This document shows positions 1-64,000 of a stretch of DNA of 64,000 bases, one piece after another. The stretch spans positions 636,303-700,302 of the forward strand of contig NC_087380.1 of assembly GCF_963675165.1 (NCBI RefSeq). Reading direction: 5' to 3'. Both the position numbers and the translations under genes were made by a program. The stretch's first letter is position 1. The number at the start of each line of letters is the position of its first letter. The notes under the pieces were generated by a model. That model ran no database searches. It was not told where the DNA came from and worked only from the letters and a program-made list of their open reading frames with translations. The stretch comes from Halichondria panicea. Taxonomy: Eukaryota > Porifera > Demospongiae > Suberitida > Halichondriidae.

Positions 1-289
1 GGGCACAAGGGGCACGTGCCCCCCCTTTCTGACCAGCTCGAATAAAACTAGCTCACAAAGTGGGTGTGGCTTAGAGCAGCAATCAATTATTGCAGCATGC
101 AGACGATCTCTAGTTGTAGACTTTTGAAGCTGAAGAGCAAGATGATTCCATCCATTTCTGCTATCTCTTGCTACTATGTATGTCATACTGTCATCAATTA
201 ATCCATGATCTGAAAAGCTACACTGGCTGGGCTTAAGTGTTGACCTTTTTTTAATACAAACTGCCCCCCCTTTTCAGGATCCGCCCCTG
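1..289. mobile_element. Partial DNA transposon with a CAGGGGCGGATCC-type terminus
   Basis: The right end reads, on the minus strand, CAGGGGCGGATCCTGAAAAG and is followed inwards by runs of G. A cagggg-cggatcc terminus is common on hAT-like and related cut-and-paste elements of aquatic animals. The left end lies outside the window, so neither target duplication nor transposase can be seen. It separates the first exon at 333-402 from the rest of that gene, which must lie further left. The family assignment is tentative. Confidence 0.35.
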
Positions 290-332
290 AATACAGCACA
301 ACTATAAGTTGCTGCACTGCATATCAACTCAC

Positions 333-402
333 TCAAAGGTTGTCCATACACAAGAGAAACACTTCCCAGCAGACAGCAGAGAAATAACCTTGAGGGGAAC
401 AT
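333..402 (-). CDS. First exon (signal peptide) of another receptor gene, rest off window
   Basis: The minus strand gives an ATG at 400-402, then a signal peptide MFPSRLFLCCLLGSVSLVYG followed by Q-P-L. It ends in phase 1 at a GTGAGT donor, like the first exons of receptors A, E and I. The next exon (the N-terminal Ig-like domain) should lie at lower coordinates; a transposon end occupies 1-289, so that exon is absent or displaced beyond the window. Whether the gene is functional cannot be told. Confidence 0.6.
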
Positions 403-567
403 TCTCCTTAGTCCTGTAGCCAATAGCGCTATAGCGTAGATAGTAAAGGATCACGTTCACCAATGTTTTCAACAGAGTCTGGATGGCACAATCCCACTTA
501 TGATTTTTAATGTTATTCATTGCTAGTCAAAAGGTCAGTTTGCTGTTTTTATTTACTGATTCAACCC

Positions 568-617
568 TAGCCTCGATCCCAGGCCGCTCTTCCTCGTAGG
601 CCTTGTGAAGGAGGCTA
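568..617. mobile_element. Miniature tagcctcgat element (50 bp)
   Basis: It starts tagcctcgatcccaggccgc and ends gaaggaggcta, the same termini as the 604-bp element at 1658-2261, with the whole middle missing. The nine bases on each side (attcaaccc and attcactcc) agree at seven positions, consistent with an old 9-bp target duplication. Confidence 0.55.
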
Positions 618-655
618 ATTCACTCCGTATCCTACAGCCTAGGTGATTTCCAGTG

Positions 656-707
656 AATATGAGCCATATTTTACTTCCCCCAGAGAAGTATGGAATATGG
701 CTCATAT
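656..707. repeat. Imperfect inverted repeat (hairpin)
   Basis: aatatgagccatattttactt is followed after a short loop by its near reverse complement aagtatggaatatggctcat. It may be a tiny foldback element. Confidence 0.5.
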
Positions 708-982
708 TTTTACTTCCTACAAGCACTATTAAACTTTTGAATTATCTTGACAATTTGTACACAGTAAAATAGCAATACAGCACTCAAAAAATGTTTGTAG
801 ACTATGTTTTGTGCTATTGTCATATTGACCTGAGCTAGCTAGCAGTCTAAGTTACTTATTACATGTTCATGAGGCTTGAAACACTGCAGTTCAATCCTTG
901 CTCTGTGTTTCTAGTCAAGGCTGTCTACCACTGAACAGTGTTATTCTATAGAACTGCAAGGTTCCAGTTAGTGTGTGTAGTG

Positions 983-1459
983 TCATCTCCCTCCATTGTA
1001 TCCAGGGAACAGGTCCAATAGTACTGCCTGTAAGGACTTGTTGACTGTCATGGCATAGTCCTTGCCCAGGTCATGACGACAGTTGGGGCAGCTGAAACAG
1101 TGTTCTGGAAAATTGCCAACAATTGATCATGAGCATGCCACCTGAAAGGGCTCGCTCTAAGCTTTTAAAAAATCATAAAATAACTGAGTGAATCGGATAA
1201 TTAGAACTTTAAGTTACGGCGACTGATTCGATCCAATGATGTGTATACCTGTTCATGGCTGTGAGCTTCTGGTCCATCGACAGCTGTTAGGCTGTCCGCT
1301 TGTTGCCCGAGAGGTCGCGACCTCCACTCCCAGAGTACGTGAACTCCTCACCATTATCCTGGTCATCATTGTATCCCCTAACACGATGGAGTAGGCGCCG
1401 TCATCCTCGCGACCATGGATACCAGCAACGTGTGGACGGTGGACACCACTCTCACTCAC
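983..1459 (-). pseudogene. UHRF1-like fragment: SRA exon plus truncated last exon
   Basis: The exon at 1249-1459 encodes the start of a UHRF1 SRA domain ([20 protein letters not shown], then in another frame a [16 protein letters not shown]-like stretch and MDQKLTAMN). It has a frameshift after YSIVL and an in-frame stop near 1287. The last coding exon of UHRF1 (ending in FPGYNGGR and a TGA at 983-985) is fused at about 1092 directly to the intron upstream of the SRA exon, so the SRA C-terminal half, linker and RING exons are missing. This copy keeps the SRA segment that is deleted in the larger copy at 26.9-29.4 kb. Confidence 0.75.
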
Positions 1460-1657
1460 CTACACAGCAAGAGAGAGAGCTAGAGCATTGTACCGTTATA
1501 GAGTTATTTTCTAAATTTTCCTATTTTTTCGTATTATAGAAATGCGTAATAGGTTTTACATCACCATTCTGAGCTGTACGAATATTTAGAATATGAAATT
1601 AGTGGTTCATACAACAATTATATAATTATTATGGAATATTAAAAGCATAGTTACTAG

Positions 1658-2261
1658 TAGCCTCGATTCCAGGCCGCTCTTCCTCGAAGAGAGGCCTGGT
1701 ATCGACTGCTTGCGCATGCGCTAACCATTAGCCAGATACCGGCTAACACAGGATAACAACGTGTATGCTCAGTAAAACAAAGACGTCACAACGAACGGAA
1801 GTGGATTGAAGGAAGTAGATAGAAAGTTCGATTGAAGGTTTCTAGCCCATCTCTGAGAAAGAGCTGATAGCTACCCGTAGCCTGCTATGCTAACAAAAGA
1901 CCCACAGCCTGCAACAGTGTGGATGACAATCGTCTGAAGGGAGTGAAAGCTGACAATAGCCTAATGGACAGGCCACGCCCATCTAATACTAACTTTGGTG
2001 AAAGTCTACTATACTGCTACTGGCTCTATCAGAAAGAAAATAGTTGTGCATAGCTGTACGACAAAACTACAGCTTTGTCTCTAGCTAGCTAGCTAGCTGG
2101 CTAAATAGCTCTGTGTATGACTTCAATACTTTGTCAGAATATTTTCGTGATAAATTCAGTATTATAGGACATTTTACGGGAACAAATATCCAATAATGTT
2201 GCGCATGCGCAAGCAGTTAGTAGCAGGCCTTCTCTTCAGGGGAGGCTAGTGAAGGAGGCTA
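1658..2261. mobile_element. Non-autonomous MULE-like element, 9-bp target duplication
   Basis: The termini are tagcctcgattccaggccgc and gaaggaggcta. The flanking nine bases agttactag (1649-1657 and 2262-2270) are identical, a length typical of Mutator-like elements. The right target copy overlaps the first three bases of the next element (2268 onward), so this element inserted at the edge of that one. No coding capacity is visible. Relatives are at 568-617, 33205-33312 and 34912-35085. Confidence 0.7.
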
Positions 2262-2267
2262 AGTTAC

Positions 2268-2700
2268 TAGCCTCGATCCCAGGCCGAGTTTTCGCTTTTA
2301 TAACGGTTAGGCGAACAACTGGGCCTGGTACTAGTTGTCTGCGCATGCGTCAAATTTTCATTGTATATTTGTGGTCGGCAAAAATATTTAATAAATCAAT
2401 AATAGAAATTTGTACACAGAAAATGCACAGAGTGAGTACACAAAAGATGCACATAGGGAGCTGCTTCACAAAGGCCTGGGGAGTTGCCAGTTGTGCTGCA
2501 GCACAATTACAGTGACCCAGGGCAACTTCAGGATGATTGAATGCCTTCAAATTACGTTTCAAAAAGATTTAGCAGGCTGCTGGACTTCTCTGATTCTAGG
2601 CCCCAACTCGTAACTCATTGCTTGAGAAAACGTAGATTCTCTTGATGTCTCTGAGCTACCCAGCAACGCTCGAATGAGCAGGTCATACTCCAGTCCTGTG
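2268..2700. mobile_element. Truncated 1.1-kb-family MULE-like element
   Basis: It starts tagcctcgatcccaggccga and follows the full element at 56852-57966 closely, but stops abruptly after cagtcctgtg at 2700. Sequence of the large segmental duplication (ttcaaaaatatgc) begins there. The break marks the left end of the duplicated block shared with 52038 onward. Confidence 0.75.
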
Positions 2701-4142
2701 TTCAAAAATATGCTTTAATGTCAAATGTCTATCGTTCACTGGTATATATATATAGTGGTTGACATGGGAACAGCAGGACAGGTGTTCGTACAGTGGCTCT
2801 GCATGTATGGGGAATGGGAATGGGAACAATATGTCTATAAAATGCTCTCACCTGTTTCTGGTGTGAGGAATCCGTGCCGTATCATAAACTTGAGACACAC
2901 AAGAGCACTGTTGGGTTTGAAGTGGCCATTGAATAGCTATACATGCATAGCCACAGCAATAGCCACATTGACAATCAAGGACACCAGCAAGTAAAAAGAT
3001 ACCTTTCATATGACATGTTTTGTGAGCACACTGAATAATTAATTTCAGCCGCAAATTCTTGTAATTATGAACATTGATCAAAGCTAACAGGAAATGAACG
3101 GATGATTTTTGCCTATAATTTAATTTAATTTAGATCTAACAACTTGCTAAATAACATGAAACAGTGACACATTGACAAACTAGACAGCTGTGTTTTTATA
3201 GTGTCTACTTGTTCTCTGTGTTGAAGTCAGTGGGTGCATAAGCTGCACAGGCTGAGAGCTGGTAGTCTGCAGGAGGAGGGGGGCGTGGCTGGTCCACCAC
3301 CTCATAGGTAGCCTCCTCTTGTAGTCTGCTCAACCCCTCGTAATCATGGGAGGGGAGATGACTCATCACCACTGGGGGTAATCTGCACACGAAATAGAAG
3401 AATGGAATCCATTAACAGAGACTACATGAAAAATAAATATTAAGCACATAACAAAAGCTCTCTACAATCATACCGGTACACGTAGTTATGACAGCTACTT
3501 CCTTCACACACTAACACTCACTGTGTTGGTTGGCTGCCTGTCTTCTCATCACTCATGTCCTTGGATCCATACCTCTGTTGCCTTAGTAACAACAGCACCA
3601 CTATTACAATCAGTACTAGCACAGCAATAGCCAAGACTCCAGCAACCACCCAACCAGCCACTGTCAATGGACCAACATTGACCACTACACTCTCTGTGGG
3701 TGAGGTAGTAGCAGTTGTCCGATTAGTGATGTCCTCAGGGCACTCTGGACTATTGAGGTTAGCAATGACAATCGGACAACTGTTAGTCACACTGAGGCCT
3801 GCACTCTGCACCACAACGATTGGATCATTCTCAACCCACTGTTTCATTAGCCTAGACAGTTGTATGGTGGATACACTCTCTGTTCCAGTGACCACAGGTC
3901 TGTAGGTCACATGACTAGAGGACCCTTCAAAACAATTGATAAACTCGTCAGTGAGAAGGGAGGGGCTGAACCCACAAGCACACAATCCTTCAACACCTTG
4001 AGATAATCTGGTAGTGATGCCACTGGCTTTGGTAGTTCTTCCTGACTCAATGTACACCTCACAGTTTGTTATTCCATCCAGACGAAGTTGAATGTTGAGT
4101 GCTATAAAACAAAAATAAACTGTTACCAAAAAAACGAGTGTT

Positions 4143-4872
4143 GCAAGCGTGCGCTTGCTAATGCCTCTCGCCATGTTATGCTTTCGCTCAAAAAGTATTA
4201 GTGTTATAGTAGTTTCTATAATGAATTTTATATTAAAGATCTGTAGTTCAATGTATATAATATCTAAGAAGAAAAGACCTGTGTACATGCATATTGTTAT
4301 CTATATTTTGTTATATGGTAGTGTTTTGTGGCTTACCAGGCCCTCAAGAAAAATATGATTCTGCCAGGAGGATATCTGGATCTGGATCTTGGATATTATT
4401 TTCTCACACATGGGGAATGAGCGCGCATGCGCATTACATCCAAAGGAATAATTAAAGGGTGTGTCCAAAGAGATCAATTTCACAAGCATAAATGGCTACG
4501 TACTGCTAGCTAGCTGTTTTAACAGATATTTTCTGAGTCTTGTAGCTAACAAAAAGCTAGCGCTTTAGTGCAAGGCTAACTCATATGTTGAATAGAAAGT
4601 TTGTGCGGACAGATGATGCTATGAAAGATTCTGAAGAGACTGCAACAGCCTTCAATGTGAGTCAAACTAGCCATAACTTGGGAAAGAAACTTTAGTTTGC
4701 TAATCCACGTATCAAAATCCAAGAGAACGTGGCTAGAAGCCTATAGAAGCTGTTAGCTTTCGTCGCATTGCAACCGTTGAGCAGTTACAGCTGGAACAGA
4801 CACACAGACACACACACACACACACACAGTCAGCTTTACCATATCCCTCGTGCGGCTACGCCTCGAGGTATA
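4143..4872. repeat. Interspersed intron repeat, copy 1
   Basis: It begins near gctaatgcctctcgccatg, contains a CA microsatellite (about 4801-4828) and ends at ctcgtgcggctacgcctcga. A second copy lies at 7155-8011 in another intron of the same gene, and both recur in receptor I (53.48-54.21 kb and 56.49-58.46 kb, the latter split by a transposon). I see no long ORF. Confidence 0.6.
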
Positions 4873-7154
4873 ATGATGTGAATCTGTATCAACACTAGCT
4901 ATAGTTACACGATCTTTAGTAAGGTTTTACTTTCATGTATGCTTTCAGTGGAATTGTAAAGGTTTTCCAACTTACTCCTGAACTCAATGGCTGAACTCAA
5001 TGGTGTAGTGAGCAGCTACAGTGTGTTCCCCCTCAAGCTGACTGGAGGTGAGGATGACCTGACAGCTGTACTGACCAGCGTCTGACAAGTAGAGAGTGTC
5101 AAAGTTGAGGGTTGCTGTGTTGGTCATGAGTGACCCTCCTTCCCTCGTCCACTGGTAGGAGAGGGTGGGTTGTAGAGAGGCCCCTCCACTCAGGGAACAA
5201 GTGAGGGAGAAACTCTGACCAGCCATTGGAACACCACTGGGGATGATCACCACTTGTATGGCTGGATGGAAGAGAGTGGGCGTAAACAAAACAATGGTTA
5301 ATATCTTTCACTATGACAGAATAAACAAATTAAAGCTGCTACAATAACAGTTTGGTAGCAATTAACTTGGTGATTTTAGCAAGTCACCACAGGGAGAATC
5401 GAGATACACAACAAAATGGTTGCAGTTTCTTGTAATGTTTTTCCTATAAAGACATGTGTGAGAACTGACTTTGACAGAATGGTTCAGCTCCACTCCAGTT
5501 ACGGTCTGATTGACATGTTCTCATATTGTCTCCACGTAGCAAAGACCCCATCCCACAAGAATAAGTGGCAGTACTCTCATCAGTGCGTGGAGGAGAGGTC
5601 GATGAATAAGCAATGACTCCATTAGTGATGCTGGGTAGGTCCTCACATGTTCCTGTAAGGAAACCATAATTATAGGAACTTTAATTGAAGATAATAGCTT
5701 ACCAATACATGTTAGTATTGATCCACTCCACATTCCTCCACTAGCACTGTTAGTACATGTCCTGGTAGCATCACCAGAGAGCACAAACGTGGCACTACAG
5801 GAGTGGGTAGCCACAGTACCCACTGGACTAGGTGAGGTGTCCACGGTGTAAGTGATGTCACCATTTGATAGAGTGAGAGCAGGACAGCTTGCTGTAAGAG
5901 AAGTCATGTACACTAAAGGGACAAGCAATAAAGGAAGATACCTTCACAGACAATGTCTCCTCCACTCCAGGTAGTGTCTGATTGACATGTTTTTGTTCTG
6001 GGACCAAAGATATCGTACCCAGTGCCACAGGTGTAGGTGGCCACTGTCCCCGCTGGTCTTGGGGAGAACATCGTATCATAGCTAACCACTCCATTAGAAG
6101 GTGAGGGAATCCTGACAAATAGCTGCATGAATACAATATACAGATATGATATTTAAAGATTATTAACTCACGAGAGCATATTGGAGGTGTGCCCCAGAGT
6201 CCACTAGCCATACAAGTCAGGGTTGAATTCCCAGATAACACAAAGTTGTCTTGACAAGAATAAGTGACAGTCTGTCCAAATGTTGTCGGAGGGAATGTTC
6301 TGGTGCTACTGGCAACCATAAGAGGGACACCACATTCCACAACTGGTGAGAGTAGATTAGCGTAGATTATCATAATTATTGAACTCACTTGGACAAGTAA
6401 TGCTCATTCCACTCCACTTTCCACTGATCCCACAATCTCTATCAGGTCCACTGGACACTCTGTATCCCTCATCACAGCTGTATGTAGCCACGGCTCCGTC
6501 TAGTCTGGGGGTGGTGTCTGGACTGTAGCTGATCACTCCATTGTCTGGTACAGTAAGGATATCACAGATGGCTGTAAAGAAGTATAATTATAGAGATAGC
6601 ATATAAGGATACAAAACAATCTTTACCTCTACAGGTTGGTGCAGTTCCATCCCATCCACTGTCACTACACGTCCTCATTGAGGTACCAATTAGTTCAAAG
6701 CCAGCAGTACAGGTGTAGGTAACCATGGAGCCCTCAGCTCTGGGGATGGTGGTGTCACTGTACACAAGTGGTGCTCCATTGGTTGGTACAGGGAGGTTGG
6801 GACAAATCACTGCATACAATAATCAGTGATACGATCAGTATAATGACTGTTACTACATATGAGGAACAGTATTCTCCACAGTAGCATTTTTTTGCCATTC
6901 ACCAACCTGTACAGGTAGGAGTACCACCAATTAGCGCACTCCACCCAGTGGTAGCACAAGTCCTTGATAGTGTCCCACTGAAGTCATACCCAGTCACACA
7001 GCTGTAGGTGGCAGTGGAGTCCATAGCTCTGGGGATGGTGGTGTCACTGTACGTCACTCCTCCATTGGTTGGTACGCCAAGGTTGGGGCAAATCACTAAA
7101 TGGAAATAAGTGGATCGTTTTCACTATCAACAGCTATAACAACTAGTGTTCAAG

Positions 7155-7935
7155 CTGGCGCTGTGCTAATGCCTCTCGCCATGTTTTTGCTTTCGCTCAA
7201 AAGTATTAGAGTGTTATATTAGTTACTTTCTATAATGAATTTTATATTAAAGTTAGCTTATCTATATAAAGTCACTGAGAAGAAAAAACTTATTTACATG
7301 CATCTATTGTTATTATTTATTGTATTATGTGGCTTACCAGGACCTCAAGAAAGAAGAAAATTGATTCTTCCAGGATCTGTAGTTCAGTGTATATAATATC
7401 TAAGAAGAAAAGACCTGTGTACATGCATATTGTTATCTATATTGTTATATGGTAGTGTTTTGTGGCTTACCAGGCCCTCAAGACAAAGATGATTCTGCCA
7501 GGAGGATCTGGATCTTGGATATTATTTCTCCCACATGGGGAATGAGCGCGCATGCGCATTACATCCATAGGAATAATTAAAGGGTGTGTCCAAAGAGATC
7601 AATTTTCACAAAATTAATGGCTGCTGCTAGCTAGCTGTTTTAACAGATATTTTCTGAGTATTGTAGCTAACAAAAAGCTAGCGCTTTAGTGCAAGGCTAA
7701 CTCATATGTTGAATAGAAAGTTTGTGCGGACAGATGATGCTATGAAAGATTCTGAAGAGACTGCAACAGACTTCAATGTGAGTCAAACTAGCCATAACTC
7801 GAGAAAGAAGCTTTAGTTTGCTAATCCACGAATCAAAATCCAAGAGAACGTGGCTAGAAGCCTATAGAAGCTGTTAGCTTTCGTCGCATTGCAACCGTTG
7901 AGCAGTTACAGCTGGAACAGACACACACACAGACA

Positions 7936-7969
<34 letters not shown>

Positions 7970-8011
7970 CAGCTTTACCGTATCCCTCGTGTGGCTACGC
8001 CTCGAGGCATA
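7155..8011. repeat. Interspersed intron repeat, copy 2
   Basis: Same unit as 4143-4872, with an internal duplication of the ggcttaccagg-containing part and a longer CA tract (about 7917-7968). The empty target site for the MULE-like insertion of paralogue I is inside it: ggatattat at 7517-7525. Confidence 0.6.
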
Positions 8012-10719
8012 ATAACTTGTGACACCCAAACAATAAATCTTACTCACGATTACAAATCAGCAGAAAAAATTCACAATTTGTAACTGTGTTCGTTATAAGG
8101 TACCATCTATACACTTGACTACTACACGAGGCATACCAGTACAGGTGGGTGCAGTGAGGCTCCACATTGTATTAGCTTGACAAGTCCTGGTCACAGCTCC
8201 AACCAGAGTGTATCCAGTGTTACAGGTGTAGGTAGCAGTCATCATGAAGGTGGTTCCAGAGGTTGTGTCCACTGCTCCATTGATGGGGTCAGTGAGGGAA
8301 CCACAGTTGACAGCTAAACAACAAAAATAAATTTGTATTTGATATTGATGGTCATACTCACGATTACACACAGGTTCTGACCCACTCCAGTCTCCACTAG
8401 CTTGACAAGTCCTGGTCTGACCTCCACTACGTGTATAGCCAGTGTTACAGGTGTAGGTAGCAGTGTTTGAGAGGGTGGTCCCTGTTGTAGTGACTCTTCC
8501 ATTTATAGGATCATCCAATGATCCACAGCTAACTGTAAGGAACAACATTACATGTGTACAATGTGCCTATTAAACTTCTAACCTGTACAAGTTGGACTAC
8601 CACCATTACTCCACCCACTGACAGTACAGGTCCTTGGTACAGCTCCATGCACTGAATTCATACCCAAAGACACAGCTGTAGGTAACCGTGGAATCCACAG
8701 CTCTGGGAATGGTGAGGTCGCTGTAGGTCACCACTCCATTGGCCGGTGGTGGGACGTTGGGGCAAATCACTGAATAGAAATAGCATTTAGTTCTATAACT
8801 CAGTTTGAGTACATACGTGTACAAGTGAGGGGTGTTCCACTCCATGATCTATCAGACTGACAGGTCCTAGTGCCTCCACCAGCTAACACGGTGTACCCAG
8901 TGACACAGCTCTGTGTAGCCATGGTTCCCTCTAGTACGGGGGATGAGTTTGGATCGTAGACGATGAATCCATTGGTGAGGGTGAGGAGAGGACAGATGGC
9001 TGTGGGGGAACACTTGACACCAGTTCACAACACTCATCCCCCTCACCAGTACAGACAGGGTCATCTCCAGTGCTCCATCCACTAGCAGTACACGTCCTCA
9101 TTATCAGTCCAGTCATCTGGTAGTCAGGGTTACAGGAGTAGGTAGCTGTGCTCTCAAAGGTGGTAGTGGGTGTATCAACCATACCATTGGTGGGGTCAGT
9201 GAGGACACCGCAGTCAACAACTGCAGTGTATAAGAATGGGCTCATAAAACAAACAAATAGAGCCTTATAATTTAACGTATACTATCACAAGCTGGTACAC
9301 TGCCACTCCAGTCTCCATTAGCCCCACAAGTCCTAGTGGTGTCTCCATTCAGATTGTGGCCACTTTTACAAGAGTAGGTAGCTGTGCTCTCAAAGGTGGT
9401 AGTGGATAAAGTAATCATTCCATTGGTGGGGTCAGTGAGGGGGCCACAGTCAACAACTGCAGTGTATAATAATAAGCTTTAAAAACAAGAGAATGTGAGT
9501 AACTTACGAGTACACGTTGGATTAGTCCCACTCCACACTCCACCAGCCCCACAAGTCCTGGTCATATCACCAGTCACAGTGTATCCAGTGTTACATGTGA
9601 AGGTGGCCACGGTGTTCACTGGTCTAGTATTCATGGTCTCCGCATTATAGCCAATCATTCCATTGGTTGGAGCAGGCAAGTCAGAGCAGGTAGTGGTGCT
9701 GACTGCACACATTATAATGAAAGCAATTTTACACTCTTGGTCGGTACAGATGGCCAGGACAAAATTTAATGACAATGCTAGAAAAATATTGATAATAGTT
9801 ACTCTTACGTTCACAAGTGGGTCTCACAGTGCTACTCCACTGCATTGTGACATCATTACAGGTGATGGATGAGATGGTCGTCACAGCGTACCCAGGGTCA
9901 CAGGTGTAGGTGGCCATGTTGGTGTCTGCATCGTATGAGATCGTTCCATTAGACAGGGGACTCAGTGTGGGGCAGGGAGCTGTGGGGGGTGGGGGTTAGT
10001 ATTGGACATAGACAATATAGTCAGCACTCACTGAAGGTGACACATCTCCTCTCATTGGTGGCAGTCCTCACACAGCAATGTTCTCCATCAGGACTGAAGT
10101 GTGTGAGACCACGATACAGAGCAACGCCATAATTAGGAACATCTCTGATGAACACTTCGTCCTGAACTGCCAACAATCTACTTTCAAATTGCAATGCACT
10201 CCCATTGGGGAACAGCCACAATACACTATCAGTGTTTACGGTGAAGCAAAACCAGGGGCGTGGTACACCATTAGCTCCTGATCCAACATCAGAGAATGAG
10301 ATGATCTCTCCAGTGTGGTCAGTGCCATCACCGAATTCATTGGATGCTGCCAAGTCCAGCTGTATGCCAAAATACAATATTGATGCTCTGATATCAAACC
10401 TATAATACTTGTTTCATCTACTATCCAATAGCACAGGTTAGTATTAGCTTAGCCATAATTATAGCTGACTGCATGATAGTATCTATGCATGATCTATATC
10501 AACTCACTCAAAGCCTGCTGTCCATACACAAGAGAAGCACTTCCCAGCAGACAGCAGAGAAATAACCTTGAGGGGAACATTCTCATTATTCTTGTAGCCA
10601 AGAGTTCATTATTCATCCTATATTAAACTCTTGCTAGGTTAGCTGATATATATTGCTCAAAATTAATTAATTGCATTCTTGCGAATCTGATTGGATTCAT
10701 ACTGAAAGCACACACTTAC

Positions 10720-11807
10720 TAGCCTCGATCCCAGGCCGAGTTTTCGCTTTTATAACGGTTAGGCGAACAACTGGGCCTGGTACTAGTTGTCTGCACATGC
10801 GTCAAATTTTCATTGTATATTTGTGGTAGGCAAAAATATTTAATAAATCAATAATAGAAATTTGTACACAGAAAATGCACAGAGTGAGTACACAAAAGAT
10901 GCACATAGGGAGCTGCTTCACAAAGGCCTGGGGAGTTGCCAGTTGTGCTGCAGCACAATTACAGTGACCCAGGGCAACTTCAGGATGATTGAATGCCTTC
11001 AAATTACGTTTCAAAAAGATTTAGCAGGCTGCTGGACTTCTCTGATTCTAGGCCCCAACTCGTAACTCATTGCTTGAGAAAACGTAGATTCTCTTGATGT
11101 CTCTGAGCTACCCAGCAACGCTCGAATGAGCAGGTCATACTCCAGTCCTGTGTCTGTGAGTATAGGACAATATTAAAAGAAACCAAAGACGGTTAAACCC
11201 TTACCTTAAACTGTCCAGTCTCGTCCGTTAGTATAGCCAAGAGGAGCACTGTTGGGATAGCTGGATATTAGCCATTGCTCCTGTACAGAGAAGTAGACAT
11301 TTTAAATACGTGTAGATCTATACATATTAAATTTCTCGGTTATAGTGTCATTGTCGACGAGCTGATGATGGCAGCACCAAGTTCTCTAGCTCACACTCTT
11401 CACTTGATCCACCATATTAATGATGAAACTATAGTCTACCTACATTCTTGCCAAACATGAACAAGACTTGATAGCATAGCCGGCCATAGGGCCCACACAA
11501 AAATATCTGACCTTAACAAGCTTGACAAAGCTTTATACCTCTTCACTTGTTGTTCAGTCTTCAGAATAAGCTTCAGAGAAGAGAGAAGCTTCAGCTAAGA
11601 GCCATTCCAATCGATTCCAATAATGATAAAACGGGAACTGACTTCTAGTACACGATAGTACACGAATATAAATGTCACGAAAGTGAACGAGAATATCCAT
11701 TTGTCAGAATCTGACGAACGACTGACGCATGCGCAGACAACTAGTACCAGGCCCAGTTGTTCGCCTAACCGTTATAAAAGCGAAAACTCGGCCTGGGATC
11801 GAGGCTA
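10720..11807. mobile_element. MULE-like element, first half of a tandem pair
   Basis: It runs from tagcctcgatcccaggccga to its inverted end ggcctgggatcgaggcta, with inverted termini of about 80 bp. It is 1088 bp long and about the same as 56852-57966. It abuts the second copy without spacer. The pair sits in acactatac, which is intact and empty in the homologous positions near 59711 and 26850. Confidence 0.8.
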
Positions 11808-12872
11808 GGCCTGGTACTAGTTGTCTGTGCATGCGTCAAATTTTCATTGTATATTTGTGGTCGGCAAAAATATTTAATAAATCAATAATCGAATTTGTAT
11901 ACAGAAAATGCACAGAGTGAGTACACAAAAGATGCACACATAGGGAGTACACAAAAGATGCACATAGGGAGCTGCTTCACAAAGGCCTGGCAGTTGCCAG
12001 TTGTGCTGCAGCACAATTACAGTGACCCAGGGAAACTTCAGGATGATGAATGCCTTCAAATTACGTTTCAAAAAGATTTAGCAGACTTCTCTGATTCTAG
12101 GCCCCAACTCGTAACTCAGTTACATTTTGCTTGAGAAAACGTAGATTCTCTTGATGTCTCTGAGCTACCCAGCAACGCTCGAATGAGCAGGTCATACTCC
12201 AGTCCTGTGAGTATAGGACAATATTAAAAGAAACCAAAGACGGTTAAACCCTTACCTCAAACTGTCCAGTCTCGTCCGTTAATATAGCCAAGAGGAGCAC
12301 TGTTGGGATAGCTGGATATTAGCCATTGCTCCTGTACAGAGAAGTAGACATTCTAAATACGTGTACGTGTAGATCTATACATATTAAATTTCTCGTATTA
12401 AACAGGTTAGTGTCATTGTCGACGAGCTGATGATGGCAGCACCAAGTTCTCTAGCTCACACTCTTCACTTGATCCACCATATTAATGATGAAACTATAGT
12501 CTACCTACCAGTAGATCTTGCCAAACATGAACAAGACTTGATAGCATAGCCATAGGGCCCACACAAAATATCTGACCTTAACAAGCTTGACAAAGCTTTA
12601 TACCGCTTCCCTTGTTGTTCAGTCTTCAGAATAAGCTTCAGAGAAGAGAGAAGCTTCAGCTAAGAGCCATTCCAATCGATTCCAATAATGATAAAACGGG
12701 AACTGACTTCTAGTACACGATAGTACAAGAATATAAATGTCACAAAAGTGAAGGAGAATATCCATTCGTCAGAATCTGACAAACGACTGACACATGCACA
12801 GACAACTAGTACCAGGCCTAGTTGTTTGCCTAACCGTTATAAAAGCGAAAACTAGGCCTGGGATCAAGGCTA
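11808..12872. mobile_element. MULE-like element, second half of the tandem pair
   Basis: It lacks the outermost roughly 55 bp of the left terminus (it starts at ggcctggtactag) but has the right terminus ending ctgggatcaaggcta. The next nine bases, acactatac, match the empty site. On the far left of the pair a one-base-shorter form, acacttac, is found. A 26-bp internal direct duplication occurs near 11930-11965. Confidence 0.75.
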
Positions 12873-12967
12873 ACACTATACACAAAGTCATGATAAGGAA
12901 GTGTGCACATTAAATTGCAGTTCTATAGAATAACACTGTTCAGTGGTCCCAGTTAGTGTGTGTAGTG

Positions 12968-13475
12968 TCATCTCCCTCCATTGTATCCAGGGAACAGGTC
13001 CAATAGTACTGCCTGTAGGGACTTGTTGACTGTCATGGCATAGTCCTTGCCCAGGTCATGACGACAGTTGGGGCAGCTGTACACATCCACCTTGAAGGAA
13101 CGACTCAGACACGTCTAGTGTGGGTGTGTGTGTGTGTGTGTGTGGGGGGGGGTAAGTGAGGGACGCAGTGGAATAGTGTACGTACACTTGCATAAGATAC
13201 TCAAAGCAAAACCATGCAGTTTACTGGATGCACAATAATTATAGAAATTGATGCATTTAATTAATTAAAAAAGGTCTATGAAACTAAAATTATTATGAAG
13301 CCACACATATACAATGTGTATGTAAAAGACACAGTACATTAGTGATCTCTAGTGGTCAGTGGTTTCTCTCCACCTTACAGATGATGTGGCTGCAGGTGGT
13401 AGTGACGGGCTGGTAGAACACCTCCTGACACACGATGTAGTTGAATGTCTCCTGGATACGACTCAGCAGACCAGC
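12968..13475 (-). pseudogene. UHRF1-like RING-end fragment upstream of receptor A
   Basis: Two exons: the RING start at 13374-13475 and the final exon at 12968-13114, which reads [20 protein letters not shown] and ends FPGYNGGR-stop. The first RING cysteine is replaced by Tyr (FNYIVCQEV) and SHNICK reads SHIICK. No linker or SRA exons precede it, so it is a partial copy carried with the receptor duplication. A GT microsatellite (about 13122-13143) lies in the intron. Confidence 0.75.
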
Positions 13476-13589
13476 CTTAGGGAGGGAAACAAAGAAACCA
13501 AAACATTGTGTACATGCAGTATACAGTGCTACAGTACATGCAGTGCAGTACAATACCTTTACCATCCAGTATTAAAATAAATAGTACAA

Positions 13590-14125
13590 CCAATTTATTT
13601 ATTGCATTGTGAAGTGCACAAACTCATTCAAAATATGCTTTAATGTCAAATGGTCTGTGTTCACTGGTATAGTGGTTGACATGGGAACAGCAGGACAGGT
13701 GTTCGTACAGTGACTCTGCATGTATGGGGAATGGGAATGGTATGTCTATAAAATGCTCTCACCTGTTTCTGGTGTGAGGAATCCGTGCCTAGCATAAACT
13801 TGAGACGCACAAGAGCACTGTTGGGTTTGAAGTGGCCATTGAATAGCATAGCCACACAATAGCCACATTGACAATCAAGGACACCAGCAAGGAAACCTTA
13901 AAAAGATACCTTTCATATGACATGTTTTGTTAGCGCCATAGTTTATTTTCCAGCCATGCAAATTCTTATATGAACATTCATCAAAGCTATATAACAGGAA
14001 ATGAATGATCTTAGATCTACAATACATTAATTTTAACAACTTAATAAACAGTGACACATAATTATACAAATTACATGAAACAGTGACACATACATTGACA
14101 AACTAGACTGTTTTTTTTATAGTGT
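13590..14125 (-). other. Receptor B 3' flank (conserved 3' block)
   Basis: Downstream of the B stop codon there is a block of about 500 bp that recurs behind most receptor copies. It has an AATAAA polyadenylation signal (tttatt at 13942-13947 on the plus strand), then a conserved segment beginning like MSYERYLFKVSLLVSLIVNV and ending at a GTGAGAG donor-like site. The frame is not kept in all copies, so I treat it as conserved flanking DNA, not a proven exon. Confidence 0.5.
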
Positions 14126-15649
14126 CTACTTGTTCTCTGTGTTGAAGTCAGTGGATGCATAAGTTGCACAGGCTGAGAGTTGGTAGTCTGCAGGAGGAGG
14201 GGGGCGTGGCTGGTCCACCACCTCGTAGGTAGCCTCCTCTTGTAGTTTGCTCAACCCCTCGTAATCATGGGAGGGGAGATGACTCATCACCACTGGGGGT
14301 AGTCTGCACGAAATAGAATAATATATGGAATACATTAACTCACATGCCGGTACATAATTATAATTATTCTAGTATAAGGGCAGAAGGTCTCTATACAACC
14401 ACACTGGTATGTACAGCTACTTCATTCACAGACCATGCACACTAACACTCACTGTGTTGGTTGGTTGCCTGTCTTCTCATCACTCATGTCCTTGGATCCA
14501 GACCTCCGTTGCCTCAACATAACCAGCACTATTACAATCAGTACTAGCACAGCAATGGCCAAGACTCCAGCAATCACCCAACCAGCCACTGCACCAATAT
14601 TGACCACTACACTCTCTGTGGGTGAGGTAGTAGCTATGGAAGAAGTTGGAGTAGCCACCTGTGTCCGATTAGTGATGTCCTCAGGGCACTCTGGACTGTC
14701 TCTGTCAGTGATCACCACAGGGCAAGTGTTTGTCAAACCAAGTCAGGTACTTTGTACGATGATGCTTGAAGTGTCGCTGATCCATCGTTCAATTAAAGAA
14801 ATCAGTTCCACAGCAGAAACACTCTCTGTTCCAGTCAGCACAGCTCGGTAGGTCACATGACCAGAGGAGCCATCGAAACAATTGATGAACTTGTCAGTGT
14901 GAAGACAGGGGCTGAATTAACCCACAAGCACACAATCCTTCAACACCTTGAGATAGTCTGGTAGTGATGCCACTGGCTTTGGCACTTCTTCCTGACTCAA
15001 TGTACACCTCACAGTTTGTTATTCCACCAAGACGGAGTTGAATGTTGAGTGCTGGATGTAAAGGAATAATAAACTGTTTGTACACCAAAAGAGAATTGAT
15101 GGATCCAAATTGTTGCACTTTATTTTCACTTGTTATGGCACTTGTTATGGTTTAAGAACAAATGTCAGGACCCCCCCTCCCCCACATGGCCACTTACTCA
15201 TGAATTCTCCAGTCAGGGAAAAAAGGGAGAATGCACACACTCAAAAGAACAAAAGGCAGATGCTATAATACATGCAGTGGGAGGTTACTTGTACAAAGAG
15301 TTCAAACAACATTGCCAGTTTATAAATAGAATTAGAAAAATAACAACATAATGACACTGACATAGATAACACTTACTCATGAACTCAATGGTGTAGTGAG
15401 CAGCTACAGTGTGTTCCCCCTCAAGCTGACTGGAGGTGAGGATGACCTGACAGCTGTACTGACCTGCGTCTGACAAGTAGAGAGTGTCAAAGTTGAGGGT
15501 TGCTGTGCTGGTCATGAGTGACCCTCCCTCCCTCGTCCACTGGTAGGAGAGGGTGGGTTGTAGAGAGGCCCCTCTACTCAGGGAACAAGTGAGGGAGAAA
15601 CTCTGACCAGCCATTGGACCACCACTGGGGATGATCACCACTTGTATGG
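14126..15649 (-). pseudogene. Receptor B: 3' fragment (Ig, membrane-proximal, TM, tail)
   Basis: Exons: Ig 15377-15649, membrane-proximal plus TM 14453-15051, tail 14126-14303. There is no signal peptide or N-terminal domain, and only a 20-bp CCP remnant (ending at 15888) remains upstream. A 4-bp insertion (gctgaattaaccc against gctgaaccc, near 14916) breaks the membrane-proximal frame. The TM side carries a longer stalk (RTQVATPTSSIATTS) than other copies. The tail exon itself is open and keeps YEGL, YEVV and YQLS. Confidence 0.75.
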
Positions 15650-16509
15650 CTGGATGAAAGAGAGTGGGTGTAAACAAAACAATTTGGTATAAATTATATT
15701 GCTCAACAGAATACGAATATTTTTCACTATGGCAGAATAAACAAAGCTGCTAGATCTACAATATAACAGCAATTAACTTGGTGATTTTAGCAAGTCACAA
15801 CAGGGAGAATTGAGATACACAACAAAATGGTTGCAGTTTCTTGTACTGTTTTTGCAATACCTAATAAGGTCCTCACATGTTCCTGTAAGGAAACCATACT
15901 TTAATTGAAGATATTAAATATATAGCTTACCAATGCATGTTAACATACAGTCATGCAGTACAACACTATACCATCCTGAATTCAGTACAACCAGCAATTT
16001 ATTTATTGTTTTGATCACATTGTGAAGTGCACAAACTCATTAAAAATATAGTTGACATGGGAACAGCAGGACAGGTGTTTGCATAATGGCTCTGTAGGGG
16101 AATGGGAATGGGAACAATCACTCGGACTGTCTATAAAATGCTCTCACCTGTTTCTGGTGTGGGGAATGCGTGCCGTAGCATAAACTAGAGACACACAAGA
16201 GCACTGTTGGGTTTGAAGTGGCCATTGAATAGCTATACATGCATAGCCACACAATAGCCACATTGACAATCAAGGACACCAGCAAGGAAACTTTAAAAAT
16301 ATACCTTTCATATTATATATACAGTGTATGACATGTTTGTTAGCGCCATAGTTTATTTTTCAGCCATGCAAATTCTTATATGAACATTGATCAAAGCAAA
16401 TGAATGATTTTTGCGTATATAGATCTCGATCTACTAACAACTTGCTAAAATAACAGTGACACGTAGTGACACATTGACAAACTAGACTACATGTGTTATT
16501 ACATAGTGT
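15650..16509. other. Spacer between B and C with CCP remnant and conserved 3' block
   Basis: It holds the CCP 5' remnant near 15869-15888, then the conserved receptor 3' block (about 15995-16509) with an AATAAA signal for receptor C (tttatt at 16352-16357). No independent gene is seen. Confidence 0.5.
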
Positions 16510-19500
16510 CTACTTGTTCTCTGTGTTGCAGTCAGTGGATGCATAAGCTGCACAGGCTGAGAGATGGTAGTCTGCAGGAGGAGGGGGGCGTGGCTGGTCC
16601 ACCACCTCATAGGTAGCCTCCTCTTGTAGTTTGCTCAACCCCTCGTAATCATGGGAGGGGAGATGACTCATCACCACTGGGGGTAGTCTGCACGAAATAG
16701 AAGAATCCAAAATTAACTCACATGTACATAATTATAATTATTCTAGTATAAGGAAGCTCTCTATACAACCACACTGGTATGTACAGCTACTTCATTCACA
16801 GACCATGCACACTAACACTCACTCTGTTGGTTGCCTGCTGCCTGTCTTCTCATCACTCATGTCCTTGGATCCAGACCTCCGTAGCCTTAGTAACAACAGC
16901 ACCACTATTACAATCAGTACTAGCACAGCAATGGCCAAGACTCCAGCAACCACCCCACCAGCCACTGCACCAACATTGACCACTACACTCTCTGTGGGTG
17001 AGGTAGTAGCAGTTGTCCGATTAGTGATGTCCTCAGGGCACTCTGGACTATTGAGGTTAGCAATGACAATCGGACAACTGTTAGTCACACTGAGGCCTGC
17101 ACTCTGCACCACAACGATTGGATCATTCTCAACCCACTGTTCCATTAGCCTAGCCAGTTGTATGGTGGATACACTCTCTGATCCAGTGAGCACAGCTCGG
17201 TAGGTCACATGACTAGGGGAGTCATCGAAACAAACAATGAAGGGATTCAAAATGAGGGAAGAGTTGAATCCACAGGCACACTGGCTTTCAATGCCTTGTG
17301 TCAGACTATTGGTGATGTCATCTGTTTTCATATCAGCGTCTTGTTCAGTGTACACTCTGCAGTTTGTTATTCCCTCCAGACCAAGTTGAATGTGCAGGCC
17401 TGTGGAATGTGGAGTGGTTGGCATAAGCAAATAACAGACTGATGCTAATAGAGCTGTACAAACAATGTAGCCTGGGTACATGTACATTCATGTGAAATTG
17501 ATCACATGACAACTTACTCCTGAACTCAATGGTGTAGTGAGCAGCTACAGTGTGTTCCCCCTCAAGCTGACTGGAGGTGAGGATGACCTGACAGCTGTAC
17601 TGACCAGCGTCTGACAAGTAGAGAGTGTCAAAGTTGAGGGTTGCTGTGTTGGTCATGAGTGGCCCTCCCTCCCTCGTCCACTGGTAGGAGAGGGTGGGTT
17701 GTAGAGAGGCCCCTCCACTCAGGGAACAAGTGAGGGAGAAACTCTGACCAGCCATTGGACCACCACTGGGGCTGATCACAGCTAGGAGCTCTGTGAACAT
17801 CATAACAATGTAGTTTCAGTTTAAGCCTGAGTAAACAGATCTAATGGGATGATAGATGACAACAGGTGGACCACATGAATTATAGACTGCTAATGGTAAA
17901 CATACAATTGATGTTGCTAATAACTTGCGTACGTAAACAGGTTGGAGCATCTGGAGTCCACTGTCCATCACCACCACAAGTCCGAGTGTTTGCTCCAATG
18001 AGAGTGTATCCAGTGTTACAGGTGTAGGTAGCAGTCATCATGAAGGTGGTTCCAGAGGATGTGTCCACTGCTCCATTGGCAATAGTCAGAGGTCCACAGT
18101 CAACAGCTATATAAAAAAATTGTAACCAATTAGAACGTGTGTTAGTTCAACTAACGATTGCAAACAGGTAGAGATGTACTCCATCCACTGACAGCCACAC
18201 AATTCCTCATACTAGCACCACTCAGTTCATACCCAGTGTCACAAGAGTAAGTGGCCACTGCTCCGGGTTGTGGAGGATCATCAGAAGGTGAGTAGGTCAC
18301 CATTCCATTGGAGAGGGGCTCACGAGGACACAGGGCTGTGTGTGGGGGAGATACAGTATGCTGGTTATTTTCGTATGGAAGTTCGTAGTTGGAGCATTAA
18401 TCTGAAAATTAAAATCGTGCAATTATTCTAAGCTTTATGAATACAATTGGGTAGTTCAAAGAAAATATGAAACCAGTAAAAAATTACCCGCTATACATGT
18501 AGTACTTTAATCATCTCACCATCACAAGTTGGTGCATCTCCCCTCCACACTGTATCAGCCTGACATGTTCTGGTGGATGGTCCATTTTGAGTGTATCCAG
18601 TGTTACAGGTGTAGGTAGCTATGCCCCCAAAGGTGGTTCCAGGGGATGTACTGACTTGTCCATTATTAATAGTCAGAGGTCCACAGTCAACAGCTGTAAA
18701 ATAGACAGGAAAAAGATGACATGGACTGTTACAATCCACCACGACTTACCTGTACAAGTTAGTACAGGATTCCACATCCTATTAGCCCCACAGGTAGCAA
18801 ATCTTGAGAAAACTGTTGGAGATATCCAATATCCAGTGACACAAGTGTAGGTCACTGCTCCTTGGTACACTGTGCTGGTTGGTTCTCCAGGAGATGCATT
18901 GTTGCCAGAGGGAGGGTCACCACATGAGACACCTGTATCCGTGCAACGTAACGTACGTTAAGTGTGGAAGAAGTAGAGGTATTTGATACATACGTGAACA
19001 AGTTGGTAGAGGTCCCCAGGCCCCACTAGCCAGACAGGTAGCCATTGCTGTGGTGACTCCAGTGGAGGCCTCATACCCACTGACACAGGTGTAGGCCACT
19101 GTCCCTTGGTAGGTTGTGGAGGTGGGTGATCCAGGAGACCCATTGTCAATGGTGGGTGGGGAGCCACAATCCACAACTGTATACCATTCACTGCATTTAT
19201 TAATCAGAATAACAACTTCACTTACCTGTACAAGTTGGTAGAGGTCCCCACATCCCATTAGCCCCACAGGTAGCCGTTGCTGAGAAGGATCCTCGAGAGA
19301 TCCAATATCCAGGGGTACAGGTGTAGGTCACTGTCCCTTGGTACACTGTGCTGGTGGGTGATCCAGGAGATGCATTGTTGCCAGGGGGAGGGTCACCACA
19401 TGAGACACCTGTATAGATTAATCATGCAACGTAATGTACGTTACGTGTGTGAAGAAGTAGAGGTATTTGATACATACGTGAACAAGTTGGTAGAGGTCCC

Positions 19501-20966
19501 CAGGTCCCACTAGCCATACAGCTAGCCATTGCTGTGGTGACTCCAGTGGAGACCTCATACCCACTGACACAGGTGTAGGTCACTGTCCCTTGGTAGGTTG
19601 TGGAGGTGGGTGATCCAGGAGATCCATTGTCAATGGTGGTAGGAGAGCCACAATCCACAACTGTGTACCATTCACTGAATTTATCAATCAGAATAGCAAC
19701 TTCACATACTCTGACAAGTTGGTAGAGGTCCCCAGGTCCCACTAGCCATACAGGTAGCCATTGCTGTGGTGACTCCAGTGGAGACTTCATACCCAGTGTT
19801 ACAGGTGTAGGTCACGAACCCTCCAAGAGTTGTGCTGGTGGGTGCTCCAGGAGAGCCATTGGTGATGGAGGGAGGTGTCCCCCCACAGTCAATGGATGAC
19901 ACTACAATGATCAATTATGCTTGCATTGCTCAAGTGCAGTTTGCAGTACCGTATTACTAGAATATTTTGCTGGTAAAAAACCTTTGCGAATGAGCCAAAT
20001 CAGCAGAAAATTTGACCCTTTGTGATTTAACTATTGCATTCTGGCAAGGATCGTGTGTATTTACTAATAGATTTTGCAGATTTTATTGTTGCAAATTAAT
20101 CAACAATCGAAATGTTTGCAAATGTTTGATGCTCGTGAAACATTCTAGTAATACAGTATATACTCACGTGCGCAAGTAAGTGTAGCTGCTGTTCCAGTCC
20201 AGGTACCAGCACTAGTACCATCACTCTGACAAGTCCTCTGTTGGTCTCCACTGGTGATAGTTGGTGCGTATCCAGGGACACAGCCGTAGGTGGCTATGTT
20301 GGTGTCTGGGTCGTATGAAATCCTTCCATTAGAGTTAGTGAGGGGACTCAGTGTGGGGCAGGGAGCTGTGTGGGGTGGGGGTTAGTATTGGACATAGACA
20401 ATATAGTCAGCACTCACTGAAGGTGACACATATCCTCAGTGAATTGTCATTCCTCCTACAGCAGTGTTCTCCATCAGGACTGAAGTGTGTGGGACCACGA
20501 TGCAGAATAACGGCTCTAGGATTACCAACAGCACTGATGAACAGTTCGTCCCCAGTTGCAGGTCTGTTGAAAACTACAGGCACGTTACCCCCTGGGAACA
20601 CCCACGTTACAGCACCATTGTTGTTATTGTAGCAATACAAGGCTGGTGGAACACTATTAGCTCCTGGTCCAAAATCAGAGAATGAGATGATCTGTCCAGT
20701 GCGGTCAGTGCCAGAGGGGTCACTTGGTAATGCCAGTCGAACTGTATGCCATTAATTGATGCTCTGATAACAAATCTATACTACTAGATTCACCAGTAGC
20801 ACAAGATTTAATTATAGAACAAACAGCAAACCTATTGACTAGTGAGGTTTGCAGTAGTAAATACAGTAAAGCAGGTTGCACTGCATATCAACTCACTCAA
20901 AGTCTGCCCATACACAAGAGAAACACTTCCCAGCAGACAGCAGAGAAATAGAGTTACAGTAGCCAT
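16510..20966 (-). CDS. Receptor C: 9-CCP, two-Ig transmembrane receptor with ITAM-like tail
   Basis: Exons in coding order: 20897-20966 (signal peptide MATVTLFLCCLLGSVSLVYG), 20418-20741 (N-terminal Ig-like, GEHCC motif), CCPs 20168-20365, 19710-19901, 19478-19660, 19226-19408, 18994-19176, 18750-18932, 18520-18693, 18156-18335, 17933-18106, Ig 17518-17781, membrane-proximal plus TM 16823-17399, tail 16510-16687. Lengths sum to 3063 bases, about 1020 aa, with no break found. CCPs have the usual C, G-Y, T-C and W-C pattern. The Ig has SFSLTCSL, SYQW and DAGQYSCQV. The TM is GVVAGVLAIAVLVLIVIVVL followed by Arg. The tail holds DYEGL, eight residues, YEVV, PRPPPP and DYQLS, suited to SH2 and SH3 binding once phosphorylated. 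The membrane-proximal domain is subtype ii-a. The ligand is unknown; a surface recognition receptor is inferred. Confidence 0.85.
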
Positions 20967-21373
20967 TCTCTAAAAGTTTAGCTAGCTAGCTAGTGTTGAT
21001 CAATCAGTGACAGAGTGGGCGTCAACCATTAATGGAATTTCACCACGATCACACCAATCCTTGCCTCAGTTTAGCCATAGATCTACGGTTTAGCTTAGAA
21101 AAACACTTAATTAATTAAAGTCTTGTATTTTATGTGCACATGTCAATTGAAGTGAAAGATATAATCTTAATTTAAATGACATCATAAGCCATGCAAAATT
21201 AATGACTGAGGAGGATTGCACCATGTGTACCCGGTACCTCAGAGTACCCCTAGTAATTTATTATTTTGATGATTTTTGCCTTCAGCAAATTTCAGTTGCT
21301 GTTTGTGAACAATAAAACAACTGCTAAAACAGTGACACATACATTGACAAACTAGACTGTGTTGTTATAGTGT

Positions 21374-22963
21374 CTACTTGTTCTCTGTGTTGCAGTCAGT
21401 GGGTGCATAAGCTGCACGGGCTGAGAGCTGGTAGTCTGCAGGAGGAGGGGGGCGTGGCTGGTCCACCACCTCATAGGTAGCCTCCTCTTGTAGTTTGCTC
21501 AACCCCTCGTAATCATGGGAGGGGAGATGAATCATCACCACTGGGGGTCGAAATAGAATAATATATGAACTCACATGCATGCCGGTACATAATTATAATT
21601 ATTCTAGTATAAGGGCAGAAGCTCTCTATACAACCACACTGGTATGTACAGCTATACTTCATTCACAGACCATGCACACTAACACTCACTGTGTTGGTTG
21701 GCTGCCTGTCTTCTCATCACTCATGTCCTTAGATCCAGACCTCCGTTGCCTCAACATAACCAGCACAAGCAATATGATCAGTACTAGCACAGCAATTCCA
21801 GCAACCACCCCACCAGCCACTGCACCAACATTGACCACTACACTCTTCTCTGTGGGTGTGGTAGTAGCCATAAGAGGAAGTTGAAGTAGCCATCTGCGTC
21901 CGATTAGTTATCTCCTCAGGGCACTCTGGACTATTGAGGTTATATAGCAATGACAATCGGACAACTGTTAGTCACACTGAGGCCTGCACTCTGCACCACA
22001 ACGATTGGATCATTCTCACATTCTCAACCCACTCTTCCATCAGTTGTATGGTGGATACACTCTCATGTTCCAGTGAGCACAGCTCGGTAGGTCACATGAC
22101 TAGAGGACCCTTCGAAACAATTGATAAACTCGTCAGTGAGAAGGGAGGGGCTGAACCCACAAGCACACAATCCTTCAACACCTTGAGATAGTCTGGTAGT
22201 GATGCCACTGGCTTTGGCCATTGTCTCTGTCTCAATGTATACCTCACAGTTTGTTATTCCATCCAGATGAAGTTGAATATTGAGTGCTATAAAACAAAAA
22301 TAAACTGTTACCAAAAGAGAATTGATGTGAATCTGTATGAACACACTATAGTTACACACGATCTTTAGTAAGGTTTTATATAAATGATTATTTTTACTTT
22401 CATGCAGGTATGCTTACATATTTTCAGTGGAATTTTAAAGGCTTTCCAACTTACTCCTGAACTCAATGGTGTAGTGAGCACTCAGGGAACAAGTGAAGGA
22501 GAAACTCTGACCAGCCATTGGACCACCACTGGAGCTGATCACAGCTTGTATGCATGGCTGGATGAAAGAGAGTGGGTGTAGACAAAACATAAATTTTGAC
22601 AGTTTTGCTCAACAGAATACTACTTTTCAATGACAGAATAAACAAAGCTGCTACAATAACAGCAATTAACTTGGTGATTTTAGCAAGTCATCACAGGGAG
22701 AATCGAGATACACAGCAAAATGGTTCAGTTTCTTGTACTGTTTTTGCAATACCTATAAAGACATGTGTGAGAACTGACTTTGACAGAATGGCTCAGTCCC
22801 ACTCCAGTTTTACAGTCTGGTTGACATGTTCTCATATTGTCTCCACGCAGCAAAGACCTCATCTCAGAAGAGTAAGTGGCAGTACTCTCATCAGTACGTG
22901 GAGGAGAGGTTGATGAGTAAGCAATGACTCCATTAGTGATGCTGGGTAGGTCCTCACATGTTC
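21374..22963 (-). pseudogene. Receptor D: degraded 3' fragment
   Basis: Exons: CCP 22779-22963, Ig remnant 22455-22557 (about 100 of 273 bp, middle deleted), membrane-proximal plus TM 21690-22286, tail 21374 to about 21549. The tail-exon splice acceptor is deleted (ccactgggggtcgaaatag against gggggtagtctgcacg). A TATA insertion near 21943, an 8-bp tandem duplication (cattctca) near 22013 and other indels break the membrane-proximal frame. No first exon is present. Confidence 0.75.
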
Positions 22964-23601
22964 CTGTAAGGAAACCATAATTATAGGAACTTAAATTGAA
23001 GATAATAGCTAACCAATGCATGTTAACATACAGTCATGCAGTACAATACTATACCATCCCGAATCAGTACAACCAGCATTTTATTGATCACATTGTGAAG
23101 TGCACAAACTCATTAAAAAATATGCTACAATGTCAAATGTCTATGTTCACTGGTATATAGTGGTTGATATGGGAACAGCAGGACAGGTATTCGCACAGTG
23201 GCTCTGCATGTATGGGGAATGGGAATGGGAACAATATGTCTATAAAATGCTCTCACCTGTTTCTGGTGTGAGGAATCCGTGCCGTAGCATAAACTAGAGA
23301 CACACAAGAGCACTGTTGGGTTTGAAGTGGCCATTGAATAGCTATATACATGCATAGCCACAACAATAGCCACATTGACAATCAAGGACACCAGCAAAAA
23401 TATACCTTTCATATGACAAGTTTTGTTAGCGCCATAGTTTATTTTCCAGCCATGCAAATTCTTATATGAACATTCATCAAAGCTATATAACAGGAAATGA
23501 ATGATCTTAGATCTACAATACATTAATTTTAACAACTTACTAAATTACATGAAACAACAGTGACATATACATTGACAAACTAGACTGTGTTTTCATAGTG
23601 T
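22964..23601. other. Spacer between D and E with conserved 3' block
   Basis: From about 23060 it matches the conserved receptor 3' flank, with AATAAA for receptor E (tttatt at 23438-23443). Nothing else is supported. Confidence 0.5.
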
Positions 23602-26600
23602 CTACTTGTTCTCTGTGTTGCAGTCAGTGGATGCATAAGCTGCACAGGCTGAGAGCTGGTAGTCTGCAGGAGGAGGGGGGCGTGGCTGGTCCACCACCTC
23701 ATAGGTAGCCTCCTCTTGTAGTTTGCTCAACCCCTCGTAATCATGGGAGGGGAGATGACTCATCACCACTGGGGGTAGTCTGCACGAAATAGAATAATAT
23801 ATGGAATACATTAACTCACATGTACATAATTATAATTATTCTAGTATAAGGGCAGAAGCTCTCTATACAACCACACTGGTATGTACAGCTACTTCGAATT
23901 CATTCACAGACCATGCACACTAACACTCACTGTGTTGGTTGGCTGCCTGTCCTCTCATCACTCATGTCCTTGGATCCATACCTCCGTTGCCTTAGTAACA
24001 ACAGCACCACTATTACAATCAGTACTAGCACAGCAATGGCCAAGACTCCAGCAACCACCCAACCAGCCACTGCACCAACATTGACCACTACACTCTCTGT
24101 GGGTGAGGTAGTAGCAGTTGTCCGATTAGTGATGTCCTCAGGGCACTCTGGACTGTCTCTGTCAGTGATCACCACAGGGCAAGTGTTTGTCAAACCAAGT
24201 CGGGTACTTTGTACTATGATGCTTGAAGTGTCGCTGATCCATTGTTCAATTAAAGAAATGACTTCCACAGCAGATACACTCTCTGTTCCAGTCAGCATAG
24301 CTCTGTAGGTCACATGACTAGAGGAGATGTCAAAACAATCGATAAACTCGTCAGTGAGAAGGGAGGGGCTGAACCCACAAGCACACAATCCTTCAACACC
24401 TTGAGATAGTCTGGTAGTGATATCACTGGCTTTGGCCATTGTCTCTAAGTCAATATACAGCTCACAGTTTGTTATTCCATCCAAACGAAGTTGAATGTTG
24501 AGCGCTGAAAAAACAAATTAACGGTCACAGCATGAGCACTAGCTATGCACAGTCCATAAATGATTTTACTTAAATGGATACAATGTCTAGACATAGTGGC
24601 ACTTACTCCTGAACTCAATGGTGTAGTGAGCAGCTACAGTGTGTCCCCCCTCAAGCTGACTGGAGGTAAGGATGACCTGACAGCTGTACTGACCAGCGTC
24701 TGACAAGTAGAGAGTGTCAAAGTTGAGGGTTGCTGTGCTGGTCATGAGTGACCCTCCCTCCCTCGTCCACTGGTAGGAGAGGGTGGGTTGTAGAGAGGCC
24801 CCTCTACTTAGGGAACAAGTGAGGGAGAAACTCTGACCAGCCATTGGACCACCACTGGGGCTGATCACAGCTAGGAGCTCTGTGAAAGTAATAACAATGT
24901 TGTTTCAGTTTAAGCCTGAGTAAACACATCTAATGGGATGATAGATGACAACAGGTGGACCACATGAATTATAGACTGCTAATATAAACATGCAATCGAT
25001 ATAACGTACGTAAACAGGTTGGAGCGTCTGGAGTCCACTGTCCATCAATACCACAAGTCCGAGTGTTTGCTCCAGTCAAAGTGTATCCAGTGTTACAGGT
25101 GTAGGTAGCAGTCATCATGAAGGTGGTTCCAGAGGATGTGTCCACTGCTCCATTAGAGGGGTCAGTGAGGACACCACAGTCAACAGCTGTATAAAGAATT
25201 CATTCACAATTAGAACGTGTGTTAGTTCAACTAACGATTGCAAACAGGTAGAGATGTACTCCATCCACTGACAGCCACACAATTCCTCATACTAGCACCA
25301 CTCAGTTCATAGCCAGTGTCACAAGAGTAAGTGGACAGTGTTCCTACTGGTGGAGGGTCAACATCTGATGAGTAGGCCACCATTCCATTGGAGAGGGGAT
25401 CACGAGAACACAAAGCTGTGGAAACATGAGGTATCCTCTATACACTTGACTACTACACGAGGCATACCAGTACAGGTTGGTGCAGTGAGGCTCCACATTG
25501 CACTAGCCTGACATCTTCTAGTCACAGTTTCACTGAGAGTGTAACCAGTGTTACAGGTGTATGTAGCAGTCATCATGAAGGCGGTTCCAGAGGATGTGTC
25601 CACTGCTCCATTGGAGGGGGCGTCCAGGGAACCACAGTCAACAGCTATGGGGAGATGCTTGATCATCATTACTTCCAACCCACCATTGCTAACTCACGTG
25701 GACAAGTAAATGTTGGTGCCTCTCCTGACCACTGACCATTAGCTTGACATGTTCTAGCACTACCACTATTACCAGTGAGGACGTAGCCAGTATCACAGCT
25801 GTATGTAACAACAGTGAGGTAGTCCCGACTAGGGATAGACAAGGCTCCATTGGTAGGGGAGGTTAGGACAGGGCAGGTGACGACTGTGTTGGGAAGCCAT
25901 AGCTTATACACACAATGAACTACTGACTAGTCAAGTCTTACTTGTACAAATGACTGATGGTGGTGTTGGAGACCAGGTACCAGCACTAGTAGTACCAGTA
26001 CTCATACAAGTTATCGGAGTAGCTCCACTGATGGTGTACCCAGTGTTACAGGTGTAGGTGGCCATGTTGGTGGTTGCATTGTATGAGATTGTTCCATTAG
26101 ACAGTGGACTCAGTGTGGGGCAGGGAGCTATGGGGGGTGGGGGTTAGTATTAGACATAGACAATATAGTCAGCACTCACTGAAGGTGACACATATCCTCA
26201 GTGCTGTGTTAGTCCTCACACAGCAGTGTTCTCCATCAGGACTGAAGCGTGTGGGACCACGATACAGAGCAACGCCAAAACCAGGAAGATCTCTGATGAA
26301 CACTTCATCCTGAACTGCCAACACTCTATTTTCAAATTGCAATGCACTCCCATTGGGGAACAGCCACAATACACTACCAGTGTCTTCGGTGTAGCAAAGC
26401 CAGGGGCGTGTTGGACCACTAGCTCCTGATCCAACATCAGAGAATGAGATGATCTCTCCAGTGTGGTCAGCAGGAGAGTCCTCATTGGATGCTGCCAGTC
26501 GAACTGTATGCCATAATACAATAATTGATGCTCTGATACCAAACCTATAATACTTGTTTCATCTACTATCCAATAGCACAGGTTAGTATTAGCTTACCCA

Positions 26601-26725
26601 TAATTATAGCTGACTGTATGATAGTATCTATGCATGATCTATATCAACTCACTCAAAGCCTGCTGTCCATACACAAGAGAAGCACTTCCCAGCAGACAGC
26701 AGAGAAATAACCTTGAGGGGAACAT
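23602..26725 (-). CDS. Receptor E: compact 5-CCP receptor with ITAM-like tail
   Basis: Exons: 26653-26725 (MFPSRLFLCCLLGSASLVYG), 26180-26503 (N-terminal Ig-like), CCPs 25942-26127, 25698-25883, 25468-25644, 25236-25415, 25010-25186, Ig 24607-24870, membrane-proximal plus TM 23931-24504, tail 23602-23779. The sum is 2319 bases (about 772 aa), no lesion seen, so this is the shortest intact member. The membrane-proximal domain is subtype i-b (ISLIEQWISDTSSIIVQ). The tail keeps YEGL, YEVV, PRPPPP and YQLS. Just upstream lies the decayed UHRF1-like gene, in the same order as UHRF1 fragments lie upstream of A, G and I. Confidence 0.85.
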
Positions 26726-26942
26726 TCTCATTCTTGTAGCCAAGAGTTCATTATTCATCCTATAATGAACTCTTGCTATAAGGCCAGGTGCTGATATTGC
26801 TCTAATTTTATTATGAGAAATAATTATAATTATATTCATACTGACAGCACACACTATACACAAAGTCATGATAAGGAAGTGTGCACATTAAATTGCAGTT
26901 CTATTTATAGCTGTTCAGTGGTCCCAGTTAGTGTGTGTAGTG

Positions 26943-29427
26943 TCATCTCCCTCCATTGTATCCAGGGAACAGGTCCAATAGTACTGCCTGTAGGGACTTG
27001 TTGACTGTCATGGCATAGTCCTTGCCCAGGTCATGACGACAGTTGGGGCAGCTGTACACGTCCACCTTGAAGGAACGACTCAGACACGTCTAGTGTGTGG
27101 GTGTGTGGGTGTGTATGTGTGTGTGTGGGGGGGGGAAAGTGAGGGACGCAGTGGGGGTAGTGTACACTTGCATAAGATACTCATTGAAAACAAAACCATG
27201 ATGGATGCAAAATAGCAATTGTAAACGGTAGATCTATGTAAAATAAAGATATAGATCTATAAAATCAGAGGAGGTACGACACGCGTGCCTCGATTAGGCT
27301 AATTGCCTCTGCAATAACCTTGAGCGTCGGCATAACCACGCCTCGATTATACGCCCACACTCAAGGTTATTGCAGAGGCAATTAGCCTAATCGAGGCACG
27401 CCTCCTCTGATATAAAATCTTATCAATCTTGAGCTGCCGCTCATTAGCTATGTTATGAAGCCACACTACAAAGCCACAGTGCATTAGTGATATCTCTAGT
27501 CAGTGGTTTCTCCCCACCTTACAGATGTTGTGGCTGCAGGTGGTAGTGACGGGCTGGTAGACCACCTCCTGACACACGATGCAGTTGAATGTCTCCTGGA
27601 TACGACTCAACAGACCAGCCTTAAGGAGAGAACAATGCAAATGAATATACACTATACAGTACACTACAGTACTGTAACAGTATAGCATACAGTAGGTACA
27701 GTATACATGTACATCAGAGGATGTACTCTAAACCCAATGATAACAAACAAAGCTGCTTCGTGTTTTCTCAAGAAAGTATTACCATACAATAACATAGTCA
27801 TATATAGTACCAGGTAAGTACTGAATGCCAGTACGTGTCCCTATAAGCTAGGGATTAGTATACAGAGTCATACAGTGCTTCCAGGCAGATAGTGACTCAC
27901 TGAGCCCTCATCTTTGGACGAGGCTAGTAGCTCCTCCCACACTTTGCTGTTGACCGTGTCAGCCTTGATGAGTGACCTCTGACCTTTGCTCAGCTCGTAC
28001 CGAGGTTGCTTACTCTTCTTGGCAGGGGAACCAGGAGCCTTGGAGTCTGCACAAAATTAAAAGCAATAAATCAATAATAGCTAAAGCGACAATCACAGAC
28101 TAAAGTACATCAGATACACATACCAGGAGCCTTTCTCTTCCGCCCCCTCTTCCCCTTGTTGTCTGCCTCCTCCTCTGACCCCGCCCCATCATCAGCCTCT
28201 GCTTCTTTGCTCTGTTTCTTGGCAGCCTGAGCCTCGAGGTAGCCATCAGGATACTCCATGGTGAGGCCTAACTTCTTAATGGCCTTCTTGCCCTCACGAG
28301 TCCAGGGAGCATGAGACTGTCAGAGAGAGGAGGAGAGAGGGAGAAGGGTAACTGGAGACACTGGTATTATATTATAGCATAAAATAAAGGCTCTTGATTG
28401 CAGTACATATAATTATCATGACTTTAGTACGACTGCCAACACTTGTACAGTAATTATCTACGGGCATACCTCACCCACCACATGCAGAGGGTATATTTCG
28501 TGGGTATAAATGTTTGCTGATTAAGCATGTACAGCAAACATTCATACTCAATATTGCATGCATGGCATATGATGCAAAAAGGCTGCTATTCGGCGAAACG
28601 TTTCTAACAGTCTTTCCTTGAAGTGTACCCACCTCATCATCTCTCCTGCTGAATAGGTACTTCCAGACAATGAATCCATTCTTGTTCTTCTCTGGCCAGT
28701 ACTTGACCACCTTGTAGATCCCATCGTACCTGTTCCCCTCCTCGGGGGCGTACTCTGAGCTCTTCCGTCCCTTGTAGTTCCGTACCACTCTCACTGGTTT
28801 GTTGTTTGTCCACTTCCGAGCACTACCGCCTGTCTTGTCATTGAGGGGGCAATCACACGTACGAGCAAGCGCCCTGTATGGGGGGTATGGGGTTGTTGAA
28901 ACAGTGTTCTGGAAAATTTTGGAAATTGTCAACAATTGATCTAGCATGCCATCTGAAAGGACTCAATCAAAAAATCATGAAATCGGATAATTAGAACTTT
29001 AGTTACGGCCACTGATTCGATCCACCTGACAACACAATGGAGTAGGCGCCGTCATCCTCGCGACCATGGATACCAGCAACGTGTGGACGGTGGACACCAC
29101 TCTATCTCACCTACACAGGAAGAGAGAGAGCTAGAGCATTGTACCATTATAGAGTTATTTTCGTATGGTATAAATTTTCGTATTTATAGAAATGCGTAAA
29201 ATAGGTTTTACATCACCATTCTGAGCTGTAGAATATGAAATTAGTGGTTCAACAAAAATTATATAACGTATAATTTATTATGGAATATCAAGAGCATATT
29301 ATTATAGTTACCTGAACTTCCACATGGATCCAATTGGAATACTCCTGCATGGCATGGGATGGGTCCGAAATGGTTGGAGGGTACAATATATGGTACATAT
29401 CTTGGTGCGACCTACATAAGCCATGCC
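26943..29427 (-). pseudogene. UHRF1-like: UHRF1-like 3' half (SRA, linker, RING), decayed
   Basis: UHRF1 proteins bind hemimethylated CpG through the SRA domain and recruit maintenance methylation; the RING is an E3 ligase. Exons in order: 29312-29427 (region before the SRA, two frameshifts), 29026-29110 (SRA start, [20 protein letters not shown]), 28633-28873 (SRA end, [20 protein letters not shown]), 28124-28316 ([20 protein letters not shown] and basic linker), 27901-28046, 27518-27619 ([20 protein letters not shown]), 26943-27089 (TCLSRSF to FPGYNGGR-stop). From 28873 down the exons are open, spliced in phase 0, and the C3HC4 ligands are complete. Upstream, a stop interrupts the SRA start (VSES reads V-R-stop-S), and the segment from SGG to the next exon, including the [16 protein letters not shown] region, is deleted. 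Ubl, tandem Tudor and PHD exons are not present. Confidence 0.8.
27265..27410. mobile_element. Foldback MITE (146 bp), 7-bp target duplication
   Basis: It is a long near-perfect inverted repeat beginning tcagaggaggtacgac and ending cgcctcctctga, with arms of about 60 bp that include tgcctctgcaataaccttga and its complement. The flanks tataaaa (27258-27264 and 27411-27417) are identical. It lies in an intron of the UHRF1-like copy. A relative with the same tcagaggagg ends is at 33428-33562. Confidence 0.75.
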
Positions 29428-29892
29428 CTGGGGGAGAGGGGGGGGGACAAGACAGTCAGAGCTAATTTCATTATACAGCTGGCTGTTTGCTTCTGATCTA
29501 TTACTGATGGACACCATTATACATACAGGTAATGCATCAGATGTACTTCACGCTAAATTCTAAGGCCACCAACTAATACCTTTAATCAGAATGAGCATGC
29601 AAGGCATGGTTGAAGGTTATCGATTAATTATGTTCAATTGAAGTATAATTATTTGGCAATTTTCAGTTAGGCGACCATGCAGCACTTAAATCATCCAAAC
29701 ATTTTCATCACACTGAAATGATATACAATTATTAATTAAAGGAGAATAAAAAATGTGAAATGTGGAAAAAACTAAAATCCTACGTCTAACTTCAAACACA
29801 GCAAAACAACATGTTCACATTAAAAACCTCTCCCTTGCTCCCCCCTCCCAAATGTAAGTGGAACAGATGTTGCCACCAAGTTCCAGTTTGGT
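29428..29892. other. Spacer between UHRF1-like copy and phosphatase gene
   Basis: Unremarkable AT-rich DNA; it must hold the 3' UTR of the phosphatase gene. No exon, repeat or clear polyadenylation signal could be assigned with confidence. Confidence 0.4.
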
Positions 29893-30012
29893 TTACAGAA
29901 AGTTTGCATAAGTATCGAAGGAGTCCAAGTAGACCAACAAGGCCTCGAAAACATCCTTGTAGTTGTCCTGTGAGGGGGAGTGGCACATTAATACACATAC
30001 ACTGCACACACA

Positions 30013-30068
<56 letters not shown>

Positions 30069-33000
30069 TGCACACACACACACACACGCACACACACAAT
30101 GACTGTGGTGTGTGGTAGGAAATACAAGTAATGCACAAGGCATGAATGGTGCAAGGAGGCTTGCTTGTGTGGGTAGCAGCTGAGAGGTCTGGCTTATATA
30201 AGTGGTGCAGGCTCTATATATAATAGCTGTAAGCAGCAGATGAACTCACGACTGAGGGTACTGCCCCTGGCTTGTGGACCCTGAGAGCCTTGACCACCTG
30301 GAACACATCCACCACTCCCTCTGTCTTGCAACGGTCAATGGTAGTAGCTATAGAGCAGTACATACCAGAGCGGGTCGCAGTGTCACTGGAAATAACACAA
30401 TACAATTAGAAACTTATTATAACAGATCCTCACCTGCAGTGGACCACAATCGCCTTGTTTCCAGTCCTCCTTTGAACCTTTATAACCTCCTCATTCACGT
30501 CAGTTACAATCTTGAGGTTTGCACATGCACCAGTCGACTTCCAATCGAGAATTTGGATTTGAATTATTTGCTGAGTTTGCTTAGTCTGGAGGAAAAAATA
30601 GGAACGATAAAGAAGCAATCGAAGTGATATATAAATAACAAACCTTCTTGTTAAGTACGCTCAGTTGCCTCATAACGAACCCAGTGTTGGTTTCCTCACC
30701 CAAGTTATCGATGGTGAACTCACCGAAGGAGGTGACATTGCCACTCTCTGGCCAGTACTGGGAGCATGCCTCCTACACACACACACACACGCACTCAACA
30801 GGGAGGACCTCTAATGGAGGCCATCTCTTACCTTCCCATTCTCACTGAGTGGAGTCAACATCACAACAGCCGCACACTTCCTGTCATAGATCACCTTCCA
30901 GAAGTTACGCACAGTTGAGTCCAGTGGATTCTGGGCAATGATGTATGCCTTCTGGTGCTTGTAGCCCTGGAGGGAGGGAGGGAGGGGGAACACTGAACAA
31001 TGTGCTCCAAATGATAGTACGTGCTACAATAATTATGGTGTGCTTAGATTAGTGATGTGTTTCGGGTGAACATTTTCCATTTTTTGAAGTGAGTGTTTTT
31101 TTCTAAATCAAGTCTGTTTCCCGGAACTATCTTTCGTTGTTCATAACTTGGGTTGCAAACGTCCAATTAAAAAAATAATGCTGTGTGTTCAGTAGCTCTT
31201 TGAGTGCCTTGCGAACACACACTTACATTGACAAAGACGGCATTGATGTAGTCACGGCCAGGGTCCTCTCCTTTCAGGAACACACGGTGATTCTCAACTG
31301 TGGAGTTGGTAAAGGGGCGCTTACATATAATCAGGTAATGGTCGTTTAATCTAAAATCTAAAACCTTAGTAAATACTTACTTGGTAGGTACTGTATTCCC
31401 CTGTTCAGGTTCTTGTGTCTCAATGCACTACTGCAGTTGACCTCATTCGGATTTGGAGATACTTGTTCCAGAATTTGGAACTGGTATTGGAAATCTGAGA
31501 CGGTTTTTCCCGGGGCCACTGATGACATCTTCTGTATCTGTCTGCGCAGATCTCCAGCACTGATCTGAGTGTCTCCACACGTCACTGACTCCAGGATAGC
31601 ATCGTGGATGAACACATATTGGTCCTATAGGAAGAGGGGCAATGAGCATGCTCAGTAGAATCAATTCAAAATGGCAGTGTCTGAGCCATTTCACTGTTAA
31701 TGTCACGTCATTAGACACTACCGGTAGTAGATAAGATCTACATGGGAAGTACATGGGAAAAGTGCCTCAGAGCAGGTATACTAAGGGACTTAGTATACCT
31801 GCAAATTTACTTAGTATACCTAGTATTCCGTTGTTAAGTAATTGTATTGTAGTCAAGCAGTTTGCTAACTATTATTTAGATGGTAGTGCTAATAGTTGGG
31901 TCGAAAACAGCAAAAAGCCCCGGCCCCTCTGGATCTCAGATAGAGTTATTTTGACTTTATATATCTGTTGCCCATATCATTTGTGTGACAAATGTGAACT
32001 GAATTGAACATTATATGAAAAAGTATAAAAACAGCAATTTAAACTACAAACTTTTGTCATTCTTCCCCTGATCAGTTTCTTCCGTGAGATAATCTAGAGA
32101 ACTGCAGCTCCACAGCACAAACTAGACACATATTACTATCCTCTGTTGTCTTGGATACGTCCCTAACTAATCGCTTTCCCTCAAAGTTAAGTCAAATTTG
32201 CTAGGGTGGAAGCTTTTTATTTTTTTTTCATTATTTTCTTACCGAGTATGCTCAAACATAGCTAATTGCCCACACACCTCTTACCGTAGTGTTTTGTACT
32301 GTCGATTCTTACCTCTCCAGTTCCGGAGATAGTCTAGTCGATAAGCTGCTTTAGGTTAATATGATGACTGCTCTTATTCTGAGCTGCTTATGCCTTATTA
32401 TAGATCTAATAATCACTGCATGCATATAATCATACGTGAACTAGATTTACTACTAGTACAAAAACTTCATGGTTGACAGATGCACAAAAAAAAACTGGAA
32501 CAGTGTCAGCTAATGCAGCTGAAACAAGTTGTTGTTCTTATAATGGTGGCAATGCATAGACTACAGATATTCGATCTATAGCTAACGTACCTACAAATTG
32601 GAGAAAAAGTGTACAAACAAGTGCAAATAACATTTTGTGAAAAAATGGGGGAGGTAGGGTTGGTATAATAATTTATTGGTTATTTTATGGTTGATATTGG
32701 CTTGGTTGGAGCACTACTTCTCCTTTTTAACTATCATTACTTTTGCGTTCAGGTTTTCTACTGGCGTTTCATGATGAAGAGGGTAAAAAAAACTAGCCTT
32801 ATTAATAATAATTATATCATAAATTATTACAACTATAGACCCTCATGCAGCTGTTGACATGAATATATAGAACCAGAGGAGTGTTCAGTTATACAATCAC
32901 TGCAATGGGTCTAACAAACTACTTTTAGTAGACTGGTAAAGGATCACATCAGCTGAAAATAATTATCGTGATTAAATGCCCATGGTAAAAGCTGTCTTTG

Positions 33001-36000
33001 TCAATAAACTCCATGTCAATAAACGCCCATCTCAAACAAAGCCAATATCAACCATAAAATAACCAACACCAAACCATATCTTGTTTACGTCCTTTTTGGT
33101 GTTTGAGCGGCTCAGCCAACCCTACTTCCCCCTCCCCCTTTTTTCACAAAATGTTTTTTGCGCTAGTTATATATATATACTGTGGGTACTTAAACTGGAC
33201 AGATTACACGTTGTTATCCTGTATTAGCCGGTATCTGGCTAATGGTTAGCTCATACGCAAGCAGTCGATACCACGCCCACTCTCAGAGGAAGTGGGCGTG
33301 AGGACGAGGCTAGGCACATACCCATTAAGCTTTATAATGGCCATTTTATTTTTTATTATAATGTGTACAAATGATACCCACTTTCCCTGACTACATGTAA
33401 TCCTCTACACATTCTTATCAGTTAGACTCAGAGGAGGTCCGACATGCGTGCACGAATCACTATAAGTGCCAGTATATTGGGCTGGACCTTATCACGTGAC
33501 CGCAATGACATCAATGGACTGAACTTGCAGTGATTTGTGCACGCATGTCGGACCTCCTCTGAGGCAGTGTGAATTACATGCAGTTACTTGTTTCTGTGTC
33601 TATAATAATAGTACGTGCTTACCTGGGTCTGGACCATTTCATTCTCTGATTGCGAGCTTTGACAATGGTGCCGGAAATATCGATCATATCCTCAGCTGCG
33701 ATCTGATCGAGGACATTATCAAGGGCAATGTAAGTGCCTGTGCGTCCCACACCAGCGCTGCAGTGGACCAGGAGGGGACCTCTGGACGGCTTGTGTTGGG
33801 ACTTGACCCGACGGTGGAACCCAAGAATGGGCGTGGCATAGTCAGGCACACCGTGATCAGGCCACGTCGTAAAGTGAAACTGAGTGGTCTTAAAAGGTTT
33901 CCCACTTTCCCCTTTCATCTGTGACAAAGACAAACATCGAAAGAAAATTAATGTGTGAAGTAAACAGTCAAAAAACACAATGTCAACGAATGTTAACAAA
34001 ATTACTGTTAAACATAACTGTTAACACAACATAACATATGTAGTATATATAGTGCTATTAGGTACTTACTGCAAGTAGTAGGTTTCTGACAGTGTAGTCA
34101 GCCAGGACCTGCTGGTCTGTGATGGTGACCATGAAGGGGCCATAGCTCACACTGCCACTGTCAGGCCAGTACTGTTGACACTTCATCTTGTTGTTCTCCA
34201 TGAGGTTGGTGAGCATGACTATTATGGGTGGTCTCTCCTGCCACATCATGCGCCAGAAGTCCACCAGGGTATTGGGTAGTGGTCCTTTGTGTGGGGAGGG
34301 GAGGAATAGACATATTGAAAACAAGCAATGAAGCATTGAACAATAGTTATGATTGTAAAGCAAGCACACAGCAAGTGTGCATAGTTACAGTCTTGTGTGC
34401 ATAGTTACTGTCCTGTGTGTACAGTATATAAACTGATACCTTGAGAAGCAATGAACTTCTTTGGCTTGTCAAAACCCTACAGTAGAGAGGGGGAAACCAT
34501 TGTAAACGTAAACCATGGTAAGGTAACAGCAACATAAACATGGTAATTGCACGCTATAGTAGGGTTGGGTCGAAAATAGGCCCCCCTCTGGATCTCACCC
34601 AAGACAATTTTCACTATTTGGCTCCAGAGCCACCAATAGCTTAATTTGCATGTGAAATACCAGTGTGTGGGAGTTTATCCCCATTTTAATTTTCGCGTTA
34701 ACTGCTCTTCCCTCGAAAAACGCGAAATTTTGCACCTCATGAAAATTTCCCGCACGGTATGTTATAATTATTATTGTTGTTTGCAATTGTTGACAATAAA
34801 CCCACACAGTCATTATAGAAGAGAGCTTGATGGCTTGATGATGAATGATCTTCAAAGATAGAAGATATCAAGAGTAGACAAGAGTAAGAGTGTTGAACTG
34901 CTGTAGTAAACGTTCAGACGATTGTCATCCACACTGTTGCAGGCTGTGAGTCTTTTGTTAGCATAGCAGGCTACGGGGTAGCTATCAGAATGCTATCTGC
35001 ATGGTATCTGGCTAATGGTTAGCTCATAAGCAGTCGATCCCAGGCCCACTCACTCCAGAGGAAGTGCGGCCTGGGATCGAGGCTAGTTTTTAGATAGCTA
35101 GTGCAACTATTCAGTCGCACACTGTTCTATTAAACTTAGCTAGCTCGCATGCAGCTCATGCATGTTCTAATTATTTCGGACATCTTACGTGCGCTATAAA
35201 GATTCGTTCCAATTATACCCGGACAATTTCCAAAATAATAAATTTTTGCTGTCTGATAAATTATAAGATATACGGTACATTGTTATTCATGGAAGAGACA
35301 GGCAGCCCTATAATCATTAACTATAATTATTTCCAAACATCCTAAATTCCTGCCCCTTTAGTCATAACACACACACACAGACCCACACACTCACGTCTAC
35401 ATAGCAGGCATTGATGTAGTCACTCTGACAGTCCTCTTGTCCAGGGATGGAGTCTAGGATAATGAGGTTGTCATCATCTGCAGAACAAAAGGGCAAAGAT
35501 TGTCAGTCGCACACCCTCCCAATCTTGCGAAAAGCTTAATTTAGTTTATTTACGATGGTTGGAATCCAGCCTTCACTGCTAGCAGATGATTTTCAGCGGC
35601 TATCCAACTAGTTTATGGAATCCTACGTACATGTGTCTAGGTTATCTTACATAGTCAATCACAGTGTCTTGATTGGGCATCAAAAATTAAATGCAAAAGG
35701 CTCTTCAGTATTTAATAGCTAGGGCTATAGTAAACCAAAAACAAAAACAAAAGAGCAGACAACACAAAACCATACAGGAAATACCGAATAGAAAAAGTAA
35801 GCAGATGCCCGACCTTAAGAGTCGATAATGATGGGTGGGTTAAAAAAGAGTATTTAACGGTGCACCAACCCTCCCCATTCATCTGTTGCATTCAGAGACA
35901 CATTCAACTAGTACACTGCATGAATATAAGCTACTCACATGCATTGGGGCATAGATTGAGTAGTTAACAGGGATTGGAAACGAGATCACGTGCGACAATG

Positions 36001-37653
36001 ACTCCAACGTTGCCTCTTGAAACCATCCGTGTTACGGTTCAGAGTGCAATAGGCAGTGGGCGTTAACCTCCAGCAGCAACTAAAACCATGCTAAAACTCC
36101 TCTTCTCCAGCTTCTAAAGTTAGGCTGAGTACAACCCAGCCTATAAATCTCTAGTGTTCATCATTTGGAACCACATTAGTTGTGAATTTGTCCAAGTTTG
36201 AGTTTCAAGACGACCCTACAACACTTTTATGAGTTTTTATATGCTTTTTCTCCCTAGAACCAGAGTTTAAATAATCTTTAACCTAGAAAAAGTATATAGT
36301 GTTTCAAAGTATTCCATTAATGATTGTAATGAGCCACAATGGTGTTGATTGAAAAACATCTGTTGCTGATTTCAAGTATCAACTACGCTAATTAATATAT
36401 GTGTTTATTTGTACCTCTATGCAGAGGTGAAGAGGTTATAATTTCACAATTTTTAGTTATAGGCCAAGCATAGGAATAGGTTCATCGTAATGTCTTATTT
36501 CTATGACCTGAATGCATTCTTGTGAGAAGTTACACCTTGCTCAATTTAGTAGGTAAACGTTTAACATGTTGACCGTTTGTGTATGCAGATATGCCTTGAA
36601 GACCCAAATTCCAACATCATCAGGCAAATACAAGAAAGAAATAACTTCAGAAAGATTATGGGATCCCTATATAAGTTAAAAAGTCATAAAAGAACAAGAA
36701 AGTTTTTTTCGTAGTTTTTTTGTTTTTGTAACTTTTCCATACAAGCTTCATTTCAGTTTATATTTCACAAAGATGTCATAAATATCACAATAATAATGGC
36801 CAATAGACAGTTGTTATTTCCAAATGGCCAACAGGCATAATAATATATAATTTTGTCTTTATAGAGCCTATAGTGTCTTAGGTGAGATCCAGAGGAGAGT
36901 TTTGCTCAATCTGGCTGATGCTACAAGCTCTCCCCTACAGCATGTATGCAGGAACGATCACATTTGCTGCTCATCAGCCCTGTCTTCTGTCTTTTTGCTA
37001 CTCATAGCCAGCCACCTTTGGTATAGCCTCGATTCAAGCCGGGAGGCCTGGTTTTTCGAGGCCGTAACACGGATGGTTTCATCCGGTTCTATTGCGTTTC
37101 CAATCCCTCTCCCTCCTTAATCTATGATTGGGGTCATGCTGACTGCAAGCTACTCACATGCATTGGGGTCATGCTGACTGCAAGCTACTCACATGCATTG
37201 GGGCCATGCTAACTGCAAGCTATTCACATCGAGGTCATGCTGGCATAAATTATAGGACTTATCTTGGACTTGATATTAATGTATCACTGTATGCTTGGCT
37301 GTACTAGTAGACATGTTGTGGCTCCAACTAACTGGGAGGCCTAATCATACAGCTCAGTACAAAACTGTACTGTCTGGGCCAGTGTGTGGTTAGTAGCTGA
37401 TAAATGGGTTGGTCTATGTGGTTGGACTTCTATGGAAATGCAAAACAAAAAAGATTAATCTCTTAGAGTTAGCTCCAGGCTTTAAATACTAGTAGATACC
37501 AGTGTGCGGTGTTGTACCACATGAAGCCACAATGAGGAACAAAGTACTGATTCTACCTCAGGAACTTACACACAAGAATGTTTCCAAATCTGTTTTCATC
37601 TTTGTGCTGTTTGGCAATTGCTGTTGAGTGTTCACCTTCCTTGCCACCAAGAC

Positions 37654-37734
<81 letters not shown>

Positions 37735-39263
37735 GGAGTGAACAATATATAACAAGGCCAGTCTGTTGGTGAGGTAATAAGCACAATCACTGTACATGTA
37801 TTAAACCCACCGAATAGTTACTGGCAAACTTCTTATTGCCATTAGCATGCTGCTCAGTGACATATGCTCCAAACCCATCCACTGGTATAAGAGTGAGGTC
37901 CACCTCATCTGTCACCTCTGCTTCCCCTCCCTCTGGTACCACTATCAACTGGAGCTCTTTCTCAGCTGTGCCAGAGGGTCCACTGGCCACCAGCTTATAG
38001 ACACCTGCACACACAAGGAAATGGTTACCATATCACAAGTGGTGTGTCTAACCCACACACACACACACACACTCTGAATATTGATATATGATATTATGAT
38101 AGTTGACATTTTGAGACCAATGAAACACGTGTTTGAAGTGTATTTTCAATATGAAACTTTACAATAGAGAGTTGTACACATTCCCAGCTGTAGTCACTTT
38201 ACACTAACAAGACCTTGTACATGTGTGTAACCTGTACTCACCAGCATGTTTCATTTCCACACTAGGGAAGGATAATTCACCGTCCTGGTCCAGTTCTGTG
38301 GCATAGTCTGCAGTCACCTTCCTACCATCGTGGTACCAGGTGAGACTGGGTGGAGGGTGACCTCCCACCTTGGGCTTAATGACTACCTCCTCCCCTTCAT
38401 TACCTCTGCTCTCACTGGGGAAGCCAGTGATAGTAGGCTCTACACATATTAACACACAGGTTTTAAGTGGTGAAATTCATGACACTAATCAACAGCACTG
38501 ACCTTGATCTTTTGATATGGTGGCCACCCCGTCAGTATCGCTGTGTTTGGTGTATACAGTAGAGAAACCAGAGTTTTTAGCAGCAGGCTCATACTGCTTC
38601 TTCCGTGAGCGTCTGTAGAAATAATAACAGTTGTGTTGTCATGCTTCAGTGTCTATATAAGCTATTGTGGTGCTGGATACACAGTGTAGTGGTTGTTGGA
38701 GGCTAGCTACATCCACAATGAATGTACACACACACACTGCACTACATGGCTTACCTCAGGAACAGTACTAGGAATATGATGAGCAGGATCACCAGAATCA
38801 CCACTACTATAGCACCGACTGCCCCACCAATAGCAGCAACAGAAACAGAGGCTAGGGGAATACAAATGGTTACAGGTTCTTGTATTGTTTTCGAGCTACC
38901 TTGAGGTTCAGGCAGGAATAGTTGTGCACAGAACGTCTCCACGGTAACTCCATCGTCCACTGGCACTCGGCAGCAATATTCACCAGTTGCAGTGGTGGTG
39001 TTTCTGATGAGGTTGAGGCGTATGAACCCGACACCAGTGTCAGTGTAGAAGTCAGAGTCTCCACGAGTTGAGGAGACAACAGTGCCATTGGGATTAAGCC
39101 ACGCGGCGTTAGAGGTCTCGTTACAGCATTGTTGGTAGTCAGTCCTGCACACCAGTCCTCTCCCCCCTTCTCCAATGGTGTCAAGCTGCACTCGAGAACT
39201 AACCTCAGCTACCAATGTGGACGCTCCAAACTGAAGGAACACTCCTGCAATAAAAGATGGCAT
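29893..39263 (-). CDS. LAR-type receptor tyrosine phosphatase with intracellular I-set domain
   Basis: Removes phosphate from Tyr of membrane-proximal substrates. Exons: 38900-39263 (ATG 39261-39263, MPSFIAGVFLQFGASTLVA as possible signal peptide, then Ig with CRTDYQQCC and GEYCCRV), 38755-38851 (TM, IVVVILVILLIIFLVLFL), 38503-38612, 38242-38439 and 37811-38004 (I-set, WYHDGRK, no disulfide Cys), 37570-37654, 35395-35477, 34440-34476, 34070-34284, 33623-33918 (WPDHGVP and HCSAGVGRTG of D1), 31381-31624, 31227-31297, 30832-30966, 30644-30772, 30434-30585, 30250-30385 (HCSDTATRSG of D2), 29893-29967 (stop). D2 has LDWKSTG for WPD, so it is probably a pseudophosphatase. The summed length is exactly one base short of whole codons, matching a missing A in RMKMVQTQ near 33650 (the sequence reads RMKW). 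This is either a real frameshift or a homopolymer error. The start could instead lie upstream in the CCP block. Confidence 0.8.
29999..30099. repeat. CA / CACG microsatellite in the last phosphatase intron
   Basis: A run of cacg tetranucleotides flanked by ca dinucleotides. ORFs across it are low-complexity artefacts. Confidence 0.9.
31774..31800. repeat. Perfect 12-bp inverted repeat with 3-base loop
   Basis: aggtatactaag, loop gga, cttagtatacct. A further cttagtatacct copy follows at 31809-31820. It lies in the intron between D1 and the inter-domain linker of the phosphatase. Confidence 0.85.
32631..33153. repeat. Foldback element in phosphatase intron
   Basis: The left arm (cattttgtgaaaaaatgggg, then ggttattttatggttgatat) and the right arm (atatcaaccataaaataacc, then ttttttcacaaaatg) are inverted copies around a roughly 330-bp centre. 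The right arm carries about 40 extra bases. No coding capacity is visible. Confidence 0.65.
33205..33312. mobile_element. Terminal fragment of the 604-bp MULE-like family
   Basis: It is the reverse complement of the first part of 1658-2261 (ttgttatcctgtattagccg, ggtatctggctaatggttag) and ends at the terminus gaggcta. It is truncated on the left. Confidence 0.6.
33428..33562. mobile_element. Foldback MITE with tcagaggagg ends (135 bp)
   Basis: The ends tcagaggaggtccgacatgc and gcatgtcggacctcctctga are inverted copies, and the arms continue through gcacgaatcact. The terminal bases are the same as at 27265-27410. No clear target duplication is visible. Confidence 0.7.
34912..35085. mobile_element. 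MULE-like family fragment in phosphatase intron
   Basis: It is the reverse complement of part of 1658-2261 (ttcagacgattgtcatccac, gtatctggctaatggttagc) ending in ggcctgggatcgaggcta. It has an internal deletion relative to that copy. Confidence 0.65.
35970..37107. repeat. 1.1-kb segment with inverted ends inside a phosphatase intron
   Basis: gggattggaaacg (35970-35982) and its complement (37095-37107), and gaaaccatccgtgttacgg (36019-36037) and its complement (37062-37080), form nested inverted pairs. This suggests a non-autonomous DNA element or a foldback pair. A tagcctcgattc motif at 37024-37035 indicates a second insertion at the right end. No transposase is seen. Confidence 0.5.
37126..37231. 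repeat. Tandem repeat, about 35-bp unit
   Basis: Three copies of a unit containing ggggtcatgctgactgcaag and ctactcacatgcatt, the third diverged. Another copy of ctactcacatgcattggggc is at 35931-35950, left of the inverted-end segment. Confidence 0.75.
37662..37731. repeat. (GT)n microsatellite, about 70 bp
   Basis: Uninterrupted gt repeat in a phosphatase intron, 7 bp beyond the acceptor side of the exon 37570-37654. Poly-Thr-His ORFs across it are artefacts. Confidence 0.95.
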
Positions 39264-39298
39264 CAACACACATTAGTAACACATGTATGGGAACTGAC

Positions 39299-40965
39299 TC
39301 TGACAGAATGGCTCAGCCTCAGTCCAGTTACGGTCTGATCCACATGTTCTTACACTGCTCCTGATCACCATCAGCTCCATCATCATCCCACAAGAGTAAG
39401 TGGCAGTACTCCCCTCCCTACGTGGAGGAGAGGTTGATGAGTAAGCAATGACTCCATTAGTGATGCTGGGTAGGTCCTCACATGTTCCTGTAAAGATACC
39501 ATAATTATAGGAACTTTATAAGATCATAATTTATAGCTTACCAATGCATGTTAGTATTGATCCACTCCACATTCCTCCACTAGCACTGTTAGTACATGTC
39601 CTGGTAGCATCACCAGAGAGCACAAACGTGACGTTACAGGTATGGGTAGCCACTGTACCCACTGGAATAGGAGAGGTGTCCATAGTGTAAGTGATGTCAC
39701 CATTTGATAGAGTGAGAGCAGGACAGCTTGCTGTAAAGGAAGTCATGTACACTAAAGGTACAAGCAATAAAGGAAGATACCTTGACAGACAATGTCTCCT
39801 CCACTCCAGGTAGTGTCTGATTGACATGTTCTTGTTCTGGGACCAAAGATATCGTACCCAGTGTCACAGGTGTAGGTGGCCACTGTCCCCGCTGGTCTTG
39901 GGGAGAGTGTCGTATTAATTGTAGCTAATCACTCCATTAGCAGGTGAGGGAAGGTCGTCCTGACAAACAGCTGCATGTAAAATACAATATACATCTTTAA
40001 AAACTATTGACTCACGAGAGCATATTGGAGGTGTGCCCCAGGATCCACTGACCATACAAGTCAGAATGGAGTCTCCTGATAGAGTGAAGCTCCCAGTACA
40101 CATGTAGGTGGCAGTCTCTCCAAATGTAGTTGCAGAAAATTGGGGCATTCCATTTTGGATCGTGGGAGGATTGCCACAGTCCACAACTGCAAATGAGAAT
40201 CATCATATCAATACTTTAGAGGGTCAGTAAAACTCACTTTGACAAGTGATAACACCTCCACTCCATGCTCTGTCCGACTGACACACCCGATCAGGTCCAC
40301 TGGATGATCCATTGTTCAATTAAAGAAATGAGTTCCACAGCAGATACACTCGCTGTTCCAGTCAGCACGGCTCGGTAGGTCACATGACTAGGGGAGTCAT
40401 CGAAACAAACAATGAAGGGATTCAAAATGAAGGAAGAGTTCAATCCACAGGCACACTGGCTTTCAATGCCTTGTGTCAGACTATTGGTGATGTCATCTGT
40501 TTTCATATCAGCGTCTTGTTCAGTGTACACTCTGCAGTTTGTTAGTCCCACCAGACCAAGTTGAATGTGCAGGCCTGTGGAATGTGGAATGGTTGGCATA
40601 AGCAAATAACAGACTGATGCTAATAGAGCTGTACAAACAATGTAGCCTGGGTACATGTACATTCATGTGAAATTGATCACATAACAACTTACTCCTGAAC
40701 TCAATGGTGTAGTGAGCAGCTACAGTGTGCCCCCCCTCAAGCTGACTGGATGTGAGGATGACCTGACAGCTGTACTGACCAGCGTCTGACAAGTAGAGAG
40801 TGTCAAAGTTGAGGGTTGCTGTGCTAGTCGTGAGTGACCCTCCCTCCCTCGTCCACTGGTAGGAGAGGGTGGGTTGTAGAGAGGCCCCTCCACTCAGGGA
40901 ACAAGTGAGGGAGAAACTCTAACCAGCCATTGGACCACCACTGGGGCTGATCACCACTTGTATGG
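39299..40965 (-). pseudogene. CCP/Ig block fused to a receptor piece, upstream of the phosphatase
   Basis: Exons in coding order: Ig 40693-40965, fused exon 40238-40574 (first half of a receptor membrane-proximal exon joined near 40305 to the end of a CCP exon), CCPs 40016-40186, 39781-39970, 39542-39730, 39299-39487. The CCP order matches receptor G just before its CRTDHQQCC Ig domain, so these CCPs may once have been part of the phosphatase ectodomain. The CCP at 39781-39970 has a 4-bp insertion (cgtattaattg) giving ISYN-stop, and no signal-peptide exon precedes the block. As it stands it cannot feed an open frame into the phosphatase. Confidence 0.65.
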
Positions 40966-41869
40966 CTGGATGAAAGAGAGTGGGTGTAAACAAAACAATT
41001 TTTGACAGTAGACCTATAAATTATATTGCTCAACAGAATACGAATATTTTTCACTATGACAGAATAAACAAAGCTGCTAGATCTACAATAACAGCAATTA
41101 ACTTCGTGATTTTAGCAAGTCACCACAGGGAGAATCGAGATACACAACAAAATGGTTGCAGTTTCTTGTACTGTTTTTGCAATACCTATATGGGTAGGTC
41201 CTCACATGTTCCTGTAAGGAAATCATAATTATAGTTGAAGATAATATAGCTTACCAATGCATGTTAACATACAGTCATGCAGTACAATACTATACCATCC
41301 TGAATTCAGTACAACCAGCAATTTATTTATTGTTTTGATCACATTGTGAAGTGCACAAACTCATTAAAAGTATGCTTTAATGTCAAATGTCTATGTTCAC
41401 TGGTATAGTGGTTGATATGGGAACAGCAGGACAGGTGTTCGTACAGTGGCTCTGCATGTATAGGAATGGGAACAATCACTCGGACTATCTATAAAATGCT
41501 CTCACCTGTTTCTGGTGTGAGGAATCCGTGCCGTAGCATAAACTAGAGACACACAAGAGCACTGTTGGGTTTGAAGTGGCCATTGAATAGCTATACATGC
41601 ATAGCCACAGCAATAGCCACATTGACAATCAAGGACACCAGCAAGGATACCTTAAAAATATACCTTTCATATTATATATACAGTGTATGACATGTTTTGT
41701 TAGTGCCATAGTTTATTTTTCAGCCATGCAAATTCTTATATGAACATTGATCAAAGCAAATGAATGATTTTTGCGTATATAGATCTCGATCTACTAACAA
41801 CTTGCTAAAATAACAGTGACACGTAGTGATACATTGACAAACTAGACTACATGTGTTATTACATAGTGT
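40966..41869. other. Spacer upstream of the fused block, with F 3' flank
   Basis: It contains an intron-like remnant matching receptor B/D DNA, a short CCP remnant near 41197-41214 (taggtcctcacatgttc), and from about 41310 the conserved receptor 3' block with AATAAA for receptor F (tttatt at 41712-41717). Confidence 0.5.
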
Positions 41870-44800
41870 CTACTTGTTCTCTGTGTTGCAGTCAGTGGAT
41901 GCATAAGCTGCACAGGCTGAGAGCGGGTAGTTTGCAGGAGGAGGGGGGCGTGGCTGGTCCACCACCTCATAGGTAGCCTCCTCTTGTAGTTTGCTCAACC
42001 CCTCGTAATCAGGGGAGGGGAGATGACTCATCACCACTGGGGGTAGTCTGCACGAAATAGAATAATAAATTACATTAACTCACATGTACATAATTATAGT
42101 ATAAGGACAGAAGCACTCTATACAACCACACTGGTATGTACAGCTACTTCATTCACAGACCATGCACACTAACACTCACTGTGTTGGTTGGCTGCCTGTC
42201 CTCTCATCACTCATGTCCTTGGATCCAGACCTCCGTTGCCTTAGTAACAACAGCACCACTATTACAATCAGTACTAGCACAGCAATGGCCAAGACTCCAG
42301 CAACCACCCAACCAGCCACTGCACTAACATTGACCACTACACTCTCTGTGGGTGTGGTAGTAGCAGTTGTCCGATTAGTGATGTCCTCAGGGCACTCTGG
42401 ACTATTTCTGTCAATGATCACCACAGGGCAAGTGTTAGTTACACTGAGGCCTGCTCTCTGCACCACAACGATTGGATCATTCTCAACCCACTGTTCCATT
42501 AGCCTAGCCAGTTGTATGGTGGATACACTCTCTGTTCCAGTCAGCACGGCTCGGTAGGTCACATGACTAGGGGAGGCATCGAAACAAACCATGAATGAAT
42601 TCAAAATGAGGAAAGAGTTGAATCCACAGGCACACTGGCTTTCAATGCCTTGTGTCAGACTATTGGTGATGTCATCTGTTTTCATATCAGCGTCTTGTTC
42701 AGTGTACACTCTGCAGTTTGTTATTCCCTCCAGACCAAGTTGAATGTGCAGGCCTACATGTGGAATGTAAAGTGGTTGGTATAAGCAAAAAGAAGCCTGA
42801 TGCCAATAAAGCTATATATACATCATTGGGAGATTCATAGTATACATAAGAATTACAACAACTAGTGTGTTTACATTGTTCGTGTGAAATTGAATCAACA
42901 GCTACAAAAACAAACATAACACTTACTAATGAACTCAATGGTGTAGTGAGCAGTTACAGTGTGTTCCCCCTCAAGCTGACTGGAGGTGAGGATGACCTGA
43001 CAGCTGTACTGACCAGCGTCTGACAAGTAGAGAGTGTCAAAGTTGAGGGTTGCTGTGCTGGTCATGAGTGACCCTCCCTCCCTCGTCCACTGGTAGGAGA
43101 GGGTGGGTTGTAGAGAGGCTCCTCCACTCAGGGAACAAGTGAGGGAGAAACTCTGACCAGCCATTGGAACACCACTGGGGCCGATCACCACTTGTATGGC
43201 TGGATGGAAGAGAGTGGGTGTTTTGCTATATAAGTGATCACAGCTAGGAATTCTGTGAACATTACAATGTAATAAGAATGCAGTTTCAGTTTAGTACCTG
43301 AGTAAACATCTACTGACAACAGGTGGCTACAATAACAAAAATGAATTAATTACTTGATACTGCAAATAACTTGCACGTTCACATGTGGGAGCATTTGGAG
43401 TCCACTGTCTATCATATTATTTTGCGTATGCTATCAGGAGTACTTTCATGCACTCCTGGTGATATGAATATAATTATAACGGGCAATTTAGTGGATCAAT
43501 CATGCCATATACAATCCCCCTCCATTATTAGAATAGTTTGAGAATGAGCCAAATCAGCAGAAAATTCACAATTTATGACTGTATTCGTTGTGTTCGTTAG
43601 GTGCATGTGATATTGGGTATAATGTTCGCAGTAGATGCGAAAAACCACGAACAATTATACCCTAGAAAAAACAGAAAGTCAAGCACATGTTTGTGTGTGT
43701 GTCAGCTAGTCTTACAGTTGCACACTGGAGCTTGTCCAGACCACACTCCACTTGTTCCACTTGCTCCACAAGTTCTGCTCTGACTACCAACAATGTTGTA
43801 TCCAGTGTTACAGGTGTAGGTAGCAGTGAAGGTGGTTCCAGAGGATGTGTCCACTGCTCCATTGGTTGGATTATTTAAGCGACCGCATTCAACAGCTAAT
43901 AAACATACATGAGAAAATAAGTCAGCTGAGAGTAATGTAGGTTTTGTAAAACACTCACGATCACAGGTAGGTGCTGTTAGGTCCCAGTTTCCATTAGCTT
44001 GACAGGTTCTATCTGATGCTCCATTGAGATTGTATCCATCATCACAGGTGTAGGTGGCAGTGTTTATGAAGGTGGTTCCAGAGGATGTACTAACTTGTCC
44101 GTTAGTAACAGTGAGGGAACCACAGTCAACAGCTGTGGAATATGAACACAGTGGATACAGTGTACACAGTCAGTCATGCTACTCACGTTCACAGGTGGGG
44201 GCATCTGGAGTCCATATTTTGTTTGCCTCACAAGTTCGAGTGTCTGATCCAACAATGTTGTATCCAGTGATACAGGTGTAGGTAGCAGTCATCATGAAGG
44301 TGGTTCCAGAGGTTGTGTCCACTGTTCCATTGGAGGGGTCAGTGAGCGAACCACAGTCAACAGCTGTATAAAAAAGTAAACAATCAGAGCATGTGTTAGT
44401 TCAACTGACAATTGCAAACAGGCAGAGATGTACTCCATCCATTGACAGCCACACAATTCCTCGTACTAGCACCAGTCAGTTCATAGCCAGTGTTACAAGA
44501 GTAAGTGGCCACTGCTCCAACTGGTGGAGGGCCATCAGAAGGTGAGTAGGTCACCATTCCATTGGAGAGGGGCTCACGAGGACACAGAGCTGTGGGAACA
44601 TGGTATCCTCTATACACTTGACTACTACACGAGGCATACCAGTACAGGTGGGTGCAGAGAGGCTCCATGTTGCATTAGCCTGACAAGTCCTGGTCACAGC
44701 TCCAACCATAGTGTATCCAGTGTTACAGGTGTAGGTAGCAGTCATCATGAAGGTGGTTCCAGAGGATGTGTCCACTGCTCCATTGAAGGGGGCGTCCAGG

Positions 44801-47040
44801 GAACCACAGTTGACAGCTAAACGACAAAAATAAATTTGTATTTGATATTGATGGTCATACTCACGATTACACACAGGTTCTGACCCAGTCCAGTCTCTAT
44901 TAGCCTGACAAGTCCTGGTCATATCTCCAGTCAGAGTGTAGCCAGTGTCACAGGTGTAGGTAGCAGTGCCTTGGTAGGTGGTCCCTGTTGTAGTGACTCT
45001 TCCATTGATAGGATCATCTAATGATCCACAGCTACCTACTGTAAGGAACAACATTACACGTGTACAATGTGCCTATTAAACTTCTAACCTGTACAAGTTG
45101 GACTACCACCATCAGACCACCCACTGGCAGTACAGGTCCTTGGTATACCTCCACTGAATTCATACCCAGAGATACAGCTGTAGGTAACCGTGGAACCCAC
45201 AGCTCTGGGAATGGTGGGGTCGCTGTAGGTCACCACTCCATTGGCCGTTAGTTGGACGTTGGGGCAAATCACTGAATAGAAATAGCATTTAGTTATATAA
45301 CTCATAAAGTCGTCAGTTTGAGTACATACGTGTACAAGTGAGGGATGTTCCACTCCATGATCTGTTAGACTGACAGGTCCTAGTGCCTCCACCAGTAGAT
45401 ACTCTATACCCTCCATCACAGCTGTGTGTAGCAATGGTTCCCTCAAGGTGTGGTGAGGTGCTAGAGCCGTAGCTGATCACTCCATTGAACAGTGAAGGAA
45501 GGTCATCACAGAGAGCTGTGGGAAATAGTCTGATACAATATCTTCAGTGTTGTGTTGTGTCTTACCTCTACACACTGGTGCTGTACTCCAGCTCCCACTA
45601 GCAAGACAAGATATCGTGGCTGATCCTGACCTTTGGTACCCAGTGTTACAGGTGTAGGCGGTCGTCTCTCCGAATGTTGTACCAGTAGAAGTCCTGCCAC
45701 TATTGGTAACAGTGGGAGGGTTGCCACAGGAGACAGCTGAATGGGAGAGGAGGGAGGTGTCAGTCATAGTGAAACATTTAATCACATGCATACGTTCACA
45801 AACTGGTGCAGCTGGACTCCACACTCCATCACTTAGTGTAGTTGCTCCACAAGTTCTGCTCTCACTACCAACACGGACGTATCCAGTGTTACAGGTGTAG
45901 GTAGCAGTCATCATGAAGGTGGTTCCAGAAGATGCCTCTACTACTCCATTGGGAATAGTTAGTGGTCCACAGTCAACAGCTGTGGGGAGATGCTTGATCA
46001 CCATTACTTCCAACCCACCATTGCTAACTCACGTGGACAAGTTGGTGCCACTCCTGACCACTGACCAGTAGCTTGACACTGTCTAGTAGCACTACCAGTG
46101 AGGACGTAGCCAGTATCACAGCTGTATGCAGCAAATCTAAGGTAATCCCGACTAGGGGTGGACACACCTCCATTGGTAGGGGAGGTTAGGACAGGGCAGG
46201 TGACGACTGTGTTGGGGAAAATAAACACACACTAACTACTTACTAGTTCTGATGGTCTTACTTGTACAAATAACTGTAGGTGGTGATGGAGACCAGGTAC
46301 CAGCACTAGTATCACTCCCACCCCCACAAGTTATCTGCAGAGCTGTTCCACTGGTGATGGTTGGTGTGTACCCAGTGACACAGCTGTAGGTGGCCATGTT
46401 GTTGACTGGGTTGTATGAGATCCTTCCATTAGTGTCAGTGAGGGGACTCAGTGTGGGGCAGGGAGCTGTGGGGGGTGGGGGTTAGTATTGGACATAGACA
46501 ATATAGTCAGCACTCACTGAAGGTGACACACAGCCTCTCATTGGTGGTAGTCCTCACACAGCAGTGTTCTCCATCAGGACTGAAGTGTGTGGGACCACGA
46601 TACAGAGCAACGCCAACATTAGGAATATCTCTGATGAACACTTCGTCCTCAACTGCCAACACTCTACTTTCTCCAAATTGCAATGCACTCCCATCGGGGA
46701 ACAGCCACAATACACTATCAGTGTCTACGGTGTAGCAAATCCAGGGGCGTGGATTACCAGTAGCTCCTGATCCAACATCAGAGAATGAGATGATCTCTCC
46801 AGTGTCGTCAGTGCCAACGGGCTCATTGGATGCTGCCAGTCGAGCTGAGTAGTGCATGTGTGTTTATCCTAATACTAGTTCACCAACTCAAGAGACTGAC
46901 GACATGCAGGATCTCTAGAGTAATGTACAAGTAGCTTCAGAAACTACACACAATAACTCACTCAGTGTTTGTGCATGTACCCATCCAACAGACACCGTCA
47001 GTCCTAGTAGTAGGCTTAGAGCAAGTCTTGAGAAGGCCAT
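41870..47040 (-). CDS. Receptor F: 12-CCP receptor with distinct signal peptide
   Basis: Exons: 46962-47040 (MAFSRLALSLLLGLTVSVGW, then VHAQTL), 46518-46844 (N-terminal Ig-like), CCPs 46262-46465, 46033-46206, 45794-45979, 45566-45736, 45330-45515, 45089-45271, 44865-45038, 44640-44816, 44410-44589, 44187-44363, 43959-44132, 43716-43895, Ig 42927-43199, membrane-proximal plus TM 42180-42753, tail 41870-42047. The sum is 3597 bases (about 1198 aa) with no lesion found. A dead CCP 3' remnant lies in the intron at 43374-43414. The signal peptide is unlike the MFPSRLFLCC type of A, E and I. The tail reads SPDYEGL and NYPL where others have SHDYEGL and DYQL, so the tyrosines are kept while neighbouring residues drift. 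The membrane-proximal first half is type ii and the second half is a mixture. Confidence 0.85.
43616..43663. repeat. Small hairpin in a receptor F intron
   Basis: gggtataatgttcg and cgaacaattataccc are near-perfect inverted copies flanking about 20 bases. Confidence 0.6.
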
Positions 47041-47584
47041 ACCTAGCTAGCTAACAATTATAGCTGGCCTTTCCAAGCTAATAGCTTCTTTGCAATAATG
47101 GGCGTGGCTGGCAGGAGGACAGTGACTAGGCCTATTATAATTAGCGCTTTTTACTTTGGCAACCCTCACCTAAATTTTGTCAAAACAATAAAGTGGCAAT
47201 AAGGCCACCTCAATTAAGTCATTATTGCTGATGTCAGCTATTATTTGAGGTCAAAGTCCTTTTTTTGGCTGACATTGCATTATTTCACCATGTGCCATGT
47301 TGCAAGTTGCATTGTGCACCAAAAAGCCAGTGTGTAAAAAAATTAAACTATTTTTATGTAATTATTGTTCAGACTCCGTCCTTTTGTGTATTTTCGTCAG
47401 TTAAAAAAACAGGATATGACATCATCAAATAATGGGATAATGGGTAATGAAGACCTCCCTCCCTCATCGGGTCGAGCTAGTATTCTCATGAAACAAGTAT
47501 GCAACTAACAGTGGCCTAAAACTACAATACGACTACATGAAACAGTGACACATACATTGATTAACTAGACTGTTGTTATAGTGT
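47041..47584. other. Spacer between F start and G tail
   Basis: It should hold the F promoter, but I see no convincing TATA or initiator element. It also holds the G 3' flank, which lacks the conserved 3' block found behind most copies. No gene is supported. Confidence 0.4.
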
Positions 47585-50500
47585 CTACTTGTTCTCTGTG
47601 TTGCAGTCAGTGGATGCATAAGCTGCACAGGCTGAGAGCTGGTAGTCTGCAGGAGGAGGGGGGCGTGGCTGGTCCACCACCTCATAGGCAGCCTCCTCCT
47701 GTAGTTTGCTCAATCCCTCGTAATCATGGGAGGGGAGATGACTCATCACCACTGGGGGTAGTCTGAACGAAATAGAATAATAAATTACATTAACTCACAT
47801 GTACATAATTATAATTATTCTAGTATAAGGGCAAAAGCTCTCTATATACAACCACACTGGTATGTACAGCTACTTCATTCACAGACCATGCACACTAACA
47901 CTCACTGTGTTGGTTGGCTGCCTGTCTTCTCATCACTCATGTCCTTGGATCCATACCTCCGTAGCCTTAGTAACAACAGCACCACTATTACGATCAGTAC
48001 TAGCACAGCAATGGCCAAGACTCCAGCAACCACCCCACCAGCCACTGCACCAACATTGACCACTACACTCTCTGTGGGTGAGGTAGTAGCAGTTGTCCGA
48101 TTAGTAATATCCTCAGGGCACTCTGGACTGTCTCTGTCAGTGATCACCACAGGGCAAGTGTTTGTCAAACCAAGTCGGGTACTTTGTACGATGATGCTTG
48201 AAGTGTCGCTGATCCATCGTTCAATTAAAGAAATCAGTTCCACAGCAGATACACTCTCTGTTCCAGTCAGCACAGCTCTGTAGGTCACATGACTAGAAGA
48301 GCCATCGAAACAATTGATGAACTCGTCAGTGAGAAGGGAGGGGCTGAACCCACAAGCACACAATCCTTCAACACCTTGAGATAGTCTGGTAGTGATGTCA
48401 CTGGCTATGGCACTTCTTCCTGACTCAATGTACACCTCACAGTTTGTTATTCCATCCAGACGGAGTTGAATGTTGAGTGCTGGATGTAAAGGAATAATAA
48501 ACTGTTTGTACACCAAAAGAGATCGAATTGATGATCCAAATTGTTGCACTGAAGTTTTTATTTTCACTTGTTATGGTTTAAGAACAAATGTCAGGACCCC
48601 CCTCCCCCCCATGGCCACTTACTCCTGAATTCTCCAGTCAGGGAAAAAAGGGAGAGACTCTTACACACACTCAAAAGAACAAAAGGCAGATGCTATAATA
48701 CATGCAGTGGGAGTTTACTTGTACAAAGAATTCAAACAACATTGCCAGTTTATATATTCTCGGACCATGTAAAATAGAATCAAGATGCTTAGAAAAATAA
48801 CAACATAATGACACTGACATAGATAACAACTTACTCCTGAACTCAATGGTGTAGTGAGCAGCTACAGTGTGTTCCCCCTCAAGCTGACTGGAGGTGAGGA
48901 TGACCTGACAGCTGTACTGACCAGCGTCTGACAAGTATAGAGAGTGTCAAAGTTGAGGGTTGCTGTGCTGGTCATGAGTGACCCTCCCTCCCTCGTCCAC
49001 TGGTAGGAGAGGGTGGGTTGTAGAGAGGCCCCTCCACTCAGGGAACAAGTGAGGGAGAAACTCTGACCAGCCATTGAAACACCACTGGGGCTGATCACCA
49101 CTTGTATGGCTGGAAGGAAGAGAGTGCATGGGTGTATAAAGAAAAGAATATAATTATTATTAAGCTATGTCAACAATAACTTTCACTATATAATTATGAC
49201 AGCAAGAACAAATTCACTATATATAATATAGCAGGTGCTGTGATAAACAGCCAATAGCTTGCGTATTTATTGCAAAAGGGGAGAACAGGACTGGTGGTAA
49301 CAGGTTATACTGTTTCTGTAATACTGAAATATGCAGGCAGGAATAGTTGTGCACAGAACGTCTCCACGGTAACTCCATCGTCCACTGGAACTCGGCAGCA
49401 ATATTCACCAGTTGCAGTGGTGATGAGGTTGAGGCGTATGAACCCGACACCAGTGTCAGTGTAGAAGTCAGAGTCTCCACGTGTTGAAGGGACAACAGTG
49501 CCATTGGGAGTAAGCCACACAGCATTAGAGGTCTCGTTACAGCATTGTTGGTGATCAGTCCTGCACACCAGTCCTCTCCCCCCCTCTCCAATGGTGTCAA
49601 GCTGCACTCGAGAATTAGCCTCAGCTATTGTAAACCCTTGATGTTGAAGGAACACTCCTGCAATAAATAATGGCATCAACACACATTAGTATAACACATG
49701 TGTGGGAACTGACTCTGACAGAATGGCTCAGCCTCAGTCCAGTTACGGTCTGATCCACATGTTCTTACACTGCTCCCGATCACCATCAGCTCCATCATCA
49801 TCCCACAAGAGTATAAGTGGCAGTATTCTCATCAGTACGTGGAGGAGAGGACATGTCGTAGCATCACCAGAGAGCACAAACGTGTCACTACAGGTATGGG
49901 TATAGCCACAGTATACCCACTGGAATAAGAGAGGTGTCGCAGGACAGCTTGCTGTAAGAGAAGTCATGTACACTAAAGGGACAAGCAATAAAGGAAGATA
50001 CCTTGACAGACAATGTCTCCTCCACTCCAGGTAATGTCTGATTGACATGTTCTTGTTCTGGGACCAAAGATGTCGTACCCAGTGCCACAGGTGTAGGTGG
50101 CCACTGTCCCCGCTGGTCTTGGGGAGAACATCGTATCATAGCTAATCACTCCATTAGCAAGTGAGGGAAGATCCTGACAAACAGCTGTACAAGACAGATA
50201 AATTATAATATTTAATTAAAAACTATTGACTCACGAGAGCATATTGGAGGTGTGCCCCAGGATTTATCGGCCATACAAGTCAGAGTGGAGCTTCCTGATA
50301 GATCAGAGTGAAGCTCCCAGTACACGTGTAAGTGGCCGTCCCTCCAAATGTAGTTGCAGAAAATTGTCTCATTCCATTTGAGATCACCGGAGGATTGCCA
50401 CAGTCCACAACTGAAAATATAAATCATCATATCAATACTTTAAAGGACCAATACAACTCACTTTGACAAGTGATGACACTTCCACTCCATGCTCTGTCAG

Positions 50501-51375
50501 ACCGACACACCCGATCAGGTCCACTGGATGGTAGGTACCCAGTGACAGCACAGCTGTGTGTAGCCATGGCTCCCTGCAGTCTGGGGGTGCCGGGATGCTG
50601 GATTGTAGTTAATCATCACGTTGCCGGTTGGGGACAGGGAGGTTATACAGAAGACTGTAAAGAAATAGACACATGTATGTATGACAGTGACCCAAACAAC
50701 AGACCTGTACAATTAGGAGTGGTAGTAACATCACTCCATCCACTGGTAGTACACATCCTGACTGCTGTCCCACTGAGGTGATAGCCAGCTGTGCAACTGT
50801 AGGTAGCCGTGGAGGCTGTTGCTCGGGGGATAATGGAGTCACTGTATTGAATGACTCCATTTGTTGGATTAGGGAGGGTTGGGCAAATTGCTGTGTAAGA
50901 GAGAAAGACATAATATATTATACACAATGCTTATGAGTTGTGTGACAATCTCACATTCACAAGTTGGATCACTGCCACTCCACACTCCATTGGTTAGACA
51001 GCTCCGTAGTCATGGTAGCACTAGTGGTACCAACAATCCTGTACCCAGTGACACAGGTGTAGGTGGCCACAGTGCCAGGTGGTCTGAGGTTACTAGTTCC
51101 ACCATTGTAGGATAGGATATATCTGAATTAGCTCGATTACCGAGGTCCTCACAAGTCACTATACAGGGAATGAATGACATAATACAATAATAGGTACCAT
51201 AATTATATCTATACCTACTAGATCTAGATAACACCAGTTAAGTTAGCACAAGATTAAAGATCTAGAGCAAACCTACATCTATCATGATAGATCTATATCG
51301 ATACAACTCACTCAATAATTCCTGCATGCATATCAACTCACCCAAAGGCTGTCCATACACTATAGGGAAGCACTT
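47585..51375 (-). pseudogene. Receptor G: CCP receptor carrying a phosphatase-type Ig domain, decayed
   Basis: Exons in coding order: first-exon remnant 51342-51375 (start codon lost by fusion to a UHRF1 fragment), CCPs 50955-51158, 50705-50890, 50462-50654, 50235-50410, 50002-50184, fused CCP pair 49714-49951, Ig about 49335-49657 (CRTDHQQCC, GEYCCRV, closely matching the phosphatase ectodomain), Ig 48835-49109, membrane-proximal plus TM 47906-48479, tail 47585-47762. Lesions: a TA insertion near 48937 shifts the Ig frame, a 5-bp insertion near 50301 shifts a CCP, a deletion fuses two CCPs near 49851, and there are several more TA insertions. The membrane-proximal/TM and tail exons are open (subtype i-b). 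It shows that the phosphatase Ig domain also occurred on a Tyr-tail receptor. Confidence 0.75.
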
Positions 51376-51380
51376 CATTG

Positions 51381-51881
51381 TCATCTCCCTCCATTGTATC
51401 CAGGGAACAGGTCCAATAGTACTGCCTGTAGGGACTTGTTGACTGTCATGGCATAGTCCTTGCCCAGGTCATGACGACAGTTGGGGCAGCTGTACACATC
51501 CACCTTGAAGGAACGACTCAGACACGTCTAGTGTGTGGGTGTGTGGGTGTGTGTGTGGGGGGGGTCAGTGAGGGACGCAGTGGGATAGTGTACACTTGCA
51601 TAAGATACTTAAAGCAAAACCATGCAGTTTACTGGATGCACAATAATTATAGAAATTGATGCATTTAATTAAAAAAAGGTCTATGAAACTAAAATTATTA
51701 TGAAGCCACACATATACAATGTGTATGTACATGACACAGTACATTAGTGATCTCTAGTCAGTGGTTTCTCCCTACCTTACAGATGTTGTGGCTGCAGGTG
51801 GTATATAGTGATGGGCTGGTAGACCACCTCCTGACACACGATGCAGTTGAATGTCTCCTGGATACGACTCAGCAGACCAGC
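51381..51881 (-). pseudogene. UHRF1-like RING-end fragment fused to receptor G start
   Basis: RING exon 51776-51881 with a TATA insertion near 51802 (frame broken), and final exon 51381-51527 ending FPGYNGGR-stop. The stop codon lies only a few bases from the truncated receptor G signal-peptide exon, showing a deletion junction. Confidence 0.75.
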
Positions 51882-51999
51882 CTTAGGGAGGGAAACAAAG
51901 AAACCATAACATTGTGTACATGCAGTATACAGTACTCTACAGTACATGCAGTGCAGTACAATACCTTTACCATCCAGTATTAAAATAAATAGTACTAAT

Positions 52000-52541
52000 T
52001 GCTATTGTTTTGATCACATTGTAAGTGCACAAACTCATTCAAAAATATGCTTTAATGTCAAATGTCTATCGTTCACTGGTATATATATATAGTGGTTGAC
52101 ATGGGAACAGCAGGACAGGTGTTCGTACAGTGGCTCTGCATGTATGGGGAATGGGAATGGGAACAATATGTCTATAAAATGCTCTCACCTGTTTCTGGTG
52201 TGAGGAATCCGTGCCGTATCATAAACTTGAGACACACAAGAGCACTGTTGGGTTTGAAGTGGCCATTGAATAGCTATACATGCATAGCCACAGCAATAGC
52301 CACATTGACAATCAAGGACACCAGCAAGTAAAAAGATACCTTTCATATGACATGTTTTGTGAGCACACTGAATAATTAATTTCAGCCGCAAATTCTTGTA
52401 ATTATGAACATTGATCAAAGCTAACAGGAAATGAACGGATGATTTTTGCCTATAATTTAATTTAATTTAGATCTAACAACTTGCTAAATAACATGAAACA
52501 GTGACACATTGACAAACTAGACAGCTGTGTTTTTATAGTGT
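52000..52541. other. Receptor I 3' flank (conserved 3' block)
   Basis: From 52038 it is near identical to 2701-3204. The canonical AATAAA present behind C, E, F and J is replaced here by aataattaatttcag-type sequence, so the polyadenylation site of I is unclear. Confidence 0.5.
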
Positions 52542-55500
52542 CTACTTGTTCTCTGTGTTGAAGTCAGTGGGTGCATAAGCTGCACAGGCTGAGAGCTGGT
52601 AGTCTGCAGGAGGAGGGGGGCGTGGCTGGTCCACCACCTCATAGGTAGCCTCCTCTTGTAGTCTGCTCAACCCCTCGTAATCATGGGAGGGGAGATGACT
52701 CATCACCACTGGGGGTAATCTGCACACGAAATAGAAGAATGGAATCCATTAACAGAGACTACATGAAAAATAAATATTAAGCACATAACAAAAGCTCTCT
52801 ACAATCATACCGGTACACGTAGTTATGACAGCTACTTCCTTCACACACTAACACTCACTGTGTTGGTTGGCTGCCTGTCTTCTCATCACTCATGTCCTTG
52901 GATCCATACCTCTGTTGCCTTAGTAACAACAGCACCACTATTACAATCAGTACTAGCACAGCAATAGCCAAGACTCCAGCAACCACCCAACCAGCCACTG
53001 TCAATGGACCAACATTGACCACTACACTCTCTGTGGGTGACGTAGTAGCAGTTGTCCGATTAGTGATGTCCTCAGGGCACTCTGGACTATTGAGGTTAGC
53101 AATGACAATCGGACAACTGTTAGTTACACTGAGGCCTGCACTCTGCACCACAACGATTGGATCATTCTCAACCCACTGTTTCATTAGCCTAGACAGTTGT
53201 ATGGTGGATACACTCTCTGTTCCAGTGACCACAGCTCTGTAGGTCACATGACTAGAGGACCCTTCAAAACAATTGATAAACTCGTCAGTGAGAAGGGAGG
53301 GGCTGAACCCACAAGCACACAATCCTTCAACACCTTGAGATAATCTGGTAGTGATGCCACTGGCTTTGGTAGTTCTTCCTGACTCAATGTACACCTCACA
53401 GTTTGTTATTCCATCCAGACGAAGTTGAATGTTGAGTGCTATAAAACAAAAATAAACTGTTACCAAAAAAACGAGTGTTGCAAGCGTGCGCTTGCTAATG
53501 CCTCTCGCCATGTTATGCTTTCGCTCAAAAAGTATTAGTGTTATAGTAGTTTCTATAATGAATTTTATATTAAAGATCTGTAGTTCAATGTATATAATAT
53601 CTAAGAAGAAAAGACCTGTGTACATGCATATTGTTATCTATATTTTGTTATATGGTAGTGTTTTGTGGCTTACCAGGCCCTCAAGAAAAATATGATTCTG
53701 CCAGGAGGATATCTGGATCTGGATCTTGGATATTATTTTCTCACACATGGGGAATGAGCGCGCATGCGCATTACATCCAAAGGAATAATTAAAGGGTGTG
53801 TCCAAAGAGATCAATTTCACAAGCATAAATGGCTACGTACTGCTAGCTAGCTGTTTTAACAGATATTTTCTGAGTCTTGTAGCTAACAAAAAGCTAGCGC
53901 TTTAGTGCAAGGCTAACTCATATGTTGAATAGAAAGTTTGTGCGGACAGATGATGCTATGAAAGATTCTGAAGAGACTGCAACAGCCTTCAATGTGAGTC
54001 AAACTAGCCATAACTTGAGAAAGAAACTTTAGTTTGCTAATCCACGTATCAAAATCCAAGAGAACGTGGCTAGAAGCCTATAGAAGCTGTTAGCTTTCGT
54101 CGCATTGCAACCGTTGAGCAGTTACAGCTGGAACAGACACACAGACACACACACACACACACACAGTCAGCTTTACCATATCCCTCGTGCGGCTACGCCT
54201 CGAGGTATAATGATGTGAATCTGTATCAACACTAGCTATAGTTACACGATCTTTAGTAAGGTTTTACTTTCATGTATGCTTTCAGTGGAATTGTAAAGGT
54301 TTTCCAACTTACTCCTGAACTCAATGGTGTAGTGAGCAGCTACAGTGTGTTCCCCCTCAAGCTGACTGGAGGTGAGGATGACCTGACAGCTGTACTGACC
54401 AGCGTCTGACAAGTAGAGAGTGTCAAAGTTGAGGGTTGCTGTGTTGGTCATGAGTGACCCTCCTTCCCTCGTCCACTGGTAGGAGAGGGTGGGTTGTAGA
54501 GAGGCCCCTCCACTCAGGGAACAAGTGAGGGAGAAACTCTGACCAGCCATTGGAACACCACTGGGGATGATCACCACTTGTATGGCTGGATGGAAGAGAG
54601 TGGGCGTAAACAAAACAATGGTTAATATCTTTCACTATGACAGAATAAACAAATTAAAGCTGCTACAATAACAGTTTGGTAGCAATTAACTTGGTGATTT
54701 TAGCAAGTCACCACAGGGAGAATCGAGATACACAACAAAATGGTTGCAGTTTCTTGTAATGTTTTTCCTATAAAGACATGTGTGGGAACTGACTTTGACA
54801 AAATGGTTCAGCCCCACTCCAGTTACGGTCTGATTGACATGTTCTCATATTGTCTCCACGTAGCAAAGACCCCATCCCACAAGAATAAGTGGCAGTACTC
54901 TCATCAGTGCGTGGAGGAGAGGTCGATGAATAAGCAATGACTCCATTAGTGATGCTGGGTAGGTCCTCACATGTTCCTGTAAGGAAACCATAATTATAGG
55001 AACTTTAATTGAAGATAATAGCTTACCAATACATGTTAGTATTGATCCACTCCACATTCCTCCACTAGCACTGTTAGTACATGTCCTGGTAGCATCACCA
55101 GAGAGCACAAACGTGGCACTACAGGAGTGGGTAGCCACAGTACCCACTGGAATAGGTGAGGTGTCCACGGTGTAAGTGATGTCACCATTTGATAGAGTGA
55201 GAGCAGGACAGCTTGCTGTAAGAGAAGTCATGTACACTAAAGGGACAAGCAATAAAGGAAGATACCTTCACAGACAATGTCTCCTCCACTCCAGGTAGTG
55301 TCTGATTGACATGTTTTTGTTCTGGGACCAAAGATATCGTACCCAGTGCCACAGGTGTAGGTGGCCACTGTCCCCCCTGGTCTTGGGGAGAACATCGTAT
55401 CATAGCTAACCACTCCATTAGAAGGTGAGGGAAGATCCTGACAAATAGCTGCATGAATACAATATACAGATATGATATTTAAAGATTATTAACTCACGAG

Positions 55501-58385
55501 AGCATATTGGAGGTGTGCCCCAGAGTCCACTAGCCATACAAGTCAGGGTTGAATTCCCAGATAACACAAAGTTGTCTTGACAAGAATAAGTGACAGTCTG
55601 TCCAAATGTTGTCGGAGGGAATGTTCTGGTGCTACTGGCAACCATAGGAGGGACACCACAGTCCACAACTGGTGAGAGTAAATTAGCGTAGATTATCATA
55701 ATTATTGAACTCACTTGGACAAGTAATGCTCATTCCACTCCACTTTCCACTGATCCCACAATCTCTATCAGGTCCACTGGACACTCTGTATCCCTCATCA
55801 CAGCTGTATGTAGCCACGGCTCCGTCTAGTCTGGGGGTGGTGTCTGGACTGTAGCTGATCACTCCATTGTCTGGTACAGTAAGGATATCACAGATGGCTG
55901 TAAAGAAGTATAATTATAGAGATAGCATATAAGGATACAAAACAATCTTTACATCTACAGGTTGGTGCAGTTCCATCCCATCCACTGTCACTACATGTCC
56001 TCATTGAGGTACCAATTAGTTCAAAGCCAGCAGTACAGGTGTAGGTAACCATGGAGCCCTCAGCTCTGGGGATGGTGGCGTCACTGTACACAAGTGGTGC
56101 TCCATTGGTTGGTACAGGGAGGTTGGGACAAATCACTGCATACAATAATGAGTGATACGATCAGTATAATGACTGTTACTACATATGAGGAACAGTATTC
56201 TCCACAGTAGCATTTTTTTGCCATTCACCAACCTGTACAGGTAGGAGTACCACCAATTAGCGCACTCCACCCAGTGGTAGCACAAGTCCTTGATAGTGTC
56301 CCACTGAAGTCATACCCAGTCACACAGCTGTAGGTGGCAGTGGAGTCCATAGCTCTGGGGATGGTGGTGTCACTGTACGTCACTCCTCCATTGGTTGGTA
56401 CGCCAAGGTTGGGGCAAATCACTAAATGGAAATAAGTGGATCGTTTTCACTATCAACAGCCATAACAACTAGTGTTCAAGCTGGCGCTGTGCTAATGCCT
56501 CTCGCCATGTTTTTGCTTTCGCTCAAAAGTATTAGAGTGTTATATTAGTTACTTTCTATAATGAATTTTATATTAAAGTTAGCTTATCTATATAAAGTCA
56601 CTGAGAAGAAAAGACTTATTTACATGCATCTATTGTTATTATTTATTGTATTATGTGGCTTACCAGGACCTCAAGAAAGAAGAAAATTGATTCTTCCAGG
56701 ATCTGTAGTTCAGTGTATATAATATCTAAGAAGAAAATACCTGTGTACATGCATATTGTTATCTATATTGTTATATGGTAGTGTTTTGTGGCTTACCAGG
56801 CCCTCAAGACAAAGATGATTCTGCCAGGAGGATCTGGATCTTGGATATTATTAGCCTCGATCCCAGGCCGAGTTTTCGCTTTTATAACGGTTAGGCGAAC
56901 AACTGGGCCTGGTACTAGTTGTCTGCGCATGCGTCAAATTTTCATTGTATATTTGTGGTCGGCAAAAATATTTAATAAATCAATAATAGAAATTTGTACA
57001 CAGAAAATGCACAGAGTGAGTACACAAAAGATGCACATAGGGAGCTGCTTCACACAAAGGCCTGGGGAGTTGCCAGTTGTGCTGCAGCACAATTACAGTG
57101 ACCCAGGGCAACTTCAGGATGATTGAATGCCTTCAAATTACATTTCAAAAAGATTTAGCAGGCTGCTGGACTTCTGTGATTCTAGGCCCCAACTCGTAAC
57201 TCAGTTAAATTTGGCTTGAGAAAACGTAGATTCTCTTGATGTCTCTGAGCTACCCAGCAACGCTCGATACATGAGCAGGTCATACTCCAGTCCTGTGAGT
57301 ATAGGACAATATTAAAAGAAACCAAAGACGGTTAAACCCTTACCTAAAACTGTCCAGTCTCGTCCGTTAGTATAGCCAAGAGGAGTACTGTTGGGATAGC
57401 TGGATATTAGCCATTGCTCCTAGATCCTGTACAGAGAAGTAGACATTTTAAATAATTATGTGTAGATCTATACATATTAAATTTCTCGGTTATAGTGTCA
57501 TTGTCGACGAGCTGATGATGGCAGCACCAAGTTCTCTAGCTCACACTCTTCACTTGATCCACCATATTAATGATGAAACTATATATAGTCTACCTACGTA
57601 CCGGTAGATCTTGCCAAACATGAACAACACTTGATAGCATAGCCATAGGGCCCACACAAAAATATCTGACCTTAACAAGCTTGACAAAGCTTTATACCTC
57701 TTCCCTTGTTGTTCAGTCTTCAGAATAAGCTTCAGAGAAGAGAGAAGCTTCAACTAAGAGCCATTCCAATCGATTCCAATAATGATAAAACGGGAACTGA
57801 CTTCTAGTACACGATAGTACACGAATATAAATGTCACGAAAGTGAACGAGAATATCCATTCGTCAGAATCTGACGAACGACTGACGCATGCGCAGACAAC
57901 TAGTACCAGGCCCAGTTGTTCGCCTAACCGTTATAAAAGCGAAAACTCGGCCTGGGATCGAGGCTAGGATATTATTTCTCCCACATGGGGAATGAGCGCG
58001 CATGCGCATTACATCCACAGGAATAATTAAAGGGTGTGTCCAAAGAGATCAATTTTCACAAAATTAATGGCTGCTGCTAGCTAGCTGTTTTAACAGATAT
58101 TTTCTGAGTATTGTAGCTAACAAAAAGCTAGCGCTTTAGTGCAAGGCTAACTCATATGTTGAATAGAAAGTTTGTGCGGACAGATGATGCTATGAAAGAT
58201 TCTGAAGAGACTGCAACAGACTTCAATGTGAGTCAAACTAGCCATAACTCGAGAAAGAAGCTTTAGTTTGCTAATCCACGAATCAAAATCCAAGAGAACG
58301 TGGCTAGAAGCCTATAGAAGCTGTTAGCTTTCGTCGCATTGCAACCGTTGAGCAGTTACAGCTGGAACAGACACACACACAGACA

Positions 58386-58429
<44 letters not shown>

Positions 58430-59584
58430 CAGCTTTACCGTATCCCTCGTGCGGCTACGCAAGACCCGAGTGTATAATAATAAGCTTTAAAAACAAGAGA
58501 ATGTGAGTAACTTACGAGTACACGTTGGATTAGTCCCACTCCACACTCCACCAGCCCCACAAGTCCTGGTCATATCACCAGTCACAGTGTATCCAGTGTT
58601 ACATGTGAAGGTGGCCACGGTGTTCACTGGTCTAGTATTCATGGTCTCTGCATTATAGCCAATCATTCCATTGGTTGGAGCAGGCAAGTCAGAGCAGGTA
58701 GTGGTGCTGACTGCACACATTATAATGAAAGCAATTTTACACTCTTGGTCGGTACAGATGGCCAGGACAAAATTTAATGACAATGCTAGAAAAATATTGA
58801 TAATAGTTACTCTTACGTTCACAAGTGGGTCTCACAGTGCTACTCCACTGCATTGTGACATCATTACAGGTGATGAATGAGATGGTCGTCACAGCGTACC
58901 CAGGGTCACAGGTGTAGGTGGCCATGTTGGTGTCTGCATCGTATGAGATCGTTCCATTAGACAGGGGACTCAGTGTGGGGCAGGGAGCTGTGGGGGGTGG
59001 GGGTTAGTATTGGACATAGACAATATAGTCAGCACTCACTGAAGGTGACACATCTCCTCTCATTGGTGGCAGTCCTCACACAGCAATGTTCTCCATCAGG
59101 ACTGAAGTGTGTGAGACCACGATACAGAGCAACGCCATAATTAGGAACATCTCTGATGAACACTTCGTCCTGAACTGCCAACAATCTACTTTCAAATTGC
59201 AATGCACTCCCATTGGGGAACAGCCACAATACACTATCAGTGTCTACGGTGAAGCAAAACCAGGGGCGTGGTACACCATTAGCTCCTGATCCAACATCAG
59301 AGAATGAGATGATCTCTCCAGTGTGGTCAGTGCCATCACCGAATTCATTGGATGCTGCCAGTCCAGCTGTATGCCAAAATACAATATTGATGCTCTGATA
59401 TCAAACCTATAATACTTGTTTCATCTACTATCCAATAGCACAGGTTAGTATTAGCTTAGCCATAATTATAGCTGACTGCATGATAGTATCTATGCATGAT
59501 CTATATCAACTCACTCAGAGGCTGCCCATACACTAGGGAAGCACTTCCCAGCAGACAGCAGAGAAATAACCTTGAGGGGAACAT
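52542..59584 (-). CDS. Receptor I: 9-CCP receptor with ITAM-like tail, intact twin of A
   Basis: Exons: 59515-59584 (MFPSRLFLCCLLGSASLVYG, Q-P-L), 59040-59366 (N-terminal Ig-like, FCFTVDTDSVLWLFPNG and GEHCC), CCPs 58817-58987, 58516-58710, 56233-56421, 55953-56135, 55715-55897, 55498-55668, 55266-55448, 55027-55215, 54794-54976, Ig 54313-54585, membrane-proximal plus TM 52859-53438 (subtype i-a), tail 52542-52719. The sum is 3075 bases (about 1024 aa), with no lesion found. Relative to A it lacks six CCPs and carries a transposon in the roughly 2.1-kb intron 56422-58515. The tail keeps DYEGL, YEVV, PRPPPP and DYQLS. Alternative: A and I could be two haplotypes of one locus placed in tandem by assembly. 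Confidence 0.85.
56852..57966. mobile_element. Full-length MULE-like non-autonomous element (1115 bp)
   Basis: The termini tagcctcgatcccaggccga and tcggcctgggatcgaggcta are inverted copies extending about 80 bp (including ttttataacggttaggcgaa). The flanks ggatattat at 56843-56851 and 57967-57975 are identical (9 bp). The paralogous intron of receptor A has a single uninterrupted ggatattat at 7517-7525, which is the empty site. No transposase ORF is present. Confidence 0.9.
58373..58428. repeat. CA microsatellite in receptor I intron
   Basis: A ca tract longer than its paralogue at 7917-7968, within the intron repeat. Confidence 0.9.
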
Positions 59585-59802
59585 TCTCATTATTCTTGTA
59601 GCCAAGAGTTCATTATTCATCCTATATTAAACTCTTGCTATAAGGTTAGCTGATATTGCTCAAAATTAATTAATTGCATTCTTGCGAATCTGTCATACTG
59701 ACAGCACACACTATACACAAAGTCATGATAAGGAAGTGTGCACATTAAATTGCAGTTCTATAGAATAACACTGTTCAGTGGTCCCAGTTAGTGTGTGTAG
59801 TG

Positions 59803-60309
59803 TCATCTCCCTCCATTGTACCCAGGGAACAGGTCCAATAGTACTGCCTGTAGGGACTTGTTGACTGTCATGGCATAGTCCTTGCCCAGGTCATGACGGC
59901 AGTTGGGGCAGCTGTACACATCCACCTTGAAGGAACGACTCAGACACGTCTAGTGTGGGTGTGTGTGTGTGTGTGTGGGGGGGGGGTAAGTGAGGGACGC
60001 AGTGGAATAGTGTACGTACACTTGCATAAGATACTCAAAGCAAAACCATGCAGTTTACTGGATGCACAATAATTATAGAAATTGATGCATTTAATTAATT
60101 AAAAAAGGTCTATGAAACTAAAATTATTATGAAGCCACACATATACAATGTGTATGTAAAAGACACAGTACATTAGTGATCTCTAGTGGTCAGTGGTTTC
60201 TCTCCACCTTACAGATGTTGTGGCTGCAGGTGGTAGTGACGGGCTGGTAGACCACCTCCTGACACACGATGTAGTTGAATGTCTCCTGGATACGACTCAG
60301 CAGACCAGC
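59803..60309 (-). pseudogene. UHRF1-like RING-end fragment upstream of receptor I
   Basis: RING exon 60208-60309 (first zinc-binding Cys changed to Tyr, as in 12968-13475) and last exon 59803-59949 ending FPGYNGGR-stop. Same position relative to receptor I as 12968-13475 has to receptor A. Confidence 0.75.
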
Positions 60310-60419
60310 CTTAGGGAGGGAACAAAGAAACCAAAACATTGTGTACATGCAGTATACAGTACTCTACAGTACATGCAGTGCAGTACAATACCTTTACCAT
60401 CCAGTATTAAAATAAATAG

Positions 60420-60952
60420 TACAACCAATTTATTTATTGCATTGTGAAGTGCACAAACTCATTCAAAAATATGCTTTAATGTCAAATGGTCTGTGTTCAC
60501 TGGTATAGTGGTTGACATGGGAACAGCAGGACAGGTGTTCGTACAGTGACTCTGCATGTATGGGGAATGGGAATGGTATGTCTATAAAATGCTCTCACCT
60601 GTTTCTGGTGTGAGGAATCCGTGCCTAGCATAAACTTGAGACACACAAGAGCACTGTTGGGTTTGAAGTGGCCATTGAATACATGCATGCATAGCCACAC
60701 AATAGCCACATTGACAATCAAGGACACCAGCAAGGAAACCTTAAAAAGATACCTTTCATATGACATGTTTTGTTAGCGCCATAGTTTATTTTCCGGCCAC
60801 GCAAATTCTTATATGAACATTCATCAAAGCTATATAACAGGAAATGAATGATCTTAGATCTACAATACATTAATTTTAACAACTTACTAAATTACATGAA
60901 ACAGTGACACATAATTATACATTGACAAACTAGACTGTCTTTTTTATAGTGT
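60420..60952 (-). other. Receptor J 3' flank (conserved 3' block)
   Basis: AATAAA signal at 60785-60790 (tttatt on plus). The adjoining conserved segment is open here for about 89 codons, starting MSYERYLFKVSLLVSLIVNV with a hydrophobic N-terminus, but the frame is broken in A and I. Confidence 0.5.
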
Positions 60953-63900
60953 CTACTTGTTCTCTGTGTTGCAGTCAGTGGATGCATAAGCTGCACAGGC
61001 TGAGAGTTGGTAGTCTGCAGAAGGAGGGGGGCGTGGCTGGTCCACCACCTCATAGGTAGCCTCCTCTTGTAGTTTGCTCAACCCCTCGTAATCATGGGAG
61101 GGGAGATGACTCATCACCACTGGGGGTAGTCTGCACAAAATAGAATAATATATGGAATACTTAACTCACATGTACTGGCATAATTATAATTATTCTAGTA
61201 TAAGGGCAGAAGGTCTCTATACAACCACACTGGTATGTACAGCTACTTCATTCACAGACCATGCACACTAACACTCACTGTGTTGGTTGACTGCCTGTCC
61301 TCTCATCACTCATGTCCTTGGATCCAGACCTCCGTAGCCTTAGTAACAACAGCACCACTATTACAATCAGTACTAGCACAGCAATGGCCAAGACTCCAGC
61401 AACCACCCAACCAGCCACTGCACCAACATTGACCACTACACTCTCTGTGGGTGAGGTAGTAGCAGTTGTCCGATTAGTGATGTCCTCAGGGCACTCTGGA
61501 CTATTTCTGTCAGTGATCACCAGAGGGCAAGTGTTAGTCACACTGAAGCCTGCTCTCTGCACCACAACGATTGGATCATTCTCAACCCACTGTTCCATTA
61601 GCCTAGCCAGTTGTATGGTGGATACACTCTCTGTTCCAGTTAGCACAGCTCTGTAGGTCACATGACTAGGGGAGTCATCGAAACAAACCATGAAGGAATT
61701 CAAAATGAGGGAAGAGTTGAATCCACAGGCACACTGGCTTTCAATGCCTTGTGTCAGACTATTGGTGATGTCATCTGTTTTCATATCAGCGTCTAGTTCG
61801 ATCAGTGTACACTCTGCAGTTTGTTATTCCCTCCAGACCAAGTTGAATGTGCAGGCCTGAGTGGTTGGCATAAGCAAATAATAGACTGATGCTAATAGAG
61901 CTGTACAAACAATGTAGCCGTGGGTACATGTACATTCATGTGAAATTGATCACATGACAACTTACTCCTGAACTCAATGGTGTAATGAGCAGCTATACAG
62001 TGTGTTCCCCCTCAAGCTGACTGGAGGTGAGGATGACCTGACAGCTGTACTGACCAGCGTCTGACAAGTAGAGAGTGTCAAAGTTGAGGGTTGCTGTGCT
62101 GGTCATGAGTGACCCTCCCTCCCTCGTCCACTGGTAGGAGAGGGTGGGTTGTAGAGAGGCCCCTCCACTCAGGAAACAAGTGAGGGAGAAACTCTGACCA
62201 GCCATTGGACCTCCACTGGGGCTGATCACCACTTGTATGGCTGGAAGGAAGAGAAACAAAACAATTTAGTTAAACATAACTTTCACTGACAGAACAAACA
62301 AACAAAACTGCTCTAGCTACATAGCAACTGTTGTCAATAACTAGCTCACCTAAACAGGTTGGAGCGTCTGGACTCCAGTTTCCATTAGCCTCACATGTTC
62401 TTGTATTTGGCCCAACTAAGATGTGCACAGCTGTAAGTAGCTGTATTCCCAAAAGTGACTCCAGAGGATGTGTCCACTGCTCCATTATTAATAGACAGGG
62501 AGGCACAGCTGATACCTAATGAACCAATATAGTACTTGAATTAAAGTTATTACAATGTATGTATCAATGTATACGAGTACACACTGTTGAATGTATTATT
62601 ATACCTTGACAGACAATGTCTCCTCCATTCCAGGTAGTGTCTGATTGACATGTTCTTGTTCTGGGACCAAATATATCGTACCCAGTGTCACAGGTGTAGG
62701 TGGCCACTGTCCCCGCTGGTCTTGGGGAGAACATCGTATCATAGCTAATCACTCCATTAGCAGGTGAGGGAAGATCCTGACAAACAGCTGTACAAGACAG
62801 ATAAATTAAAATCTTTAATTAAAAACTATTAACTCACGAGAGCATATTGGAGGTGTGCCCCAGGATCCACTGACCATACAAGTCAGAGTGGAGTCTCCTG
62901 ATAGAGTGAAACTCCCAGTACACGTGTAAGTGGCCATCTCTCCAAATGTAGTTGTAGAGAATTGGGGCATTCCATTTGAGATCACCGGAGGATTGCCACA
63001 GTCCACAACTGAATATAAGAATTGTCCGTCATATCACTACCTTAAAGGGTCAATACAACTCACTTAGACAAGTAAGCGATGGTTCACTCCATGTTCTGTC
63101 AGACTGACAGGTCCTATAGTAGTAGTGGATGAGGACAGTTCATACCCAGTGACACAGCTGTGTGTAGCCATGGCTCCCTCTAGTCTGGGGGTGGAGGTTG
63201 GATTGTAGAGGATCCCTCCATTGACCAGTGCAGGAAGGTCATCACAGAGGGCTGTGGGAAATAGTCTAATACAATACCTTCAGTGATGTGTCTTACCTCT
63301 ACACACTGGTGCTGCACTCCAGCTCCCACTAGCAAGACAAGATATCGTGGCTGATCCTGACCTTTGGTACCCAGTGTTGCAGGTGTAGGTGGTCGTCTCT
63401 TCGAATGTTGTACCAGTGGAAGTTCTGATACTATTGGTAACAGTGGGAGGGTTGCCACAGGAGACAGCTGAACACGAGGTGAGGGAGATTGTCAGTAATA
63501 TTGAAAACATGAATTTTAAATACATCACATACGTTTACAAGTGAGGGGTACTCGACTCCATGTTCTGTCAGACTGACAGGTCCTAGTATCAGTGGATGAG
63601 GACAGTTGGTACCCAGCGACATTACAGAAGTGTGTAGCCACGGCTCCCTGCAGTCTGGGGGTGGTGGTTGGATTGTAGAATATGAGCCCATTAACCAGTG
63701 AAGGGAGGTCACCACAGAGGGCTGGGGGAAATAGTTTGATACAATACCTTCAGTGTTGTGTCTTACCTGTACACACTGGTGCTGTACTCCAGCTCCCACT
63801 AGCAAGACAAGTTATCGTGGCTGATCCTGACCTTTGGTACCCAGTGTTGCAGGTGTAGGTGGTCGTCTCTCCGAATGTTGTACCAGTGGAAGTCCTGCCA

Positions 63901-64000
63901 CTATTGGTAACAGTGGGAGGGTTGCCACAGGGGACAGCTGAATGAGAGAGGAGGGAGGTGTCAGTCATAGTGAAACATTTGATCACATGCATACGTTCAC
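60953..64000 (-). pseudogene. Receptor J: partial, decayed CCP receptor, runs off window
   Basis: Exons from 3': tail 60953-61130, membrane-proximal plus TM 61279-61856, Ig about 61970-62240, CCPs 62350-62515, 62605-62787, 62838-63008, 63064-63251, 63297-63467, 63533-63721, 63767-63937, and the edge of another from 63995. Lesions: a gatc insertion near 61799 shifts the membrane-proximal frame and soon meets a stop, a TA insertion near 61996 puts a stop at the end of the Ig domain (EHTV-stop), and the first CCP lacks several bases around its second Cys. The CCP sequence order resembles F. The 5' end is outside the window. Confidence 0.75.

Follow-up and report, generated by a model that had tools for sequence, protein, structure and literature searches.

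A candidate paired-receptor complex in a siliceous demosponge whose inhibitory member may carry its own phosphatase

Introduction

To our knowledge, paired activating and inhibitory immunoreceptors have been described chiefly in vertebrates, tunicates and cnidarians offering partial analogues, and little is known of the recognition receptors of sponges. Vertebrate paired receptors (KIR, LILR, SIRP and CEACAM1/3) are encoded by clustered genes with fast turnover, and the ITIMs of the inhibitory member recruit SHP phosphatases. The ITAM consensus is YxxL/I-x6-8-YxxL/I, and an ITIM carries I, V, L or S at position -2 of YxxL/V/I. Among receptor tyrosine phosphatases (RPTPs), the R2A (LAR) type joins an ectodomain of Ig and FN3 domains to a TM and a D1-D2 layout.

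Paired receptors are described as having closely similar ectodomains with differing cytoplasmic outputs (PMC3533184, PMC5112662). Excerpts of one account describe the Botryllus FcoR proteins of the fuhc locus as products of multigene clusters, with a variable-type Ig domain, sushi domains, a further Ig domain, a single TM and Tyr-motif tails; the motifs present on FcoRs are of the ITIM, hemITAM or core Tyr kind, SH2 domains are encoded at many loci, and CD45-like receptor phosphatases are named as expressed pathway proteins, not as fester/FcoR members (PMC12065747). The same excerpts report ITAM/ITIM motifs on Hydractinia candidate allorecognition genes, and state that candidate allorecognition proteins are not conserved among sponges, cnidarians and ascidians (PMC12065747). 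Hydractinia Alr proteins, a 41-gene family, are described in part of another source as having V-set and I-set Ig ectodomains (PMC11999971), and the sponge Amphimedon is listed in a further excerpt as having an R3-type RPTP (PMC5336234).

Results

Receptors with paired tyrosine motifs

The window, the whole 64,000-nucleotide stretch analysed here, holds nine receptors and the phosphatase RPTP-W (Table 1). The analysis draws on one assembly and on sequence alone; gene models were made with our own script and by eye, and some exon ends are clearly wrong (clipped TM exons, for example). U6 reads as an N-terminal V-like Ig domain, 12 CCP domain matches (Pfam scores 11), an Ig domain, a membrane-proximal domain with TM, and a DYEGL-x8-YEVV tail; its exon at 45979-45566 probably covers a short intron, and the model has no signal-peptide exon placed.

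Table 1. Coordinates of features in the window.
Feature	Position	Strand	Remarks
U1, 3' half close copy of U8 (99.3% over 4.8 kb)	3205..10346	(-)	frameshifted CCP exon; CCP3 5' end damaged
U2, receptor fragment	13600..16050	(-)	membrane-proximal domain frameshifted; 2/5 matches partial
U3, receptor	16510..20722	(-)	13 open exons
U4, receptor fragment	21300..23100	(-)	3/5 matches partial or broken
U5, receptor	23602..26491	(-)	9 open exons
RPTP-W, receptor tyrosine phosphatase	29893..39208	(-)	exon chain; Pfam Y_phosphatase and Ig_3/I-set
RPTP-W D2	31624-29893	(-)	last exon placed by eye
RPTP-W D1	35477-33623	(-)	
RPTP-W catalytic exon of PTP D1	33623..33918	(-)	WPDHG, HCSAGVGRTG
RPTP-W juxtamembrane exon	37654-37570	(-)	
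RPTP-W Cys-free I-set Ig, post-TM exon	38242..38439, continued in 38004-37811	(-)	Pfam Ig_3 E=1.7e-11
RPTP-W cytoplasmic exon	38612-38503	(-)	
RPTP-W exon with V-like Ig and TM together	39208-38755	(-)	
RPTP-W membrane-proximal V-like Ig (QQCC)	38910..39227	(-)	93% identical to RPTP-B counterpart
CCP exons 5' of RPTP-W	39299..40289	(-)	CCP3 frameshift 39916/39918; block cut at ~40305
Orphan receptor fragment, Ig and partial membrane-proximal domain, without TM	40306..40957	(-)	both matches partial/broken
U6, receptor	41870..46832	(-)	15 predicted open exons
U6 N-terminal V-like Ig exon	46518..46832	(-)	85% identical to RPTP-E N-terminal domain
Receptor G, decaying chimera: RPTP-type ectodomain, receptor TM/tail	47585..51158	(-)	9/15 domain matches partial/broken
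U8 Tyr tail exon DYEGLSRLQEEATYEVVDQPRPPPP	52542..52719	(-)	genome search: at least 51 matches, at least 47 loci
U8, receptor	52542..59366	(-)	13 open exons; 84-93% DNA identity to RPTP-B in its three proximal CCP exons
U9, receptor, extends past window end	60953..63937	(-)	3/13 matches partial or broken

The initial annotation had described tails with YEGL and YEVV motifs, and these are present: a tail query gives nine matches in the window (3.2, 14.1, 16.5, 21.4, 23.6, 41.9, 47.6, 52.5 and 61.0 kb), and all seven window models read (U2, U3, U5, U6, G, U8 and U9) contain DYEGL-x8-YEVV. Each of the eight tails read has YEGL or YEEL, a spacing of 8 and then YEVV, with the preceding Asp and a Pro-rich stretch kept. 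The proposed ITAM-type class did not hold in its strict form, the second motif ending in Val in 8/8 tails. The tails likewise depart from the ITIM consensus, with H or P at -2 before YEGL/YEEL and A before YEVV. A third, short tail type carries YSNK and YEVP. At least 43 of the 47 tail loci lie on C4; here and below, genome counts are lower bounds because scoring covers the best candidates only. One split tail locus (1746782/1746932) enters the locus count once and the N-terminal assignment below twice, where it received no N-terminal copy.

Receptor phosphatases with an additional I-set domain

RPTP-W has tandem PTP domains, and its catalytic exon matches Pfam Y_phosphatase (E=1.2e-27); the script model additionally includes two doubtful mini-exons at 32.3-32.4 kb. 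Three of its 18 domain matches are partial or broken, every one in the 5' CCP exons, and at a breakpoint near 40305 a receptor exon runs into mid-CCP.

A tandem array of 18 phosphatases with long models (1118-1535 residues) occupies C4:330-485k. WPDHG is present in 18/18 and HCSAGVGRTG in 17/18. One TM is called in 16/18; for model 390155 the helix is present in the DNA and clipped by the model, and for model 467305 no TM helix was found. With one TM, PTP domains and the active-site signature, these are predicted receptor tyrosine phosphatases, with an active-looking D1 and an apparently degenerate D2. Their pTyr loop reads NRF, not the usual NRY. In one complete relative, Pfam matched Y_phosphatase in two stretches (5.8e-136) and Sushi, and FN3 was absent from that scan, ruling out a LAR (R2A) ectodomain. 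Of the earlier label "LAR-type", the D1-D2 layout stands; the ectodomain is instead CCP plus V-like Ig. No Tyr-tail receptor lies within the 18-gene array as analysed.

Between the membrane and the catalytic domains, the phosphatases carry a Cys-free I-set domain (Pfam I-set E=1.9e-11), predicted to be on the cytosolic side. Queried with the array version, the genome holds at least 39 matches, at least 37 of them at 73% identity or more, and at least 35 of these 37 close loci are on C4. A literature search by title and abstract start, with most subscription journals outside its coverage, gave among the matches listed neither an RPTP bearing an Ig domain on its cytosolic side nor a sponge phosphatase/Tyr-tail paired-receptor cluster.

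The V-like domains had no Pfam Ig match in 18/18 members. In a PDB profile search, whose alignment excluded the receptors' N-terminal domain, 16/16 weak matches (E 0.039-1.3) were Ig-superfamily chains, with CD22 and TIM-4 at the top. The receptors' N-terminal domain gave no family in its one Pfam scan. For the membrane-proximal domain, SEA is no more than a working label: the domain gave no Pfam match above the cut-off and no meaningful PDB match.

Elsewhere in the assembly, C9:5.255-5.259 Mb shows an SH2-SH2-kinase order, and C2:7.249-7.256 Mb contains Src-like SH2+kinase genes. Exons resembling silicatein (C2:659041-660310, 56-79% identity), whose active site reads as Ser in DCGASYAFSAMGALEGA, favour a siliceous demosponge as the source over a tunicate, an origin that the likeness to fester had brought into consideration; GH6 gave 0 matches in a search whose controls were silent too.

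Ectodomains shared between receptors and phosphatases

The initial annotation had paired receptor G with RPTP-W. Their Ig domains are indeed nearly the same (38910-39194 versus 49335-49610, both (-), 92.6% protein identity), and CCP4-CCP5-CCP3-CCP6 lies upstream of each V-like Ig. DNA identity is 91% between 38909-39433 on the RPTP-W side and 49334-49850 in receptor G, and 84% between 39591-40306 and 49848-50530, both far above the CCP-exon background (mean 0.54-0.56). With most of its domain matches partial or broken (Table 1), receptor G is ruled out as a working gene. Because receptor G is decaying and the 5' ectodomain of RPTP-W is damaged, other genes make a stronger case for sharing than these two.

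That case comes from elsewhere in the multi-megabase complex. The proximal V domain of RPTP-D is 80-90% identical to those of at least seven other phosphatases and 82-84% identical to those of at least six receptors with YxxL-x8-YxxV-type tails. Among the 150 matches listed for this domain, 14 reach at least 80%, eight of them in phosphatases (RPTP-D included) and six beside a TM and Tyr tail, and phosphatase and receptor copies are interleaved in rank. One of the other phosphatase copies holds a TGA; three of the six neighbouring tails hold a stop within the match, which in the one read follows both motifs. V-domain dS is 0.24-0.25 from RPTP-D to the two receptors read and 0.31 from receptor to receptor.

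The distal domain is shared as well. Assigned by gene order, at least 67 N-terminal V-like copies (70 matches minus three second pieces of split copies) comprise 28 before a YxxL-YxxV tail, 15 before a phosphatase, 11 before a YEVP tail and 13 without assignment; one of the phosphatase assignments reaches over 9.6 kb and one of the tail assignments over 11.1 kb. One phosphatase N-terminal copy is 85-90% identical to the open window receptors U5, U6 and U8. The RPTP-E domain is 90% identical to that of U8 (dS 0.044) and 85% to that of U6 (dS 0.027), in a comparison that excluded a frameshifted N-terminal copy in L034. Finally, U8 and RPTP-B have three CCP exons in common at 84, 93 and 89%, against the background of 0.54-0.56.

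Closely similar ectodomains are therefore found on differing cytoplasmic parts, in clustered genes with rapid turnover, of which the window retains broken copies and a 99.3% identical 4.8-kb duplicate. The idea that Tyr-tail receptors and phosphatases share modules stands on these loci, the pair first chosen for it being partly a dead chimera. A one-way copy into a dead gene, the earlier condition for refutation, fits the decay of receptor G but not the open-frame relatives of both kinds. Exon exchange, also proposed there, is consistent with related ectodomains in one complex and with the phase 1-1 ectodomain exons of the gene models.

Selection differs between parts

Purifying selection acts on the D1 exons of the phosphatases (dN/dS 0.17 and 0.19). 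The receptor N-terminal domains have a dN/dS of 1.72 (n=5; codon bootstrap P(dN<=dS)=0.002, near-duplicate U1 excluded), or 2.11 without U3 (n=4, bootstrap P 0.014). In the array phosphatases, the N-terminal V domains look neutral (1.03) and the proximal V domains give 0.49 (13 array copies); for each PTP, I-set or juxtamembrane exon the array values draw on 17 or 18 copies, and the copies left out gave no usable match. Diversifying selection is thus not general, and is ruled out for the V domains as a whole. Window tails give 0.74 (n=9, few changes), a value that does not establish constraint on them.

Discussion

We consider it probable, as read from sequence, that the window is part of a germline-encoded paired-receptor complex in a siliceous demosponge, one whose inhibitory member carries its own phosphatase. 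At that level, the genes combine common ectodomains, alternative cytoplasmic parts and open predicted frames in several members, with purifying selection on the phosphatase and a faster-changing distal domain on the receptors. The common ectodomain, putatively ligand-binding, would comprise a V-like Ig at the N-terminus, CCP domains in varying number and a membrane-proximal Ig; the putative cytoplasmic alternatives are (i) tandem PTP with the Cys-free I-set, (ii) a short DYxxL-x8-YxxV tail and (iii) a short YSNK and YEVP tail. A ligand may engage both receptor kinds on one cell, whereupon Src-type kinases would phosphorylate type (ii) tails and SH2 proteins, with a Syk/Shark-class kinase as a candidate, would bind them. 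A co-engaged type (i) receptor would strip these phosphates, its built-in phosphatase replacing SHP recruitment via an ITIM. Counted against this reading are the Val of the tail motif together with the tail dN/dS, the dN/dS of the array's N-terminal V domains (1.03) and proximal V domains (0.49), the stops inside tail matches, the NRF of the pTyr loop, the lack of Tyr-tail receptors in the 18-gene array, the N-terminal copies left unassigned or assigned over long distances, the lack of a Pfam Ig match for the V-like domains, and the damaged copies. A broader proposal is tentative, and we hold it somewhat short of even: an independently built, germline-diverse sponge system in which one distal V-like pool might serve a covalently attached tandem phosphatase, a tail resembling an ITAM and the YEVP tail as its three outputs, with kinase and built-in phosphatase competing without ITIM or SHP, possibly for fusion or symbiont discrimination.

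RPTPs can activate Src kinases, as CD45 does, and the phosphatases could instead be positive Src-family regulators or adhesion molecules, their ectodomains shared through exon shuffling in tandem arrays with no opposed signalling via common ligands. Phase 1-1 exons favour such shuffling, and both the array devoid of tail receptors and the Src-like genes on C2 fit; yet sharing recurs in different ectodomain modules and at several loci, and among the parts compared the highest dN/dS falls on the receptors' distal domain, not on the phosphatase. These points weigh against the alternative, which we regard as rather unlikely, at about one chance in four.

Less probable still, at around one in eight, is a scavenging role in which YEGL and YEVV serve as AP-2 sorting signals, the tail receptors take up microbes or debris, and the phosphatases form a separate family. 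Both motifs fit the YxxPhi consensus and CCP-rich receptors are common in scavenging; two Tyr motifs at a spacing of 8, with the Asp and Pro-rich stretch in 8/8 tails, argue against it, as do the same ectodomains on phosphatases, which sorting leaves unexplained. That the locus consists of ordinary birth-and-death relics with little function seems very improbable: against the damage to U1, U2, U4, G, U9 and the 5' part of RPTP-W stand the open predicted exons of U3, U5, U6, U8 and RPTP-B, the long models of the 18 array phosphatases and the low D1 dN/dS.

If the paired-receptor reading is true, the complex resembles paired on/off immune-type receptors in a very early animal lineage: pairing of kinase- and phosphatase-linked receptors would lie near the animal base, or would have re-evolved with a receptor-fused phosphatase. 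Concrete sponge genes can now be named for tests of graft rejection or microbe sorting.

Compared with R2A (LAR) and R3 RPTPs, the sponge phosphatases are alike in TM, D1-D2 layout and conserved D1 signature, and differ in their CCP and V-like Ig ectodomain, in the extra Cys-free I-set between TM and D1, and in their tens of tandem copies. Titin-type proteins have Ig folds on the cytosolic side, and the sponge domain is likewise a Pfam I-set; unlike theirs, it adjoins a receptor phosphatase, not a kinase or muscle protein, and its cytosolic position is predicted. Going by the partial descriptions consulted, Hydractinia Alr proteins are comparable, with CCP domains or a phosphatase member unmentioned in those excerpts. 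By the same kind of partial description, the Botryllus fester/FcoR proteins, from a chordate, match in Ig, sushi, TM and Tyr tail. With KIR, LILR, SIRP and CEACAM1/3, as far as the excerpted accounts go, the sponge complex shares similar ectodomains on differing cytoplasmic parts; unlike them, it has a receptor with a covalent tandem PTP, and any opposed signalling in it is putative.

A shared ectodomain pool on tyrosine-tail receptors and phosphatases

Tyrosine-tail receptors and receptor phosphatases draw on one pool of ectodomains, as the initial annotation proposed, and the sharing extends beyond the window, which spans C4:636303-700302. Across 131 Mb in 39 contigs, the N-terminal domain of U8, an open tyrosine-tail receptor of the window, gave 70 matches, or 67 copies once second pieces of split copies were subtracted. 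Gene order places 28 of them before a YxxL-YxxV tail (one uncertain, 11.1 kb distant), 15 before a phosphatase I-set exon (one uncertain, 9.6 kb distant) and 11 before a YEVP tail; 13 are left unassigned. The copy at C4:588139 belongs to a phosphatase outside the window, RPTP-E, whose later exons are positioned from coordinates only; it is 90, 85 and 86% identical to receptors U8, U6 and U5, with dS of 0.044, 0.027 and 0.038. Because these values are about equal to or below those among the three receptors (0.043–0.054), they suggest recent exchange or conversion of the N-terminal domain. Three proximal CCP exons of U8 recur in order in the phosphatase RPTP-B at 84, 93 and 89% DNA identity; the next four reach 67–71%, two matching one same RPTP-B exon, against a background between CCP exons of 0.54–0.56.

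The proximal V domain behaves similarly. Searching with that of the phosphatase RPTP-D (C4:772386-772646) gave 14 matches at ≥80% identity, RPTP-D included, among 150 listed. Eight lie 0.5–1.0 kb ahead of an I-set exon with PTP exons beyond, one of them containing a TGA, and six adjoin a receptor TM and YxxL-YxxV-type tail; the two kinds interleave by rank among the matches listed. Two of the six were read (locus L042). Both motifs are present in each, and in one of them the counted stop is a slightly early end; in two others the match search counted a stop within the tail. The dS between RPTP-D and the two L042 receptors is 0.24–0.25, versus 0.31 between the receptors, and hence these V domains are unsorted by cytoplasmic type. 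A third tail type, containing YSNK and VYEVP, has 11 genome matches, nine at C4:961-1008k and two on C1.

Receptor and phosphatase architecture

The receptors of the window (U1–U6, G, U8 and U9), with array domain matches on the minus strand, comprise an N-terminal V-like Ig, CCPs, an Ig (Pfam Ig_3), an uncharacterised membrane-proximal domain with TM in a single exon, and a tail in its own exon; ectodomain exons are mostly phase-1 in gene models built by a script that used domain matches to guide exon chaining. Predicted exons are open in U3, U5, U6 and U8 (signal-peptide exons outside the models); where U3 and U6 match CCP7 incompletely, this is divergence inside an open exon, not breakage. 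A 4.8-kb duplicate joins damaged U1 (2701–7526) and U8 (52038–56852) at 99.3% identity, pointing to very recent turnover. UHRF1-like exons also lie within the array (27500–28962), an SRA domain (Pfam E=1.5e-14) and an exon RING-like by appearance; copies of the latter near 13353–13580, 51777–51999 and 60187–60447 apparently travelled with the receptor duplications. Relatives of the membrane-proximal domain and TM at C5:5.25-7.28 Mb (31–49% identity) read as other receptor families sharing the proximal part.

In the window phosphatase, RPTP-W, one exon encodes a V-like Ig and the TM; a basic cytoplasmic exon follows, then an I-set Ig, a juxtamembrane region and tandem PTP domains: D1 with WPDHG and HCSAGVGRTG, and D2 with HCSDTATRSG, its WPD motif gone. 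The core idea of the initial annotation stands, but the pair on which it was built, receptor G and RPTP-W, is damaged: domains are broken in G, as in U1, U2, U4 and U9, and the 5' CCPs of RPTP-W are damaged and truncated near 40305. C4 has at least 49 matches spanning the PTP catalytic exon (96 kb to 2.61 Mb), and one phosphatase of the 18-gene array shows, by Pfam, Sushi in five stretches, I-set (E=1.9e-11) and Y_phosphatase in two (E=5.8e-136).

The I-set Ig, between TM and D1, is predicted from sequence to be cytosolic. By hydropathy, 16 of 18 array models have a single TM ahead of it; for 390155 the DNA encodes the helix but the model clips it, and in model 467305 no TM was found. Among 20 phosphatase models with a located I-set region (17 from the array plus RPTP-W, RPTP-B and RPTP-D), 19 are Cys-free there; the sole Cys (A_345134) falls in a doubtful stretch directly before the domain. 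Genome-wide, the array I-set matches 39 times, and 37 of these matches reach ≥73% identity (35 on C4, two on C1). Of the other two, which are distant, C3:2490121 is about 1.2 kb away from a PTP match, so the I-set/PTP pairing may be older than the arrays.

Loci on C4 (contig NC_087380.1) and other contigs
Feature	Location	Description
RPTP-B	C4:605.6-613.9k	Open phosphatase relative, 22 kb past the window's left edge; 27 predicted exons, 12 CCPs
Phosphatase array	C4:330-485k	18 tandem phosphatases; models of 1118–1535 residues
L043	C4:1001651-1002550	V domain (58%), Ser/Thr/Pro/Glu-rich stalk, TM, tail with YSNK and VYEVP
SH2-SH2-kinase exons, in order	C9:5255365-5259157	Putative Syk/Shark class, from gene order
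SH2 and kinase genes	C2:7.249-7.256 Mb	Putative Src type, from gene order
SH2-SH2-PTP	C3:8.4046-8.4063 Mb	Putative SHP type, from gene order

Selection on shared and catalytic domains

In these small sets of related copies, where inter-copy conversion can distort dN and dS, array dN/dS was 0.17 and 0.19 for D1 exons, 0.13–0.36 for D2, 0.56 for I-set and 0.62 for juxtamembrane (very few changes in both), 0.49 for proximal V and 1.03 for N-terminal V domains. Window receptors gave 0.35 for the membrane-proximal domain and, with few changes each, 0.74 for tail, 0.70 for TM and 0.65 for Ig. Their N-terminal domains reached 1.72 (n=5; P 0.002), or 2.11 without U3 (n=4; P 0.014), by 500 codon bootstraps each; taken pair by pair, most were not significant.

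Candidate signalling partners and comparison with paired receptors

Besides the tabulated SH2 genes, SH2 domains occur at C4:1812617 and C4:1872960, near the 1.74–1.81 Mb receptor array; in Botryllus, many FcoR loci are described as encoding SH2 domains too (PMC12065747). Tyrosine-kinase-type matches cluster at C4:2520661-2756279, adjoining the 2.09–2.61 Mb phosphatase cluster. Further tandem kinase-match arrays (PF07714) with long open frames lie at C10:1701723-1940221 and C15:4006901-4033741, and a large kinase-like array at C1:15.5-17.4 Mb has open frames of some 276–493 aa whose matches score about 130 bits. Silicatein-like exons on C2, together with Ser-containing letters at the active site (L044), point to a siliceous demosponge.

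The best reading of this gene content, and a fairly probable one, is that activation through kinase-recruiting tails would be opposed by receptors carrying their own phosphatase. We do not claim ITAM or ITIM family membership for the complex. The sponge complex would work as paired-receptor systems do.
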